Origin: Williamsia faeni
GTDB taxonomy: Bacteria > Actinomycetota > Actinomycetes > Mycobacteriales > Mycobacteriaceae
Direction: 5' to 3'
Length of the DNA stretch: 64,000 bases
NCBI GenBank assembly: GCA_003202005.1
Contig: QJJF01000002.1
Span: 682,001 to 746,000 of the forward strand
In this document: in pieces, positions 1 through 64,000 of the stretch
Position numbering within the stretch: position 1 is the stretch's first letter
Layout: every line of letters begins with the position of its first letter
Made by a program: the position numbers and the translations under genes
Notes under the pieces: model-generated
The model's database searches: none
Told to the model about the DNA's origin: nothing
What the model saw: only the letters and a program-made list of their open reading frames with translations

Positions 1-94
1 CCTCGCTTGGTGTTCCGTGCGCGACAACAGGAACAGTCAGCGCCGCACAAGAAAGCGCCACCACTGCTGTTACCGACCGGATGTGTTTGATCAT
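1..94 (-). CDS. N-terminus of a secreted protein (partial, leaves window)
   Basis: A reading frame entering the window edge begins MIKHIRSVTAVVALSCAALT and continues VPVVAHGTPS. This is a basic n-region, a hydrophobic core and an Ala-rich stretch typical of a Sec signal peptide. Only about 31 residues are inside the window, so the mature protein is unknown. An in-frame ATG at 148 with GGAG five bases upstream is an alternative start, but it would put a long polar stretch before the signal peptide. The stretch from 149 to 382 shows nothing I can support as a gene. The call rests on the signal-peptide pattern alone. Confidence 0.4.
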   Translation of the reverse strand, partial: MIKHIRSVTAVVALSCAALTVPVVAHGTPSE

Positions 95-382
95 CAGCAC
101 AGGGTATTCGTGAAACGGGCTCCAATCCCATCGCCGCGCACTGCTCATCGGCGCTCCGATCGCATCTGCGAAGGCGCCTATCTGACCCTCGACCTCGACG
201 GCAGGAATGCGGCCGCCGTCATCCTGCTCGTGAGCGCGTCCATCACCTCGGCGTTTTCGATACCGGCGATGATCGCCCGCAATCGCACCGCCAAGCTCTG
301 GCCACTGCAGTTCCTGCGCGGCCGAGCGAAATCTGCCTCTACCGAACCGGTTGGCTTACTGAAGCGACCAGGAGATGTGGAA

Positions 383-2128
383 TCAGTACGGCGGAGGGTC
401 GTTCCTTTCCTGTTCTTCGCGGAGTCTGCGGTTGTGTAGTCGTTCTTGTTGGCGGCGTGCATGTTTGGCAGCGGTACGTGATTGCTGTCGAGAGTCCGGT
501 GCTGTAGGTGGTGGCCGGCCGGGTGAGCCGCGTTGGTTGTCGAAGACGATCAGCCGAAGTGTCGGGAACAGATCATCGCCCGTCCAGGCGGGTCCGTCGT
601 AGCTACGGCCTTCCGGAGTGGTGAAGATCAGCCGCGGTCGCCCGGTCCGGGGATCGGGATACTGATCGTCGAGCCAGTTGCTGTAGGTTTTCATCAGATG
701 GTGAAACCTGCAGAGTGTCTTCATCTCTGACGGATGGGTGCAACCACCGGCATCGGGATCGTGGTGGTTGTATTCGCGGGTGTGATCGAGATCAGCGCCC
801 CATGCCTTCTTGTCACAACCGGGCCACATGCAATAGCAATCCCGGATCCGGATGTAGCTGTCAAGGACCACCGACGGCCGATACTCGTCACCGGGTTGGG
901 TGGCCGGCAGTGGAACCACGAACGGTGCTGTAACGGTGTCGCTGTCGCCCTCCGGGAAGTCGCCGACCGGTGGGTTCTCCGGCGACCGCATGTACACCGT
1001 CGGCTTGTCAGGCTTCGGTCCCGGATCCGGCTGCGGTTCCTCAGGTTTCGGCTGTACGGGTTCGGGTTCAGCAGGCTCGGCCTGTGCAGGTGCTGGTTCG
1101 GGTTGAACAGTCTTGTTGCCCATCGGCCGCACCACTGTTTCGGTGCGGTCGGCGATATCGCGGATGTGGGCCGCGGAGATGACCCCGTGCCCGTCGAGGA
1201 AACCCGGATTGTCCTCGGTCCCCTCGAGCGTCGCCTGGTCAGTAATCACGTGCAGAACGATCTTCACGTCGACCCCGGAGATCACCTGATCCGCTGGGAC
1301 CGTGACGATCTCGGCGGTGCACGGGTGTTTGGGGTCGTCCGGGCACTGGCAACTGAACTCACGGCCCATCACCGTCGCAAACAACGCATCGGCCATCCGC
1401 TCAGCTTTGCGCCGCGGATCAGCCTTGCACGTCGACGTGGCCAGCTTTTCCAGCCGCGCCATGATCATCGTCATCTCTTCAGCGGTGGACTGTGCCTCCA
1501 GGACGGCCATGCCATGGTCGGCGTGCGAGCCCCACACCCCACGCCGGTTCTTCGCATCCTCCCGAGCTTGCCGGACCAGGTCTGGATCGCGGCGAAAGAT
1601 GATCGCATCGACCATGTCCCGCATCCGGTTCTTCGACCACGACCCCCGTCGGCTGAGAGCGTCGGAGATCGCCTGATCAATGTCAGCCCGATGCGGCGAG
1701 CCGTCGATCAACTCGGTGCGGGACACGATGTCGGGGATGTATTCGGCGGCAATTCGCCCCGCCTTGAGCATCGCATTCAAGGCGGGTAGACGATCGCGCA
1801 GCGCTAGGGCTCGATTGATCTGCAGTTCCGCGGTGTGCTGCGTGATCTCCTGTGAGGCAGACAGTCTCGCCGCGCACTGGGCGAACGGATCGATCGCCCG
1901 CATTTCGGCCTCGGTCCCCGCGGATGGTTCCACCAACAAGGCATGCAACTCCGCCGCGGTGGTGTAGCGCTTCCACTCCAGTTGACCCTGCTGCGCACGC
2001 GCTAGCTCGGAGTCGTGCAGCAGTTCATTCGCACGCAGCTCTTCAGGACCCATTTCTGCGTCCCCACCAGCGGATTCATCCCCCATACCGAACATAGATT
2101 CGAGACTATAGGAGCGGTACGACATCAA
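383..2128 (-). CDS. DUF222 / HNH endonuclease signature protein (13E12 repeat family)
   Basis: A 581-residue protein. The N-terminal two thirds is a helical DUF222-like region (ERMADALFATVMG and the region around it). A proline/glutamate-rich linker follows at about residues 345-395 (repeats such as EPVQPKPEEPQPDPGPKP). An HNH motif sits at about 430-480: CMWPGCDKKAWGADLDH, then CRFHH, with Cys pairs fitting a zinc site. The tail is basic and Arg-rich. The family is multicopy in mycolata and is the host of phiRv1 insertion in M. tuberculosis. Its cellular role is not settled; nuclease activity is assumed from the HNH motif. It stands alone, with the next gene on the same strand 19 bp upstream of its start. 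Confidence 0.85.
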   Translation of the reverse strand: MMSYRSYSLESMFGMGDESAGGDAEMGPEELRANELLHDSELARAQQGQLEWKRYTTAAELHALLVEPSAGTEAEMRAIDPFAQCAARLSASQEITQHTAELQINRALALRDRLPALNAMLKAGRIAAEYIPDIVSRTELIDGSPHRADIDQAISDALSRRGSWSKNRMRDMVDAIIFRRDPDLVRQAREDAKNRRGVWGSHADHGMAVLEAQSTAEEMTMIMARLEKLATSTCKADPRRKAERMADALFATVMGREFSCQCPDDPKHPCTAEIVTVPADQVISGVDVKIVLHVITDQATLEGTEDNPGFLDGHGVISAAHIRDIADRTETVVRPMGNKTVQPEPAPAQAEPAEPEPVQPKPEEPQPDPGPKPDKPTVYMRSPENPPVGDFPEGDSDTVTAPFVVPLPATQPGDEYRPSVVLDSYIRIRDCYCMWPGCDKKAWGADLDHTREYNHHDPDAGGCTHPSEMKTLCRFHHLMKTYSNWLDDQYPDPRTGRPRLIFTTPEGRSYDGPAWTGDDLFPTLRLIVFDNQRGSPGRPPPTAPDSRQQSRTAAKHARRQQERLHNRRLREEQERNDPPPY

Positions 2129-2146
2129 TAGGAAATGAGTTTGCTG

Positions 2147-3808
2147 CTAGCCCAGATCTCGCGCGAGAGCGCGGCCGGCCGCGCGACCGGAGAAGATGCA
2201 ACCGCCCAGGAAGGTGCCTTCGAGCGCGTTGTATCCGTGCACGCCGCCGCCGCCGAAACCGGCAACCTCACCCGCGGCATAGAGACCGTCGAAGGCACTG
2301 CCATCCGGACGGATCACCTGTGAGTCGAGATTGGTCTCCAGACCGCCCAGGGTCTTGCGCGTCACCAGGTGAAGCCGAACAGCGATCATCGGGCCATACT
2401 TGGGATCTTCGAGGCGATGCGGTGCTGCCACCCGAATCAGTTTGTCGCTGAGATAGTTACGCGCGTTGCGGATCGCCATGATCTGCATGTCTTTGGTGTA
2501 GTTGTTCTCAATCTGACTGTCGCGGGCGTGGACTTCGGCGGCCACCTGGTCATAGTCCAACTGTGGTCCGGGAGTGATCTCGTTCATGCCCGCAACGAGG
2601 TCACGCAGGTTGTCGCGAACCACAAAGTCGGCGCCACGTTCTTTGAATGCTTCGACCGGACCTGTCGCGCCCTTCTTCACCCGTTGCAGAAGTAGCTTGA
2701 AATCTTTGTCGGTGAAGTCAGGATTTTGCTCCGACCCCGACAGCGCGAACTCCTTCTCGATGATCGCCTGGGTGAGGATGAACCAGGTGAAGTCATGGCC
2801 ACCCCGCGTGATCGTCCCCAACGTGCCGAGCGAGTCGAATCCGGGAAAGTTCGGCACCGGCAATCGTTTGCCGGTGGCATCCAGCCACAGCGACGACGGA
2901 CCGGGAATGATGCGGATTGCGTGGTTCGGCCAGATCGGATCCCAATTCTGGATGCCCTCCGTGTAATGCCACATCCGGTCCCGGTTGACCACGCTTCCAC
3001 CGGCATCCTCCGTGATCTGCAACATCCGCCCGTCAACGTGTGCGGGAACGCCGGTGATCATGTGGTCGGGCGCCGGACCCAACCGATCTACGGGCCAATT
3101 CTTCTTCACCAACTCGAAATTGCCGCCGATACCACCCGACGTGACAACAACCGCTTGTGCCCGCAACTCGAAGTCTGATTCGCGTTCCCGGCTCGACGAG
3201 ACCCCGCGCGACTCGGTCGACGGGACCAGAACCGTTCCGCGGACACCTACCGCTCGCCCACCTTCGGCGATGATCCCGTCCACCTGATGTCGGTATTTGA
3301 AGGTGACCAGACCTTTCTCTGCGCCGGCGAGGACGGGCTCCCGGAACACCCGGACCACTTCGGGACCTGTGCCCCAGGTGATGTGGAACCGCGGCACCGA
3401 GTTCCCGTGTCCATTCGCCGACCCGGATCCACGTTCGGCCCAACCCACGGTGGGCATCACCTTCAGACCCAATTCGTGGAGGTACGAACGCTTCTCACCG
3501 GCAGCAAAGTTGACGTAGGCCTCGGCCCATTGACGAGGCCAGTGGTCTTCCCGGTCCCGATCGAAGCCGGCCGATCCGAGCCAGTCGGCCATGGCGAGTT
3601 CCAGTGAGTCCTTGATCCCGAGGTGACGCTGTTCCGGCGAGTTCACCATGAACAATCCGCCCAGCGACCAGAATGCCTGGCCGCCGAGGTTCTGTTCGTT
3701 CTCCTGATCGAGGATGGCCACCCGTTTGCCGGCCTTGGCCAACTCGTGAGCTGCCACCAGACCTGCCAGACCTGCACCAACGACGATCACGTCAAACTGT
3801 TCGGACAC
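2147..3808 (-). CDS. FAD-dependent dehydrogenase, ketosteroid-dehydrogenase-like flavoprotein
   Basis: About 553 residues from a GTG start (VSEQFDVIVVGAGLAGLVAA); an in-frame ATG at 3829 would add seven residues. The N-terminus carries the FAD-binding Rossmann motif GAGLAG and the acidic residue ending strand 2 (ILDQENEQ). A C-terminal FAD-contact motif, GLYAAGEVAGFGGGGVHGYN, is typical of the fumarate reductase / 3-ketosteroid dehydrogenase superfamily. It closely resembles what is annotated as FAD-binding dehydrogenase (Rv0785 type) in mycobacteria. The substrate cannot be read; a steroid- or enoate-type compound is an inference from the superfamily. It is transcribed divergently from the coiled-coil gene at 3965. 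Confidence 0.8.
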   Translation of the reverse strand: MSEQFDVIVVGAGLAGLVAAHELAKAGKRVAILDQENEQNLGGQAFWSLGGLFMVNSPEQRHLGIKDSLELAMADWLGSAGFDRDREDHWPRQWAEAYVNFAAGEKRSYLHELGLKVMPTVGWAERGSGSANGHGNSVPRFHITWGTGPEVVRVFREPVLAGAEKGLVTFKYRHQVDGIIAEGGRAVGVRGTVLVPSTESRGVSSSRERESDFELRAQAVVVTSGGIGGNFELVKKNWPVDRLGPAPDHMITGVPAHVDGRMLQITEDAGGSVVNRDRMWHYTEGIQNWDPIWPNHAIRIIPGPSSLWLDATGKRLPVPNFPGFDSLGTLGTITRGGHDFTWFILTQAIIEKEFALSGSEQNPDFTDKDFKLLLQRVKKGATGPVEAFKERGADFVVRDNLRDLVAGMNEITPGPQLDYDQVAAEVHARDSQIENNYTKDMQIMAIRNARNYLSDKLIRVAAPHRLEDPKYGPMIAVRLHLVTRKTLGGLETNLDSQVIRPDGSAFDGLYAAGEVAGFGGGGVHGYNALEGTFLGGCIFSGRAAGRALARDLG

Positions 3809-3964
3809 CCGTACACCCCTGCCTGCCATGCGTCATCTGGGGATTGCAATCCCTGTCCATCCACGTCTCCTGTGAGCATAGGGAAAGCGACGTCGAACAT
3901 CGGCAGGACGCCGCCATTGCCTCATCCGGACCCACATCAGGGCGCAGCGGGCGATACTGGAGCC

Positions 3965-4345
3965 GTGGCAACCAAGGACACCGGAGACGACTCCGACCGA
4001 CAAAGATTCCGCACCCTGGCGCAGGCCGCCCTCAACGCTGATCGCACTGTGGGACAAATGGATTCAGTCATCGAGGGGCTCGGATCGGCACTGACGGACT
4101 TCGATCGCGCGATGACCGGGTTCGAAACCACACTCGACAGCTTCGGCACCGCCATGACCGACTTCTCCACCACGTTGGGCCGGGTGGACACCATGGTGAC
4201 CACGATGGACAGCCTGGTCGAAAGGATGGAGAAGATCATGGGCCGGGTCGAAGCCATTGTCGACATCGCGGAAAGGTTGATGGCACCGGTGGCATCTGTC
4301 GAATCCATGGTCCGCGGCATATTTGGCCTCGGACGTCGCTCCTGA
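3965..4345 (+). CDS. Hypothetical coiled-coil protein, 126 aa
   Basis: The GTG start at 3965 gives VATKDTGDDSDRQRF. The open frame extends upstream to 3623 but that part overlaps the divergent flavoprotein gene and is not plausible coding. The protein is a string of amphipathic heptads (FDRAMTGFETTLDSFGTAM, then VDTMVTTMDSLVERMEKIM) ending in a short basic tail. No catalytic motif or membrane segment is visible. This looks like the small helical, apolipoprotein- or phasin-like proteins common in actinomycetes. The function is unknown. Confidence 0.6.
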   Translation: MATKDTGDDSDRQRFRTLAQAALNADRTVGQMDSVIEGLGSALTDFDRAMTGFETTLDSFGTAMTDFSTTLGRVDTMVTTMDSLVERMEKIMGRVEAIVDIAERLMAPVASVESMVRGIFGLGRRS

Positions 4346-4353
4346 CTGACGGA

Positions 4354-5190
4354 TCAGCGCCCACCGGAAACCGAGTCACGAAGGTAGTCACTGGGTGTGA
4401 GCCCGATGACGGCTTTGAACTCGCGTGCCAGGTGCGCTTGATCGGAGTAACCCAGTTCTGCGGCCACATCGGCGATCGTTGTGTCGCCGCGGCGCAGCGC
4501 CAGCGCCGCATCCTGCAGACGACGTCGCTGGATCAGCCATTTCGGGCTGAGCCCGGTCCGATGCACTGTCACACGCTGCAGTGCCCGCGTGGACAGCGCC
4601 ACCTCGGCGGCCAGGTCGCTCACCCGGCGAGGCCCGTCGTCGTCCTCGACGAGATCGACCACCCGATTGATCAAGACGCCCTCCTCGTCAACCGACCACT
4701 GCCGTCCCCACTCTTCGTAGAGGTCCGCCACCGCCCGGTATCTGTCCTGCGGCGCGTGATCTTCTGCGGTCATGACCGCACGCACGTCGCGGACGAGGTC
4801 GCCTTCACCGGGTACAGGAAGCGGCGTTCCGATCGGTAATGCCGGCCCTGACCGCGATCCGGAAGCCATCGACCGGCCGGTTATCACCGTGATAGCTGCA
4901 GGCCGCAACAACACCGCCGCAGCCCAGCCCTTGCCCTCCAACTTCTGCTCACTGATCCCCTGGCTCACGCAGTACAACGCGGCCCGATCGGACTCGATCA
5001 CGACGTTGCCGCCCGGATGTTCGAGTACCGGCTGCAGGATCGGGGCGTCGAGATCCCAGACCGCGATCCAGACGTGACGCAGTAATTCGCCGGACGGCAA
5101 CGGTATTCGGTGCAGTTGCACACCACGGCCGGGATTCAATTGACCCCGGGGTGGTGTCGGCGACTCGGCCATCTTTTCGTGTTTCTTCAA
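4354..5190 (-). CDS. AraC-family transcriptional regulator
   Basis: A 278-residue protein with a C-terminal AraC DNA-binding domain of two helix-turn-helix motifs: one near VSDLAAEVALSTRALQRV and the second near IADVAAELGYSDQAHLAREF, followed by the signature GLTPSDYLR. The N-terminal 160 residues would be the ligand-sensing or dimerisation part; it resembles the DUF6597 type, with no recognisable ligand. It diverges from the damaged VOC gene at 5214, which it may once have regulated. Good family confidence, no target known. Confidence 0.85.
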   Translation of the reverse strand: MKKHEKMAESPTPPRGQLNPGRGVQLHRIPLPSGELLRHVWIAVWDLDAPILQPVLEHPGGNVVIESDRAALYCVSQGISEQKLEGKGWAAAVLLRPAAITVITGRSMASGSRSGPALPIGTPLPVPGEGDLVRDVRAVMTAEDHAPQDRYRAVADLYEEWGRQWSVDEEGVLINRVVDLVEDDDGPRRVSDLAAEVALSTRALQRVTVHRTGLSPKWLIQRRRLQDAALALRRGDTTIADVAAELGYSDQAHLAREFKAVIGLTPSDYLRDSVSGGR

Positions 5191-5213
5191 GCCCGGTCCT
5201 CACATATCACGGT

Positions 5214-5630
5214 GTGCCGCATGGCTTCACCTCCCTGACCCCGTTCATCGTCGTCTCCCCTGCCTGCGGCGCCATCGCGTTCTACCGGGATGCGTTCTCT
5301 GCCACTCTCACCCAATCCACCGAGTTCCCGGGGCCGGACGGCACACAGATCGTGGCCATGCCGAACTCGACTTCGGCAGCGAGCGCCTGCAGTTGGGCGA
5401 CCCCAATCCCCAGTATGGCCTGATCCCCCGCGAAGACGCCGATGCCGACTGCTACTCCTCACGCTGTACGTCCCCGATATCGATGCGACGTTCGACCGCG
5501 CGGTCGAACTGGGCGCCACGATGCGCGAAGCGCCGCAGACATTTGTCTCAGGCGACCGTTTCGCATCGATCCGCGACCCCTATGGCATCCGGTGGTCGGT
5601 GATGAACCGTGTGGAGGATCTGTCTGGGGG
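5214..5630 (+). pseudogene. VOC / PhnB-like glyoxalase-fold gene broken by two frameshifts
   Basis: Three reading frames in succession give one continuous VOC protein: GFTSLTPFIVV through AIAFYRDAFSATL in the first, AELDFGSERLQLGDPNPQY in the second, and TLYVPDIDATFDRAVELG through FASIRDPYGIRWSVMNRVED in the third. The frame changes fall near 5358 and near 5452. The final IRDPYGIRW motif is typical of the PhnB/glyoxalase-like family. Either the gene is decayed or there are two sequencing indels. The third frame stays open to 5799 and ends in ATGA overlap with the next gene, but residues after about 5630 do not look like VOC sequence. Confidence 0.65.
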
Positions 5631-5795
5631 ACGAGTACTCATTCCGTTGGCCTTGCGGATTGCCGAACTGCAGCAGGAGCGGCCGGACGCTTCCGCAGAC
5701 CTGGACCTTGTCGGTCAGGAGATAAACATCCGACGCGACCACGGAACCGATTATGGTTGCACCGGGTACGTCCTACGACCCAGGGAGGTCGACCG

Positions 5796-6389
5796 ATGAG
5801 CGGTCCTGAATCCATTGCCGACCGGTACAACCGCCGCGCCACAACGTTTGCCGCGGTGATCGCAGCCGCGCCGCCGGATCGCTGGTCCTCGCCGTCGCCG
5901 TGCACCGCATGGACCGCCGCCGACGTGTTACAGCATGTCCTGGACATGCAGGCCGCGGTGTTCACCCCGCTCGACCGGTCCCTCTCACCGGCGCCCACCG
6001 TCGACGCGGACCCTCTCGGCGCGTTCAACCACGCCCGGACCGACATCGAGCGAGCACTCGCCGATACCGCGGTGGCCGCGACCACGGTGCAGACTCCCAT
6101 GGGTCCCTCCACATTCGCCGAGCACGTCGACGGGGTGGCCAGCGCCGACCTGGTGGTGCACGGTTGGGACCTTGCCCGGGCCCTCGGGTTCGAGCACGAG
6201 ATCGACCCCGCCGAAGTCGAAGCCGCATGGCCAGGTGCACAGGAGATACCCGACATCATGCGTGTCCCCGAGGCTTTCGGACCAGGCATCATTGTGTTCG
6301 GGCCGATCGTGGAAGTGCCGGACGACGCACCGCTCCAGGATCGGTTGCTCGGACTCCTGGGCCGAGACCCGCACTGGGAAGCGCCGTAG
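5796..6389 (+). CDS. TIGR03086-family protein, maleylpyruvate-isomerase-like (DinB fold)
   Basis: A 197-residue protein with an ATG start eight bases after GGGAGG. It shows the layout of mycothiol-dependent maleylpyruvate isomerase N-terminal / TIGR03086 proteins: an opening helix, the CTAWTAADVLQHVLDMQ segment carrying the conserved metal-binding His, and later SADLVVHGWDLARALG with the second His. Family members bind a divalent metal and probably use mycothiol; the actual reaction is usually unknown. Co-directional with the TIGR01777 gene 30 bp downstream. Confidence 0.75.
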   Translation: MSGPESIADRYNRRATTFAAVIAAAPPDRWSSPSPCTAWTAADVLQHVLDMQAAVFTPLDRSLSPAPTVDADPLGAFNHARTDIERALADTAVAATTVQTPMGPSTFAEHVDGVASADLVVHGWDLARALGFEHEIDPAEVEAAWPGAQEIPDIMRVPEAFGPGIIVFGPIVEVPDDAPLQDRLLGLLGRDPHWEAP

Positions 6390-6419
6390 CCGGTGCGTGT
6401 CCATGCGTAGCCTGGGCCA

Positions 6420-7769
6420 ATGGGCATCACGTACACGAGCACGGTCTCCGCACCCATCGACGAGGTGTTCGCCTGGCACAGCAGGCCAGGGGCCTTCGCA
6501 CGCCTCTCCCCGCCGTGGGCACCACCATCGTTGGTGCGGGAGGCCAACTCCCTCGAGGACGGCACCGCCGTGCTGTCGTTCGGATGTGGCCTGAAGTGGG
6601 TCGCGAAACACCAGCCCTCCCGATTCCACCCGCCGAATCAGTTTGTCGATCAACTCGATTCGTGGCCGTTGCGGACCGTCATGACCTGGACCCATCACCA
6701 TGGATTCTCCGAGGTCGACCCACAGACCACCCGGGTCACCGACACCGTCGACACTCCGGTGCCCGAACCGCTGCTGCGCCCGATGTTTCGTTATCGGCAC
6801 CGGCAATTGGCCGATGACCTCGCCACCCACGCCTGGGCCCTGCCACTGGCAGGCAGGCCGCTCACGATCGCCATGACCGGTGCGTCGGGACTTGTTGGTA
6901 CCGCGTTGCGGTCGTTGCTGACCACCGGCGGCCACCGCGTCATCTCACTGGTCAGGCGCGCCCCTGACGGACCCGACGAACGACGCTGGAACCCCGCCGA
7001 TCCCGCCGACGACCTCTTGGCCGGGGTCGATGCCGTGGTGCATCTCGCGGGGGCCTCGATCGCCGGGCGATTCAATGACGAACACAAATCCGAGATCGCC
7101 GGCAGCCGGATCGCACCCACCGAGGCACTCGCGCGCATTGCCGGCGCCACCACACCCGCACCCACTTTTGTCTGTGCGTCCGCCATCGGGTTCTACGGCT
7201 ATGACCGCGGTGATGCGGTTCTCGATGAAAGCGCCTCGCGCGGAGACGGTTTCCTCGCCGACGTGGTGTCCGACTGGGAAGACGCCACAGCACCGGCGGC
7301 CGAGGCGGCCCGAGTCGTGAACGTGCGAACCGGTGTTGTGCAGGCCGCCGCCGGCGGAACTCTCAAACTGCTGCGACCGCTGTTCACCCTGGGACTGGGC
7401 GGACGCCTCGGCGACGGAAACCAGTGGCTGTCCTGGATCGGCATCGACGACCTCATCGACATCTACTACCGCGCAATCGTCGATGATCGACTGTCCGGGC
7501 CGGTCAACGCGGTGGCACCGGGCGCGGTGCGCAACAAGGAGTACACCGCGGCGCTGGCCGGCGCCGTGCACCGGCCGGCTGTCATCCCGGTCCCGCGTCT
7601 GGGCCCACGAATGATCCTCGGTTCGCAGGGTGCCAGGGAGCTGGCCCTCGCCAACCAGCGAGTGGCACCCGCACGACTCGAAGAAATGGGCCACCGGTTC
7701 CGGATGACAGAGGTCGATGAGGTGCTACGCCACCAACTCGGCGGTGACCCGAGCGCCGTTCACGCGTGA
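6420..7769 (+). CDS. TIGR01777 epimerase-like protein with N-terminal SRPBCC domain
   Basis: A 449-residue fusion. Residues 1-140 form a SRPBCC/START-like ligand-binding fold (ITYTSTVSAPIDEVFAWHSR, then MTWTHHHGF). Residues 145-445 are an atypical extended SDR of the TIGR01777 (SDR39U1, YfcH) family, with the nucleotide motif GASGLVGTALR, the conserved VHLAGASIAGRF, and SAIGFYGYDRG at the catalytic region. The family is linked to cell division and lipid-related functions in different bacteria, but no substrate is established. Members of this fusion type are common in actinobacteria. It ends seven bases before the convergent threonine aldolase gene. Confidence 0.85.
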   Translation: MGITYTSTVSAPIDEVFAWHSRPGAFARLSPPWAPPSLVREANSLEDGTAVLSFGCGLKWVAKHQPSRFHPPNQFVDQLDSWPLRTVMTWTHHHGFSEVDPQTTRVTDTVDTPVPEPLLRPMFRYRHRQLADDLATHAWALPLAGRPLTIAMTGASGLVGTALRSLLTTGGHRVISLVRRAPDGPDERRWNPADPADDLLAGVDAVVHLAGASIAGRFNDEHKSEIAGSRIAPTEALARIAGATTPAPTFVCASAIGFYGYDRGDAVLDESASRGDGFLADVVSDWEDATAPAAEAARVVNVRTGVVQAAAGGTLKLLRPLFTLGLGGRLGDGNQWLSWIGIDDLIDIYYRAIVDDRLSGPVNAVAPGAVRNKEYTAALAGAVHRPAVIPVPRLGPRMILGSQGARELALANQRVAPARLEEMGHRFRMTEVDEVLRHQLGGDPSAVHA

Positions 7770-7776
7770 TCCTGCC

Positions 7777-8850
7777 TCAGCCGGCAGTGAGTTCGGCTTT
7801 GATCGCAGCGGCGAATTCGTCGACATCCTCGGCCGTGGTGTCGAACGAACACATCCACCGGACCTCGCCGGTGGACTCGTCCCAGGTGTAGAACTTCCAC
7901 ACTGCCAGCACCCGCTCCGCCACCGCCGGATCGAGCACGGCGAACACGGCGTTGGCCTGCGTGGGCTGGGTGATGGTGAGGCCGGGTGTCCCCTCCAGAT
8001 GTCCGCGCAGCCGGGCGGCCATCGCATTGGCATTCGCCGCGGCCTGCAACGCCGTATCGCCGTCGAACAGCGCCAGCAGCTGCGCCGAGACGAACCGCAT
8101 CTTGCTGGAAAGCTGCATGCTGAGCTTGCGGATGTAATCCGTGCCGCTGACCGCGTCCGGATCGATGACCACCACCGCCTCCGCACCCAGCGCGCCTATC
8201 TTGGTGCCACCGAGACTGACCACGTCGACACCCGCGGCAGTAGTGAACTCGCCGAGTGAAAGCCCCAGCGCTTCAGCAGCATTCCACAGCCTGGCGCCGT
8301 CGACGTGAACCAGCATCCCGTGCCGGTGCGAGTACTCACAGATGGACGCGATCTCGTCCACCGAGTACAACGTCCCCAGCTCGGTCGACTGGGTCAAGCT
8401 GACTGCCAACGGTTGCGCGCGGTGCACATCACCAAAACCATAGGCCTGCGTCGCAATTGAATCGGGCGTCAACTTTCCGTCGACCGTCGGCACGGTGAGG
8501 AGCTTGATCCCACTCACCCGCTCCGGGGCACCGCCCTCGTCGTTGTGGACGTGCGCGGACTCCGCCACAATTGCCGCACCCCATCGGGGCAACATCGCCG
8601 TCAGACTCACCACGTTGGCGGCCGTCCCATTGAAGACCGGGAAAACGTCGGCCCGCGTACCGAACTCGCTCCGGACGACGGATCTCAACTGTTCGGTATA
8701 GACATCATCGCCGTAGGAGGGCTGGTGACCTCCATTGGCCGCGACCAGCGCGGCGACCACCTCGGGGAGCATTCCGGCGTAGTTGTCCGAGGCAAATGCC
8801 CGCCACCGCGGATCGTGTAATTGCGGTGCCGGATCCGGTCGGGATGTCAT
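7777..8850 (-). CDS. Low-specificity L-threonine aldolase / beta-eliminating lyase family
   Basis: A 357-residue PLP enzyme of fold type I. SDNYAGMLPEV near the start matches the aldolase N-terminal signature, HVDGARLWNAAEALG is the cofactor-contact motif, and the Schiff-base lysine is in SLGGTKIGALGAEA. Expected reaction: cleavage of L-threonine or L-allo-threonine to glycine and acetaldehyde in the cytosol. Its ATG overlaps the stop of the upstream flavin reductase by four bases, placing it third in an operon with the reductase and a sulfite-oxidase-like protein. Confidence 0.85.
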   Translation of the reverse strand: MTSRPDPAPQLHDPRWRAFASDNYAGMLPEVVAALVAANGGHQPSYGDDVYTEQLRSVVRSEFGTRADVFPVFNGTAANVVSLTAMLPRWGAAIVAESAHVHNDEGGAPERVSGIKLLTVPTVDGKLTPDSIATQAYGFGDVHRAQPLAVSLTQSTELGTLYSVDEIASICEYSHRHGMLVHVDGARLWNAAEALGLSLGEFTTAAGVDVVSLGGTKIGALGAEAVVVIDPDAVSGTDYIRKLSMQLSSKMRFVSAQLLALFDGDTALQAAANANAMAARLRGHLEGTPGLTITQPTQANAVFAVLDPAVAERVLAVWKFYTWDESTGEVRWMCSFDTTAEDVDEFAAAIKAELTAG

Positions 8851-9560
8851 CCGCCAAACCTTTCAGTCCTGATCGTGTTCGCCGGGTATCCCAGATCGAG
8901 GAGCCACCGGGCACACTGTTCCACAAACGCCGTGGGTCCACACACCCTGAACTCCGGTTTCTGCTCGACCGGAATCACCAACGACGCCAATTCGTCTTGG
9001 GTCAGCCGTCCCGGCCGCCTGCCATCCGGCGCGCTCCGGGTGTGGACATAGTCGACCCTCAGGCTTCCGGTTGAGCACAGCCGACCGAGTTCGTCTCGGT
9101 AGTAACCGTTTTCCGGGCTGCGCAGCGAGTAAAGGAGGCGAAATGGCACCCTCGTGGCGGCCGACTCGCGCTCCCGGATCATCGACATCAACGGCACCAC
9201 ACCCGAACCTCCGGCGATCAATTGCACCGGTGCGGGGTCCGCGGACCTCCAGATGAACCAACGACCGATCGGTCCGCGCACCTCCAACTGGTCACCGACG
9301 GCCAGGTCGCCGATGAGGTACGGCGAAACCTCGCCGTCGGGGAGTTCTTGCACTGTCGTCTCGACGAGATCGTCACCGACCGCTGCTGCCACCGAATAGG
9401 ACCGCACGGCCTGGTAGCCGTCCTCGGCGGTCAGACGGATATCGATGTGCTGCCCCGCTAGCACCCGACCGCGATCGGGTACCTGCAGTCGCAGGGTCCG
9501 GGCGGTCGGCGTCTCCATGGACGCCGCGACAACCGTCGCCGGCCGCCAACCATTCACCAA
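8847..9560 (-). CDS. FNR-type flavin reductase, partner of the sulfite-oxidase-like protein
   Basis: A 237-residue ferredoxin-NADP reductase fold protein. The FAD domain carries RSYSVAAA (the R-x-Y-S motif), the NAD(P) domain carries LIAGGSGVVPLMSMIR, and FRVCGPTAFVEQCARWL is the C-terminal NAD(P)/Cys-Gly signature. No iron-sulfur domain follows. The start overlaps the end of the molybdoenzyme gene by seven bases, so the two are probably co-translated. By context it would pass electrons between NAD(P)H and the molybdenum centre; this is inference. Confidence 0.85.
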   Translation of the reverse strand: MVNGWRPATVVAASMETPTARTLRLQVPDRGRVLAGQHIDIRLTAEDGYQAVRSYSVAAAVGDDLVETTVQELPDGEVSPYLIGDLAVGDQLEVRGPIGRWFIWRSADPAPVQLIAGGSGVVPLMSMIRERESAATRVPFRLLYSLRSPENGYYRDELGRLCSTGSLRVDYVHTRSAPDGRRPGRLTQDELASLVIPVEQKPEFRVCGPTAFVEQCARWLLDLGYPANTIRTERFGG

Positions 9561-10147
9561 TACCGTTCCTCTTTCCAGGGATCACCATGATTGTGATAGC
9601 CGTTGCTCTCCCAGAATCCCGGAACATCCTCGGCCATCTCGGTGAGCCCACTGACCCACTTGGCCGACTTCCAAAAATACAGGTGCGGAATCAGCAGTCG
9701 CGCGGGTCCACCGTGTTCGGGTTCCAGCGGCTCGTCGTCATAGGTGTGCGCAATCCATGCCTTCCCGTCGAGCACGTCCTCCAACGGCACGTTGGTGGTA
9801 TACCCGCCATGGCATTGCGCCATCAGGAATCCGTCGGGATCCACCTCGTCGCCGAGGAGCACGTCGAGCGACACACCTCGCCATGTGGTCTCCAGCTTCG
9901 ACCACGCCGTCACGCAATGGATGTCGACCGTGATGTCTTCCTGCGGGAGCAACATGAACTCCTCCCAGGACCAACTCTTGCGTTCCCCGCTGAGGAAATC
10001 GATCTCGAACGTCCACTCCGCGTTGTCGATCAGCGGCGTCGGCCCCGCCGACAGGACCGGGAAGTCGCGCGTCAGATACTGTCCCGGCGGAATCCGCTCA
10101 TCCTTCTGACGGCGACGGGAACCGAACCCCTTGTTGATGATTGCCAT
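9554..10147 (-). CDS. Sulfite-oxidase-like molybdopterin protein (YedY/MsrP-type fold)
   Basis: A 197-residue protein made only of the molybdopterin-binding sulfite oxidase core. VDIHCVTAWSKLETTWRGV contains the Cys that ligates molybdenum; GYTTNVPLEDVL and GGPARLLIPHLYFWKSAKWV follow, as in the family. No Tat signal is seen (MAIINKGFGSRRRQKDER is basic but lacks a hydrophobic core), so it should be cytosolic, unlike periplasmic MsrP. First gene of the three-gene operon. The likely role is a reductase or oxidase of a small oxidised compound; the substrate is unknown. Confidence 0.85.
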   Translation of the reverse strand: MAIINKGFGSRRRQKDERIPPGQYLTRDFPVLSAGPTPLIDNAEWTFEIDFLSGERKSWSWEEFMLLPQEDITVDIHCVTAWSKLETTWRGVSLDVLLGDEVDPDGFLMAQCHGGYTTNVPLEDVLDGKAWIAHTYDDEPLEPEHGGPARLLIPHLYFWKSAKWVSGLTEMAEDVPGFWESNGYHNHGDPWKEERYW

Positions 10148-10215
10148 GACTGTCAGTGTGCGCTGCGGCGCCGCCGGCTGCAGCGCACAGGGTCACCCGC
10201 GCTCCGTCCGGTCGC

Positions 10216-10473
10216 CTACTTGGCCACCGACTCTTTCCTCTTGGTCCGGCCACGCATCGTCAGGATCCCGACGATCCACCCGACTACGAAAACAACCAGA
10301 AGAATGAACCATAATGGAGAACTGACCTCGACCCACAACAGATTGATATCTGCCGAATCGCGGTTCTGAAAGATGAAGACCACCGCGACCACGGCAAGGA
10401 TCACGGCCACCCAGGTGGCCGGCGAGCGTTTCGCGAAGATATTGGACGACGACGTGCCTGCACTTTTCGACAT
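10216..10473 (-). CDS. LapA / DUF1049-family small membrane protein
   Basis: An 85-residue protein with two predicted membrane segments (WVAVILAVVAVVFIFQN and WFILLVVFVVGWIVGIL). They are joined by a short loop with NRDSADINLLWVEV, the hallmark of LapA-like proteins, and a basic tail follows. In actinobacteria such proteins are common but uncharacterised. The longer frame reaching 10555 starts outside this conserved architecture. Confidence 0.75.
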   Translation of the reverse strand: MSKSAGTSSSNIFAKRSPATWVAVILAVVAVVFIFQNRDSADINLLWVEVSSPLWFILLVVFVVGWIVGILTMRGRTKRKESVAK

Positions 10474-10586
10474 GAATTGACAGTAGTCGCGAAACCGGAC
10501 TATAAGGTACTGCTCCGAGGCAAGAAGTCTCGGAAATTGCCGCTACCAAATCCAACGAGGCTGTTTCGAATGGTCGCCGGGTTAGG

Positions 10587-11390
10587 GTGGGCCACGTGCC
10601 CCATCCCAGTTTGCTCTGTGTTCATGCGCACCCCGACGACGAGGCGCTGTGGACCGGCGGGGTGCTGGCCCGCTGCGCCGAACTTGGCGGACGCACGGCG
10701 GTCATCACGTGCACCTGGGCGGAAGGCACCTCTCGCGGGTCCGAGGTCGCGGCCTCGCTGAAGCTGTTGAAGGCTGATCCGCCTCTACTTCTCGGCTATG
10801 CGGACCGGCCCTTCCCCGAGTCGGCACCCGGACAACCGGCGTTCTGTGATGCCCCGTTCGACCAGGTGGTCGGAGAGGTTGTCGCCCATATCCGCCGATT
10901 CCGGCCCGACACCATCGCAACGTATGACCCACTCGGCGTGTACGGGCATCCCGATCATGTTCGGGCACATCGGGTGACCGTTGCCGCGATCGGCGCGGCT
11001 GCGTTCCCCCAGTTGTATCCGGAGGCGGGACCGCCCTGGCGCACTCGCCTGCTCTATCTCGCCACGATGCCGCATTCGGCCACCAGTGTGCTGTGGCCGG
11101 CGATTCGCAAGGCCGCCCGCCCGGCCGGACCATTGCCGGGAGTACCCGACGAGATGGTGGACACCACCATCGATGTGTCGACATGGCTCGACATCAAATG
11201 GAAAGCGCTCCAGGCTCATCGCACCGAGATGGACCGTGGCGGCGCGTTGACGATGCTGGAGGAACTGCCCGAGAACGTCCGGCGCCAGGTGATCCGCAAC
11301 GAATGGTTCCTGCGCATGCCGTTGGCCGCGGATCCCCTCGATGCCCTGGATTTTTCCGGGACGCCTCATTCAGTCGACGGACGTCCGTAG
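10587..11390 (+). CDS. PIG-L / LmbE-family deacetylase
   Basis: A 267-residue zinc deacetylase-like protein. The N-terminal motif CVHAHPDDEALWTGGVLA contains the HPDDE zinc/catalytic signature, and GVYGHPDHVRAH supplies the third zinc histidine. The family includes MshB (mycothiol biosynthesis) and Mca (mycothiol conjugate amidase), but this copy is shorter than Mca and has no mycothiol neighbours. The start may be GTG 10587 or GTG 10596. The 3' end overlaps the convergent recD gene by 21 bp. Confidence 0.85.
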   Translation: MGHVPHPSLLCVHAHPDDEALWTGGVLARCAELGGRTAVITCTWAEGTSRGSEVAASLKLLKADPPLLLGYADRPFPESAPGQPAFCDAPFDQVVGEVVAHIRRFRPDTIATYDPLGVYGHPDHVRAHRVTVAAIGAAAFPQLYPEAGPPWRTRLLYLATMPHSATSVLWPAIRKAARPAGPLPGVPDEMVDTTIDVSTWLDIKWKALQAHRTEMDRGGALTMLEELPENVRRQVIRNEWFLRMPLAADPLDALDFSGTPHSVDGRP

Positions 11391-13211
11391 TCCACTGGCT
11401 CGTAACACTTTTCGTTCGACTCCGGCGCGGATGGACTCCTCGGTACCGATCAGCCGGACATGACCACTCGCTCGGGTGATGGCCGTGTACAGCAATTCCC
11501 GCGTCAGTAGTGCGGAGCGATCGGGTGGAATGACCACGGACACCGACTCGTACTGCGACCCCTGGCTGCGGTGAATGGTCATCGCGTACACCGGGACCGC
11601 GGCCACGAGCTGCGAGGGATGCAGCAGCTTCACCGCGGATCCACGTCTGAACGCGACCATCAACCGTCCGCCGCTGCTCACCACTACCCCGGTGTCCCCG
11701 TTGAAGATACCGGCGTCGTAGTCATTTGCCGTGACCAGCAACGGCTGACCCGGATACCAGTCGTCGGCACCGGCTGTCGTACCGATCCATTCCATGGCCT
11801 GCCGCGACCAGTGTTCGACACCGGACGTGCCCTGGCGGTGCGCGCACAGCAGCCGGTGTGTGTGGAGGCCGGCGAGGGCGGTCTGCGCATCACCGTCGGC
11901 ACCTGCACGTCGCATCCGTTCGGCCGTGGTGACGATGTCGTCGCGGACCGAGGCCAGGTCGCTCGGATCCACCAATTCGAACTGGCTGTGTCCGGCCGCG
12001 AGCAGTTCGATGACCGAATCGGCGTCACCATCGCGCACCGCCGCGGCCAATTGCTTGATCTGTTCGCCGAATCGGCGCACCTTGGTCAGCCTGATGACTC
12101 CGCCGGCCAGCCGCGCGCGCTCCTGCTCGTCGAGGGCGTCGGGATCGTCGTGGTCGTCCCGCAGATCTGATTCGATCAAGGTTTTGAGCATCGGATTGAT
12201 CTGTTCGGTGACCGGTCGGTGAACCAGATCGGCCAGGACCGCACCGGCGTCAACCGAGGCCAGCTGGTCGGGATCACCCACCAAGACCAGGCGGGTCTGC
12301 GGCCGCAAGGCGTCGAGCAACCGCGCCATCATGGTGAGCGAGACCATCGACGTCTCATCGACGACCACGAGCTCGTGCGGCAGCCGGTTGTCCGCGTCGT
12401 GGGCAAATCGACTGCGGCTCCCCGGTTTCCAGCCGAGCAGACGGTGCAACGTGGTCGCGGTGAGGTCGGTGGGCATACCGAGTTCGCCGGCCTGCGACCG
12501 CACCGACTCCTCCAACTGGGCCGCGGCCCGTCCCGTCGGCGCCGCGAGCGCCACCCGAAGCGAGGGTCCGTACTCGTCGAACATCAACGCCAACACGCGC
12601 GCCACCGTATGGGTTTTGCCGGTGCCGGGTCCGCCCGCGATGACGGTGGTCCAGCCGGCACTGGCCAAGGCGGCAGCAATCCGTTGCCGGTCGGTCCCCG
12701 CCTCGGGGAAGTGCCTGCGCAGACCGTTGAGCAGCCGGTCGGCATTGATCTCCGGATGGCTGTGCGATCGTTCGTCGAGGAGCTCCCGGATCCGCTGCTC
12801 CTGCAGGAAGTACCGCCGCAGGTACAGCAACGGACCTTCCGGGGTCTTCGCGAGATGGAGTGGGCGAAGAGGTCCGGACGTTGATCCCGTCACCAACGGA
12901 CTGACCTCGAGCGCGGCGACGACGTCAGCCGGTGCCGGCCACGGCAGTGAATCGGGGTCGACGCCGAACTCGTCCTCATCTAAGGCGACCTCGGACAACC
13001 TGTCGATCTCGACACAGACCGAACCCAACCGCACGGCCCGTACCGCAAGTGCGGTGGCCAGCAGGACATCCGGTTCGACGTCCGACCTGCTCAAGGCCGC
13101 CAGCCGTTGTGCCACATGCACATCGGCCGCACTCAGTACACCGGCCGCGTTGAACGGAACCAGTGTGGGATGGGCATTGACCGCGATCCGCGCGTCGAAG
13201 TCGATCGTCAC
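11370..13211 (-). CDS. recD: Exodeoxyribonuclease V alpha subunit RecD
   Basis: A 613-residue SF1B helicase. Motif I is IAGGPGTGKTHTVARVLAL, motif II is ELVVVDETSMVS, and the C-terminal motif AMTIHRSQGSQYESV leads into ITRASGHVRLIG (motif VI). It is the 5'-3' motor of the RecBCD nuclease/helicase that processes double-strand breaks and degrades linear DNA. Its ATG overlaps the recB stop by four bases, completing a recC-recB-recD operon. Confidence 0.95.
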   Translation of the reverse strand: MTIDFDARIAVNAHPTLVPFNAAGVLSAADVHVAQRLAALSRSDVEPDVLLATALAVRAVRLGSVCVEIDRLSEVALDEDEFGVDPDSLPWPAPADVVAALEVSPLVTGSTSGPLRPLHLAKTPEGPLLYLRRYFLQEQRIRELLDERSHSHPEINADRLLNGLRRHFPEAGTDRQRIAAALASAGWTTVIAGGPGTGKTHTVARVLALMFDEYGPSLRVALAAPTGRAAAQLEESVRSQAGELGMPTDLTATTLHRLLGWKPGSRSRFAHDADNRLPHELVVVDETSMVSLTMMARLLDALRPQTRLVLVGDPDQLASVDAGAVLADLVHRPVTEQINPMLKTLIESDLRDDHDDPDALDEQERARLAGGVIRLTKVRRFGEQIKQLAAAVRDGDADSVIELLAAGHSQFELVDPSDLASVRDDIVTTAERMRRAGADGDAQTALAGLHTHRLLCAHRQGTSGVEHWSRQAMEWIGTTAGADDWYPGQPLLVTANDYDAGIFNGDTGVVVSSGGRLMVAFRRGSAVKLLHPSQLVAAVPVYAMTIHRSQGSQYESVSVVIPPDRSALLTRELLYTAITRASGHVRLIGTEESIRAGVERKVLRASGLRTSVD

Positions 13212-16200
13212 AGCACCGCTGTCCTTCCGGAGATCAGGTCAGAGACCGAGGTGATCAGGGATGCCGGCGGATGCCATTGGAAGACACCACATCCGGCCGG
13301 GGTGTCAGGGCCGATCATGCCGCGCACGAAGTGATATTGAGCGCCGGCGAGATTGACCTCGGGATCGTAGCCGGGCAAGCGCCATCGCAGATATCGGTGC
13401 AGCGCAACCGAATAGAGCAGAGCCTGCAGCGGATAGTGCGAATTGATCATCTCGCGCGACATCCGCTCGGGCGTGTAGTCGAGCGCGCTGAGATCTCCTC
13501 GCGCGGTCCGGTTCGTCTTGTAGTCGACGATGACGAACCGGTTGCCAGGCAGCCGCAGGACGGCATCGATGCTGCCGACGAGAAATCCTCGCAGCGGTGG
13601 CACCTGCACGCCGCGAAGGTGTTCCGGATAACCGGCGAGCCAGTCGTCGGCTGCGAGATGAGTGGCCATCAGATCGCTGATCTCGCGCAGCGTGGTGGCC
13701 TCGTCGCCACCGAGGGGGAACTCGAAGTCGAGTTCGGCGAGTCGATCCCGGGTGGCGATTTGCCCCAGTGTCGTTTCCGGTTCCTGGCCGAGCGGTGTCT
13801 GCAGGACTGCCAACAATGCGGTCGCCAGTACCGCGGGATCGGCATCTGCCATCCACATCGCCACCGCCTCCCGGCAGCGCGTTGCCACTTCGGCTGCCAG
13901 ATCGTCGGCATCGGTGTCGATGACCTCGAGCACCTCGTGGACCAGGGTTCCGAACGCCGCACCGAACGGCAGCGTGTTCATCAGCGAGGGATACGCGAGT
14001 TCCTCAGTGCCGTCGGCCACCGGCGCATCGAGAGGTTCGGCGACCTGTTCATCGGTCTTGTCCGTCGACTCCGGCTCGCTGGTCACCACCGGCTCATGAT
14101 GGGTACCGGCCACCAACGCCGAATACGACGTCCGCCGCCAGGTGTGGTCGATCCGGCGCGTGAAGTGCGCGACTGCCAGCTCGCCGGCCGCAGACCGCTG
14201 CGGAATCCAGGGCGCGTCTCCCTCCGATCCGTAGTCGGCCGGCTCGACTCGCACATGAGCGCCCGCAGACGCACCCCAGGCCGTCAGATGTTGGCCCACC
14301 TTGGCATCGTCGGGCACCACCGGCCGCGGATCCGGGTTGGTCCGGTCCCGGCTGAAGAGCAATCGGTGCAGCGGCGACGACCGCGCCGATGTCCCTGGCG
14401 CCCACCACAGGACAACTGCCGACGCCGCGCGGGTCAGCGCCACGTACAACAGTCTCAGTTCTTCACCGTTGTCCTCGGTGGCGGAGGCCTCCCGACGGTT
14501 GCGGTAGCCGGGGGCGTCCTGGCCGCCGATATCGAGCAGTCGCCGACCCGACTCGTCGTGGAGCAGGAAGGTATCCGGTGAGGGGTGTTGCGCCCCGTCC
14601 CAGCCGTAGGGCACATAGACGATCGGGAACTCGAGCCCCTTGCTCCGGTGCACCGTGAGCAACTGCACGGCCGCCGCATCGCTGTCGAGGCGACGGCTCT
14701 GTTCCCCCTGGTTACCGGCACCTGGGTCGTTGATGGATTGCTGGAGCCACCGCACCAGTGCCGTCAACCCCAGACCTTCCTCAACGACAGCACGATTGCA
14801 GAGCTGGGCCACATGCGTCAGGTCGGTGAGGCGACGCTCCCCACCAATGACGGACAACACGCGACCGGGCACATCGCGGACGCCGGAGAGATGTTCGTAC
14901 ACGGCCGCAAACCCCGACTCGTGGTAGACGGCGACCAGCTCACGGATCAGCGCGCTGATATCCGCGGTCAGTCCGTCGGCACCGGAATCGAGTTCGGTGG
15001 CAGTCCATCCGAGCAGCGGGGTGAGTGCGGCCAAACGGATGCGTGCGCTGCGGCTCGGCTGTTCCATCGCCTGCAGCAGCCACAACCAGTCGAGCGCGCC
15101 CTGGGTGCTGTAGACACTGGTACCACCGGCGAGCACAGACGGTACTCCCCTGGCGTCCAGCGCTGCCTGAATCATGGTCAGGTGCTTGTGATTCCGGACC
15201 AGAACCGCGACATCTCCCGGTGCCACCGGACGTTCATCGCCGGTGCCTCGCAACGGCGTCCGCGAGTTCAGGAGCCGGGTGAGGTCGGCGGCAACATCGT
15301 CGGCGACCGATCGTCGCAGACGATCCAGCGCCGGGAACCCGCTCTTGCCCAACGGTCCGTGACCTCTGCGGTTCAGGTACCGCAGTCGCAGCGGGGTCTG
15401 GTCAGGCACTCTCGACTCGGTGTGTGTCGCCCCGACGTCGTGGACCACGATCTCCGGGCTGCCCAGCGCCGCACCGCCGTACACCCGGTCGAGCGCCTCG
15501 ACCAGGTCTGCATCACTGCGCCAGTTGGTGGGCAGCGCCTGATGGTTGTCGGCGGCTCGCACGGCTTCGAGGTAGCTGAACACCTCGGCCCCCCGGAAGG
15601 CATAGATCGACTGCTTGGGATCACCGACCAGTACCAGGGTGGTGTGCCCGTGAAATGCGAGCCGAAAGATGTCCCACTGCACCGGATCGGTGTCCTGGAA
15701 CTCATCGACCAGGACCACCTGGAATCGACTCCGTACCCGCCGGCATGCCCGCTCTCCGTGCTCGGGATCACCGAGCGCGTCGCGCAGCAGGATCTGCAGA
15801 TCGTCGTAGTCGCGAATGTTGGTCTGGCGCTTGCGGCGTTCGACCTCGACCATCACCGTCGTCGCGAAATCGATCCGCTGGTATTCATCGGTGTCGGGGT
15901 CGGTGTCAGGCGAAAGCTTCGCCTGCCGTTGGAAGACCGCCTGCCGGCAGAACGAGTGTGCGTCGGCAAGACTGAACGGAGCGGCACCGTTTCCGCTGAA
16001 ACGGTGCAGGTACAGATCATCGGTGACCTCGGTGATCAGGTCACTGACGTCCTCGACCAAGGTGATGTCGTTCTCGAAATCCCCGGCCACACCCAGTCCG
16101 TCGAGCATGCGGCTACAGAATGTGTGGGTGGTGGCGATGGTGGCGGCGTCGAAATCCGACACCGCATTCGCCAGCCGGCTGCGCCGAAGGTCCACCTCGT

Positions 16201-16510
16201 CTACCGGACCGGTTGCGAGCATCGCAGCCAGTGGGTCTTGCGATTTCTTCGCGGCCACGGGATCGGTGAGCGCGGTGGCCAGTCCGGTGAGCCGCAGTCT
16301 CGTTCGTTCGCGAAGTTCGGCCGTGGCGAAGCGGCTGAAGGTGACCAGCAGCAGGTCGGACAGCGGAATGCCGTCAGCGACGTACCGGGCCGCCAGGCCG
16401 ACGATCGCATAGGTCTTGCCGGTACCGGCACTGGCCTCGAGCACCGTGGTGCCGCGGGGCAACGGACCGGTGATGTCGAAAGTGACCGGCGCAATGGGGC
16501 TTTGGATCAT
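13208..16510 (-). CDS. recB: Exodeoxyribonuclease V beta subunit RecB
   Basis: A 1100-residue protein with an N-terminal UvrD-type helicase (motif I LEASAGTGKTYAIVGLA, motif II VVLVDEFQDTDPVQW, motif Ia/III around LVGDPKQSIYAFRGAE, motif VI LLYVALTRAASAVVLWW). A C-terminal RecB nuclease domain holds GSIDAVLRLPGNRFVIVDYKTN, the catalytic Asp and Lys of the PD-(D/E)xK site. It is the 3'-5' motor and nuclease of RecBCD. Three bases separate it from recC. Confidence 0.95.
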   Translation of the reverse strand: MIQSPIAPVTFDITGPLPRGTTVLEASAGTGKTYAIVGLAARYVADGIPLSDLLLVTFSRFATAELRERTRLRLTGLATALTDPVAAKKSQDPLAAMLATGPVDEVDLRRSRLANAVSDFDAATIATTHTFCSRMLDGLGVAGDFENDITLVEDVSDLITEVTDDLYLHRFSGNGAAPFSLADAHSFCRQAVFQRQAKLSPDTDPDTDEYQRIDFATTVMVEVERRKRQTNIRDYDDLQILLRDALGDPEHGERACRRVRSRFQVVLVDEFQDTDPVQWDIFRLAFHGHTTLVLVGDPKQSIYAFRGAEVFSYLEAVRAADNHQALPTNWRSDADLVEALDRVYGGAALGSPEIVVHDVGATHTESRVPDQTPLRLRYLNRRGHGPLGKSGFPALDRLRRSVADDVAADLTRLLNSRTPLRGTGDERPVAPGDVAVLVRNHKHLTMIQAALDARGVPSVLAGGTSVYSTQGALDWLWLLQAMEQPSRSARIRLAALTPLLGWTATELDSGADGLTADISALIRELVAVYHESGFAAVYEHLSGVRDVPGRVLSVIGGERRLTDLTHVAQLCNRAVVEEGLGLTALVRWLQQSINDPGAGNQGEQSRRLDSDAAAVQLLTVHRSKGLEFPIVYVPYGWDGAQHPSPDTFLLHDESGRRLLDIGGQDAPGYRNRREASATEDNGEELRLLYVALTRAASAVVLWWAPGTSARSSPLHRLLFSRDRTNPDPRPVVPDDAKVGQHLTAWGASAGAHVRVEPADYGSEGDAPWIPQRSAAGELAVAHFTRRIDHTWRRTSYSALVAGTHHEPVVTSEPESTDKTDEQVAEPLDAPVADGTEELAYPSLMNTLPFGAAFGTLVHEVLEVIDTDADDLAAEVATRCREAVAMWMADADPAVLATALLAVLQTPLGQEPETTLGQIATRDRLAELDFEFPLGGDEATTLREISDLMATHLAADDWLAGYPEHLRGVQVPPLRGFLVGSIDAVLRLPGNRFVIVDYKTNRTARGDLSALDYTPERMSREMINSHYPLQALLYSVALHRYLRWRLPGYDPEVNLAGAQYHFVRGMIGPDTPAGCGVFQWHPPASLITSVSDLISGRTAVL

Positions 16511-16513
16511 CTC

Positions 16514-19500
16514 TCAGCGCACCTGTTCCGAATCCAGCAGGGGTGTCCACAACCGCATCGCGGAGGCCGCGAAACGAGATCCGTGCTCATCCCAGTCCCG
16601 TTCTTCGGCTGCCGCCCGCTCGGCGATCACCGTTGAGAAGTCACCTTCGTGCAGATATCTGACGTAGACGTCCTGGCCGTCGCCGCCGAACTGGTTCCCG
16701 AAGTTCTTGTCGGCGGCGTCCAGTGCCAGGACGGTGTCGTCACCACGGTGCCGGCGATCGGCGTATTCGGCAGCGGCGGCCGTGGGCAAAGGAAGCGGCG
16801 ACCGCAGGCCACGATCCCGGAGATCGACGATCTGACGCAGCACCGCAACCGGATTGGGCGGAGCGGTCAGTGTCGAACGGCGGACGCGGCCATACGACCC
16901 TCGACCCACCACGACGGACGAGGTGACATCGGCGCCGGATGCGGCCAGCGCCAGCACGCCCACCCAGGACGCCAGTCGGTGTTTGGCGGCGAGCCTGGAG
17001 TAGATGGTCCGGACCAGGGTCCCGCGATGCACCGACGGGACCGTCCCGGTCAGCCGCCGGCCATCTCCGAGATCGATGGTCACGTCGATCACCTCCGGAT
17101 GGGTTTCGTACAACGGCGCCGCCACCGTGACCAGCGACTCCACCAGTCCGGAGATCTCTCCGAACACCTTGCTGCCCAATAGGAACGGTGGCAGTGTTCC
17201 GCGCCGCAGTTCAGCGCCGCGCAGGGCGTCGGCCTCGACCCCGCTGAGCCGGGCCTGCAACATCCGGTCGCCGATGGCCCACTTGCCCAGCCCGTCGATG
17301 TCCGCACTGAGCACATCGTTGAGTTCTTCGTCGTCACCGGGCAGGTACATTCCCAGCCGTTGGCGGCAGAAGGCCCGCATCGGATGTTCGACGAAGGCGA
17401 TGAGATCCCGCAACTCCACATCACCGGTGGCCTCGGGCAACGGCTTCGCCAGGAATCCGGGTTCGGACACCTGCACCGATTGGGTGGCCCGGGCCCCGGC
17501 AAGTGCGGTGCGATCGAAGCTGAAGGGCTCGTGCGCCGCGAAGTTCACCGGGTCGAAGCCGTGCAACGGATGTGCGATGAGCACGGTCCCGTCATCGGCC
17601 AGCATCGCGTCGGCCGTGTCGAGCAGTTCCCCCACCGGTACCGCCGGTGGCCTGCGCAGTCCGGTCACCGGGTCGGTACCGGTGTACAGGACGATGAGCT
17701 TGTCGATCGCCGACATCGTCGCGTCGAGCAGGAGCTGACGATCCTCGCTGCGGATATCACGTTCTCCGACACAGGGATTGCGGGCCAGGATGTCGTCGCC
17801 GTTGATACCGCCGACACGCGGATAGCTTTCGTCGTCGAGGCCGAGGAGGATGACGACCCGGTGTGGGACCGCCCGCATCGGGACCATCGTGCACACCGTC
17901 AGTTCGCCGGTCCGAAAATTGGCCCTGGTCGGACGCCCGGCCAGCCGGTGCGACAACATGGCCCGGACGTCGGCGAGCCGCACGGTCGTGTCGCCGCCGT
18001 GTTCGGTGGCCGACGCCAGTTCACGCAATGCCTGACCGCGTTGCCAGGCGTCGGCCGGACGCACCGCGGTGAGCAGATCGAGTGCGGTGGCCAGGTTCTC
18101 GGCCCACTGGGTTGCCGGCCGCGGTCCACGCAGACTCGTCAGCGCGGTGTCGAGCCGGCTGATGAACTCGGCGAATCTGCCGGCGAGTTCGACGTCGGCG
18201 CTGTCGACATCATCGAGTGGCAAAGCGGTGTCGAGCCAGCCGAGTTCGGTTTCGTCGGCAGCGACACCCAAGAGGATCCGGTCGAGGCCGGCATCGAATG
18301 TGTTCTGACGAAAACCGCCGAGCCCGAATGATTTTCGCTGGGTGTCGTTGATGCCCCAGCGGGCCCCGGATTCGGCGGTCCACTGCCGCAAACGCTCGAG
18401 GTCGTCATCACCGAAACCGAATCGGGTCCGCACCGGCGGTGTGTCCGCGAGATCGAGTACTTCACTGGCCTTGACGCGTCCGCCCGCCAGCAACAGCAGA
18501 TCGGTCATCACATCCAGCAGCGGGTTGGTCTGCCGCAAGGCCCGGTCGGCCAGCCGAACGCGAAGTTCGTGGCCGGGATGTGAGTGGCTCACCTGGCCGA
18601 ATGCCGCCCGGATCAGCGGTGCGTGGGTTTCGACATCGGGACACATGACGATCACGTCGCGCGGATCAAGCGTCGGGTCATCCTGAAACAGTCGCAGGAC
18701 GAGTTCGCGCAGCACCTCAACCTGACGGGCGGCACCGTGACAGGAATGAACCTGCACACTGCCGTCGGCGCGCCCGCCCGGTTCGGCGATCCGGTCGGTG
18801 CGCAAGGCATCCTGCAGACGCTCGAGATGCGTGCCACCGCCCGCGCGATCGTCGACGTGGTGGACATCGTCGGCGGCGACCGCCGACAGATTGATCTGGA
18901 GCTCACGCACCTCACGGGACAACGATGCGAGCAGCGGATGCTCGATGTCGCGCACGAGAACATCGCCGCGCCGGATCGGCACAGACCCCGAGCGCAACTT
19001 CTGCCACATCACCGGGCTGGCGTGCGGCAGAAAGAGATTGATGTCGCGATGCGTGGCCAGCGCCGCGAATACCCGCAGCTGTTCGGTACTGAGCCGGGTG
19101 ACGCCGAACAGCGACAACCGCTCCGGCAGGTCCACCGCATCAGCCCGTTCGACGAGCGTCGCGCAGACCTGTTCGAGCCGTTCCGGCGGACTCGGCGAGT
19201 CGATGCGCTCACGCAGCAGCCGCCAGAGATGGGCTTGCCACCGCTGATCCGGATCGAGTGCCTCACCGGCACCATCGGTGTCGGTGCCGCCGTACCAGTC
19301 GATGATCATCTGCGGTCGATGGGTTCCATACCCCCGGAACAGTGCGGTCAGATGCTCCGCGGTTCCGTATCGACGTCCGATCCGAAACCCGGGACCCCGA
19401 GTGCCTTTGTCGGCGGAATGCCCCAGGTGCCGGGCCAGGATCGCGCACTCCGGATCGTTGACGGCATCGTCGATGACCGACAACAGTGTCCACAGCATCC

Positions 19501-19801
19501 GGCCGGTCGACCAGGGATCGTTGTCGAACTGACCCGACGCGACACCACTGGCCCTGGCCATCACGTCATCGACCAGCGCGGCGGGATGGGGGAAATGGAT
19601 GTTGGCGGCGATACCGTCGCCGGCAGCCGGAACTGTGGCGCCCAGGCGGGTCGACAACTGCTGCGTCAACCACCGCTCGACACCCTGCGCCGGTACCGCG
19701 ACGAGTTCGCGGGCGAACGGGTCGGATGGTGCGGTCATCAAGATCTCGGCGAGCGCACCGACCAACGTGCTGGTGCGTTCGGCGCGGTGCAATGTCAGCA
19801 C
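16514..19801 (-). CDS. recC: Exodeoxyribonuclease V gamma subunit RecC
   Basis: A 1095-residue protein. It has the RecC start (MLTLHRAERTSTLVGALAEI), the inactive helicase-like core with VHSCHGAARQVEVLRELVLR and DVIVMCPDVETHAPLIRAAF, and GLDDESYPR as in other RecC proteins. RecC recognises Chi-like sequences and splits the strands inside RecBCD. First gene of the operon, which probably starts from a promoter in the 90-bp gap upstream. Confidence 0.93.
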   Translation of the reverse strand: MLTLHRAERTSTLVGALAEILMTAPSDPFARELVAVPAQGVERWLTQQLSTRLGATVPAAGDGIAANIHFPHPAALVDDVMARASGVASGQFDNDPWSTGRMLWTLLSVIDDAVNDPECAILARHLGHSADKGTRGPGFRIGRRYGTAEHLTALFRGYGTHRPQMIIDWYGGTDTDGAGEALDPDQRWQAHLWRLLRERIDSPSPPERLEQVCATLVERADAVDLPERLSLFGVTRLSTEQLRVFAALATHRDINLFLPHASPVMWQKLRSGSVPIRRGDVLVRDIEHPLLASLSREVRELQINLSAVAADDVHHVDDRAGGGTHLERLQDALRTDRIAEPGGRADGSVQVHSCHGAARQVEVLRELVLRLFQDDPTLDPRDVIVMCPDVETHAPLIRAAFGQVSHSHPGHELRVRLADRALRQTNPLLDVMTDLLLLAGGRVKASEVLDLADTPPVRTRFGFGDDDLERLRQWTAESGARWGINDTQRKSFGLGGFRQNTFDAGLDRILLGVAADETELGWLDTALPLDDVDSADVELAGRFAEFISRLDTALTSLRGPRPATQWAENLATALDLLTAVRPADAWQRGQALRELASATEHGGDTTVRLADVRAMLSHRLAGRPTRANFRTGELTVCTMVPMRAVPHRVVILLGLDDESYPRVGGINGDDILARNPCVGERDIRSEDRQLLLDATMSAIDKLIVLYTGTDPVTGLRRPPAVPVGELLDTADAMLADDGTVLIAHPLHGFDPVNFAAHEPFSFDRTALAGARATQSVQVSEPGFLAKPLPEATGDVELRDLIAFVEHPMRAFCRQRLGMYLPGDDEELNDVLSADIDGLGKWAIGDRMLQARLSGVEADALRGAELRRGTLPPFLLGSKVFGEISGLVESLVTVAAPLYETHPEVIDVTIDLGDGRRLTGTVPSVHRGTLVRTIYSRLAAKHRLASWVGVLALAASGADVTSSVVVGRGSYGRVRRSTLTAPPNPVAVLRQIVDLRDRGLRSPLPLPTAAAAEYADRRHRGDDTVLALDAADKNFGNQFGGDGQDVYVRYLHEGDFSTVIAERAAAEERDWDEHGSRFAASAMRLWTPLLDSEQVR

Positions 19802-19891
19802 GCAGGGCCCCTTCCGGTTGTCAACCCCGGTCTATCACGAACACCCGACACCAACGCCCGACACCACCGAAGGTCGACCGCGAGACGGACA

Positions 19892-20329
19892 TCAGGACCG
19901 ACGGCGTAGCGGAACCGGATCCGCGGACTTCGTTTTCAGAAAGGCCCGCATCTCCTCTGAGATGGGCAGAATCTTGCCGGTTTCGGAATTCACTGCCACC
20001 ACTGTGGTCTCGCACAGCGCGACGATCTTTCCGTCGGGGTCGGCGAGCGAGCTTCCGAAGTCGAAGGACGAGCCACCGAGCCGACTCACCCAGACCCGGG
20101 CGGTGACCGGCTCGGGGGTGTAGTACAGCGGCGTCACGAACTCGATCTCCTGACGGGCGAGGTGGATGGCCACCTGGTCGTATCCGTCACGAACCCAACC
20201 GGACACCGAACGCACCCGGGCTTCTTCGAAGAGCCTGGCGTACTGCACGTTGTTCACGTGGCGGTTGACGTCCATATCGCCGAAGCGCAGTTGCAACGAG
20301 ACTTCAGTGGGTCCGGGGGTGTCATTCAC
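19892..20329 (-). CDS. Acyl-CoA thioesterase, hotdog fold (4-HBT type)
   Basis: A 145-residue single hotdog domain. LRFGDMDVNRHVNNVQYARL holds the catalytic Asp and the HVNN motif of 4-hydroxybenzoyl-CoA thioesterase-like enzymes, and FEEARVRSVSGW is the following helix. Expected to hydrolyse acyl-CoA thioesters. The 3' region is separated from recC and the gene sits 18 bp downstream of the PPOX gene, probably co-transcribed with it. Confidence 0.85.
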   Translation of the reverse strand: MNDTPGPTEVSLQLRFGDMDVNRHVNNVQYARLFEEARVRSVSGWVRDGYDQVAIHLARQEIEFVTPLYYTPEPVTARVWVSRLGGSSFDFGSSLADPDGKIVALCETTVVAVNSETGKILPISEEMRAFLKTKSADPVPLRRRS

Positions 20330-20347
20330 CGTTGTGACAGTAGTGGG

Positions 20348-20860
20348 TCAGCGACGTTTGAAGTCGAAGCGGGTCTGCCCGTGCGGGTTCTTCTCGAAAG
20401 CGAGCACCTTGTGCGGTTCGACGCGAAACACCAACGCGAAATCGTCGCCGGTCCCGAAGCCACCTTCAGAGGGCTTGAACGCCCATTCCTCGCCATACTT
20501 GTCGAAGAACGCGCCGGCGATGGCCACCAGCTCGGACGGGTCGGTGACCCGGGCACATCCGCCCTCGATCACCACGTCGCACCCGCGCTGCCAGGTGTTC
20601 ACGCCGGTCGTCACGGTCACCTGATCGTTGACTGCCAGATTGTGGGATTTCTGCTCATCCGGGCCGCTGCAGAAGTAGAAGCGGTCGCCGGCCCAGATCC
20701 CGACCAGTGGAGTTCCGTGCGGCCGGCCATCGCGGCGCACGGTTGTCACCCAGTACAGCTCGGCCCGCTGCAGGAAGGCCGATGTCGACTCCCAGTCGGC
20801 CGGCGATGCTCCCGGACGACTGAACCGCTCATCGAATCGTGTGGTCGGTCGGATGGCCAT
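20348..20860 (-). CDS. Pyridoxamine 5'-phosphate oxidase-like (PPOX) flavin/F420 protein
   Basis: 170 residues from the ATG at 20860, which has AGGAG seven bases upstream; the frame extends to 20893 without a ribosome site. The split-barrel fold is shown by ELYWVTTVRRDGRPHGTPLV and DRFYFCSGPDEQKSHNL. Actinobacterial proteins of this type bind F420, FMN or heme. No residue visible here decides among them, so the substrate is unknown. Confidence 0.8.
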   Translation of the reverse strand: MAIRPTTRFDERFSRPGASPADWESTSAFLQRAELYWVTTVRRDGRPHGTPLVGIWAGDRFYFCSGPDEQKSHNLAVNDQVTVTTGVNTWQRGCDVVIEGGCARVTDPSELVAIAGAFFDKYGEEWAFKPSEGGFGTGDDFALVFRVEPHKVLAFEKNPHGQTRFDFKRR

Positions 20861-20959
20861 CGTGTCTCCTGGCGTCGGCGGGTCCCTGGACATACCGACC
20901 GTGGCCGAGCCGAAGAATAATCGGCGACCAATCGAGGTCGACGCGACACGGTGACGCGA

Positions 20960-21706
20960 CTAGGTCGCGCGACCGAACAGCAATGCCCACAAACGCACCG
21001 GAAGTAGCCGCGCAACTTTCATCAACGCGGCCATCGGTACCGGGAACACGATCTCCATCTGGCCGCGTTCGAGCCCGCGAGAGATCGATTCGGCTGCCTC
21101 GCCGGCTTCGATGAGAAACGGCATGGGAAAGGTGTTGGACTCCGTCAGGCCGGTCTTCACAAAACCCGGGCAAACGGTCACGACGCGAACACCCTTCCGG
21201 CGCAGGGCAACACGCATACCCTCGAGCATGTTGATCTGGGCCGCTTTGGTGGCGCCGTAGGCCTCTGCCCCACCGAGTCCGCGATACCCGGCCACCGACG
21301 CGACACCGACAATCGTTCCGGCACCGTCGGCCACCATCTGCGGAAGAACCGCTCCGACGCAGTTGTTCATCCCGAGCAGATTGACCTGTACGTGGCGTTC
21401 GAACAGGTCGCGGTCCCACTCGGTGGCATCCATCTGCTCCCAGAACCCGGCGTTGATGATCACCATGTCGATGCCGCCGAGTGCCTCACGCACCTGTGTC
21501 GCCGCGAAGTCCACCGATGCCCGGTCGGCGACATCGGCAACCGCAACGGTCATCGCCGAGCCGGCCACCTCCCGGAGTTCGGTGTCGCGGCGCGCCGAGA
21601 TGGCCACGTGGGCACCACGTTCGACCAGTGCCCGGGCCGTGGCCGCGCCGATGCCACTCGACGCTCCGACAACCCATACCCGTTTGCCCGCCAGATTCGA
21701 TGTCAT
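20960..21706 (-). CDS. Short-chain dehydrogenase/reductase of the lipid operon
   Basis: 248 residues from the ATG at 21706. The classical SDR cofactor motif is GASSGIGAATARAL, NAGFWEQ is the NAG motif, and the catalytic Tyr/Lys are in AYGATKAAQINML. A hydrophobic C-terminus (AALMKVARLLPVRLWALLF) could associate with membrane. Its start lies five bases after the stop of the cyclopropane synthase gene, so it is the last gene of a four-gene operon. It probably acts on a lipid-derived carbonyl or alcohol (inferred from context). Confidence 0.85.
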   Translation of the reverse strand: MTSNLAGKRVWVVGASSGIGAATARALVERGAHVAISARRDTELREVAGSAMTVAVADVADRASVDFAATQVREALGGIDMVIINAGFWEQMDATEWDRDLFERHVQVNLLGMNNCVGAVLPQMVADGAGTIVGVASVAGYRGLGGAEAYGATKAAQINMLEGMRVALRRKGVRVVTVCPGFVKTGLTESNTFPMPFLIEAGEAAESISRGLERGQMEIVFPVPMAALMKVARLLPVRLWALLFGRAT

Positions 21707-21711
21707 GCCGG

Positions 21712-22974
21712 TCACCTCTGCATCTGGATCTGGCTGACCTGGAGGTAGTCCGAGGCGAAACCGGCCTCGCAATACGCCAGGTAGAACTCCCACATCCGCA
21801 TGAAGGTCTCGTCAAAACCCAACTGCTCCACGGCCTGCCGGTGTTGTGTGAACGATGCCCGCCACCGCCGGAGTGTCTCGGCGTAGTCCTGACCGAAATC
21901 GTGACGCTGCGTGACACGCAGCGAGGTGTGCGCGGCGACTGTGTTCTCGATCGCCTCGAACGACGGGATCAGTCCGCCCGGGAAGATGTACTTCTGAATC
22001 CATCCGAATGACTTGCGGGTGGCCAACATTCGCTGATGTGGCATCAGGATCGCCTGGATGGCGACCTTGCCGCCGGGCGCGAGCAGCGAATCGATCTTGC
22101 TGAAGTAGGTCGGCCAGAACTCCTCACCCACCGCCTCGATCATCTCGACCGACACGATCGCATCGAATTGTCCCGTCACGGCCCGATAGTCCTGCAGCCG
22201 GATGTCGACCATGTCCGCAACACCTGCGGCATCTACACGATCCTGGGCCATCTCGAGCTGTTCGGTCGACAGCGTCACGGTGGTCACGTGCGCGCCGCGG
22301 CCGGCAGCCCGGATCGCCAATGCTCCCCAACCGGTTCCGATCTCCAGAACCCGACTGCCGGCCGTGACCCCGGCCTGGTCGAGTATTGCGTCGAGTTTGC
22401 GGTACTGGGCCTGCTCGAGATCCTGACCGGCAGCGGGCCGTTGCGGGTCGAACATCGCCGAGCTGTACGTCATCGTGGGATCGAGGAAGGTGGCAAAGAG
22501 GTCGTTGCTCAGGTCGTAGTGGGCGCCGATGTTGCGACGCGAACCTTCAGGGGTGTTCTTGTGGCGGTGCGGAATCCTGGTGTCCACGAAGATCCGGAGC
22601 TTCCACCAGGGTTCGGGGACCAACGCCGTCAGGCGCGCCGCGAACGGCGTCAGCGCCTCCCCCAGATCGCTGCCGTCGGCCACCCGCCAATCACCCGCCA
22701 TGTACGCCTCACCGAGGCCGATCTTCGGATTGTGACCCATCCGTTCATGCAGGGCTTTGGGCCGAACGACCTCCAGCCTTGGGCTCGACGCATCGCCACC
22801 GCCGCGGACGGTTCCGTCGGGATAACTGACCTGTACCGGCGTACGCCGGACGGCCTGATTCACGAAGAACTGGGCAAAACTCGCCAGGAAACAGACACCA
22901 CCGAGTATGGGGCGGCGTAGGCAGAACGGCTCCGCCATCTCCGGCAACTGCACAGGTTCAGCCAGGTCGGACAT
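21712..22974 (-). CDS. Cyclopropane-fatty-acyl-phospholipid synthase family methyltransferase (UfaA1-like)
   Basis: 420 residues from the ATG at 22974. The SAM motif is VLEIGTGWGALAIRAA. Family signatures include GAHYDLSNDLFATFLD, TYSSAMF and the post-SAM segment IVSVEMIEAVGEEFWPTYF. Such enzymes methylate the double bond of membrane phospholipid acyl chains to cyclopropane or 10-methyl groups; M. tuberculosis UfaA1 (Rv0447c) has been implicated in tuberculostearic acid synthesis. The stop of the upstream DUF1365 gene overlaps its start by one base. Confidence 0.9.
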   Translation of the reverse strand: MSDLAEPVQLPEMAEPFCLRRPILGGVCFLASFAQFFVNQAVRRTPVQVSYPDGTVRGGGDASSPRLEVVRPKALHERMGHNPKIGLGEAYMAGDWRVADGSDLGEALTPFAARLTALVPEPWWKLRIFVDTRIPHRHKNTPEGSRRNIGAHYDLSNDLFATFLDPTMTYSSAMFDPQRPAAGQDLEQAQYRKLDAILDQAGVTAGSRVLEIGTGWGALAIRAAGRGAHVTTVTLSTEQLEMAQDRVDAAGVADMVDIRLQDYRAVTGQFDAIVSVEMIEAVGEEFWPTYFSKIDSLLAPGGKVAIQAILMPHQRMLATRKSFGWIQKYIFPGGLIPSFEAIENTVAAHTSLRVTQRHDFGQDYAETLRRWRASFTQHRQAVEQLGFDETFMRMWEFYLAYCEAGFASDYLQVSQIQMQR

Positions 22975-23765
22975 CAAACTCCTTCGGGTGGGGTATGCGC
23001 CGGCCTGGCGCGAACAGGGAGTCGGCGCAGCCACAACCAGACACCGTGCAGTGCGATGAGGACGGAAACACGTTGTGGCATGAACGGATTGGTGATCAGA
23101 GTGCGGGTCAGCCGACGCGGCGTGTAGGCGACCGGGCGACCATCGAAGCTTGCGGTGAACACCGCGGTACCCGCGCGAAGCAGGCTGATCGACACACCGA
23201 CGCGCTCAGAATCGAGACGAACGGTGATGTCGTAGTCGCCGGAGACGTCGTTGAACGGTGACACATAGAAATGCTTCGGCACCTGCGTCCGCAGGGTCGC
23301 GGCCCGGGATTCGGGTTCGAGCAGATACGCCGTGCGTTCACCGTAGGTGTTGTGTACCTCGGCGACGACCGCGCGCAGCGTCTCGCCCGAATAACACCAG
23401 AACACGGTCAACGGATCGAACACGTATCCGAGCACCCGCGCGTTGGCCAGCATCAGCACACGCCTTTCAGTGCCGAAGTCGACATCGCGCACCGCCAGAA
23501 AATTCTCCACATTGCTCTTGATTCGGAGCAGTTGGGCTCGCGGATCGGTCATCTCGGACGTCGGACCCGGATCTCCTAGGTGATCCTCGGCGTACAACCG
23601 GGCAAACGGACGCAACATCTTGGGCAACCGAGGCGGGTCGTCGAGGTCGACCAGCCATTGGTAGACGCGATGATCGAATCCGTGTCGCAGCGGCGTCCGG
23701 CGCAGATGCCGGACCCGCCCCGGCACAATGGCCGGGGTCGGTGGTGGATCCGCCGCGGCGCTCAT
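22974..23765 (-). CDS. DUF1365 protein of the lipid-modification operon
   Basis: 263 residues from the ATG at 23765, which overlaps the upstream FAD-gene stop by four bases. RHLRRTPLRHGFDHRVYQWL near the start and the conserved block LGYVFDPLTVFWCYS, EVHNTYGERTAYLL and KHFYVSPFNDVSGDY are the DUF1365 signature. The family nearly always sits between an FAD protein and a cyclopropane synthase, as in Rv0448c; its biochemical job is not established. A basic tail suggests peripheral membrane contact. Confidence 0.88.
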   Translation of the reverse strand: MSAAADPPPTPAIVPGRVRHLRRTPLRHGFDHRVYQWLVDLDDPPRLPKMLRPFARLYAEDHLGDPGPTSEMTDPRAQLLRIKSNVENFLAVRDVDFGTERRVLMLANARVLGYVFDPLTVFWCYSGETLRAVVAEVHNTYGERTAYLLEPESRAATLRTQVPKHFYVSPFNDVSGDYDITVRLDSERVGVSISLLRAGTAVFTASFDGRPVAYTPRRLTRTLITNPFMPQRVSVLIALHGVWLWLRRLPVRARPAHTPPEGV

Positions 23766-25018
23766 GTCCAGACGGCCCCGAAATGTGCCGCGGCCGCCAC
23801 CCCCGACCGACAACCGTCTTCATGGAAGCCCCAGCCGTGATAGGCGCCCGCATACGCCGTCTGACCAGTGCACAACGCCGACAGTTGTTTCTGCGCGGCA
23901 ACCGCTTCCGGCGTGTACACCGGATGGGTATACGCCATGGTCGCGATGATCGAGTCCGGATCGATCCGATCCCGGCCGTTGAGTGTCACGTAGTACTGGG
24001 TGGGGCCGGGCAGACTTTGGAGGCGGTTCATCCAGTAGGTGACCACCGGCGGTGAGTCGACGGTGCCGACCGCCGGGGTGAGGTAATTCCAACTGGCACC
24101 CGCCTGCGTTGCGGTGGGCATCAGCGAAGCGTCGGTGTGCAGAATCGTCTCGTTGGCCGAATAGCCAAAGGCTCCCAGAACCTGCTTCTCGGACGCGGAT
24201 GGGTCGGCCAGCAACCCGAGTGCCTGGTCGGCGTGTGTTGCGATGACCACGCGGTCGAAAAACCGGTCGGGGTGGCCCCCGGCACTGATCCGCACGCCGC
24301 GATCGTCGCGTTGGATGCGAGTGACCGGAGCGCTTGTCACGACATCGAGGAGTGCGCCGATGCGCTCGACATACGTCCCGGATCCGCCGCGCACGGTGTA
24401 CCACTGCGGCGAACCCTTGACGGTGAGCATCCCGTGGTTGTCGAGGAACGCAAACAGGTAGCGCGCGGGGTAATCGAGCGATGCCGACGCCCCGGTCGAC
24501 CACACGCAGGACACCAGCGGGATCGCGAACATCCGGATGAAGTAATCAGAGAAGCCGTGGTGCGCCAGAAACTCTCCATACGTGCGCAAGTCGCTGTCAT
24601 CGGCCCCGGCGAGGTGGGCGGCCGCGACCCGATGAAATCGTTTGACCTCTAACAACATCCCTACGAAGCGACGATCGAGGATCCTTCTTTTCTGGGCGAA
24701 GATCCCCGCGAATCCCCGGCCGCCGGCGTACTGAACACCCGACGGCCGATCATTGATGCTCATGCTCATCTCGGCGGGAACCACATCAACCCCCAACTCC
24801 GAGAACAGCTTTCGAAGCAGCGGATAGGTGCGCTGGTTGTGGACGATGAAACCCGAGTCGACACGAACCGACGCTTGCCCGGAGCCGAGGGTGTGAGTAT
24901 GGGCATGACCGCCGAGTCGATCGTCGCTCTCGTACAGCGTCACCTCATGGTTGCTGCGGAGCAGATACGCGGCGGTGAGTCCGGACACGCCGGACCCGAC
25001 CACGGCCACCGACGTCAA
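23762..25018 (-). CDS. NAD(P)/FAD-dependent oxidoreductase, amine-oxidase-like (COG2907 type)
   Basis: 418 residues if read from the TTG at 25018 (LTSVAVVGSGVSGLTAAYLL); the open frame runs further upstream without conserved sequence. It has the dinucleotide motif GSGVSG, the ESDDRLGGHAHT segment, and the C-terminal AYAGAYHGWGFHEDGCRSG motif near the FAD. It heads the FAD/DUF1365/CFA/SDR operon and resembles Rv0449c. Its role is probably oxidation or reduction of modified acyl chains, inferred from that conserved association. Confidence 0.85.
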   Translation of the reverse strand: MTSVAVVGSGVSGLTAAYLLRSNHEVTLYESDDRLGGHAHTHTLGSGQASVRVDSGFIVHNQRTYPLLRKLFSELGVDVVPAEMSMSINDRPSGVQYAGGRGFAGIFAQKRRILDRRFVGMLLEVKRFHRVAAAHLAGADDSDLRTYGEFLAHHGFSDYFIRMFAIPLVSCVWSTGASASLDYPARYLFAFLDNHGMLTVKGSPQWYTVRGGSGTYVERIGALLDVVTSAPVTRIQRDDRGVRISAGGHPDRFFDRVVIATHADQALGLLADPSASEKQVLGAFGYSANETILHTDASLMPTATQAGASWNYLTPAVGTVDSPPVVTYWMNRLQSLPGPTQYYVTLNGRDRIDPDSIIATMAYTHPVYTPEAVAAQKQLSALCTGQTAYAGAYHGWGFHEDGCRSGVAAAAHFGAVWT

Positions 25019-25138
25019 ACGAGTACCACCTGAACGGACACATATGCCAGTGTAGGGGCTCTGTCGTGGGCGACCTGTCGCATTCAAGCGGTCGCGGCAG
25101 GACACGCAAGCAAATGCGTACCGCCGACGGCATCGAGA

Positions 25139-25816
25139 ATGTATGGTGCCCGCAAGCGCGCTTTCGAAACGGGGAATTTGTTGATCATCGAGACCGACCG
25201 CCTGGTCTTGCGGCCTGTGTCGCACCTCGACGCCGACCAGCTTGTGGAACTCGACAGCGATCCGGCCGTGATGCGGTATGTCACCGGCGGAACTCCGACG
25301 CCGCGTGAGGTCATCGAGCAATGGACGATCCCGCGAGCTGTCGCCGAGGCCACACATCGCAACGGCGCAGGGCTCTGGGTCGCGCTCGACCGACTCGACC
25401 TGGTCGCAGCCCGGTCGGTGGGCCACCCCGAGCCGGCCAGCAGCTTCATCGGTTGGTTTGCCGTCCGCGCACCACGCCATTCATCCGAATCAGAGTTCGA
25501 GCTCAGCTACCGACTGTGCCGCAGTAGTTGGGGTCGAGGTCTGGCCACCGAAGGCGCTCGCGCCCTCGTCCAGCAAACGTTCGACGATCGCAGCGTCCGC
25601 AGGCTCTTCGCCGGCACGATGGCGGTCAACACCGCGTCACGGCGGGTGATGGAGAACTGTGGCCTGCGACTGATCCGCCTGCATGACTGCGCCGATACAT
25701 CGATCGCGGGATCGGAACGCGGCGAAGTCGAATACGAGATTCTCCGAACCGATTGGGAATCAGCCACTTTCCCATGGGCGCGGGCCTCACGCACCAGCAG
25801 GCACCTGATCGCCTGA
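25139..25816 (+). CDS. GNAT-family N-acetyltransferase
   Basis: 225 residues as drawn; TTG codons at 25178 and 25181 (IIETDRLVLRPV follows, with GGGGAA upstream) are the more likely start and would give about 211. It is a RimJ/RimL-type GNAT: ETDRLVLRPVSHLDAD opens the fold, YRLCRSSWGRGLATEGARAL is the acetyl-CoA loop, and NTASRRVMENCGLRL is the closing motif. The acceptor is unknown. Divergent from the lipid operon. Confidence 0.82.
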   Translation: MYGARKRAFETGNLLIIETDRLVLRPVSHLDADQLVELDSDPAVMRYVTGGTPTPREVIEQWTIPRAVAEATHRNGAGLWVALDRLDLVAARSVGHPEPASSFIGWFAVRAPRHSSESEFELSYRLCRSSWGRGLATEGARALVQQTFDDRSVRRLFAGTMAVNTASRRVMENCGLRLIRLHDCADTSIAGSERGEVEYEILRTDWESATFPWARASRTSRHLIA

Positions 25817-25955
25817 CCCGCCGCCTCGATCTGACGCCCCGTCGGGCGCACCTTGGCGCGACCGATCCCTCCACACCCACTACCGTAGGCAGGGTGCGGA
25901 TCCCACCACTCCCTTGAGATCCCGGCCGCAATTCGCCAACCGACAGGAGATGGTC

Positions 25956-27458
25956 ATGAGCAAGGAGACTGCAGTTTCGACCCGACACAAGGTGGTGGTG
26001 ATCGGATCCGGCTTCGGTGGCCTGTTCTCGACTCAGCACCTTAAGAAGGCCGATGTCGACGTCACCTTGATTGCCCGCACCACCCACCATCTGTTCCAGC
26101 CCATGCTCTACCAAGTCGCGACCGGCATCATCTCCGAAGGTGAGATCGCCCCGGCCACCCGCGTCATCCTGCGCAAACAGGCCAACGCGAAGGTCCTGAT
26201 GGGCAATGTCGAAAAGATCGACCTCGAGAACAAGGTCGTCACCTCGCGTCTGCTCGAACGCATCACCGAGACACCCTTCGACAGCCTGATCATCGCGGCC
26301 GGTGCCGACCAGTCGTACTTCGGCAACGATCATTTCTCCCAGTTCGCACCGGGTATGAAGACCATCGATGACGCCCTCGAACTGCGCGGTCGCATTCTGG
26401 GCGCCTTCGAACAGGCCGAGTTGTCGGACGATCACGAAGAGCGCAGCCGCCTGCTGACGTTTGTCGTCATCGGAGCCGGGCCGACCGGCGTCGAGTTGGC
26501 CGGACAGATCTCCGAGATGAGCAACAAGACACTCAAGGGTGCCTTCCGGAACATCGATCCCACGGAATCCCGGGTGATCCTGCTCGATGCCGCGCCGGCC
26601 GTCCTCCCGCCGATGGGCGCCAATCTGGGCAGCAAGGCGGCCCATCGCCTCGAGCGCATGGGTGTGGAAATCCAGCTCAACGCGATGGTGGTCGACCTCG
26701 ACTACGACGGTTTGCTGGTCAAAGAGAAAGACGGCACCACCCGACGCATCGAATCGCAGTGCAAGGTGTGGTCGGCCGGTGTCGCTGCCAGCCCACTCGG
26801 CAAGCAGCTCGCCGAGCAGAGCGGTGTCGAACTGGACCGTGCGGGCCGCGTCAAGGTGCAGCCGGACCTGTCGATCCCGGGCAACCCGAATGTGTTCGTG
26901 GTCGGCGACATGATGTCGGTCGAAGACGTCCCTGGGATGGCGCAGGGCGCCATCCAGGGCGGCAAATACGCAGCCGACGCCATCAAGGCCGGACTTGCCG
27001 GCAAGACCCCCGAAGAGCGGGAACCGTTCCACTACTGGGACAAGGGATCGATGGCCACGATCTCGAAGTTCAGCGCCGTCATGTCGGTCCCGGTCCCCGG
27101 TTTCAAGAAGAACCTCGAGACCGAGGGCTTTTTCGCCTGGCTGGGCTGGCTGCTCCTGCACCTGGTGTACATCGTCGGGTTCCGCAGCCGACTGAACACC
27201 ATCGTCGACTGGACCTTTGCCTTCATGACCAGGGGTCGGTCGCAGCTGACCATCACCGAGCAGCAGACCCTGGCTCGCAACGCACTCGACCGCCTGGCGC
27301 AGCTCGAAAAGGCTCAGATCAAAGGTGACGACCCCGCCGGACCACCCAACAGCAAGCCCGTTCTGTCTGATCCGGTGAAGGCAACAGACCACGTGGTCGG
27401 GGCGGAGAAGAAGGTGCCCGAGACGACCGAGGAAGACGCCAAACCGGCGGCCAGCTGA
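25956..27458 (+). CDS. ndh: Type II NADH dehydrogenase (NDH-2)
   Basis: About 500 residues from the ATG at 25956, with AGGAG nine bases before it. Two Rossmann motifs: KVVVIGSGFGGLFSTQHL for FAD and FVVIGAGPTGVELAGQI for NADH. VFVVGDMMSV is the FAD C-terminal motif, and LFQPMLYQVATGI is typical of NDH-2. It oxidises NADH and passes electrons to menaquinone without pumping protons. A hydrophobic C-terminal stretch (FAWLGWLLLHLVYIVGF) matches the membrane-anchoring part. The tail is charged and variable. It is convergent with ureD, with one base between the two coding regions, as in M. tuberculosis. Confidence 0.95.
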   Translation: MSKETAVSTRHKVVVIGSGFGGLFSTQHLKKADVDVTLIARTTHHLFQPMLYQVATGIISEGEIAPATRVILRKQANAKVLMGNVEKIDLENKVVTSRLLERITETPFDSLIIAAGADQSYFGNDHFSQFAPGMKTIDDALELRGRILGAFEQAELSDDHEERSRLLTFVVIGAGPTGVELAGQISEMSNKTLKGAFRNIDPTESRVILLDAAPAVLPPMGANLGSKAAHRLERMGVEIQLNAMVVDLDYDGLLVKEKDGTTRRIESQCKVWSAGVAASPLGKQLAEQSGVELDRAGRVKVQPDLSIPGNPNVFVVGDMMSVEDVPGMAQGAIQGGKYAADAIKAGLAGKTPEEREPFHYWDKGSMATISKFSAVMSVPVPGFKKNLETEGFFAWLGWLLLHLVYIVGFRSRLNTIVDWTFAFMTRGRSQLTITEQQTLARNALDRLAQLEKAQIKGDDPAGPPNSKPVLSDPVKATDHVVGAEKKVPETTEEDAKPAAS

Positions 27459-27459
27459 C

Positions 27460-28158
27460 TCAGCCGCCAGTCAGTTCTCCGGCAGAGCGCAGCTCGCCGG
27501 CAACGCGCTCCGCATAGGGCATCGTGTCGGCGAGCACCGTGGTCAAACTCCCCCCGGCCGCCGGCCGCAACCGAGCGGCGGCCGCGGTGGGATGCACCAG
27601 ATCGTCACGGTCGTCCGGATAGCAAAACTCGCTGATGAGCACCGCCGGCGCGCCGAGGCGATCGTGCGTCTGTTTGCCGAGTTGAACCTGATGCCGAACC
27701 GCCGCGATTCCGTCGATGTCGGCGTTCAACCGACCGGACCACACACCGTTGTCCTCACCGAACCGGCCGATCTGCACCCGTTCACAGATCCGCACGGTCC
27801 CCGATCCGGCCACCGACACCATCGTGTTGCTGTGATGGACAGCGTGCGCCGCGACAATCGTCGGTAGCGGATCGATCACCAGGTGCGCGCCATCGGCCAC
27901 GGTGATATGCCAGTTCAACTGCGATCGTGGCTCCCCGCGGCTCGGTAATGCGAGCGTGGCGGCCACACTCAACACCGTCAGCGTCGACCCGCATCCGACG
28001 TCGACGTGGATGTCGATGGTGTCACCGCCGAGCGGGGTCGCAGCCGTCGAGATCAGATGCAACACGTCGATGCCGGTCTGACGTGCGGCCATGCCACCGG
28101 TTGCCCGGATGCGCGGAGACCGGCCTTTGACGGCCTCTAGATGTACCTCGGTATGCAT
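27460..28158 (-). CDS. ureD: Urease accessory protein UreD
   Basis: A 232-residue protein at the end of the urease operon. Conserved UreD blocks are visible, including STAATPLGGDTIDIHVDVG, the GEPRSQLNWHITVADGAHLV region and LPTIVAAHAVHHSNT. UreD forms a complex with UreF and UreG that delivers nickel to the apo-enzyme through an internal channel. It begins seven bases after ureG ends. Confidence 0.9.
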   Translation of the reverse strand: MHTEVHLEAVKGRSPRIRATGGMAARQTGIDVLHLISTAATPLGGDTIDIHVDVGCGSTLTVLSVAATLALPSRGEPRSQLNWHITVADGAHLVIDPLPTIVAAHAVHHSNTMVSVAGSGTVRICERVQIGRFGEDNGVWSGRLNADIDGIAAVRHQVQLGKQTHDRLGAPAVLISEFCYPDDRDDLVHPTAAAARLRPAAGGSLTTVLADTMPYAERVAGELRSAGELTGG

Positions 28159-28165
28159 CGACCGT

Positions 28166-28843
28166 TCAGACAGTCGCGGCCAACTGCTCCCGGACCCACC
28201 TCAGCACATCGGTCGCGGCCGGGTCATCGGTCAGCGAGATCAGCACCGTCGGGCGCCCTTCCCGCACGCGCTCGGCGTCATCGCGCATGACCTGCAGATC
28301 GGCACCGACCATCGGGGCGAGATCGGTCTTGTTGACCACCAGCAGGTCCGAGAACGTCACACCCGGACCACCCTTCCGCGGCACCTTGTCGCCGCCGGCA
28401 ACATCGACCACAAAGATCTGGGCATCGATCAGGCCGGTCGAGAAGGTCGCGGTGAGGTTGTCACCGCCGGATTCGACGAGAATCAGATCCAGCGGCGGGT
28501 TGGCCTCGACGAGATCGTCGATGGCGTCGAGGTTGGCGGTGATGTCGTCGCGGATGGCGGTGTGCGGGCAACCACCGGTCTGCACCGCGGTGATCCGCTC
28601 ATCCGGCAGCACCGCGTTACGGCGAAGGAAGTCGGCGTCTTCGGTGGTGTAGATGTCGTTGGTCAGCACGGCCAGCGACAACTCGTCGCGCAGTTGCCGG
28701 CACAGGGCCGCGACCAGTGCCGTCTTACCGGAACCGACCGGACCGCCGATGCCGATGCGCAGCGCCTCGCCCGGAGCGCGATCCCGTTTCGGCCGGGCGT
28801 GATCGTGGGTGTGCGGCGCTCCGTCGATCAGATGCGGTGGCAA
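28166..28843 (-). CDS. ureG: Urease accessory GTPase UreG
   Basis: 225 residues from a TTG start at 28843 with AAGGAGA eight bases upstream; the open frame to 28960 overlaps ureF and has no ribosome site. P-loop [17 protein letters not shown], the nickel/GTP motif [14 protein letters not shown], and [12 protein letters not shown] for guanine binding are all present. UreG couples GTP hydrolysis to nickel insertion. The N-terminus has several His residues ([17 protein letters not shown]), possibly serving as a nickel store in place of the absent UreE. Confidence 0.93.
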
Positions 28844-28904
28844 GAGCTGTCTCCTTCGTTCGGGCTGTGTGCCAACGGTTCCGGCGCACAGAATCGGTCG
28901 GTGG

Positions 28905-29567
28905 TCATGATGCGAACAGCGGCATCGGCCGCACCTCATGCCTTTGAGCCAGTACATCAAGGAGTGGATCGGAGAGGTCTGCCAACCCCTGCGCGGCCTC
29001 GGCGGCCGTCTGCTCGCACAGATCGGTCAGCTGCACACCCAGCAAGGCAACATCGCCGGGATCGAGGGCAAGCAGCCGCTGACCGGCGGTCGCGGAGCCG
29101 GTCATGGTTGTGTAGATGAGCACCATCGCACTCTCGTGGGGGTTCAATCCGGCCGCGCGCGCCACCGAACCGGCGACCACCGGCAGATGAGGTCGCGCCG
29201 GATGGACGGCCCAATCCTGCTGTGGCCAAATCTTTTTGCCCAGACGTAGCATGCCGCGCCCCTGCGCCCGGGAGGCACGCCGGGCGGCGGCCGACGGTGT
29301 CCGCGCGTCGGCCTCGACCTCGGCTTCGGCAACGTCGATGGTTCCGGCGACCACGGCTGCCGTGATCGACGCCGCCACCAGCCCCGCCGTGCTGACCCGG
29401 CGTATCAGGAAGTCACGCAGAGCGTCGAGGTCGCGGACCGACCCCGAACTGATCGCCTCCTCGAGGCCTCCTGAATGCACGTGTCCGCCCACCGGCAGTC
29501 GTGAATCGGCCAGGGTCAACAGCATCCCCAGATGCCTTGACGCCGAAGAACTCTCGGATGCAGACAT
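28905..29567 (-). CDS. ureF: Urease accessory protein UreF
   Basis: A 220-residue all-helical protein. [21 protein letters not shown] is the UreF opening signature (it normally carries the conserved PxGxxxHSxGLE). The rest is alanine-rich helices. UreF bridges UreD and UreG in the nickel-loading complex. Its ATG overlaps the last base of ureC. Confidence 0.9.
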
Positions 29568-31288
29568 CAGAACATGAAGTATCGCTGCGCCATCGGCAAC
29601 GACGTGGCGGGCTGCTGATCCCAGACCTCACCGTCGATGGTGACGGTGAACGTGTCGGGGTCGACGCGGATGTCGGGTTGCGCACTGTTGCCCGGCATGT
29701 CGGCCTTGCCGATGTGCCGGACATTCTTCACCGGTACCAGGCGCCGGTCCAGGCCGAGGCGCTCCGGCAGTCCGTCCTCGATCGCCTGTGGCGCAACAAA
29801 GCTCAACGACGTGGCCGCCGCGACCTTGGGGGCCGCACCGAACATGGCCCGGGGCAACACCGGTTGCGGCGTCGGGATCGATGCGTTGGCATCACCCATC
29901 TGTGCCCACGCGATCGCGCCGCCCTTGATCACCGCATGCGGCCGGACCCCGAAGAATGCCGGCTCCCAGAGAACCAGATCGGCGAGCTTTCCGACCTCGA
30001 CCGAACCGATCTCGTCGTCGAGTCCATGAGCGATGGCCGGACAGATCGTGTACTTGGCCACATAACGCTGTGCACGCAGGTTGTCCGCGGCGCCGTCCCC
30101 CGCCAAAGACCCCCGCCGTGCCTTCATGACGTGCGCCGTCTGCCAGGTGCGCAGGACGACCTCGCCGATTCGGCCCATCGCCTGAGCATCGGAACCGATC
30201 ATCGAGATCGCACCCAGGTCGTGGAGCAGGTCCTCGGCAGCAATGGTCGACGGACGGATCCGGCTCTCCGCGAACGCAAGATCTTCGGGGACACTCGGAT
30301 TCAGGTGATGGCAGACCATCAACATGTCGAGGTGCTCGTCGAGGGTGTTGACGGTGTGCGGCCGGGTCGGATTGGTGGAACTGGGCAGGACGTTCGGGTA
30401 GGACGCGACCGTGATGATGTCCGGTGCGTGGCCGCCGCCGGCCCCTTCGGTATGGTAGGCGTGGATGCCGCGCCCCGCGATCGCCTCGAGGGTGTGCTCG
30501 ACAAATCCCGCTTCGTTCAGGGTGTCGGAGTGCAGCGCCACCTGGACACCAGATTCGTCCGCGATCCGCAAGCAGGCATCGATTGCTGCCGGGGTACTGC
30601 CCCAGTCCTCGTGGAGCTTGAAACCCGAAGCGCCGGCACGCAATTGCTCTCGCATTGACTCGAGGCTCACCGTGTTGCCCTTGCCGAGCAGGACGATGTT
30701 CAGTGGCCAGTGATCGGTCGCCGACAACATCGACGCCAGATGCCAGGCACCCGGCGTGACGGTTGTCGCCTTGCTGCCCTCGGCCGGTCCGGTGCCGCCA
30801 CCGATCAACGTGGTGATGCCGTTGCCGAGCGCCTCATCCATGATCTGCGGACAGATGAAATGGACGTGGCAGTCGATACCGCCGGCGGTGACGATCTTGC
30901 CGTTGCCGGCGATGATCTCGGTCGACGGACCGATCACGAGGTCGGGATGGACGCCGTCCATCGTGTCGGGATTGCCGGCCTTGCCGAGGGCGACGATCCG
31001 GCCATCACGAATACCGAGGTCCGCCTTGATGATTCCCCAGTGATCCAGGATCACGACACCGGTGATGACGGTGTCGGGTGCGCCGTCGGCACGCGTCGCG
31101 CGCCCCTGCCCCATCGACTCCCGGATGACCTTGCCACCGCCGAAGACAGCTTCTTCGCCCGCACGCCCCGGACCACCCGAGCGATCCTCGGTGACCTCGA
31201 TCAACAGGTTGGTGTCGGCCAGCCGGATCCGGTCACCGACCGTGGGGCCGTACAGCGACGCGTAACGCTCACGACTCAGTGATGCCAT
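29567..31288 (-). CDS. ureC: Urease subunit alpha UreC
   Basis: A 573-residue nickel hydrolase of normal family length. The first two nickel histidines are in [13 protein letters not shown], the carbamylated lysine is in [10 protein letters not shown], further metal ligands are in [15 protein letters not shown] and [13 protein letters not shown], and the mobile-flap Cys/His is in [13 protein letters not shown]. All catalytic residues appear intact. It hydrolyses urea to ammonia and carbamate. It abuts ureB by one base. Confidence 0.97.
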
Positions 31289-31617
31289 CAGGCGTCCAGC
31301 CTTCCTGGCGGGTTCGACGAGATCCCGTACACCTCGCGGGTACCGGCGATCGGGACCAGTTCGACAGTTGCCGACAGTCCGGGTTCAAAGCGCACCGCGG
31401 TTCCGGCGGGAATGTTCAGCCGGCGACCGAACGCGATGTCGCGATCGAAGTCGAGGGCGGCATTGGACTGGACGAAGTGCACGTGACTGCCGACCTGCAC
31501 GGGCCGGTCGCCACTGTTGACAACCACCACCTCGATCACGTCAGCACCCTCGTTGAGGATGATCTCGCCTGGGGCGCAGAGTATTTCACCTGGTATCGGT
31601 TTGTGCTCAGCCATCAT
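31288..31617 (-). CDS. ureB: Urease subunit beta UreB
   Basis: A 109-residue structural subunit: [35 protein letters not shown] and [20 protein letters not shown] are family hallmarks. It packs with UreA and UreC in the urease trimer. The start may be either of two adjacent ATG codons. It begins eight bases after ureA ends. Confidence 0.95.
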
Positions 31618-31625
31618 CGGTCCTG

Positions 31626-31928
31626 TCAGGAGATCGGATTGTGCACGGTCACGAGTTTGGTGCCGTCCGGGAACGTGGCCTCCACCTGCACGTCGTGCAG
31701 CATCTCGGGAACACCGTCCATGACCTCGGCCCGCGTCAGGACCTCGCGGCCCGACGACATCAACTCGGCGACCGACCGACCATCGCGAGCACCTTCGAGG
31801 ATGTGGTCGGTGATGATCGCAACCGACTCGGGATGATTGAGCAACAGCCCGCGGCCCTGTCGCCGGCGAGCCAATTCGGCCGCGTACGAGATCATCAGTC
31901 GCTCTTGTTCATGCGGCGACAGACGCAC
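31626..31928 (-). CDS. ureA: Urease subunit gamma UreA
   Basis: 100 residues from the GTG at 31928, which follows a near-perfect GAGGAGGA ribosome site; this matches the usual 100-residue length. [20 protein letters not shown] opens the protein, and [21 protein letters not shown] and [20 protein letters not shown] follow as in UreA. First gene of the ureABCFGD operon. No ureE, urea transporter or nickel transporter is adjacent. Confidence 0.95.
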
Positions 31929-32229
31929 GGTTCCTCCTCGATGGCACAGCCGACGGACAGTAGCGGTCCGATTCATACTGCCACGCAGCCCAAAGGGCGG
32001 CGCGTCGAACTGTGCATCTTCCACGCGGCGCGGCGACCCGCTTTGTGGTCGTCCCGCGCACTGGCTTCGGTAGGTGTTGCCGAGATCGGCGACACTACCG
32101 TCGAGGAAGGCTGCGGTTGATAATCTGGCCCCGGCGACAGCGGGCGAACAGACTTGAGTCCCGACCGGCGGAAAGGGCTGACCATCGCCACCCTGCGAAC
32201 ACCGAGATCGGCGAACTCCGAGAAGAGCA
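31929..32229. promoter_or_regulatory. Divergent spacer: urease operon and methyltransferase promoters
   Basis: A 301-bp gap between two divergent genes. The ribosome site for ureA is at its left edge. A TTGATAAT string at 32117-32124, about 105 bp before the methyltransferase ATG, is a possible -10 element for that gene. I see no GlnR-like or nickel-regulator site I would defend, and no open frame of interest. Confidence 0.35.
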
Positions 32230-33852
32230 ATGGACGAAGCGGTTGACGGCTTGCGCGCCGACTACGACAAGGTGCCCTACGAATCGCATGCGTTTCCGCA
32301 GACGGCTCCAGGGCATATCGCGGCGATCGCCCATATCTTCGGGCTGGACGCACCCGACGCCTCGAGCGCGCGCGTGCTCGAGATCGGATGCGCTGCCGGA
32401 GGCAACCTGATCCCATTCGCCGCGTCCCATCCCCTCGCGCGGGTGGTGGGCATCGACCTGTCGCAGATTCAGATCGAACAGGGGCGCAGCAACATCCAAC
32501 GGCTGGGCCTGCACAACCTCGAGTTGCTGCAGGGCGATATCGCCGCAATGGACCTGCCCGCGCTGGGTCAGTTCGATTACGTCATCTGCCACGGTGTCTA
32601 CAGCTGGGTGCCGGAGAACGTGCAGGAGGCCATCCTGGCCGCCTTCCACACGTTGCTGGCCCCAAAGGGTGTGGCGTACATCAGCTACAACGTCTACCCC
32701 GGATGGAAGGCGAAGGAGATCGTGCGGGACGCCATGTTGCTACGCGGGGGCGGCAGGGGTACCCCGCAGGAGAAACTGGGCTATGCGCGCGGCATGATCG
32801 ACTTTCTGGAGGAGGTCGCCCCGGTCGACAGTGTGCTGGCCAGGGCACTGGCGGATTATCGGGCGGAACGCACGCACGTCAGGGATTACTACGTGCTACA
32901 CGAGCAATTGGAGACGTTCAACTCGCCGTGCTACTTCCTCGAGTTCGGGAAACGGGCCGAGCCCCATCGACTGGCCTACCTGGCGGACGCGGCACCCCAG
33001 ACCATGTTTGCTGTCAACTACGGCGAGAAGGTAGCGGTTCCGTTACTCGAGGAATGCGGACACAGCCAGATACTGGTAGAGCAGTACCTCGATTTCGTGG
33101 TCAATCGCACTTTTCGCCAGTCGCTGCTGGTCCACGGCGAACGCGGACCGCAGATCAGCTACAACCTGGACCGAACACGTTTCGGCCGTTTACATTTCGC
33201 TGCATGGCTGCCGCCGACCGGCGGGGAAACCCGACTCGATGACTCGGCCCAGGAATACGGTGAAACCGGGCGACCGCTGATCACGAGGGATCCAGGCGTC
33301 AAGGCTGCCGTCGACGCGCTCAGCGCACGCTGGCCGTGGACGCTGTCAAGGCATGAGTTGCTGGATGCGGTGCAGGCGAGGCTGGGCACGGCCGGTGTCG
33401 TTGCCGCCGTTGACCAGGAGTCGAAGATCGATGAACTGCTGGAGGCGTTGATCATTCGCGGGCTGGCGCGTTGCCGGCTCGAACCGGTGTTGCCGGAACC
33501 GGCACGCAGCCCGCTTCAACTGCCCGAGGCCATGAGGCGCATCGCGGAGGGGGTGCGTGGCGATGAGGACCCTTATATCTTCAACGTCTGGCACGAGTCG
33601 GTGCTGCTTCCGCCGGTGGATTGCCATCTGCTGCCACTGCTGGACGGCACGCGAGATCGCGAGGCCCTGGTTCAGGAACTACTTCTCCTCCTCCGCGAGG
33701 ACGTGATCCGGTTCCATCGCGATGGTAAACATCTGACTGAGGAGGCCGAATTATGTTATGCCGCAGGCGAATACGTCGATGCGACACCCCAGCGGCTGGA
33801 AGCAATGAAGTTGTTGCGCGCCGGCGACACCGAGCGCCGCCAACCACCGTAG
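32230..33852 (+). CDS. SAM methyltransferase with regulatory domain, PKMT-like
   Basis: A 540-residue protein. Residues 1-190 are a class I methyltransferase: motif I is [16 protein letters not shown], followed by [29 protein letters not shown] and [14 protein letters not shown]. Residues 230-320 match the methyltransferase regulatory domain. The C-terminal 200 residues form winged-helix-like modules. This layout is that of bacterial protein lysine methyltransferases such as rickettsial PKMT1/2, which modify the surface protein OmpB. No M. tuberculosis counterpart sits at this locus. It is convergent with the gene for a repetitive secreted protein, a possible substrate (inference). Confidence 0.75.
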
Positions 33853-33906
33853 CGGCTCGGAGACCTGTGGTGACAAGTCTCGCTACCGGTGTCGGCGCGC
33901 TGCCGT

Positions 33907-36900
33907 CTATCCGCGACCGTCCCTGCCTGCGTTGCCATCGTTGCCATCGGGGGTGCCGCCGGTGCCCCCGGTGCCACCGGTGCTCGTGCCGTTGAAGAAG
34001 GCGAGGCCTCGACCACCGTCTCCACCCCTGCCGCCCCTCTGGTCGGCGAGGCCGTTCCCGCCCTTTCCGCCGTCTCCGCCGGTGGCGTCACCGGAAATAA
34101 TGCTGACGCCCCAGCCGCCCGTGCCGCCGCCGGCGCCGTCGCCCGTGAACAGTCCGCCGGTGCCGGTGCCGTTGCCGCCGGTCCCGCCGTCGCCCCCGGT
34201 GCTGGCGCCGGTGAGAACAAAGCTGAAGCCGCCTCTGCGGCCTGCCCCAGCGATAGGACCGGAACCGCCGGAACCGCCGTCGCCGCCGGCGCCTGTAGTG
34301 CCTGCAAAAACGGTGCCGCCGGTCCCGCCGATACCACCGATCGCGCTGGCGTCCCCGCCGGCCCCACCGTTGCCGCCGGTCCCCGAAACCAGGGTAAAGA
34401 CCCAGCCACCGCGGCCGCCGGTACCGCCGACGACACCGCCGTCAGCGGCGTCCCCGCCGGCACCGCCTGTACCTCTGACGCCGGCGACTACGCTGCCACC
34501 GCCGCCGCCAGACCCGCTGAACACGGGGCTTGCGCCGCCCGTACCGCCCTTGCCGCCGGTACCGATAGCGACCGAGAACACCCAGCCACCGCGACCGCCG
34601 GCGCCACCGACCAGACTGCCGCTACCGGCGTCGCCGCCGGCGCCACCGAAACCGAGGCCGAGTGCCACCGCGCGGCCACCGGTCCCGCCGCCACCGCCGA
34701 AGGCGCCACCGTCTCCGCCCTTTCCGCCGCTGCCACCGAAGGCCACAATGGATATGGGCCGGATCCGTTCGAGTTCGCCTGCTGAGCCGCCGCGGCCGCC
34801 GCGGCCCCCGATCAGCGTGCCGTCACCACCGTCTCCGCCGGTGCCCGCGGTGGTGATGAGACCACTGAGTTCCGGAAGACCAGGGATGGTGATGGGCCGA
34901 CCGCCCAGGTCGACATCGCCGGTACCGCCGGTACCGCCCGCGCCGCCGATCAGACCACCACCGCCAGTGCCACCCTTGGCGTCGCCGGTGTCTTCTCCCT
35001 TGGTCGCGGCTGTCACGGCGGCAATGCCATCCAGCAGACTGGTGTAGGTCCTGTTACCGCCGTTGCCGCCACGGCCGCCGCCCAGAGCGCCGTTACCGCC
35101 GGCGGCGCCGGTCCCAGCGGTCGCGGAGAAGCCGGTCGCGTCGCCGCCGTCACCGCCCCGGCCGCCGAACAGGCCTCGGCCGCCGACTCCACCGACCGCA
35201 CCTGTGCCGTTGGGTCCAAAGAGCGTGAAGGTCCCCTCTCCGTTCCCGTTGCCGGTTCCGCCCGTGCCGCCGTTGCCGCCGAACACGAAGCCGGTGCCGC
35301 CGGCCGCTCCAACACCGCCGGTGCCCTCAGCGCTGCCGGTTCCCTCGCCGCCGTTCCCGCCCTTGCCACCGAATAGTTGGCCGGCGCCGCCGAGTCCGCC
35401 GACCCCGCCTATCGCGGTGGGACCAGTGACGGGCTGCAGGCCACCCTCGACCGGGCCGGTACCGGTACCGGCGCCGCCGGTGCCGCCGGTGCCGCCGAAA
35501 CCCCCGAAGCTCGATGTACCGCCGCCGCCGCCGGCGCCGCCGAAGCCTGCGAAGGAGCTCGTTCCATCGCCGCCGGCGCCACCTGCGCCGCCGTTACCGA
35601 TGATGGACCCGGCCACACCGCCGGTGCCGCCCGCGCCGCCGGTGCCGGGCGCGTACGTGGACACGGTGGTCCCATCGCCGCCGGCGCCGCCACCGCCGCC
35701 CGTGCCGACCAGGCCGCTCTTGCCACCGTTGCCGGCGAGGCCGCCGAGTGCGGGCCCCGCTGCCGTGATCTGGCCTCCAGCGGACTTCCCGGGAACTGTG
35801 GTGGTGATGGTGTTGTCGGAAAGCACGTTTCCGTTCTTGTCCGTCACGACAGTCCGGGTGTCGATGACCGTGGCAGAGGTGACCTTCGTAGTGGCAGTGA
35901 CGCCGTTATTAAGGCCGTCGCCACCAGCGCCACCAGCGCCACCGCCGCCACTCAGGCCGCCTCCGTCGCCGGCCGCGCCGCCCGCCCCACCTGTGCCGAA
36001 TTTGCCGGCCGACACCGTGGTTCCGTCGCCACCCGCCCCGCCGGCACCGCCCTGGCCCAGTCCGAAACCGAAGAATCCGCCTGTCCCGGCTGCCCCGCCG
36101 GTCCCACCGGCGCCGCCAGTAGCCGTACCGGCGGCTGGGCCGGTGGCGGTGGCGGTAGCGGTGGGGGTCTTCGTAGTAGTGATGGTGGTCGTTTTCCCGT
36201 TAAAACCAGGGATCGTAATGGGAGGGAGGACCGAGGGGGCACCTTCGCTCTCTATGGTGTTGGTGACCACACCCCCACCGATGGATTCAGCATTTCCGCC
36301 CACGCCGGCTGCACCTCCGCCGCCGCCGAACAGCCCGCCGCTGCCGCCATCGCCGCCGCTGCCACCTGTCGCGTCGCCCTGTTCACTGGTGGCATCGCCG
36401 CCGATGCCGCCTTGGCCGCCGGACCCGAACAGCAGGCCGCCGCTCCCGCCTGCCCCACCGTTGTTACCTACCGCGGCCTCAGTACCTGTAGTCGTGACCG
36501 GGCCGAAGGCGTCGCCGCCCGCGCCACCCTTGCCGTAGAGCCCGGCGTCGCCGCCTGCGCCGCCATTGGCGCCATCGCCGCCGTCGCCCCAGAGCAGCCC
36601 GCCGTCGCCGCCGTTGCAGGCATCGCCGGTGCAGTCGGGGGCGGCGTCGATGCCGTCGCCGATGAGACCGAAACTGGGGCCGATCAGGTCGGAGGAGCCG
36701 GAGCCGGACGAGCCGGGGTCGAGTGCAGGCTGCGCATTGATGAAACCCTCGACAGCGGTGCCGATGTCGCTGTTGATCCACACGTTGTAGATCGCAGTCG
36801 GGTCGATGATCCCGGTGGGGCCAGGCGTTACAGGACCGACGGCCGGGGTGGGGCCGGGCGCTGGCGAACCTGTGTCGGCCGACGCCACACCACACGAAAT

Positions 36901-36966
36901 GAGGAACGCAGCACCCGCCCCCAGTGCCACTCCCAATCCGCCCCTCACCACATACCGAACTCGCAT
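33907..36966 (-). CDS. Secreted PGRS-like glycine-rich repeat protein without a PE domain
   Basis: A 1019-residue protein. Residues 1-31 are a classical signal peptide (MRVRYVVRGGLGVALGAGAA, cleavage after GVASA). Residues 32-100 are non-repetitive (IDPTAIYNVWINSDIGTAVE) and contain a Cys pair (DCTGDACNGG). From about 115 on it is nearly continuous GGxGG triplets, such as GGAGGDAFGPV, GGDGGSGGLFGGGGGAAG and GGAGGTGGVAG. Thr-rich interruptions occur (TTTKTPTATATATG, and a segment with VIDTRTVVTDKNGN). The transition GDGIDAAPDCTGDACNGGDG resembles the linker that joins PE and PGRS domains in mycobacteria. PGRS domains are modelled as polyglycine-II sandwiches on the cell surface. The long + strand frames across it are shadows of the repeat. 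Confidence 0.85.
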   Translation of the reverse strand: MRVRYVVRGGLGVALGAGAAFLISCGVASADTGSPAPGPTPAVGPVTPGPTGIIDPTAIYNVWINSDIGTAVEGFINAQPALDPGSSGSGSSDLIGPSFGLIGDGIDAAPDCTGDACNGGDGGLLWGDGGDGANGGAGGDAGLYGKGGAGGDAFGPVTTTGTEAAVGNNGGAGGSGGLLFGSGGQGGIGGDATSEQGDATGGSGGDGGSGGLFGGGGGAAGVGGNAESIGGGVVTNTIESEGAPSVLPPITIPGFNGKTTTITTTKTPTATATATGPAAGTATGGAGGTGGAAGTGGFFGFGLGQGGAGGAGGDGTTVSAGKFGTGGAGGAAGDGGGLSGGGGAGGAGGDGLNNGVTATTKVTSATVIDTRTVVTDKNGNVLSDNTITTTVPGKSAGGQITAAGPALGGLAGNGGKSGLVGTGGGGGAGGDGTTVSTYAPGTGGAGGTGGVAGSIIGNGGAGGAGGDGTSSFAGFGGAGGGGGTSSFGGFGGTGGTGGAGTGTGPVEGGLQPVTGPTAIGGVGGLGGAGQLFGGKGGNGGEGTGSAEGTGGVGAAGGTGFVFGGNGGTGGTGNGNGEGTFTLFGPNGTGAVGGVGGRGLFGGRGGDGGDATGFSATAGTGAAGGNGALGGGRGGNGGNRTYTSLLDGIAAVTAATKGEDTGDAKGGTGGGGLIGGAGGTGGTGDVDLGGRPITIPGLPELSGLITTAGTGGDGGDGTLIGGRGGRGGSAGELERIRPISIVAFGGSGGKGGDGGAFGGGGGTGGRAVALGLGFGGAGGDAGSGSLVGGAGGRGGWVFSVAIGTGGKGGTGGASPVFSGSGGGGGSVVAGVRGTGGAGGDAADGGVVGGTGGRGGWVFTLVSGTGGNGGAGGDASAIGGIGGTGGTVFAGTTGAGGDGGSGGSGPIAGAGRRGGFSFVLTGASTGGDGGTGGNGTGTGGLFTGDGAGGGTGGWGVSIISGDATGGDGGKGGNGLADQRGGRGGDGGRGLAFFNGTSTGGTGGTGGTPDGNDGNAGRDGRG

Positions 36967-37115
36967 TGCGGACTCCCGACGTCGGCGAATGAGGACCTCA
37001 GCGGATCGTATACCCGTTTAATTCAAGTCGGCGGAATTCTTTCAATTTTCGTAAAGCAGATTCTGTTCAATATTTGTAGAAAAGCTAAAGAATGCCACAT
37101 GGGCAGTCAGTTGGG

Positions 37116-38156
37116 TCAGAAGGCTTGGGGTTCGGGACGTTCCAGCCGCCCGTCGGTATGCCGCGCAAACCTGGTTTCGGACTTCGGGTGGACAACATCT
37201 GCCCGGTCCCACGGCCAGCCACCAAATTGTGTTCGCTGGTAATCGTCGTAGGTCTCGACGATCTCCTCACGGGTGTTCATCACGAACGGACCGTGCTGCG
37301 CGACCGGCTCACCGATGGGTACCGCCTGCAACAGCAACAGCCGGGCGGAGGAGTCACCCGTCCCGACAACAGTTGTGCCGGGCGAAGTTTGCGCATATCC
37401 GACACCGTCCGCGACCTCGTTTCCGTCGATCACCGCTGCAGAGTCGTCACCGTAAACGTAGAGGACCCGACGCGCGTCGCCGCGCGTCGCGGCCGGGAGT
37501 TCAACCCGGGCATGTGGCTCGAGATCCAGCATCCACACCGCAACGTCCGACTCCGTCCGAGCTGCCCACGAACTCGACGGCGCCGCAAGGGGTTCGGTGT
37601 CCCCGAACCGACCGGCAATGATTTTGATCCGCGCGGTGCCGCCGTCCGGTCCGGTCACTTCCACGACGGGAATGTCCTCATTCCACAGCATTGTGAACTC
37701 GGGCGCGGCTTTCTTGTCGACGGCAGCCAGGTTGAGCCAGATCTGAAATAGCTCAAAGGGGTTGCCGTGGTCCTCGTCGAGCAACGGGAACATCTCCGAG
37801 TGCGACACGCCATTGCCGGCCGTCAGCCATTGGACGTCGCCCACGCCGTAGCGGGCCGCCGCACCGGTGGAGTCTGCGTGATCGACAAACCCACGCGTGA
37901 CGATGGTGATCGTCTCGAAACCCCGATGCGGGTGTGCAGGGAAACCGGGCACGGTCTGGCCGTGATACATGCTCCAACCCTCGGGATTGCCGAAGTCGCT
38001 GCCCAATGAGTGACCGGCGAGCGACGCATCCGGCGTCATCTCCGCTGTGGCCTTCGGATAGTTGTCGACGTGACGGGTCGCAAAGAGGAAGGGTGCCAGC
38101 GCTTGCCAGGGACGGTCGAGTTGAAAGGTCTGACCGGAACCAAGTTGTGTGCGCAT
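37116..38156 (-). CDS. Pirin-family protein
   Basis: 346 residues from the ATG at 38156, preceded by GGGAGAG. It is a double cupin: the metal-binding motif is PGFPAHPHRGFETITIVTRG in the N-terminal cupin, followed by AGNGVSHSEMFPL. Some bacterial pirins are quercetinases or modulate dehydrogenases; the substrate here is unknown. It is divergent from an HxlR regulator, a frequent pairing for redox- or phenol-responsive genes. Confidence 0.9.
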   Translation of the reverse strand: MRTQLGSGQTFQLDRPWQALAPFLFATRHVDNYPKATAEMTPDASLAGHSLGSDFGNPEGWSMYHGQTVPGFPAHPHRGFETITIVTRGFVDHADSTGAAARYGVGDVQWLTAGNGVSHSEMFPLLDEDHGNPFELFQIWLNLAAVDKKAAPEFTMLWNEDIPVVEVTGPDGGTARIKIIAGRFGDTEPLAAPSSSWAARTESDVAVWMLDLEPHARVELPAATRGDARRVLYVYGDDSAAVIDGNEVADGVGYAQTSPGTTVVGTGDSSARLLLLQAVPIGEPVAQHGPFVMNTREEIVETYDDYQRTQFGGWPWDRADVVHPKSETRFARHTDGRLERPEPQAF

Positions 38157-38283
38157 GACGCTCTCCCATTCGAATTGCGACGGTTCCTCCGCTGCATTTT
38201 TCACAACGTTATTGATCGTACTCTTATTTCGCAAGTGGTTTCACCTGCATAAATATCCAAATTGACGATCGTGGTGGGCTAGG
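38157..38283. promoter_or_regulatory. Divergent pirin/HxlR promoter region
   Basis: A 127-bp AT-rich spacer that must hold both promoters. Repeats of a GATCGT core occur at TTGATCGTAC near the middle and in GACGATCGTGG near the HxlR start. They could be operator half-sites for the HxlR protein. This is a pattern reading, not a match to a known operator. Confidence 0.35.
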
Positions 38284-38778
38284 ATGGAGCCCATGGGTAA
38301 GTCGACAGTCACGCAGAAGACCGAGGCGATTTCGGACGAAGGCGTCTTCGCGCACGCGGCTGGTGCGGCCGCCGCAGCCGCCGCCGCTCGGTCCCGCAGC
38401 GACGACCACTTCCTCACCCCGGAGGAGATCCTGTGCGGCGGGCAATCGATGCGCTCGGCCCTCGACACCATCGGCGGCACCTGGGCGATGGCAACCCTGA
38501 CCGGATTGCGCAGCGGCCCACTGCGATACAGCGAACTTCGACGCTGCGTAGTCGGAATCAGCGATCGAATGCTTTCGCAGACACTGAAGGCATTCGAGCG
38601 AGACGGGATCGTCGATCGCCGGGTTCTCCGCACGATTCCCTCACATGTCGAATACGAACTAACAGATCTCGGCCACGAGGTGATCGGCGCAGTCAACGAA
38701 TTCCTGTTGACCGTGATGCGACTGGCACCCGACGTCGCAGCCGCACGACAACGCCATCAGGACTCCCATCCGGCATAG
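38284..38778 (+). CDS. HxlR-family winged-helix regulator
   Basis: 164 residues with a second possible start three codons in. A long alanine-rich N-terminal extension (AHAAGAAAAAAAARSRSDD) precedes the HxlR domain: AMATLTGLRSGPLRYSELRR, ISDRMLSQTLKAFERDGIVDR and HVEYELTDLGHEVI are the signature helices and wing. The usual Cys sensor near the domain start may be CGGQSMRSALDTIGG. It probably controls the divergent pirin gene. Confidence 0.85.
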   Translation: MEPMGKSTVTQKTEAISDEGVFAHAAGAAAAAAAARSRSDDHFLTPEEILCGGQSMRSALDTIGGTWAMATLTGLRSGPLRYSELRRCVVGISDRMLSQTLKAFERDGIVDRRVLRTIPSHVEYELTDLGHEVIGAVNEFLLTVMRLAPDVAAARQRHQDSHPA

Positions 38779-38784
38779 TGCGGC

Positions 38785-40047
38785 TCAGCGCAGCACGCCG
38801 CCGCTTCCACGCAGCGCCACCAGCGCGTCAGCCGAGCACTGTGAGCCGACCGCAAGAACGTCGGCTTCGTTGAAGGCGCCGGCGGCAAGCCCACGCAAGA
38901 TCACCAGAGCGAGAGACTGCGCTGTCGCGGGTTCGTCGATGAACTCGGAGCTCTGGCGGTCGAAATAGGCCTGCAGGCGCGTCGCGGCGGGCGGCATCGC
39001 CTCACGGAAAAATGAGAAGACCGCGAGCCATCGGGTCACCAGGTGACCGGGGTGCATATCCCAGCCCTGGTAGATGCCCTGCTCCAGACTGCGGGTCACG
39101 AGGCGGTGATGCCGGCGTAGAGCGGCGTCGATCACCTCCGGCGAACCGACGGGCGCGACCTGGGTGGAGCCATCGGAAATCCACACACCCGTCTGAGCCG
39201 CGGCCACCAACATGACCGCCTTGGCATGATCGGCGACCGGATGTTCCAGCGACTGCTGGGCCGAGACGATCCCGCAGGCCGCGCTGTAGTCGTAAGTCCC
39301 GTAGTGCAAACCGGTCAACCGCTCGCCACCTCGGTGGATCGCGTCTGCCACGGTCGCCCGGCCATCGGCACCCAGGACCGCCTGCGGACTTTCGATCTGC
39401 AACTCGAACCGGAGAAGGCCCGTGGGCAGCCCGTGCGCCCGCTCGAGTTCGCCACAGATCATCAGGACGGCATCGACCTGCGTCGCGTGCCGCAACTTCG
39501 GCACGGTGAAAACAAATCCCGACGGAACACCGCCGGCGCCGTCGAGGACGAGCTCGAGGGACCGGAGGCCACGGGCCCGCTCCGCCGCACCGAGGCCCTT
39601 GCATCGCACACCGAAGACCCGGGGTGCGGCGTCTCCCGCAGCTGCCCAGCGCGCGAGGGTTTGTCCCGCAGCGCGGGCATTCTGGTCCTCGACCTCGTCG
39701 GACCGCCACCCGTAACCGTCCTCGAGGTCGATGCGCAGATCCTCGATCGGCCGGACCGCCAGCCGGTCGAGCACCAGCGGCAGGACGCGCCCACCATCGA
39801 GATCGTCCAGTGTCTGCTGCGCACTCTCGGCGATCCGGAGTGACTCCAGCCCCCATGCCGCCGGTGTGTCGACATCAGCGTCCGACGCACTGACATAGAC
39901 GGTGTGAACCGGCTGCTGCTGGGTGCGGTCGCCGGGAAAGTCCCGATCCAGTTCGGCATCGACCGCGGCGAGCACCGCATCGATGCGTTCGCGCGCCGGC
40001 AGTGACATCCCGATGTGGTCCGGTCGGCTCCCCTCGGTGGTGGTCAC
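38785..40047 (-). CDS. DUF6986 / HpcH-HpaI aldolase-like protein
   Basis: A 420-residue TIM-barrel protein of the aldolase/citrate-lyase superfamily. LRIDLEDGYGWRSDEVED carries the acidic metal-site residues, GLLRFELQIESPQAVLG the catalytic Glu region, and LHYGTYDYSAACGI the family-specific motif. In actinobacteria such genes often accompany purine/allantoin catabolism, but no such genes are visible here. The substrate is unknown. It ends six bases after the convergent HxlR gene and lies one base downstream of the thioesterase gene. Confidence 0.75.
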   Translation of the reverse strand: MTTTEGSRPDHIGMSLPARERIDAVLAAVDAELDRDFPGDRTQQQPVHTVYVSASDADVDTPAAWGLESLRIAESAQQTLDDLDGGRVLPLVLDRLAVRPIEDLRIDLEDGYGWRSDEVEDQNARAAGQTLARWAAAGDAAPRVFGVRCKGLGAAERARGLRSLELVLDGAGGVPSGFVFTVPKLRHATQVDAVLMICGELERAHGLPTGLLRFELQIESPQAVLGADGRATVADAIHRGGERLTGLHYGTYDYSAACGIVSAQQSLEHPVADHAKAVMLVAAAQTGVWISDGSTQVAPVGSPEVIDAALRRHHRLVTRSLEQGIYQGWDMHPGHLVTRWLAVFSFFREAMPPAATRLQAYFDRQSSEFIDEPATAQSLALVILRGLAAGAFNEADVLAVGSQCSADALVALRGSGGVLR

Positions 40048-40048
40048 G

Positions 40049-40480
40049 TCAGCCTTCGGTGATGTTCTGGAGCCGGACCCGCCCCTGCGCGATCAGCTTG
40101 CCGTTCTCGTCGGCGATGTCCACTTCCCACAACTGCTGGCGCCGGCCCCGGTGGATGGGCTTCGACCGCGCGACCATCTCACCGGTTGTGACCGCACGCA
40201 AGAAGTCGGTGCTGTTGTTGACGCCGACGACGTGGCCCTGCGCGGAGACATTCGCATTGAGCCACACCTGACCCGACATGCTCGCCACGGATTCGATGAC
40301 AGCGCAATAGACACCACCGTGGACGATGCCGAACGGCTGCAGCAGCTTGTCGGTGATCGTGAACTTCGCCGAGACGCCGTCCGTGGTCGCCGCGTCGTAG
40401 GACAGACCGATTTCCGAATCGAACCCTCGGGCCGTCCAGGTAGTCGGATCAAACGAGCTGAAATCGGTTGACTCGGTCAC
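40049..40480 (-). CDS. PaaI-family hotdog thioesterase
   Basis: 143 residues from the GTG at 40480, with GAGGAGG eight bases upstream; the frame reaching 40624 crosses a strong hairpin and is unlikely to be translated. FGIVHGGVYCAVIESVASM is the HGG catalytic motif, and NSTDFLRAVTTGEMVARS the substrate-binding strand. It fits the position and family of M. tuberculosis Rv1847, which lies between urease and blaI. Expected to hydrolyse small acyl- or aryl-CoA esters. Confidence 0.88.
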   Translation of the reverse strand: MTESTDFSSFDPTTWTARGFDSEIGLSYDAATTDGVSAKFTITDKLLQPFGIVHGGVYCAVIESVASMSGQVWLNANVSAQGHVVGVNNSTDFLRAVTTGEMVARSKPIHRGRRQQLWEVDIADENGKLIAQGRVRLQNITEG

Positions 40481-40613
40481 CGACAGGCCTCCTCTACGAC
40501 GGGCCACACTTCGACGACGTGGCGTTGCAGCCAGTTTGTCAAAGTTTGGGTTCGGCCGTGCCGGAGGGTTCTTCGCCCGGATCGAGTCGCGCAGATCATG
40601 CCCGGAAAACTCA

Positions 40614-40642
40614 GCAGGCCCCACCTGGAAGGTGGGGCCTGC
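40614..40642. other. Perfect 12-bp hairpin in the thioesterase-blaI spacer
   Basis: GCAGGCCCCACC, a five-base loop, then the exact complement GGTGGGGCCTGC. No T-tract follows on either strand. It lies in the 5' leader of the thioesterase gene and before the blaI promoter, so it could be a factor-independent terminator without a U-run (common in actinobacteria) or a leader structure. Confidence 0.6.
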
Positions 40643-40705
40643 CGTGGCGTGGACCGGGGGTCTCTGCAGCCCTCAGGACTCTCGCGCGGTCCTCGTACTA
40701 AGAAT

Positions 40706-40724
40706 GTAGGCTAGCCTTACCATG
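40706..40724 (+). promoter_or_regulatory. DtxR/IdeR-type iron box upstream of blaI
   Basis: GTAGGCTAGCCTTACCATG matches the 19-bp consensus TTAGGTTAGCCTAACCTAA at 13 positions, 13 of them within the central 15. It holds a perfect 10-bp palindrome AGGCTAGCCT. A possible -10 (TAAGAAT) lies just upstream, so an iron-loaded repressor bound here would cover the promoter. The nearest gene on this strand is blaI, 67 bp downstream. Confidence 0.5.
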
Positions 40725-40791
40725 GTGTCAACCGTCACGGAGAAAAATATTCACGATGCGCGTTGAGCTACTTGATGAGAAGAAAAGTAAA

Positions 40792-41208
40792 GTGAGAAGA
40801 ATGAACGGCTTGGGTGAACTCGAGCGCGTCGTGATGGACAACCTTTGGTCCTCCGACGAGCCTCAAACGGTGCGGCAAGTACACGCCGCGGTCTCTGCCA
40901 ACCGCGAGCTGGCCTACACGACGGTGATGACCGTGCTGCAGCGTCTGGCCAAGAAGCATCTGGTCACGCAAATTCGGGACGATCGCGCGCACCGCTACTC
41001 CGCGACGCATCCACGAGAGCACCTCGTTGCCAGCTTGATGGTCGATGCGCTCAGCGAAGCCGACGAAGCAGGGTCACGGCAGGCGGCACTTGTATCCTTT
41101 GTGGGACGAGTCGGCGCCGACGAAGCAGCGGCTTTGCGACGCGCCCTCGATGAACTGGAATCGGCTCGTGGAACCACCCGCGAGCCTCACCGCATCAATG
41201 AGCCTTAG
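40792..41208 (+). CDS. blaI: BlaI/MecI-family winged-helix repressor
   Basis: 138 residues from GTG 40792 (GAGAAG nine bases before); ATG 40756 and ATG 40801 are alternatives. The N-terminal winged helix has GLGELERVVMDNLW, QTVRQVHAAVSANRELAYTT and VMTVLQRLAKKHLV. The C-terminal half is the helical dimer domain with SRQAALVSFVGRVGADEAAA. It closely resembles mycobacterial BlaI (Rv1846c), which responds to beta-lactams. It is paired, 12 bases apart, with the M56 protease expected to act in the same response. Confidence 0.9.
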   Translation: MRRMNGLGELERVVMDNLWSSDEPQTVRQVHAAVSANRELAYTTVMTVLQRLAKKHLVTQIRDDRAHRYSATHPREHLVASLMVDALSEADEAGSRQAALVSFVGRVGADEAAALRRALDELESARGTTREPHRINEP

Positions 41209-41220
41209 GAACACCTTGCC

Positions 41221-42168
41221 GTGACCGCGTTTGTGTTCGGGATCGTCGCTGTGATCCTGGTATGGCCGGCCCCGAGCTGGTTGGCCAGTGCCCAGTGGCC
41301 ACTTCGGGCACCCCGCGCCGCCATGGCCCTGTGGCAATCGATCGCTCTCGCGGCCGTGCTGTCGGCGTTCAGCTGCGGGCTGTCCATCGCCTCCAACATG
41401 CTGACCCTCGACGAACAGGGTCGCCCCGTCGCCAACCCGCTCGAAGAAGTGGCCACCCTGGGCATCGTGCGTTGGACCGCGTACACCACGGTCTTCCTGC
41501 TGACCCTCTTTGTCGGTGCTCGCCTCATCTACAGCGTGGTTCGCGTCTCAATGCGCACCCGGGCCCGCCGGTCGGCCCATCGTCAGCTGGTCGACCTCCT
41601 CGACCGGATGGACAGGTCCGCGCCCGACAGCCCGCTGAGCGCCCGCGATGTCCGCATGCTCGAGGTCGATCAGCCGATGGCCTACTGTTTGCCCGGCCTC
41701 CGTCAGCGAGTTGTGCTGAGTGAGGGCACCGTGGCACGTCTGACCCGTGACGAGCTCGAAGCCGTCATCAGTCATGAACGTGCACATCTGCGAGCCCGCC
41801 ATGACCTGATCCTCGAAGCGTTCATCGCCGTCCACGACGCATTCCCACGGTTTGTCCGCAGCCGGTCGGCCCTGGGTGCGGTGCAACTGCTGGTGGAGTT
41901 GCTCGCCGACGACACCGCCATCCGAACCAGCGGCCGAACCCACCTCGGCCGGGCACTCGTCGCCTGCGCAGATTCCGTAGCTCCCAGGGGTGCCATGGCA
42001 ATCGGTGGGCCGAGCACACTCGCGCGGGTCAAACGCCTCTCGGACACCCGACCGACGATGCTGATCTCGACACTGGCCTATACCGCCGCCGCCGCGATCC
42101 TGGTCATCCCGACCCTCGCCGTCGCAATCCCCTGGCTCAACGAACTCCATCGCCTGATCAGCACCTGA
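41221..42168 (+). CDS. M56-family membrane metallopeptidase (BlaR1-like protease)
   Basis: A 315-residue protein with membrane segments near residues 2-20, 36-55, 84-105 and 285-305. The zinc motif is VISHERAHLRARHDL (HExxH form HERAH). It lacks the beta-lactam sensor domain of true BlaR1, as does Rv1845c. It probably cleaves a membrane or repressor target, BlaI being the obvious candidate from operon structure. Confidence 0.85.
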   Translation: MTAFVFGIVAVILVWPAPSWLASAQWPLRAPRAAMALWQSIALAAVLSAFSCGLSIASNMLTLDEQGRPVANPLEEVATLGIVRWTAYTTVFLLTLFVGARLIYSVVRVSMRTRARRSAHRQLVDLLDRMDRSAPDSPLSARDVRMLEVDQPMAYCLPGLRQRVVLSEGTVARLTRDELEAVISHERAHLRARHDLILEAFIAVHDAFPRFVRSRSALGAVQLLVELLADDTAIRTSGRTHLGRALVACADSVAPRGAMAIGGPSTLARVKRLSDTRPTMLISTLAYTAAAAILVIPTLAVAIPWLNELHRLIST

Positions 42169-42217
42169 CACCGACCTCCGAACTTCGTCATCTCTACCCA
42201 CGTCATATGGTGTAGCA

Positions 42218-43660
42218 ATGACTGATTCAGCTGCTCGCGCCCAGATCGGAGTCACCGGACTTGCGGTGATGGGTTCCAACATCGCCCGCAACTTCGCCCG
42301 TCACGGTCACACCGTGGCCCTACACAACCGCAGCATCGCGAAAACCGATGCGCTCGTCGAGAAGTACGGCACCGAAGGTGATTTCGTCCGCACCGAGACG
42401 ATGGCCGAGTTCGTCGGCGCGCTGCAGAAGCCGCGCCGCGTGCTGATCATGGTCAAGGCCGGCGACCCCACCGACGCCGTGATCGAAGAACTCGCCGACC
42501 TGATGGAAACCGGCGACATCATCATCGATGGTGGTAACTCGCTCTACACCGACACCATCCGACGCGAAGCCGCCATGTCCAAGCGCGGCCTGAACTTCGT
42601 CGGCGCCGGCATCTCCGGTGGCGAAGAAGGCGCGCTCAACGGCCCGTCCATCATGCCGGGCGGACCGGTCGAGTCGTACAAGTCGCTCGGACCGCTCCTC
42701 GAATCGATCTCCGCACACGTCGACGGCGAACCCTGCTGTACCCACATCGGACCCGACGGCTCGGGCCACTTCGTCAAGATGGTCCACAACGGCATCGAAT
42801 ACGCCGACATGCAGCTCATCGGCGAGGCCTACGACCTCATGCGCAAAGCGCTCGACATGCCGGTCAGCGAGATCGCCGACGTCTTCCGCGAGTGGAACTC
42901 CGGCGACCTCGACAGCTACCTCGTCGAGATCACCGCAGAAGTGCTCAGCCAGGTCGATGCCGAAACCGGCAAACCGCTGGTCGACGTCATCGTCGACGCC
43001 GCCGGTCAGAAGGGCACCGGCCGCTGGACCGTGAAGTCGGCACTCGATCTGGGTATCCCGACCACCGGTATCGCCGAGGCCGTCTTCGCCCGCGCCCTGT
43101 CCAGCGCGACCGACCAGCGCAAGCAGGCGCAGGGACTGGCCTCGGGAACCCTCGCCGCCTCCCCCACCGACAAGACCAAGTTCGTCGACGCCATCAACAA
43201 GGCGCTCTACGCCTCCAAGGTTGTCGCCTACGCCCAGGGGTTCGATCAGATCGCCGCGGGCAGCAACGAATACGGCTGGAACGTTCACCCAGGCGACCTC
43301 GCCACCATCTGGCGCGGCGGCTGCATCATCCGGGCCAAGTTCCTCAACCGCATCCGCGAGGCCTACGCCGAGAACCCCGAGCTCCCCAGCCTGCTGCTGG
43401 CCCCGTATTTCCGCGCCGCCGTCGAGAACGCCGTCGACAGCTGGCGTGAGGTCGTCGCCACCGCGACCACCATGGGCATCCCCGTCCCGGCCTTCTCCTC
43501 GTCGCTGTCGTACTACGACGCCCTGCGCGCCGAGCGACTGCCCGCCGCCCTGACCCAGGGACTGCGCGACTTCTTCGGTGCGCACACCTACCAGCGCGTC
43601 GACAAAGAAGGTGCTTTCCACACCCTCTGGAGCGAAGGCCGCACCGAAGTCCAGGCCTGA
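42218..43660 (+). CDS. gnd: 6-phosphogluconate dehydrogenase, decarboxylating
   Basis: 480 residues, normal for the long NADP-type enzyme. The NADP motif is GVTGLAVMGSNIARNFARHG, IIDGGNSLYTDT is the conserved substrate loop, GAGISGGEEGALNGPSIMPGG the signature, and HFVKMVHNGIEYADMQLI carries the catalytic Lys. It converts 6-phosphogluconate to ribulose 5-phosphate with CO2 and NADPH in the pentose phosphate pathway. Matches Gnd1 (Rv1844c) in position. Confidence 0.96.
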   Translation: MTDSAARAQIGVTGLAVMGSNIARNFARHGHTVALHNRSIAKTDALVEKYGTEGDFVRTETMAEFVGALQKPRRVLIMVKAGDPTDAVIEELADLMETGDIIIDGGNSLYTDTIRREAAMSKRGLNFVGAGISGGEEGALNGPSIMPGGPVESYKSLGPLLESISAHVDGEPCCTHIGPDGSGHFVKMVHNGIEYADMQLIGEAYDLMRKALDMPVSEIADVFREWNSGDLDSYLVEITAEVLSQVDAETGKPLVDVIVDAAGQKGTGRWTVKSALDLGIPTTGIAEAVFARALSSATDQRKQAQGLASGTLAASPTDKTKFVDAINKALYASKVVAYAQGFDQIAAGSNEYGWNVHPGDLATIWRGGCIIRAKFLNRIREAYAENPELPSLLLAPYFRAAVENAVDSWREVVATATTMGIPVPAFSSSLSYYDALRAERLPAALTQGLRDFFGAHTYQRVDKEGAFHTLWSEGRTEVQA

Positions 43661-43705
43661 CCTTCCACCCGCGGAATGCGCCTTGCGCCAATGCCCGCTT
43701 CTGCG

Positions 43706-43741
43706 AAGACGCTCCACAAGAACTTTGTGGAGCGTCTTTCG
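43706..43741 (+). terminator. Intrinsic terminator after gnd
   Basis: AAGACGCTCCACAA, a five-base loop, then TTGTGGAGCGTCTT and a short T-containing tail (TCGTATT). The 14-bp perfect stem is 46 bp after the gnd stop and before the guaB1 GTG. Confidence 0.8.
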
Positions 43742-43775
43742 TATTGGGTGGCGCGTTTGCCGTTTTGTCTCCTGA

Positions 43776-45245
<1,470 letters not shown>

Positions 45246-45361
45246 CCCGATACGATCGACCCAACATCCCAGGCGACATCCCCTCGCCTGATTCCCCTGA
45301 ACATGGAGGCTGGATTGGTGCCCATGGCACCTCAAGACGTCACCCACCGTGGTGATCGTTG

Positions 45362-46753
45362 ATGCAAGCACTGATTCTGATCGGCAGTCTGCTCGGCTTC
45401 ATCGCCCTCACATTGGGCACCGCGCTATTTGTCGCGGCCGAATTCTCTCTCACGGCGCTCGAACGGTCCACCGTCGAGAACGACGTCCGGACCAGGGACG
45501 ATATTCGTTCACACCAGGTCAGCAAGGCCCACAAAACACTGTCGTTCCAGCTCTCGGGTGCTCAGCTCGGAATCACCATCACGACCCTGGTCACCGGCTA
45601 CATCGCCGAACCGGTGCTGGCGCAGCTGTTCGAGCCGATGTTTGACGCCCTCGGTGTCCCCGACAGCGCAGCCTCGGCGATCTCATTGATCCTCGCGCTG
45701 GTCATCGCCACGTCGCTGTCGATGGTGCTCGGTGAGCTCATCCCCAAGAACCTGGCGATCTCCAAACCGCTTCCGACCGCACGCGCCACCGCCGGAACCA
45801 TGAGCATGTTCTCGGCGACGTTCCGATGGCTGATCAACGCCCTCAACGGCACCGCCAACTGGGTGGTCCGTCGAATGGGTGTCGAGCCCGCCGAAGAATT
45901 GCGGTCGGCGCGATCACCCCAGGAACTCGGATCTCTGGTGCGCAATTCCGCACGTCAGGGAGCGCTCGACCCGGGGACCGCGGCACTGGTGGATCGATCG
46001 TTGCAGTTCGGGACACTCACGGCGGAAGACCTGATGACGCCACGCGTCACCGTCGAATCCCTCGACATCCACGACACCGTCCGCGATCTGATCCTGGCGT
46101 CGTCGCGGACGGGCTACTCCCGGTTCCCGGTTCTCGACGGCGGCGACCTCGACAACATCAGCGGTGTCGTCCACGTCAAGCAGGCGTTCACCGTCCCGAT
46201 GTCGCAGCGCAGCACCACCGAACTGCACACACTCGCCCGCTCGGTCTCGGTGGTCCCGGCCAGCCTCGACGGTGATGCGCTGATGGAACAGATCCGCGCC
46301 GACGGCCTACAGGTTGTCGTGGTCGTCGACGAGTACGGCGGCACTGCCGGGATCGTCACCACCGAGGACCTCATCGAGGAGATCGTCGGCGATGTCACCG
46401 ACGAACACGATGACGAACAGGCCGACGTCCAGCAAGACGGCGACGGTTACCTCCTCAACGGGTTGCTGCGTATCGACGAACTCCTCGAGGCGATCGGCTA
46501 TCGCGCCCCCGAGGGCCAATACGACACCCTTGGTGGTCTCCTGATGTTCGAACTCGGCCGGATCGCCCGCGAAGGCGACATCGTCGATCTGCCGGTCCGC
46601 TATTCCGGTGCCGACGACGAGGACGACTCCTCCGACGACGTGCCCGAACAACGTTGGCGTGCCCGGGTGGTTCGGATGGACGGACGCCGGATCGACGCCG
46701 TGGCCCTGATTCCGCAACCCGGGTCCGAAGTCGCGGAGGCCACCGATGGGTGA
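45362..46753 (+). CDS. CNNM/HlyC-CorC family membrane protein with CBS pair
   Basis: 463 residues. The DUF21/CNNM membrane domain (ALTLGTALFVAAEFSLTALE, GITITTLVTGYIAEPV, LVIATSLSMVLGELIPKNLA) is followed by a tandem CBS pair (EDLMTPRVTVESLDIHDTV; DGLQVVVVVDEYGGTAGIVT) and a C-terminal CorC/HlyC domain (GYLLNGLLRIDELLEAIG). The family is implicated in Mg2+ or Co2+ export and tolerance. Corresponds to Rv1842c. A TTG one codon earlier is possible. Its end overlaps the next start by eight bases. Confidence 0.9.
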   Translation: MQALILIGSLLGFIALTLGTALFVAAEFSLTALERSTVENDVRTRDDIRSHQVSKAHKTLSFQLSGAQLGITITTLVTGYIAEPVLAQLFEPMFDALGVPDSAASAISLILALVIATSLSMVLGELIPKNLAISKPLPTARATAGTMSMFSATFRWLINALNGTANWVVRRMGVEPAEELRSARSPQELGSLVRNSARQGALDPGTAALVDRSLQFGTLTAEDLMTPRVTVESLDIHDTVRDLILASSRTGYSRFPVLDGGDLDNISGVVHVKQAFTVPMSQRSTTELHTLARSVSVVPASLDGDALMEQIRADGLQVVVVVDEYGGTAGIVTTEDLIEEIVGDVTDEHDDEQADVQQDGDGYLLNGLLRIDELLEAIGYRAPEGQYDTLGGLLMFELGRIAREGDIVDLPVRYSGADDEDDSSDDVPEQRWRARVVRMDGRRIDAVALIPQPGSEVAEATDG

Positions 46754-47822
46754 CCTGTGGGGCGTGGTGCTCGCGGTGTTGTTGCTCGCCGGCAACGCTT
46801 TTTTCGTCGCCGCCGAGTTCTCCCTGATCTCGGCTCGCCGCGACCGTCTGGAAGCTCTGGAACACCAGGGCAAGCGCCGGGCCCGCACGGTCATCGAGGC
46901 CGGCGAGCACCTATCGCTGATGCTGGCCGCGGCGCAGCTCGGCATCACCATCTGTTCGATCCTGCTCGGCCGGGTCGGCGAACCGGCGATCGCCCACCTG
47001 ATCGAGAAGCCGCTGGAACTCGCGCACGTCCCCCACGAACTGCTGCATCCGATCTCGTTTACCCTGGCGCTGTCGCTGGTCGTGGTGCTCCACATCCTGC
47101 TCGGCGAGATGGTCCCCAAGAATCTCGCGCTGGCCGGCCCGGAGCGATCCGCCATGCTCCTGGTCCCGACACATCTCCTGTTCATCAAGCTCGCGCGGCC
47201 GGTGATCGCGTTCTACAACTTGATGGCCAATCTGTCGTTGCGACTGCTGCGGGTCGAACCGAAAGACGAACTCGACTCGACGGTCTCGGCCAATGAACTC
47301 GCGCAGATGCTCGGCGAATCCCGGCGCGAAGGCCTGATCGACGAAGAGGAACACACGCGCCTCACCCGTGCCCTCCAGACATCGGGCCGGACCGTGCTCG
47401 AGGTCGCGATACCGCTCACCGCGCTCCGCAGCGTCCAGGTCACCGCCGACCCGGTGACCGGCCGCGTCGGCCCGACTCTCGGTTCGATCGAGCAGGCCGT
47501 CATCGACACCGGGTTCAGTCGTTATCCGGTCCGTGGCACCGATGGCACCTACACCGGGTATCTGCATCTGAAGGACGTTCTCGACGAGATCCTCGACGAG
47601 GCCGTGGGACCCGACAGCATCATCGGTGTCGACAAGATCCACCCGCTACCCGTCCTCGCCGACACCACAGCGCTCGACGAGGCCACCAACGCCATGCGCC
47701 GCACCAGCTCGCACCTGGCCGCGGTGGTCGACGTCAACGGCCGCACGGTTGCCGTGGTTGCGCTCGAAGACCTCGTCGAGGAGTTCGTGGGGACGGTGCG
47801 CGACGAAACCCACCGCGTATGA
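46746..47822 (+). CDS. CNNM/HlyC-CorC family membrane protein, shorter paralogue
   Basis: 358 residues with the same membrane domain (GNAFFVAAEFSLISARRDRL, GITICSILLGRVGEP, HILLGEMVPKNLALAGPE) and a CBS pair, but no C-terminal CorC domain. Probably pairs with the longer upstream protein, as Rv1841c does with Rv1842c. Its last codon and stop overlap the start of the split downstream gene by four bases, so the three genes form one translationally coupled operon. Confidence 0.88.
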   Translation: MGDLWGVVLAVLLLAGNAFFVAAEFSLISARRDRLEALEHQGKRRARTVIEAGEHLSLMLAAAQLGITICSILLGRVGEPAIAHLIEKPLELAHVPHELLHPISFTLALSLVVVLHILLGEMVPKNLALAGPERSAMLLVPTHLLFIKLARPVIAFYNLMANLSLRLLRVEPKDELDSTVSANELAQMLGESRREGLIDEEEHTRLTRALQTSGRTVLEVAIPLTALRSVQVTADPVTGRVGPTLGSIEQAVIDTGFSRYPVRGTDGTYTGYLHLKDVLDEILDEAVGPDSIIGVDKIHPLPVLADTTALDEATNAMRRTSSHLAAVVDVNGRTVAVVALEDLVEEFVGTVRDETHRV

Positions 47823-48523
47823 CGTCCCACGGTGCGCTCGTGGACCGACTGGTCGAGTCGGAGTGGCAGGGCGCGGCGGCTGAGCATCGCCGGCGGATCG
47901 ATGAACTCCTGCAACGCCATCCGCCGCGGTTCACCCACCCCGATGCCGGTGATGTGGTGCATCCGGTGTGGGGTTTCCTGTTCACCTACTACAGCTTTCG
48001 GCCGGCGCAGCTGCGGCGCTGGCATCCCGGGTACGGGGTCGGATTACAGGGTGCGGCCGCCCGGCGCTATCTCGACTACCGGGGATATGTTCGCAGCGGT
48101 CAACTGGTGACCGTCGGCCGCGACCACCTCGACAAACGCCGCGACACCCTCGACTACATCATCGATCTGCTCGAGGCCACGGCGGGCCGGCCTCCTCGAC
48201 TGAACTGTTTCGGCATGCATGAGTGGGCGATGGTCTATCAGGCATCACCCGAGCAGATTCGTCACGCCGGTGTCCCATTGCGACTGAGCCCCGCCGAGAC
48301 CGACGACGTGGTCCGGTCCCAGCCACCGCGCTGCACCCACTTCGATGCCTTCCGGTTCTTCACTCAGCCGGCGCGGCCGTTGAATCTCACCGTGCTGGAT
48401 CGCGATTCGCAGCCGGAGTTCGAACAACCGGGCTGCTTGCACGCCGGCATGGATCTGCACAAGCTGCTAGGGGGTATCCATTCCCCCAGTTCAGAGCCTG
48501 TTTCGGCGGAGAGTGCCGCGTGA
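47819..48523 (+). CDS. Host gene 5' part fused to element sequence (target gene, truncated)
   Basis: A 234-residue chimera. Codons 1-212 are host sequence of a conserved actinobacterial protein commonly labelled 3-methyladenine DNA glycosylase: FLFTYYSFRPAQLRRWHPG, CFGMHEWAMVYQ, CTHFDAFRFFT and EQPGCLHAGMD. The last 22 residues (LHKLLGGIHSPSSEPVSAES and two more) come from the element. The family's C-terminal third, which begins LYKWAYKLAP, lies at 63126. Without it the protein is probably inactive. Its TGA overlaps the GTG of the element's own full-length homologue. The glycosylase label is a database habit; the biochemical function is not proven by anything visible. Confidence 0.85.
   Translation: MTSHGALVDRLVESEWQGAAAEHRRRIDELLQRHPPRFTHPDAGDVVHPVWGFLFTYYSFRPAQLRRWHPGYGVGLQGAAARRYLDYRGYVRSGQLVTVGRDHLDKRRDTLDYIIDLLEATAGRPPRLNCFGMHEWAMVYQASPEQIRHAGVPLRLSPAETDDVVRSQPPRCTHFDAFRFFTQPARPLNLTVLDRDSQPEFEQPGCLHAGMDLHKLLGGIHSPSSEPVSAESAA
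48440..48475 (+). other. attL
   Basis: Host sequence ending GCATGGAT is followed by the core CT and element sequence GCACAAGCTGCTAGG. CT is preferred over the shared ACAA because it restores the family-typical MDLYKWAYKL when the ends are joined. It also centres an AGC/GCT inverted pair, AGC seven bases left and GCT seven bases right of the core, in the reconstructed attP. Confidence 0.65.
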
Positions 48524-49383
48524 GCACGATCCTGTCGGCGACCGATTGGCGCGCACGTCGCGCCCGTCACCGCGACCGAGTGGCGGGGGCACTCGGCCCT
48601 TATCTCGACCGCAAGCAGCGAGGCGAGGCGCACCCCGTCATCGACTTCCTGTTCACCTACTACAACCACCGCCCGGCGCAGCTGGAGCGATGGCATCCGG
48701 GGTTCGGGGTGACGCTCTCCGAGGCCGACGAGTACGCCGCCAATCGTGGGTACCGCCGCACCGCTCACGGGGTCTCGGTTGACCCGGCCTTCCTCTCGCG
48801 CCGCCGCGAGACGGTGGCGTGGACCGCCGATCTGTTGGCTGCGACGGCCGCCCGACCAGCGCAACTCGGGTGCTTCGGGCTGCACGAGTGGGCGATGGTC
48901 TACCGGACGGATCGCCCCCGCCATGACGTACCCCTGCGGCTCGGCCCGGCGGGCACCGACGCTGTGGTCGAGGCGCTGCCGCTCCGCTGCACCCACTACG
49001 ACGCCTTCCGGTTCTTCACCGCCGCCGCCGCACCCCGCAACGTCGAGCCGCTGACCCGGGCGGACCAAATCGACCGGGAGCAGCCGGGCTGTGTCCACGC
49101 GACGATGGACCTCTATCGCGCCGCTTTCAAGCTCGCTCCCCTGCTGGATTCGCAGTTGACGTTCGAGTGTTTCGCGCTCGCGCTGGACGCCCGCGAGCTG
49201 GACATGCGCGCCAGCCCGTATGACCTGTCGGCGCTGGGCTACTCCCCCGTGCCCATCGAAACGCCCGCCGGTCGCGCCGAGTACGTGCGCCAACAGACAG
49301 CACTCGCGCAGCGGGGCACCGAATTGCGGGCGGCACTGCTGCAGAGGTGCAGCGCCCTGCTAGCGGCCGATACCGCCGATTAA
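48520..49383 (+). CDS. Element-borne full-length homologue of the disrupted host gene
   Basis: 287 residues, GTG start overlapping the TGA of the truncated host gene (GTGA), so it is read from the host operon and translationally coupled to it. All family motifs are present: FLFTYYNHRPAQLERWHPG, CFGLHEWAMVYR, CTHYDAFRFFT, EQPGCVHATMDLYRAAFKLA and ELDMRASPYDLSALGYSPV. Between VxxFLFTYY and WHPGxGVxL it matches the host copy at 20 of 27 residues, so it is a homologue and not a recent duplicate. At the position of the attB site it reads DLYRAAFKL instead of DLYKWAYKL, with a different nucleotide sequence. It presumably replaces the lost function. Confidence 0.85.
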   Translation: MSTILSATDWRARRARHRDRVAGALGPYLDRKQRGEAHPVIDFLFTYYNHRPAQLERWHPGFGVTLSEADEYAANRGYRRTAHGVSVDPAFLSRRRETVAWTADLLAATAARPAQLGCFGLHEWAMVYRTDRPRHDVPLRLGPAGTDAVVEALPLRCTHYDAFRFFTAAAAPRNVEPLTRADQIDREQPGCVHATMDLYRAAFKLAPLLDSQLTFECFALALDARELDMRASPYDLSALGYSPVPIETPAGRAEYVRQQTALAQRGTELRAALLQRCSALLAADTAD

Positions 49384-49416
49384 GCGCAGCACACCTAACG
49401 CCGCCCGGTCACGGGG

Positions 49417-50064
49417 TCACATCCCGGTTCCGGTGTTGTGATCCCACAAGGTCATGTCGGCGATGAGCCGGTCGGCGGGCTGCGCAGTCACCCAGAGCTC
49501 GGCTGTGTCGGCTGCGGAGGGGTCGGTCGCGATTTGCTCGGCAACCTCTGCGGCAAGCGGCGCGAGGCGGGTTGCCCATAGCCGATTGCGCAGGGCCTCA
49601 ACGAACGCCGCAAACTCGCGGACGAACTCGTCGTCGTCGGGTGGGCCGATCGACGAACTCACTCGCAGATGCAGTGCGATCACTGGTTGCGCCCCGCCGC
49701 GCCCCGCGAACTGCGCGGTCAGCTCGACGTCTTCGAACTCCGCATCACGGCGGTGCGCGACGTGGCCGTGTCGCCAATCCATGATCCGCTCGTGCAAGGC
49801 GAGGACGTCAGCACCGCCGACGTCGCGCAGCAGTGCATCGAAGTCGACGTTGCGCTTCCGCATACTCATTGCCATCCGGCCATAAGCGACGACCGCCGCC
49901 TCCCACAGCGCCCGGCGTAGGAAGCCGTTTTCGAGGTCGTTTGCCAGCTCGCGTCTCTTTTTCAAGGCCATGTCGGTTTGCAAGAGGTCGGACCAAACCG
50001 ACGCCCAACGGGTCAGGGAGACCACGGCACCGCCATCCGGGCTGGTGCGAAAGTCGCCGCTCAT
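49417..50064 (-). CDS. Hypothetical protein with HEPN-like RxxxxxH motif
   Basis: 215 residues, helical. The segment LHERIMDWRHGHVAHRRDAE has an Arg, five residues, then His, the Rx4-6H spacing of HEPN RNases, in the context (helix, RHGHVAHR) seen in AbiV-like and related proteins. No other domain is recognised. The gene lies at the element edge, divergent from a surface-protein gene and convergent with the replacement gene, the usual place for satellite cargo. Antiphage or toxin function is inference. Confidence 0.45.
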   Translation of the reverse strand: MSGDFRTSPDGGAVVSLTRWASVWSDLLQTDMALKKRRELANDLENGFLRRALWEAAVVAYGRMAMSMRKRNVDFDALLRDVGGADVLALHERIMDWRHGHVAHRRDAEFEDVELTAQFAGRGGAQPVIALHLRVSSSIGPPDDDEFVREFAAFVEALRNRLWATRLAPLAAEVAEQIATDPSAADTAELWVTAQPADRLIADMTLWDHNTGTGM

Positions 50065-50278
50065 TTGCCGGTTGTAAGTTCAGAAGTAAAGGCCGCCACA
50101 TCCACCCGACGATTGAACAGTCTGCCCATCCGATTACCGGCTCGACGCGCCGCAGCGGCGCTCGTTTCGCTTACCGTTGTTCGTTTTAGCGTGCAAAGTC
50201 AAAAGCACTGTGCGAGAGTTCACTTTTAGTTAATCCGTACACAGTTCAGTCAACGAGTCTGTAGAAGGATCAATTCAT

Positions 50279-50917
50279 ATGTCTCTACCTCCGTCCGAAC
50301 CTGAGCAGCCCAATGAAGGCGACCTCCCGTCGTGGCTCGAAGAAGCCAAGCCGAAAAAGCCGCTCTGGAAACGATGGTGGATCTGGGCGATCGCCACCGT
50401 GGTGGTCCTTACCGTGATCGGATCGATCGTCGGGACCGAGGAGACCAACGAGACGGCGTCGCCCGAATCATCGACCGCCGCATCGGCGGAGACGACCACA
50501 ACGACCGTCGAGACCACAACAACGACTGTCCCGACCACGACAACCGCCAAGACCACAACAACCGCCAAGACCACAACAACCGCCAAGACCACAACAACGA
50601 CCGTCCCGACCCCCGTTGTTGCCTCGGCTCCGTTAGTCAACCCGGGGCCATTGGCGTTCCGCAAAGGCCAGAACCCGGATATCGATTTCGAAGCCATTGA
50701 TATCGCCGGCGAGATCGGAGTCCCGGGAGAGGAAAAGGTCAACGGTGGACGGGTCGTATATAACGACTCCAACTGGACCATCGTCGCTCAATGCGAATCG
50801 ATGGTCGACAACGTCCTGAAAGTGGGCGTCGTCAAGGAGGACGAGAGATCGTTCGTCCCGGGCATGGCCATCACCAACAACACTTTCAGGCACGTTCTCG
50901 ACTGCCCCATCCCGTAG
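50279..50917 (+). CDS. Membrane-anchored protein with Thr-rich repeat linker
   Basis: 212 residues with GAAGGAT before the ATG. A Pro/Glu-rich cytoplasmic start is followed by a basic stop (KPKKPLWKRWWI), one membrane helix (WAIATVVVLTVIGSIVG), an extracellular linker of TTTTVETTTTTVP and AKTTTT repeats, and a C-terminal domain with QCESMVDNVLKVGVV and two Cys. The layout resembles actinobacterial surface proteins with glycosylatable Thr linkers. No known domain at the C-terminus. Superinfection exclusion or cell-surface masking is possible. Confidence 0.65.
   Translation: MSLPPSEPEQPNEGDLPSWLEEAKPKKPLWKRWWIWAIATVVVLTVIGSIVGTEETNETASPESSTAASAETTTTTVETTTTTVPTTTTAKTTTTAKTTTTAKTTTTTVPTPVVASAPLVNPGPLAFRKGQNPDIDFEAIDIAGEIGVPGEEKVNGGRVVYNDSNWTIVAQCESMVDNVLKVGVVKEDERSFVPGMAITNNTFRHVLDCPIP
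50541..50594 (+). repeat. Three exact 18-bp tandem repeats in the Thr linker
   Basis: CAACCGCCAAGACCACAA occurs three times in a row, each encoding the six-residue step TAKTTT. Exact DNA identity suggests recent slippage; linker length is likely variable between isolates. Confidence 0.9.
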
Positions 50918-50992
50918 CCGTTCCCGGCAACACCCCCCCGGTCTACAGGTCGTTGGCCCAATTCCGTTTTGGCACCTCACACCCCCGGTATG

Positions 50993-52588
50993 TCAATGGC
51001 GCATATGCATCAACGGGTCATAGCCACCCCTGGAACCATTGCGCCGCAGGTAATCCGATAGCGCCGTCACACTTGCGGGGCCTCGCCGGCCGAGTCGGGA
51101 GACGGCCCCCACGCCGGGGCGTTCGCCCAGCCTGGCGGTCAGCGACGGAGCGGCGAGCGTCATCCGGCCGCCCGCCGCGTGGGTGAGCACGTCGTGGGCC
51201 ACTACGAGGGCGGCGAGCTGGTCGGGCTGATGCTGACCCGCTTGCCAGGTGACAGCGGCCTGTTCGAGTTCCGGCAGATGACCGGCGATGCGGGCCGTGC
51301 CGACCTCCAGGCCCTGAATGAGGGCGGCCGATCTGGCGACCGCGTCACCACCGCCGCGGCCTGATCCCTTCGGCGGCCACGTCGTGACCCTGACCGGACG
51401 GTCGATCTTGGCCCGCCGCAGCGCCTCTCGGACGACACGCATGTAGGTCTCGCGGGCGGCGAAGCCCTCGACTGCGATCTCGGACGCCCCGACACCGACA
51501 GCAAGGTCCACCGCAGCCCGCGCCCACGCATCGGAGGTCATCGGGGCACTCACGTCGGCGATCACCGACACGACCCCGTCGGAGGTCATCGACGCGGCGA
51601 CGATGCCGCAGGAATCGCCGGTGCCGCTGTCGCTGGGGTCCACACCGACTACGGTCAGCACCGGGCGCGGCGGCGCGACCGGGAGACGCCAGGTGTCGAG
51701 CCACTCGCGTTTGATCAGGCCGCCCTCCGGGGCGGTCGGGACACCCTGGAATAGCGCGTGCCAGGTGCGGGAGCCGACGGCAGCCCTGATGTCGGCGAAC
51801 TGCTCGGGCGTCCGCCCCAGCGCCGAGGTCATGGCGACGCCCGGCTCACGGCCCAGCGCGTCGGGCACGCCGGGCTCAGCGATGGCCGGGATGTTGATGT
51901 GCTGCCACCGGTCAGGCTCCTCGGCGAGCAGCGTGCCGATCAAGTCCTGTTCGTGCCAGCGGGTGCCGATGATCACGCAGCTCGCGCCGGGGTGCAGCCG
52001 CGTCATCAGCGTCGAGCGGAACTCACGCAGCACGTTCCGGCGGTGGGATGCGGAGTCGGCGTCCTGGGCGTTCTTCACCGGGTCGTCCACCAGCAGCAGG
52101 TCGGCACCGAATCCGGTGATGCCCGACAGGATTCCGGCGGCGAGCAGGCCACCTGCGCGCCCGTCCACCCGCCACCGCCCGACAGCCGTCTTGTCTGCGG
52201 AGATGCCGAACCCCAGCGCCGCCGCGTGCTCGGCGATCAGCGCCCGGGCGGCGTGGGAGTGCTCCTGGGCCAGTGAGTCGGCGTAGCTCGCGAGGATGAC
52301 CCGGGCGTCGGGGTTGCGCGCCAGCGCGAACATCGTGCCCACCTGGGACACGAGCACGCTCTTGCCGGTGCGCGGCGGTGTCGTGATGATCAGCCGCCTG
52401 TCAGGGTGACGAATCGCGTCGGCCAGCGCGTCGCCGATCAGCGCGATGGCGGGCGTGATCCGGTACCTCGGCACGAGCCGCGCCGCCAGCTCGGCCGGAT
52501 TGTCCGGTCGCCGCGCCGCCCGGGCGACGGCCAGGGAGCGTGCAGCGACCAGGATCGTCACGGCTCGGGCGGTCGGGTCATCGGTCAT
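50993..52588 (-). CDS. Phage terminase large subunit (TerL)
   Basis: 531 residues from the ATG at 52588; the longer frame upstream overlaps the HEAGH gene and is not conserved. ATPase: Walker A LIITTPPRTGKSVLVSQV (about residue 69), Walker B ADLLLVDDPVKN (about 150), then CVIIGTRWHEQDL. Nuclease (RNase H fold): LTVVGVDPSDSGTGDSCGIV (about 311) with the catalytic Asp. Both halves look intact, so it could package DNA into a capsid. It has no adjacent portal gene. Confidence 0.88.
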   Translation of the reverse strand: MTDDPTARAVTILVAARSLAVARAARRPDNPAELAARLVPRYRITPAIALIGDALADAIRHPDRRLIITTPPRTGKSVLVSQVGTMFALARNPDARVILASYADSLAQEHSHAARALIAEHAAALGFGISADKTAVGRWRVDGRAGGLLAAGILSGITGFGADLLLVDDPVKNAQDADSASHRRNVLREFRSTLMTRLHPGASCVIIGTRWHEQDLIGTLLAEEPDRWQHINIPAIAEPGVPDALGREPGVAMTSALGRTPEQFADIRAAVGSRTWHALFQGVPTAPEGGLIKREWLDTWRLPVAPPRPVLTVVGVDPSDSGTGDSCGIVAASMTSDGVVSVIADVSAPMTSDAWARAAVDLAVGVGASEIAVEGFAARETYMRVVREALRRAKIDRPVRVTTWPPKGSGRGGGDAVARSAALIQGLEVGTARIAGHLPELEQAAVTWQAGQHQPDQLAALVVAHDVLTHAAGGRMTLAAPSLTARLGERPGVGAVSRLGRRGPASVTALSDYLRRNGSRGGYDPLMHMRH

Positions 52589-52703
52589 CGTCGTGCCTTT
52601 CCGTCTGCAACGGTCCCCCAACGCGGGCGGGAGGCGGCCCGGGAGGAGGGGACCGCTTCCAGGGGGCCCCGGGACCGGACCGCCACCGGCCCGCGTTGGA
52701 GTG

Positions 52704-53237
52704 TTACCGCATCCGCACCGGTGGGAGCGGGGAGATCCGGCGCGGCATGTGGCATTCGATCGTGCCGACGCTGCCGCAGAGGCTCGCGACCAGTACCGGC
52801 CGGTCACCCGCTGGGAAACCGAGGGCAGCGGTCACCCCGGCGTGGTCCAGGCGGCCGGTCGTGTTGAGCGCCAAGGCCACCCGGGCGATGTGCGGAAGCA
52901 GGTACTCCACCGCGCTCTCGATGCCCCTCGGCCACGGGTTGCCGCTGGCGATCAGCGCCGCGTGGTCGTGACCCGCGCAGTCACGGAACACGGCGCGTAT
53001 CTGACCGAGCGTCGGCAGATGACCGGCCCGGTGCCGGGCCTCGGCATACGGACCCGCGTACGAGACCTCGTGGACGGCACCGGGGCGGACGCCGGTGAAC
53101 TGGGTCAGCCCGCCGCCGACCGGGTCGAGGGTCACCTCGGTGATCGTTCCACCGAGGAGCACGGCGGCTACCGCGTGACCGGCCTCGTGCATCGCGGCGG
53201 CGGCTCGGTCGGCGGGTGTGCAGGTGAAGTAATTCAT
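52704..53237 (-). CDS. HExxH metalloprotease-like protein (M41-like)
   Basis: 177 residues. The zinc motif AAAAMHEAGHAVAAVLLGG starts at residue 13; the following ITEVTLDPVGGGLTQF resembles the FtsH peptidase fold. No AAA domain or membrane helix is present. Proteins like this recur in actinobacterial integrative elements and phages with no assigned function. Its start overlaps the stop of the upstream gene by four bases, linking it to the small-gene cluster above terL. Confidence 0.6.
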   Translation of the reverse strand: MNYFTCTPADRAAAAMHEAGHAVAAVLLGGTITEVTLDPVGGGLTQFTGVRPGAVHEVSYAGPYAEARHRAGHLPTLGQIRAVFRDCAGHDHAALIASGNPWPRGIESAVEYLLPHIARVALALNTTGRLDHAGVTAALGFPAGDRPVLVASLCGSVGTIECHMPRRISPLPPVRMR

Positions 53238-53869
53238 GACGCCTCTATTCCGTACTGGGCCAACGTCTTTCGGGCGTGGGACATGCGCTCCTGCGCCGCG
53301 CTGTCCTCGCGTGCCGCCGCTGTGACCTGCGCCTTCGCGGTGTGCCGGTCGATCCGGTCCAGTCTGGCGGTGAGGTCGCGGACCGCGACGGCGAAGGCGT
53401 GCAGCGCGGCGTCGACTTTCACCCGGCTCGTCGTCTTCCCGGTCGCGGTGGTGGGCGGTAGGCCGGACAGCACCGCCGCTGCCCGGGCCGCCAGCGCCTC
53501 GGACCTAGAGAGGAGTTCCGCGTCCCACGGCCCGGCGGCGAGCAGCGTCGCGACCGTCTCCGGGCGCAGGTCGGGCGGGTCAGGCAGCGGGTGCAGCGTT
53601 CGGAACGCCTTCGCGGCCTGCTGTTTGGCCTCGTAACTCAAGTGCTGGGTGAGCGCGGCGGACTCGCGTGCGAGCACCACGGTCTCGATCCGATCCAGGG
53701 CGCGCCAGCCCTCACGCAGCACCACGGTGACCTCATCGATCAACGTGGCAGGGTTGCGCAGCCGGGCGGTCCGTTCAGCGGTGTCGCCCAGCGTCTCGGC
53801 GATGATCGCCGGGAGGTCGAACCCCTCGGGTGCCCGGTCGGGCCGGGTGCGGCGCAGCAGGCGCGTCAT
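53234..53869 (-). CDS. Hypothetical helical element protein, 211 aa
   Basis: Nearly all-helical, rich in Ala, Arg and Leu, with FRTLHPLPDPPDLRPETVA as the only distinctive stretch. No domain recognised. Four-base overlaps at both ends show co-translation with its neighbours. Position between capsid-like and terminase genes fits a packaging or head-associated role, which is only a guess. Confidence 0.55.
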   Translation of the reverse strand: MTRLLRRTRPDRAPEGFDLPAIIAETLGDTAERTARLRNPATLIDEVTVVLREGWRALDRIETVVLARESAALTQHLSYEAKQQAAKAFRTLHPLPDPPDLRPETVATLLAAGPWDAELLSRSEALAARAAAVLSGLPPTTATGKTTSRVKVDAALHAFAVAVRDLTARLDRIDRHTAKAQVTAAAREDSAAQERMSHARKTLAQYGIEAS

Positions 53870-54204
53870 TCGGTCACCTCCGCTGTACTGGCAAGCCGGG
53901 AGGCCGCGTAGCCCAAGCCTTCGGCGAAGATGTCAAGGCTGCCACGCTCGTCCACCAGGTCGCGGGCTGACTCACGGATGCGGGCGGCGAGCAGGGTCAG
54001 CCGCGCCCCGAGTTCGTCAGGCGGTGCCGCCGTACCGGTCGCGTCGAGATAGTCGGCCGTCTGGAGCAGCGAGGACGCGGCGGCGGCGAGGGTGGCACGA
54101 GTCGCGTCCATCCGCCGCGCAGCGCGTGCGACCACCTCGCCCTCGATCAACGGTGGTGGGGCCGGCCGGGGTGCAAGGCACCGGGCGGTGCGCGGCGCGG
54201 TCAT
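53866..54204 (-). CDS. Hypothetical element protein, 112 aa
   Basis: Starts at the ATG at 54204 with GGAGG nine bases upstream. Helical, including RMDATRATLAAAASSLLQTA and RIRESARDLVDERG. No recognised domain. Overlaps both neighbours by four bases. Confidence 0.6.
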   Translation of the reverse strand: MTAPRTARCLAPRPAPPPLIEGEVVARAARRMDATRATLAAAASSLLQTADYLDATGTAAPPDELGARLTLLAARIRESARDLVDERGSLDIFAEGLGYAASRLASTAEVTE

Positions 54205-54458
54205 GGGGTCACCTCCAGTTCCTCGACCCGGCGGCGCAGCGCGGCGGTCAGGCTGTCGACCGCCTCGTCGCCGAGCGACCGGCGCGAGTCGTTGAGTGCG
54301 TCGATACAGCGGACGTAGTCCAGCGCACGCTCGCACTGGACAACATCGGGGTCGTCGTCGGCGCGACCTTGGCGACGGAGCTGGCCGAGCCGACCGGACC
54401 AGCGCGAGGCCGACCAGTGATCAGGATTTGTCGGTGGAGCTGTGGCAGTCCTGGGCAT
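54201..54458 (-). CDS. Hypothetical element protein, 85 aa
   Basis: Starts at the ATG at 54458; the longer frame to 54779 is a shadow of the divergent gene. Contains RALDYVRCIDALNDSRRSLG and a helical end LTAALRRRVEELEVTP. No recognised domain. First gene of the minus-strand run that leads through the HEAGH gene to terL. Confidence 0.55.
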   Translation of the reverse strand: MPRTATAPPTNPDHWSASRWSGRLGQLRRQGRADDDPDVVQCERALDYVRCIDALNDSRRSLGDEAVDSLTAALRRRVEELEVTP

Positions 54459-54510
54459 GACTGCACGATCGCAGCCAGGGGTGCACGGGGCTGTGCGAAT
54501 GTGAGCAACC

Positions 54511-55281
54511 ATGAGCGAGAACACGATCCACACCACCGCGCTGCCCGTTGAGTACGTTGCCCCGTTGGTCAACCCGGCACCGTCCGGTCTGTACGTCGTG
54601 GCCACCGGCCCGCTGCCGCTGCCCGAGCACGCCTGGAGCGGTATCAGCATCAAGCCGACCAACGCGGGCGGTGGTTTCGGTACTTGGGAGATGGACCCGT
54701 GTTTCAACCCGCTGGACCCCGAGGCTCGGAAGGACGGGGAACGGGCGGCACCGCTGGACCCGTTCTTCCCGGTCACCACCTGGGGCTACGACGAATGTGA
54801 TCCCCAGGAACCGGAGGCTGACCTGCTGGCCCGGGCAGGCCAAGCCCAGCGCCTCGGCGAGCAGACGGCCATCGAGGCAGAGTTCGCTGCGCGGCTCATC
54901 ACAGACGCTGAGGACCTCGGGACGGTTGCCGATCTCGTGGGCGCGGTCGCGGTGCTGGAGGCCGCGATGGCGCAGCGCAAGCAGGTCGGCGTGATCCACG
55001 CGAGCGCGCAGTGGGCCGGGGCCGCGATGCGCGACAGGCTCGCCACCGGCTCACCGATAGCGCGGTCGCCGCTCGGTCACTCCTGGGCGTTCGGCAGTGG
55101 CTACGTTGCGGGGCTGGGTAATTCGCTGGTCATCACCGGCCCGGTGACGATCTGGGTGGGTGAGGTGTTCGAGCAGGCGGCCGTCGATCCGTACCGCACC
55201 GTGCGGGTCGCGGTGAAGGAGCGCGCCATGGCCGTCGGTTACGAGGCGTTGGCGTTTGAGGTGTCGATCAGCGGCGCGTAG
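54511..55281 (+). CDS. Putative phage capsid-like structural protein
   Basis: 256 residues. The order of features resembles actinophage head proteins: an early PVTTWGYDECDPQEPEADLL, a helix AQRLGEQTAIEAEFAARLIT, a mid-section VGVIHASAQWAGAAMRDRL, then LGHSWAFGSGYVAGLGNSLV and a final TVRVAVKERAMAVGYEALAF. I recognise the pattern rather than a named family, so the call is tentative. It is transcribed opposite to terL. If correct, the element could build its own (small) head. Confidence 0.4.
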   Translation: MSENTIHTTALPVEYVAPLVNPAPSGLYVVATGPLPLPEHAWSGISIKPTNAGGGFGTWEMDPCFNPLDPEARKDGERAAPLDPFFPVTTWGYDECDPQEPEADLLARAGQAQRLGEQTAIEAEFAARLITDAEDLGTVADLVGAVAVLEAAMAQRKQVGVIHASAQWAGAAMRDRLATGSPIARSPLGHSWAFGSGYVAGLGNSLVITGPVTIWVGEVFEQAAVDPYRTVRVAVKERAMAVGYEALAFEVSISGA

Positions 55282-55428
55282 ATCGCCACCCGAGCCGGGC
55301 GACGGTTGGGCCAAATTGACTCGGGCCCAGTACCCCTCGCATACCCTGACACTTGCCAGACGAACCGAACGCCCCACGCTGCACCGAACATATTGGGGCG
55401 TGACCGAACTGGAGGATCGATAACGCCG

Positions 55429-56013
55429 ATGATTGCCCCCGCACGCACCACCACAGCCGCCATCGCTTCCGTCGTCACCGTCGTCGTACTCGCAGTCGCG
55501 GGGTGCTCCTCGGACTCCGGCGACGACGCCGGCACAACAGCCACCAGCCAAGCGCCGCCAGCGGCTAGTTCCGTGACGCCAGCGCAGCAGACCAAGGAGG
55601 TCAAGGTCGGCGACACGTTCACCGTGTGGAACAAAGCCACCCAGGGATCAACGGCCGTCGTCACCCTGCAAGGCGTCGAAGTCGACCCTCCAACAAGCTG
55701 GACGTCTGCGAGTAAGCAGCCGCCACACTCAGTCGGGTTGCATGTGCTCATTGATATGACCTCGTCGTCGGCGCCGAACATCGTGTCGGGTAGCTTCGGG
55801 ATCAGCGAGGAGTTGCCGGGTGGGCTGACTGCGACCACCCCGGCCGATCAGAAGGCGAATGGTGGGTCGTTCACGGACGGACGCCCGAAAATCATCGAGG
55901 TGAAAAAGGGACAGAAGCAGGATGGGTGGCTGCTTCTAGCCGTCGATCAACCGGCCGCCACCCTGCTGTGGCCAACCTATCCGGGTACTGTCCGCATCGC
56001 CTATCCTCAGTAG
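55429..56013 (+). CDS. Secreted lipoprotein of the element (DUF4352-like)
   Basis: 194 residues. Lipoprotein signal with lipobox VLAVAGCSS, then a Ser/Thr/Pro-rich linker, and a beta-rich domain starting EVKVGDTFTVWNKATQGS, consistent with DUF4352/telokin-like lipoproteins. It would be exported and lipid-anchored. Phage-borne lipoproteins often block DNA entry by related phages, which is a plausible role here. Confidence 0.7.
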   Translation: MIAPARTTTAAIASVVTVVVLAVAGCSSDSGDDAGTTATSQAPPAASSVTPAQQTKEVKVGDTFTVWNKATQGSTAVVTLQGVEVDPPTSWTSASKQPPHSVGLHVLIDMTSSSAPNIVSGSFGISEELPGGLTATTPADQKANGGSFTDGRPKIIEVKKGQKQDGWLLLAVDQPAATLLWPTYPGTVRIAYPQ

Positions 56014-56103
56014 CCAGCCGTATCGGTCACGCGAGTTCGACGACGGCCCGTGATTATCGATTGACGGGACCGCTCACGCTGTCGGCGTGGTCGGTCATCG
56101 AGA

Positions 56104-56132
56104 AGACGGTCCGACCCCGTACCGGACCGTCT
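56104..56132. terminator. Bidirectional hairpin between convergent genes
   Basis: AGACGGTCCG, nine bases, then CGGACCGTCT: a perfect 10-bp stem lying between the lipoprotein stop and the stop of the convergent recombinase gene. Confidence 0.7.
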
Positions 56133-56148
56133 AGCTGGCGATGGTCGG

Positions 56149-56889
56149 TTAGGCGCAGCCTTCGCGCAGTCGGGCCGCGTCCTGGCCGTGCTCGACCTGC
56201 CGCACTGTCGCTGGATACCACATGCCCCGGCCTCTCGCGGTCGGCACCGCATCGTCGTTGAGCGCCTTGGCGATTGCGGGATAGCTCAGCCCCGCCTCGC
56301 GGGCGTCGAGGATGCGTTGCACGACCGGCAGCGGCAGCACCGACGGGCGACCGAGGCGCACGCCCTGGGCGCGCTTCTCCGCCAGGGCTTCCCGGGTGCG
56401 CTGCCCGATCAACTCACGTTCGAGCTGGTTGAACACGGCCATGTTCTTCACCATCGCACGACCCATCGGGGTGCTCGTGTCGATACCCGACGTGTCGCAG
56501 GCGACGACGAACCAGCCCTCGGCCTCGGCTCGCGCAGTGAGTAGTTCGGTGTCTAGGGTCGACCGGCTGATGCGGTCGAGCTTCGCCGCGACAACCCCCG
56601 CCGCCCGATCAGCCTCGACCTCTGCAATCGCGGCAACGAATCCGGGCCGGGTGTCCATGAACTTCGCGCTGATGCCCTCATCGACGTGCCACGCGACGAT
56701 CTCCCAGCCGCGCCGCTCGGCCTCTGCGGTGATCGCTGCGCGCTGCGCGGCCAGGCCCAGACCCGACTCGGCCTGTTCCTCGGTCGACACCCGTAGATAG
56801 GCAACGACTTTGTCAGGCGGGGCGGTGCGGGCGCGGCGACGTTGTCGGCGGGGGCGGGGGCGGGGGCGATCGAGGGTGGTGGTGACCAT
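56149..56889 (-). CDS. Serine recombinase, resolvase/invertase type
   Basis: 246 residues from the ATG at 56889; an ATG at 56931 is also possible. An Arg-rich N-terminal extension (RPRPRPRRQRRRAR) precedes the resolvase catalytic domain: VVAYLRVSTEEQ with the nucleophile Ser at about residue 35, GVVAAKLDRISRSTLD, and MAVFNQLERELIGQRTREAL. A short DNA-binding tail has the helix-turn-helix GLSYPAIAKALNDDAVPT. It is too short to be a large integrase. Candidate jobs are dimer resolution or an internal inversion; no recombination sites are recognised. Confidence 0.85.
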   Translation of the reverse strand: MVTTTLDRPRPRPRRQRRRARTAPPDKVVAYLRVSTEEQAESGLGLAAQRAAITAEAERRGWEIVAWHVDEGISAKFMDTRPGFVAAIAEVEADRAAGVVAAKLDRISRSTLDTELLTARAEAEGWFVVACDTSGIDTSTPMGRAMVKNMAVFNQLERELIGQRTREALAEKRAQGVRLGRPSVLPLPVVQRILDAREAGLSYPAIAKALNDDAVPTARGRGMWYPATVRQVEHGQDAARLREGCA

Positions 56890-57005
56890 AGCCTTATTGT
56901 ATACGGTCGTTTTGTTTAAGGTACTGCTCAAGGCACCGACGAGTTGGTGTCGCGGCCCAGGTGACGGCCGGATTTTCCGTTGGCCAGGCCCCTAACCGTG
57001 CATTC

Positions 57006-57299
57006 TCAATCCTCCACGGGTCCAACCGAATCCGGCACCGCGGCCTCGGCCCGGTGGTGCGCGACGCCGAGCCATTCGGTCAGCTCATCGGCAGACAGGC
57101 CGCCGGCCGCGAGCACCCCGCGTGCGACCTCGCAGTGCAGCGCCCACAGCGGGTCGTCGGGGCCGGCGACCGTGCCGAACAGCGACCGGCACTCGTCGGC
57201 GGCGGTGCGGTCCAGCTCGGCCGGGCGCAGCGTGCCGTCAGCCACCTGCTTGGCGACGCTCATCGCCGACTTGATCGCCACCGCCTCGGGTGTGGTCAC
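57006..57299 (-). CDS. Hypothetical element protein, 97 aa
   Basis: Helical, with AADECRSLFGTVAGPDDPLW and LSADELTEWLGVAHHRAEA. No domain recognised. Its start overlaps the stop of the small-terminase-like gene by four bases. Confidence 0.55.
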   Translation of the reverse strand: MTTPEAVAIKSAMSVAKQVADGTLRPAELDRTAADECRSLFGTVAGPDDPLWALHCEVARGVLAAGGLSADELTEWLGVAHHRAEAAVPDSVGPVED

Positions 57300-57769
57300 G
57301 GCTCGACCACCTCAGCGTCGATGATCTGCGGGTGGCGCTGAGCGAGCGCGAGGAGGTCGGCCTCGGCCCGGTCGAGGATCGCCCCCGGCGACGCGGACAC
57401 GTTGAGGTCAACGTGGACGGTCTCGCGGTTCAGGCCGTACAGCTTCGCGAGTTCGGCGTCCATCCGGCTGACGACACCGATCAGCGTCGCCACCGCCTGG
57501 AGGTCGCCGTCGCGTTCCGCCCGCGCCATCGCGGTCAGCGCCGCCGACGTGGTGACTCGCTTGCGTTCGAGGATCTCGGCGAAGACGGTCTTGCCGTCGG
57601 GCACAGGGTTGCGGGCGAGGAAACGCCGGTACGCCATCTGCGCCGCGCCGACCGAACCGAAGCCCAGTTCGTCGCGAATCTTGCTCCACGGCTGCCCGCC
57701 GAGCGACCGCATGACGAAGACCTTTTCGGCTCGGGCGCGGCTCTCACGAAGGGGCATGACCTGCGGCAT
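57296..57769 (-). CDS. Small-terminase-like DNA-binding protein
   Basis: 157 residues. N-terminal helix-turn-helix RAEKVFVMRSLGGQPWSKI followed by RDELGFGSVGAAQMAYRRFL; the middle (RKRVTTSAALTAMARAERDG, VVSRMDAELAKLYGL) is a helical oligomerisation region of the kind seen in small terminases of actinophages. It could also be a replication regulator, because it lies immediately downstream of the iteron region. Far from terL, which is unusual for a terS/terL pair. Confidence 0.5.
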   Translation of the reverse strand: MPQVMPLRESRARAEKVFVMRSLGGQPWSKIRDELGFGSVGAAQMAYRRFLARNPVPDGKTVFAEILERKRVTTSAALTAMARAERDGDLQAVATLIGVVSRMDAELAKLYGLNRETVHVDLNVSASPGAILDRAEADLLALAQRHPQIIDAEVVEP

Positions 57770-58037
57770 ACGTCAAACATACGTCAAGTCGGGTGAAGTC
57801 CGAAATACACTGTAGCCGTGTGTTGTTCGTCAAAGTTTGTCCGAAACTCGTAGTGGTCGAGGCAATCTGTCCACCACAGCCCGCCTCTCCCTGCGGGTCC
57901 CCTGGAGGCGGTCGAAAGGACTCCCACAGCCTTCCCACCCAGATACATCGTTCCGAGTTGCACTGTCCGGCAGGGCATTATCGTCGCCGCGCACACAACG
58001 TGTCCGTGACGCTGCCAGGCCAGCGGGATGAGCGGTA

Positions 58038-58284
58038 CCGGGACAAAAACCCCGCCGAGGTATTTGTTCCGGCCGTTCCCCGCCTCTATACCCCTATTAC
58101 TAGGGGTATAGGTTGTTTGGACGGAAGAATAGGGGTTGACCAGTGCCGGGATAAAAACCCACCGAACGGGACGAAAACCTCGAACACCCTTTGACCTGCG
58201 ACGGGACGAAAACCGCCGAGCAGGGGCAGAACCGGACACCGGGACGAAAACCTCGACGGTATAAAAGGGAGGGTTTTGTCCCGG
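58038..58284. repeat. Iteron cluster, probable replication origin of the element
   Basis: A CCGGGACGAAAACC-type motif recurs in a 553-bp non-coding gap: direct copies at 58038-58051 (CCGGGACAAAAACC), 58146-58159 (CCGGGATAAAAACC), 58166-58179, 58201-58214 (both ACGGGACGAAAACC) and 58239-58252 (CCGGGACGAAAACC). Inverted copies are at 58272-58284 and, degenerate, at 58061-58072. The gap lies just beyond the helicase gene and before the small-terminase-like gene. Iterons beside a helicase/primase pair are typical of theta or satellite origins. An alternative is a regulator array. Confidence 0.7.
58086..58111. repeat. Perfect palindrome inside the iteron region
   Basis: CTATACCCCTA, four bases TTAC, then TAGGGGTATAG: 11-bp perfect arms. 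A third half copy (ATAGGGGTTG) follows at about 58128. AT-rich ends and position between iterons suggest a protein-binding site or an origin hairpin. A terminator is less likely, with no gene ending next to it. Confidence 0.75.
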
Positions 58285-58322
58285 CCGCGACTACCGGGCC
58301 GGGCTGCGGCTGCGATGACCGC

Positions 58323-59633
58323 CTACGGATCGACGGGCGTCAGCGGGTGGAACCTGTTGTCGTACGGATCGACCGGCGTCAGCGGCGCGACCTTGCTCGG
58401 GTCGTCGGGCTTGCCCGAGTCGACCCACCGCTCCCATGCCCCGGTGAAGGGAACCTTCGACAGGGGGGTGATGAACCCCCCTTCGCGCACCGCCGTCTTA
58501 TTCGTCCCGGCGGTGATCCGGCCCTCACGCCTGAGCCTGCACAGTGCGGTGATGATCCGCCCGACCTCGGTGTTGTACTTGTCCGAGCCGACATCGCCGA
58601 TACCGTTGCCGCGTGGCCGGCCGCCCTTGCGCGGGTCGGGCATCTCGACTCCCTCGATTCGCCCGTGCAGCCCTTTGGGGGGCAGCACCTGCCAGCGCAG
58701 CGTCTCGCGGGGGTATCCGTTCTCGTCGAGGACGGGCACCGTCTGCCCCTGGCTGCGTTCGGTCACCGGCGTGCTGGTCATCTCGAACACCCCCCAGCGG
58801 CGCAGGTTGTCGCGCTTGATCTCGTCATCGTCGTCATTGCGTTCCGGCTCCACCGTCTCCCGGCGCACCCCGCCGGGGCGGTCCTTGTGCACCCACAGCG
58901 ACGCCACCCCGCCGCGTCCCGGCGTGAACTGCCCGACCTTGAACACACGAACCATCGTTCCGTTGTAGATGCGGGTCTTGCCGTGCGCGCCGACCGGACC
59001 CATCCGGCGCGATTCGGCGTTCTTGGCCAGGTGGTCGATCATCAGCACCCCGGCACCGGAGCGGGCCACCGGATGCACCACGTCGGCGAACGCATTGGTC
59101 ACCTCGTCATCGCTGTTGGTGCTGGCACCCATCATCGGCAGCAGCTCGCCCACGCTGTCGTAGAGCGCCAGCGTCGGCTCCCAGCCGGGCAGCGCCCCGG
59201 CGACCGCGATCAGGTACTCGCTGTCGAGGGGTTCCACGTACAGGAACCGCCCGGCGTCGGCCAGCATCTCGGCGGGCACCCCCATCAGGCGCAGGCGCTC
59301 GCAGGTCTGCTCGACCCCGTTGTGGTCCATGTCCACGAACACGAACCGGCCCCCCTCCATCAGCACCTCGGCTCCCGCCGCCAGCGCGATCCAGGTCTTG
59401 CCCGTCTCGGGGTCGCCGAACAGCAGGTTGGTCTTGCCGGGATAGAGCAGGCAGCGGTTATCGGTGCGCCGCAGCAGTGTCGGCACCGCACGCGGGGCGC
59501 TATCGCCGCGCAGCACCGCGCCGATGTCCACGAACAGGCCGCCCGGCCCGGCCCCGCCCGGCCCGTCGTCGTCGGGACCGGGCGGGGCCTGGCCGTTGGT
59601 GGACGGGTCGGTGTGCTGACTACTTGCGGCCAC
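58323..59633 (-). CDS. RecA-fold replicative helicase/ATPase (RepA-like)
   Basis: 436 residues. Walker A TNLLFGDPETGKTWIALAAG (about residue 73), a DMDHNG motif typical of RepA/AAA_25 proteins, and GAGVLMIDHLAKNAESRR as Walker B/motif 3. The C-terminus has a winged-helix-like region (VGRIITALCRLRREGRITA) and ends in a duplicated PLTPVDP. It would unwind or load at the neighbouring iterons. It overlaps the primase-like gene by 14 bases. Confidence 0.8.
   Translation of the reverse strand: MAASSQHTDPSTNGQAPPGPDDDGPGGAGPGGLFVDIGAVLRGDSAPRAVPTLLRRTDNRCLLYPGKTNLLFGDPETGKTWIALAAGAEVLMEGGRFVFVDMDHNGVEQTCERLRLMGVPAEMLADAGRFLYVEPLDSEYLIAVAGALPGWEPTLALYDSVGELLPMMGASTNSDDEVTNAFADVVHPVARSGAGVLMIDHLAKNAESRRMGPVGAHGKTRIYNGTMVRVFKVGQFTPGRGGVASLWVHKDRPGGVRRETVEPERNDDDDEIKRDNLRRWGVFEMTSTPVTERSQGQTVPVLDENGYPRETLRWQVLPPKGLHGRIEGVEMPDPRKGGRPRGNGIGDVGSDKYNTEVGRIITALCRLRREGRITAGTNKTAVREGGFITPLSKVPFTGAWERWVDSGKPDDPSKVAPLTPVDPYDNRFHPLTPVDP
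58324..58385. repeat. 23-bp direct repeat at the end of the helicase gene
   Basis: TACGGATCGACGGGCGTCAG at 58324 recurs at 58363 with one change over 23 bp, encoding the repeated PLTPVDP at the helicase C-terminus. It abuts the iteron gap. Confidence 0.7.
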
Positions 59634-60717
59634 GAAGGCCTCCCTTGCTGGTTCGCCGCCCGGTGGACTGTTTCCGGCCGGTCGGGGCTGCGCGAACGGC
59701 CGGCCGCTTCCGGCCCTCGAACGCGAGACTGCCGCCGAGGTCGAGGCCGTCGATGGCCGTCGGGATGCTGCCGCCGTACCGCAGCACCGTCACGGCCTGG
59801 AAGCGGGTGATCGTCCGGGTGGCGTGCGTGCGCAGAAACTCCTCCATCGGCTCCCCGGCGTTGTCCGTCCACACGTAGAGCGGCGGGTCCGGCGAGGCGA
59901 ACACCGGGCAGCCCGGTTCGTGGCCGGTCGCACTCTTGGGCGAGCTGTGCTGTCCCGGCGCGGTGAAGATCGGGCACCCGCAGCCCTCGAACCTGCCGGT
60001 GGCCCACCAGCCGTGCGGGCTGAGGATCTCCTCCCAGGTGACGCCCGCGCCCCACGCCCTGATCCGTTCGCCCAGCGTCACGTCCCGCTCGGCCTGCTCT
60101 GCCCTGCGGCTGCGGGGCAGCAGGGTGAACAGCTCCCTCGGTATCCCGTACGGGGGCCGGGTCAGCTCCCAGCCGACCCTGTTGCCGGGTGCCGGGGGGA
60201 GCAGCAGGTGCTCGGGCCACCAGGCGATCCGGTATCCGTGCTCGCCGGGAACGGTCAGCGCGCCGGGTGTCTCGGGCAGCCGCCACCGCACCGTGTCGGG
60301 CACCGCGAACACGTAGTGATCGCTGCGCGTCCAGGTGCCGTCGTCGAGTCGTCGCACCGGGCGCAGGCTTGCCGCAGCGGCCTCGGGCGGGGGGTGCATA
60401 TCGGCAAGGAACCGCGTGCGCTGCGCTGCGCTGTCGCACTCGACCACCACCACCGGCCAGCCCGGGTCCTCAGCGATCAGGGCCAGGTTAGGCGCGTGCT
60501 CGATCCGGTCGCCCAGGTACGCCCGGCGCGGCGTCGGGGTGTGTGCGTGCTCCTCGTGCAGGGGCACCACGAACACCAGCTCGGGGCGCAGCTCGCCGTC
60601 GAGTTCGATGACCCTCGGAAACGGTACGAGTATTTCCGGCGTCCCGGTGTCAGCGGCACGGTCACCGGCCGCCGTCTCGGGTGCCTGGTCGGGTGCTGGT
60701 TGGGGAGGTAAAGTCAT
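59620..60717 (-). CDS. Primase-associated protein of the element
   Basis: 365 residues. Residues about 225-320 (VTWEEILSPHGWWATGRFEG, PGQHSSPKSATGHEPGCPVF, PLYVWTDN, ITRFQAVTVLRYGG) follow the pattern W-x-x-I-L-x-P-x-G-W ... S-A-T ... L-x-V-W/F-S ... F-x-A found between the primase and helicase halves of actinophage and prophage primase-helicases. No clear archaeo-eukaryotic primase catalytic motif is seen in the N-terminal part. It looks like the front half of a split primase-helicase whose back half is the downstream RecA-fold gene. Confidence 0.55.
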   Translation of the reverse strand: MTLPPQPAPDQAPETAAGDRAADTGTPEILVPFPRVIELDGELRPELVFVVPLHEEHAHTPTPRRAYLGDRIEHAPNLALIAEDPGWPVVVVECDSAAQRTRFLADMHPPPEAAAASLRPVRRLDDGTWTRSDHYVFAVPDTVRWRLPETPGALTVPGEHGYRIAWWPEHLLLPPAPGNRVGWELTRPPYGIPRELFTLLPRSRRAEQAERDVTLGERIRAWGAGVTWEEILSPHGWWATGRFEGCGCPIFTAPGQHSSPKSATGHEPGCPVFASPDPPLYVWTDNAGEPMEEFLRTHATRTITRFQAVTVLRYGGSIPTAIDGLDLGGSLAFEGRKRPAVRAAPTGRKQSTGRRTSKGGLRGRK

Positions 60718-60816
60718 GTGTACTGGTTCCTTTCAATGTCATGGGTGCTGGTTTCGCCTGGGTGGTGCCGGGCGGCGTAGGCCTCGACTGTGGTCGGGGC
60801 CTTTGCGTTCCCGGCG

Positions 60817-61053
60817 TCACCGGCCTTGGGCCGCAGCCGATCCCGGCGTAGCCCTCGGCACGACGGTTCGAGCGGTGAGGTAGTCACGCACGTCATCGGC
60901 GCTGTAGCGGATGCGCCGCAGGCCGAGCTTGATGAACGGCAACCCCACACCGCGTGCGCGATCCGCCCGCAGCGACTCGGTGGACATGCCGAGCCATTGC
61001 GCGACTTCGGTTTCGGTGAGCAGCACGGGCAACCCGGCGGCGTCGATAGTCAT
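60817..61053 (-). CDS. Excisionase-like helix-turn-helix protein
   Basis: 78 residues with AAGGA before the ATG. A MerR/Xis-type DNA-binding domain is clear: LLTETEVAQWLGMSTESLRA and LPFIKLGLRRIRYSADDVRD. Such proteins direct a serine integrase toward excision or act as early repressors. Located between the replication genes and the integrase. Confidence 0.75.
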   Translation of the reverse strand: MTIDAAGLPVLLTETEVAQWLGMSTESLRADRARGVGLPFIKLGLRRIRYSADDVRDYLTARTVVPRATPGSAAAQGR

Positions 61054-61148
61054 GGCGGAGCGTTCCTTCTGGTCGGGTGTGACGACACGCTACGGAAGGA
61101 CCGTGCAGACGCCTGGGGCGTGACGAGAGGACCCCGGTCGTGCCGGAA

Positions 61149-61277
61149 TCACCAGCGGCTGCGGGGCCGGGTGAACAACGCCCGCAGCGCATCCCGCTGC
61201 CCGTCGGTCAGGGCCGGTGCCCCGGCCGCCACCCGCTGCGCCCATGCCGCGATCTGCGCGGCCTCTCGCGGGGTCAC
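61149..61277 (-). CDS. Tiny protein, 42 aa, coupled to the gene upstream
   Basis: GTG start overlapping the upstream TGA (GTGA). It contains VTPREAAQIAAWAQRVAAGA then ALTDGQRDALRALF. The LTxxQRxxLxALF motif is the same as in the preceding 81-residue protein, so the two are probably related or interacting. Confidence 0.55.
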   Translation of the reverse strand: MTPREAAQIAAWAQRVAAGAPALTDGQRDALRALFTRPRSRW

Positions 61278-61519
61278 TGGGTGGCCTCGACCGGCAGGGC
61301 GAAGAACAGCGCGCCTATGGCGTGGCGCTGGGCGGTGGTGAGGGGCGGCGACTCGGCGAGCGCCTTCTGTACGTGATCGGTGAGCTTCAGCGCCCGCATG
61401 TTGCGCCGGGCGGCGATCAGTTTGGGGTCATCGGGTGCGCGGTCGCGGCTGAGCGCGGCGACGCGGGCGCGCTCGGAACGCCAGTTGGCCGTGCGGACGT
61501 GAGTGTCGGGGTGTTCCAC
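61274..61519 (-). CDS. Small element protein, 81 aa, LTxxQR motif
   Basis: Features ARRNMRALKLTDHVQKALAE and PPLTTAQRHAIGALFFALP. This is a recurrent small ORF next to integrase/excisionase genes in actinobacterial integrative elements and plasmids; its function is unknown, possibly regulatory. The gap to the integrase (61520-61718) holds short inverted repeats but no gene I can support. Confidence 0.6.
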   Translation of the reverse strand: MEHPDTHVRTANWRSERARVAALSRDRAPDDPKLIAARRNMRALKLTDHVQKALAESPPLTTAQRHAIGALFFALPVEATQ

Positions 61520-61718
61520 GGGATATGCCTTTTATCGGGGTGTGGTGATACCCCTGACGGCCTGGTATCCGTCTGCGTGTATCTCGCGTTCCGGGTACCA
61601 GGACTGCCCGGTAACCCCGCACCTTCTACCATACACGAGCAGCGACGAGCGCGCCGCTGCTATCTCACTGTGGCACAGGCGATTACACGCTTAGCGTGCA
61701 TTGTGAGCGCCCCTCGGT

Positions 61719-63095
61719 TCACCGCTTCCAGTCGAGGACGATGAGGTTCGGATCGAAGCCCCGGCCGCGCCCGGCAGGGTTGATGGTGACGGTGGCGAGG
61801 GTGTCGATGACAGCCCGCTGCCGGTCCAGGCCCAGCCCGTCGAACGCCGCCGCGACATCGTCCGCGCCGATCACGCCCGCGAACACCCGCGCCCGCTCGG
61901 GCTCGACCAGCCGAGGCTCGATCACCGCCAGCTTGTCCTTGAGTCGTTTTGTCCCGGTGCGCATTTGCGATTCGGTCAGCTCATCATCAGTGAACATTGC
62001 TGCGAGCGTGTCGAGTTTGGACCGCAGCAGCGCCGCCTCGTCGCGCAGCGCGGCGCGGGTCGCGTCGTCGTCGTCATCGTGGGCGATCACCGCCGCCGCG
62101 TCGGGCCGACTCAGCCGGGCCACCACCGCCGCCTGCACCGCTGCGTCCACCCGTTCCAGGTTCCGCGATACCTTCATGCATCCCGGGTTCTTGCAGAGGT
62201 AGATGAGCGCACCCGCCGGGCGCGAGGTGGTCCGTCCCGATCCCATCGGCCCGCCGCACGCCCCGCACCGCACGATCCCGGTCAGCAAATACTTTCGGCC
62301 GCGTGTCGGGCCGCACCGCCGCGCCGGATCGGACAGCACCGCCACGACCTCACGCCAGGTGTCGGGGTCGACTATCGCGGGGTGGTCGGCTTCCGCGACG
62401 ACCTTGCCGTGGTAGCTGCGGAGACCGGCGTTGCGGGCGTTGAGCAGCAACTGCCGCACCTGGGCCGAGCGCCAGCGGTTCCCGAGCGTGGTCGGGAGAC
62501 CGGCGGCGTTCCAGGAGGTCGCAATCGACCCGAGCGACGCTCCCCGCAGCACCTCGCTGTACGCGGCCTTGATGGCTGCGGCTTCGGTTTCGTTGAGGCT
62601 GTCATCGGCCTCGAACCCGAACGCCCGGCGCGGTCCCCACCGCTTACCCGACTCGGCGCGCTGGCGTCCGGCGCGGCGCTGCCGTGCGCCTTTCCGGTCG
62701 ACCTCCGAGCGGGCCACCGCCGTCTTCATCCGGGCGAACAGCCGCCCGCCGTCGGTGGTCAGGTCGGCCTCGCCGTTGGCGGTGACGATGGCCAGCCCCC
62801 GGCCCTCGGCGGCGTCGATCCAGTCCTCCAGTTGCCGGGGCTGCCGGGTGAGCCGATCCAGGTCCCAGCAGATCAGCGCGTCGAACTCCCCCGACTCGTA
62901 CGCCGTCACCAGCGCGTCGTATCCGGGCCGGTTCTTGCGGGTGTCGCTGGCGCTGATCGAGTTGTCGACGTATTCCCCGACAACGTCCCAGCCGCGCTTC
63001 TCGGCGATGGCCTGGCAGTCCTCTCGCTGCCGCGAGACGGCCAACTCTTCGCCGGTCTTGTCGAGGGAGATTCGCAGGTAGAAGGCGGTGCGCAT
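61719..63095 (-). CDS. Large serine recombinase (element integrase)
   Basis: 458 residues from the ATG at 63095; the frame beyond it crosses attR into host DNA. The resolvase domain has MRTAFYLRISLDKTGEELAV with catalytic Ser10, VDNSISASDTRKNRPGYDAL and ICWDLDRLTRQPRQL. The recombinase domain has AAIKAAYSEVLRGASLGSIA and LGNRWRSAQVRQLLLNARNA. A zinc ribbon (VRCGACGGPM ... CKNPGC) and a coiled-coil (ALRDEAALLRSKLDTLAAMF) follow. This is the complete layout of Bxb1- or phiC31-type integrases. It starts 31 bp from the attR core. Confidence 0.95.
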   Translation of the reverse strand: MRTAFYLRISLDKTGEELAVSRQREDCQAIAEKRGWDVVGEYVDNSISASDTRKNRPGYDALVTAYESGEFDALICWDLDRLTRQPRQLEDWIDAAEGRGLAIVTANGEADLTTDGGRLFARMKTAVARSEVDRKGARQRRAGRQRAESGKRWGPRRAFGFEADDSLNETEAAAIKAAYSEVLRGASLGSIATSWNAAGLPTTLGNRWRSAQVRQLLLNARNAGLRSYHGKVVAEADHPAIVDPDTWREVVAVLSDPARRCGPTRGRKYLLTGIVRCGACGGPMGSGRTTSRPAGALIYLCKNPGCMKVSRNLERVDAAVQAAVVARLSRPDAAAVIAHDDDDDATRAALRDEAALLRSKLDTLAAMFTDDELTESQMRTGTKRLKDKLAVIEPRLVEPERARVFAGVIGADDVAAAFDGLGLDRQRAVIDTLATVTINPAGRGRGFDPNLIVLDWKR

Positions 63096-63109
63096 GGTAT
63101 ATATCTTAC

Positions 63110-63145
63110 GCGACTTAGCTGCGACCTCTACAAATGGGCGTACAA
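63110..63145 (+). other. attR
   Basis: Element sequence TTAGCTGCGAC, core CT, then host CTACAAATGGGCGTAC. Only scattered identity with attL beyond the core, as expected for serine integrases. Confidence 0.65.
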
Positions 63146-63380
63146 ACTGGCACCGCTGCTGCCGTCGGAATTGATTGCCGACGCCTTCGACCTGGCACTG
63201 CAACATCGTGAGGTCGACATGCGGGCCAGCCCGTACGACCTGTCCGGTTTCGGTCTGGCACCGATCGCGATCGAAGGGCCGACGGGTCGGGCCGAATATG
63301 TCCGGATGCAGTCGGAGTTGGGCCGCCGCGCTCAGTCCCTGCGGACCGAACTCATCGACCGATGCCGCCGCCTGCCCTGA
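63126..63380 (+). pseudogene. 3' part of the split host gene
   Basis: Eighty-five codons including stop that continue the host gene from 48454: LYKWAYKLAPLLPSELIADA, EVDMRASPYDLSGFGLAPI and GRAEYVRMQSELG match the C-terminal third of the family and of the element copy. The frame is open into element DNA upstream but has no start of its own. It would become functional only on excision. Confidence 0.88.
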
Positions 63381-63499
63381 CGGTCAACCGGCACCTGACC
63401 TTGCGGACAGGTAGACCCTTCCCCGGCTGACCCGGCTACCTACCCCCGAGTAACATAGGTGGCATCAGTGCCCTTGATCGAAAGAGAGTGAGGCCGGTT

Positions 63500-64000
63500 A
63501 TGGCTCAGCGCGTCACCGTGGACGGCGGCTTGCAGGTTGCGTCGGTTCTGTACGACTTCATCAACAACGAGGCCCTGCCGGGCACCGGAGTAGACCAGGA
63601 CGCGTTCTGGTCGGGTGCAGCGGCAGTGATCAACGATCTGAGCCCCCGAAATGCCGAACTCCTGGCGGTTCGTGACGACCTGCAGGCCAAGATCGACCAG
63701 TGGCACCGCGACAACAAGGCAGCCACGCCGGCCGACTTCGACGCCGCCGCCTACAAGGCCTTCCTGACCGAGATCGGTTACCTCACCGAGGTTCCCGCCG
63801 ATTTCCAGATCAGCACCACCGGCGTCGACACCGAGATCACCAGCACCGCCGGACCTCAGCTCGTGGTCCCGATCCTCAACGCCCGGTTTGCGCTCAACGC
63901 ATCCAACGCACGATGGGGATCGCTCTACGACGCCCTTTACGGCACCGACGCCATCTCCGAGGCCGACGGCGCGGAAAAGGGCAAGTCCTACAACAAGGTC
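63500..64000 (+). CDS. glcB: Malate synthase G (partial, leaves window)
   Basis: The first 167 residues: [40 protein letters not shown] and [20 protein letters not shown] are characteristic of malate synthase G. It condenses glyoxylate and acetyl-CoA to malate in the glyoxylate shunt. Start chosen at the ATG after GAGTGAGG. The orthologue Rv1837c occupies the same place relative to the CNNM genes in M. tuberculosis. Confidence 0.93.

Follow-up and report, generated by a model that had tools for sequence, protein, structure and literature searches.

Results

A conserved operon gene is split by an integrated element

The window, the whole stretch of DNA that we analysed, covers 64,000 nt of the Williamsia faeni genome (G000; assembly GCA_003202005.1, contig QJJF01000002.1, forward strand, positions 682,001 to 746,000). 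Two genes for CNNM/CBS-domain membrane proteins (45359..47822, plus strand; Pfam CNNM and CBS) lie upstream in an operon, and the second of these (46746-47822) overlaps the start of the target gene as ATGA. The target gene is truncated (47819..48523, plus strand), with 212 native codons followed by 22 foreign, element-encoded codons, for a total of 234 aa, and a TGA at 48521-48523; no attP segment completes its reading frame. The displaced native 3′ part is found at 63123..63380 on the plus strand, where it opens with the attR core GA (63123-63124). The N half shares 64-70% identity with the gene in six genus members, and aligns to that of another, G006, as two abutting pieces (58% and 81% identity), while the displaced part is 64-70% identical to the 3′ parts in eight other genus members. 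G000 itself holds three matches to the target gene only: the truncated N half, a full-length copy and the 3′ part. The protein had no match in Pfam, NCBIfam or PHROG, making this a conserved gene of no known family. There was also no PADLOC match, comparison with solved structures returned a chance-level match only, and the AlphaFold model (mean pLDDT 40.9) was left unused.

The insert is a 14,671-bp element (48452-63122) that carries a serine integrase and splits the target gene at codon 212; its core is the 2-bp GA. The attL core, at 48452..48453 (plus strand), is the first two bases of codon 212 and was placed by comparing both junctions with empty sites. Joining the flanks computationally at GA (48452-48453 / 63123-63124) yields one in-frame 296-aa protein, and precise excision would restore the native frame. 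The open reading frames, the junctions and this join bear out the preliminary description, which had a serine-integrase element splitting the gene at this codon. The span it gave, 47819..63380, holds for the split gene and insert together; the element itself ends at 63122, and the native gene runs on to 63380.

Predicted attP arms flank the element on the copy side (48454..48473, plus strand) and on the integrase side (63103..63122, plus strand). Each is identical at 13 of 20 positions to its counterpart, the distal and the integrase-side arm respectively, in a related element of the genus member G008. Random pairs match at about 5/20 on average and reach at least 13/20 in 0.03% of draws; the two arms of the window element match each other at 8/20, and other arm pairs at 8-14/20. 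The short core shared by attL and attR (2 bp), together with the pseudo-symmetric predicted arms, is the pattern by which a large-serine-integrase element is recognized.

Gene content of the element

The large serine integrase (61719..63095, minus strand; 458 aa, phrog_95) has the domains of its class, Resolvase, Recombinase and zinc ribbon, and alignment indicates that its start is most likely 63095. From the left, beyond the copy, the element contains a hypothetical ORF with a weak PHROG match of unknown function (49417..50064, minus), a gene for a small superinfection-exclusion-like protein (50279..50917, plus; phrog_4980, E 9.6e-09), a terminase large subunit gene (50993..52807, minus; phrog_38, E 2e-86) and three ORFs (52704..54336, minus), one of which (52704-53237) is M50B-peptidase-like. 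These are followed by two ORFs, the first matching phrog_779 of unknown function (54511..56013, plus), a second, short serine recombinase (56149..56931, minus; Pfam Resolvase), two small phage ORFs (57006..57769, minus; phrog_27872 and phrog_645), an AAA ATPase gene with primase/polymerase-like replication genes (58323..60717, minus), and an HTH excisionase-like gene with a small ORF common to the G008 element (62%) (60817..61519, minus). Among the scanned ORFs, the element has an integrase, a regulator/excisionase and a replication module, with virion genes falling short of a full set, and no capsid gene was seen.

The element carries a full-length homologue of the gene it disrupts

The homologue sits inside the element boundaries. 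As the preliminary description had claimed, the first gene of the element (48520..49383, plus strand) is a full-length homologue of the target, with a GTG start that overlaps the stop of the truncated gene as GTGA; with the core at 48452, the left boundary does not lie to the right of 49383. The copy encodes 287 aa, begins 66 bp after the core and is co-oriented with the truncated gene. It has 53.4% identity to the joined native protein. All 88 columns conserved in 44 other sequences are retained in the copy, 24 of them beyond the break point. In a phylogenetic tree, the joined native gene falls inside the host genus (100/100) and the copy outside it, grouping with g9 (96/91). A topology that unites the copy with the genus as a clade was rejected (p-AU 0.012), as was one with the copy and its own native gene as sisters (p-AU 7.7e-92). 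Read from the sequence, integration has truncated the native gene, left its 3′ part without a start and placed a foreign copy in the same operon slot and orientation.

The GC content of the copy (70.6%; third positions 85%) resembles that of the integrase (70.4%; 88%) and differs from that of the native half (66%; 78%). We also considered a recoded attB in the window copy and set it aside as unsupported beyond background: the copy has 16/40 mismatches, compared with 6-9/40 in eight genus natives, while its DNA as a whole is 66% identical to the native gene over the longest aligned stretch.

The preliminary description further proposed that one host promoter and coupled translation drive the intact copy. 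We found no sigma-70-like promoter in 47700-50300. The coupling part of that proposal is weakened by the homologues: an in-frame start overlapping TGA is present in 46 of 58 chromosomal homologues, by a generous count that accepted any such start in the upstream stretch, and the GTGA overlap is therefore probably inherited. Shuffled spacers recreate coupling in about 17% of trials, and on these two results we reject the overlap as proof of adaptation.

The same site in the host genus and family

Seven other genus members carry one gene and no insert, and alignment of these empty sites, which the preliminary description had suggested seeking, places the core at GA. In the eighth, G008, the gene is split at the same core by the related element, which lacks a copy and also encodes portal, scaffold, capsid and connector proteins. 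A copy-less insertion at the same codon also breaks the gene in G454, and in L088 the gene is broken with no copy found, on a contig without the C half. The integrase is on the attL side in G008, L088 and G454; its orientation in the window leaves the place behind attL free. Because copy-less insertions at this codon exist in G008 and G454, the target gene can be lost, and the sequence comparison indicates that such insertions are tolerated. These cases, and the 29 of 351 family genomes in which the gene is unmatched, leave the earlier suggestion of cost-free integration unproven.

None of the eight other genus members has a tandem homologue pair without an element, and among the 14 family genomes besides G000 and G008 with more than one match, none has two full-length copies; such a tandem arrangement would have contradicted the preliminary reading. 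Around integrase loci (58 genome and 11 viral, up to 10 kb on each side), a homologue occurs in L088 only; the L088 half is likewise the only match in viral contigs, and no copy was found in phage records. Plasmids carry five homologues (50-59% identity). Displaced 3′ ends in G185, G195 and G134 were rejected as same-core cases, since these fragments begin about 32 codons downstream of the core.

The layout recurs in a second family

In two genomes from a different family of the order (f16: G637 and G473), the break in the gene falls at the same codon, and a full-length, divergent copy starts 33 bp after the core. G637 reads N half, full copy, about 0.4 kb and C half, and what remains of the insert measures about 1.3 kb. 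The N half of the cut gene has decayed in G473 while the copy is intact; the 3′ half was not found there. No integrase was found near either copy, and we infer delivery by an integrase from the junction codon. The two copies are 87% identical to each other and 54-56% to the window copy, and they lie elsewhere in the tree, where the joined G637 row has two surplus residues at the join. Both are open frames that retain 73 of 75 conserved columns, and both have Cys-His, beside an invariant Met-Asp, where 0 of 59 other sequences do. The G637 copy is 62% identical to its native protein.

Ancestry is less clear here than in the window, because over the same stretch the genus natives share 74-80% identity with the full copy of G473 but 66-72% with its decayed fragment, and because the tree also places the split gene of G637, at 73-75% to genus natives, outside the eight natives. 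A single event may underlie both G473 and G637. With the same layout in both genomes, and a decayed cut half beside an intact copy in G473, exchange at this codon looks recurrent and the new allele appears able to outlive the element.

Discussion

Taken as a whole, we consider it probable that the element exchanges its target gene through a foreign copy placed in the same operon slot. We propose that a satellite-like or defective phage element inserts via its serine integrase into a conserved operon gene, at the GA of codon 212, bringing directly behind attL a full-length homologue from another lineage. The copy would depend on the promoter of the host operon for its transcription and on coupling, or a ribosome-binding site of its own, for its translation, and would do the native protein's job, so that the gene is exchanged instead of abolished. 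Carrying it may have been favoured because the cost of integration would be lowered. The host could retain the element's allele after losing the element, and such an exchange would have had separate origins at this codon in two families or more. The anatomy, the empty sites, the ancestry of the copy and the f16 genomes favour the earlier interpretation of exchange over destruction or 3′-end repair; promoter use and coupling stay a conditional part of it.

The most serious alternative, which we regard as unlikely though not negligible, is that the homologue travels as incidental cargo, a neutral passenger acquired at an element end with no selected replacement role. It draws strength from the gene-breaking insertions in G008, L088 and G454, which leave only one of four integrase-bearing insertions here (G000) with a copy, from the family genomes in which the gene is unmatched, and from a syntenic element in Mycolicibacterium brisbanense (L107), where the 21 kb examined hold no homologue and the single full-length match lies elsewhere in the genome. 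Against this, the cargo is a full-length, co-oriented homologue of precisely the gene that the element disrupts, and it adjoins attL; the layout also recurs in G637 and G473, where the copy is an open frame with 73 of 75 conserved columns kept and no integrase found nearby, and where, in G473, the cut half has decayed.

That the copy mainly alters a trait, supplying a variant protein of changed activity while disruption of the native gene removes competition, seems improbable to us. The copies do diverge from the native proteins (53% in the window, 62% in G637), and the Cys-His change could be read in this way; the retention of conserved columns, complete in the window (88/88) and nearly so in f16 (73/75), instead argues for the same basic activity. 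Least probable is a tandem pair that existed before an element inserted into or beside it. Two homologues do stand side by side in the integrated state, and G473 taken alone, where the 3′ half was not found, could be a tandem duplication followed by decay of the first gene. In the window and G637, however, the split gene has the copy between its halves, neither the eight other genus members nor the 14 multi-match family genomes offer a tandem pair, and the window copy and the native gene are not sisters; on the last two grounds we rejected tandem duplication as the origin of the window layout.

Returning to exchange by the element, we put forward more tentatively, and at somewhat less than even chances, that genes are naturally swapped at this att codon. 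Integrative elements would have captured, at least twice and in different families, a whole version of their own target gene and placed it behind attL; integration would overwrite the host allele in the operon, and the copy could become fixed after the element decays. The copy may need an altered attB to escape cutting by its own integrase, as hinted by the Cys-His change at otherwise conserved residues in both f16 copies.

Integrative elements are usually classed by whether they destroy the gene they target or rebuild its end. If true, a recurrent site of whole-gene exchange, with a copy that outlives the element, would give mobile elements a way to substitute core operon genes at their own loci, and would account for some of the foreign genes within conserved operons. 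Empty, disrupted and exchanged sites, together with relics, form a comparison set at one codon.

Islands that encode a homologue of their own target gene have already been looked for (Mageeney et al. 2020, NAR 48:4052; gkaa156), and the island 11capE resembles our element in disrupting a gene, there a prophage capsid gene, and bearing its own homologue. Whereas 11capE sits in a gene of a helper prophage, the gene exchanged here belongs to a host operon, the copy is at attL and relics exist in a second family. With elements that repair the end of the gene they enter, such as dusA islands (PMC4482086) and the icd and tRNA cases (PMC10111431), target function can likewise outlast integration, and the far boundary is marked by a displaced fragment; as described there they supply the missing end only, whereas here a complete second gene is present and the native gene stays broken. 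As in 'regulated gene integrity' elements (a term from PMC10111431 and PMC12424338), precise excision is predicted to restore the broken gene. In contrast to those, an intact homologue is present whether or not the element is integrated, so that there is no need to regulate integrity. The element also resembles phage-inducible chromosomal islands, including candidate mycobacterial ones (PMC10654092), in its size and, judged from its genes, in its integrase, excisionase-like, primase/ATPase and terminase functions, but differs from them, among its scanned ORFs, in lacking a capsid gene. What is new here is that two genomes from a different family of the order show the same layout.

Anatomy of the integrated element

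The interrupted gene, a conserved gene of no known family, lies in an operon ordered guaB1-type gene, two CNNM/CBS genes, target gene and malate synthase G. The first three names come from family scans and the last from a scan in G008, a genome of the same genus; malate synthase G in the window begins, by eye, at 63500. The truncated target ORF (47819-48523) has 212 native and 22 foreign codons, and its TGA overlaps the GTG start of a second ORF (48520-49383), a full-length homologue of the target gene referred to here as the copy. The missing 3′ part of the target gene is found at 63123-63380. Joined at GA, the flanks encode a 296-aa protein in frame, and we therefore place the element at 48452-63122 (14,671 bp). 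The preliminary description had claimed that the element splits the target gene and brings a full-length homologue, and the junctions, the in-frame join and the GTGA overlap demonstrate that this is real.

A large serine integrase is encoded at the right end, together with excisionase-like, primase/ATPase, second short serine recombinase and large terminase genes elsewhere in the element; no capsid gene was found among the scanned ORFs. The short recombinase (56149-56931) has a 52% relative in a syntenic element of Mycolicibacterium brisbanense (locus L107), and an ORF beside that element (L107 9043-9453) looks like a rifampicin ADP-ribosyltransferase. An IMG/VR record matches window positions 63095-50279 (100% identity over the 11,374 bases compared), and the copy falls outside its bounds.

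The same site in related genomes

Relatives do have empty sites, as seven of the eight other genus members carry one gene and no insert, although in one of these, G006, the gene reads as two abutting pieces. In the eighth, G008, a 10,716-bp element interrupts the gene at the same codon; its flanks join in frame (300 aa), its integrase is 54-56% identical to that of the window, and the genome has no further match to the target gene. This element (L025 2485-13201, 10.7 kb) encodes HNH, terminase, portal, scaffold, capsid and connector proteins, has no tail genes among the scanned ORFs, and resembles a capsid-forming phage satellite. Its junctions share ATGGA and those of the window share only GA, making GA the simplest common core. 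On a viral contig, L088, the N half of the gene, of the g29 genus type in the tree (100/98), is followed directly by a related integrase (48-50%); the C half is not in the contig.

The gene is present in 322/351 genomes of a family sample and 183/249 of an order sample that overlaps it in some genomes. By reading the tables, we counted more than one match in 16 and nine genomes, respectively. None of the 14 multi-match family genomes examined (the window's genome and G008 apart) has two full-length copies. Two of the eight multi-match order-sample genomes examined, the window's genome apart, were informative: G473, discussed below, and G454 (family f14), where a 13.2-kb insert splits the gene. 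The G454 integrase is only 25-27% identical to the three query integrases, and no copy was found. Its junctions share ACCTGT, which by eye begins with the second base of the GA position. Of the four insertions that bear an integrase, only one includes a copy; those in G008, G454 and perhaps L088 lack one at the same codon. Because copy-less insertions and genomes without a match both exist, the target gene is dispensable at least sometimes. One plasmid match to the target protein is annotated as '3-methyladenine DNA glycosylase'.

Other arrangements of the gene were also observed. At L098 (G185; 3555-10760) and L099 (G195), the genes on either side appear native to genus g27 (74-88% to other g27). 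The gene in the slot does not: it is 60-65% identical to g27, 71% to g23 and 67-69% to the window copy. Some 6 kb downstream, beyond unrelated cargo, there is a 3′ fragment of g27 type (76-88% to g27). We read both loci as another replacement of the same gene via a different junction. L100 (G134; 5786-8710, reverse-complement coordinates) has a genus-typical full-length gene and a second 3′ fragment about 1.9 kb downstream. At L228 (G506; 2955-3089 and 11030-11875, reverse-complement coordinates), a 5′ fragment and a full-length copy some 8 kb downstream of it are separated by other ORFs, possibly another relic of exchange.

The integrase gene abuts attR in the window and attL in G008 and L088. 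If both elements have GA as their core, the attP core read from the integrase side is GA in the window's element and TC in that of G008. In Bxb1, according to the title of Ghosh 2003 as cited in PMC3783163, orientation is set by the central dinucleotide alone. With the integrase first, the slot behind the truncated gene is occupied; the window's arrangement keeps it open for a copy. This agrees with four insertions but is only suggestive.

Origin and putative expression of the window copy

The joined native gene falls within its own genus (100/100), and the copy groups with genus g9 (96/91; SH-aLRT 94 in a larger quick tree, where the grouping is not starred). Placing the copy with the window's genus was rejected (p-AU 0.012), as was placing it with its own native gene (p-AU 7.7e-92). 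By plain identity, its closest relative is a g23 sequence (70%), and its base composition is like the integrase and unlike the native half. Across 44 other sequences 88 columns are conserved, and the copy retains every one of them, including 24 past the break that the truncated product lacks. Gene exchange in the window is well supported by anatomy and descent; a benefit of it is inferred.

Among 58 chromosomal homologues, 46 show an in-frame start that overlaps a TGA (by a generous criterion), so the GTGA of the copy was probably inherited. Spacer length and stop codons decide whether the native frame runs on to that TGA, and about 17% of shuffled spacers allow it. By eye, GGAG lies 8 bases ahead of the GTG. 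No sigma-70-like promoter was found in 47700-50300, where other promoters are possible.

Apparent recurrence in a second family

With G473 and G637, the finding is larger than first reported. In G473 (family f16), a decayed N part ends at the same Met-Asp-Leu and a full-length gene starts 33 bp after the core; the 3′ half of the cut gene was not found. A scan of 23 genomes of that genus gave G637, where the N half is followed by a full copy that begins 33 bp past the core, then by about 0.4 kb of further DNA and the C half; the insert is 1,317 bp and its flanks are common to relatives. In G643, the third genome there with more than one match, the matches are overlapping parts of a single gene. 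Recurrence of exchange is supported by the layout of G473 and G637.

Identity between the two f16 copies is 87%, against 54-56% with the window copy and 62-68% with the genes of eight genus members, which are 77-89% identical among themselves. In the tree the f16 copies sit on a long branch among the 12 f16 sequences (99), well away from the window copy, so that separate captures in families f1 and f16 are the best reading. The ancestry results blur this reading. Over the shared stretch, the G473 full copy is 74-80% identical to genus natives versus 66-72% for the decayed fragment, whereas in DNA the fragment is 74-78% and the copy as a whole 70-72%. The G637 split gene is 73-75% identical to natives and falls outside the eight natives in the tree. 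With identity and tree results mixed, the 'native' status of the f16 genes rests on position, as two halves around the G637 insert, more than on ancestry.

G473 and G637, with flanks 75-88% identical, may share one event; G555 is as close to G637 upstream (89%), yet has a single match. No integrase of the tested families was found in the G473 stretch by tblastn or in G637, where the insert is too short for one, and we infer an integrase origin from the junction codon. Just after the core codon both copies have Cys-His, where Leu and Tyr each occur in 56/59 sequences. Such a change would alter the copy's own attB; with one shared ancestry, it proves nothing alone.

Comparison with known integrative elements

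Protein-coding genes are the site of 43.4% of islands (PMC12424338), and candidate mycobacterial PICIs, some with serine integrases, are described in PMC10654092. The portions available of PMC5704250 and PMC12884075 add nothing on replacement, and our searches of the open-licence literature turned up no account of whole-gene exchange recurring at a single att codon. According to PMC4482086, dusA islands supply a new 5′ end. The closest comparison comes from PMC10111431, which cites Mageeney 2020, notes that a replacement sequence is usually carried by attP, and searched for islands encoding a homologue of their own target gene. The island 11capE described there interrupts the capsid gene of a prophage and carries a capsid gene of its own, and the paper suggests that a late gene, once captured, may substitute for the one that was interrupted.
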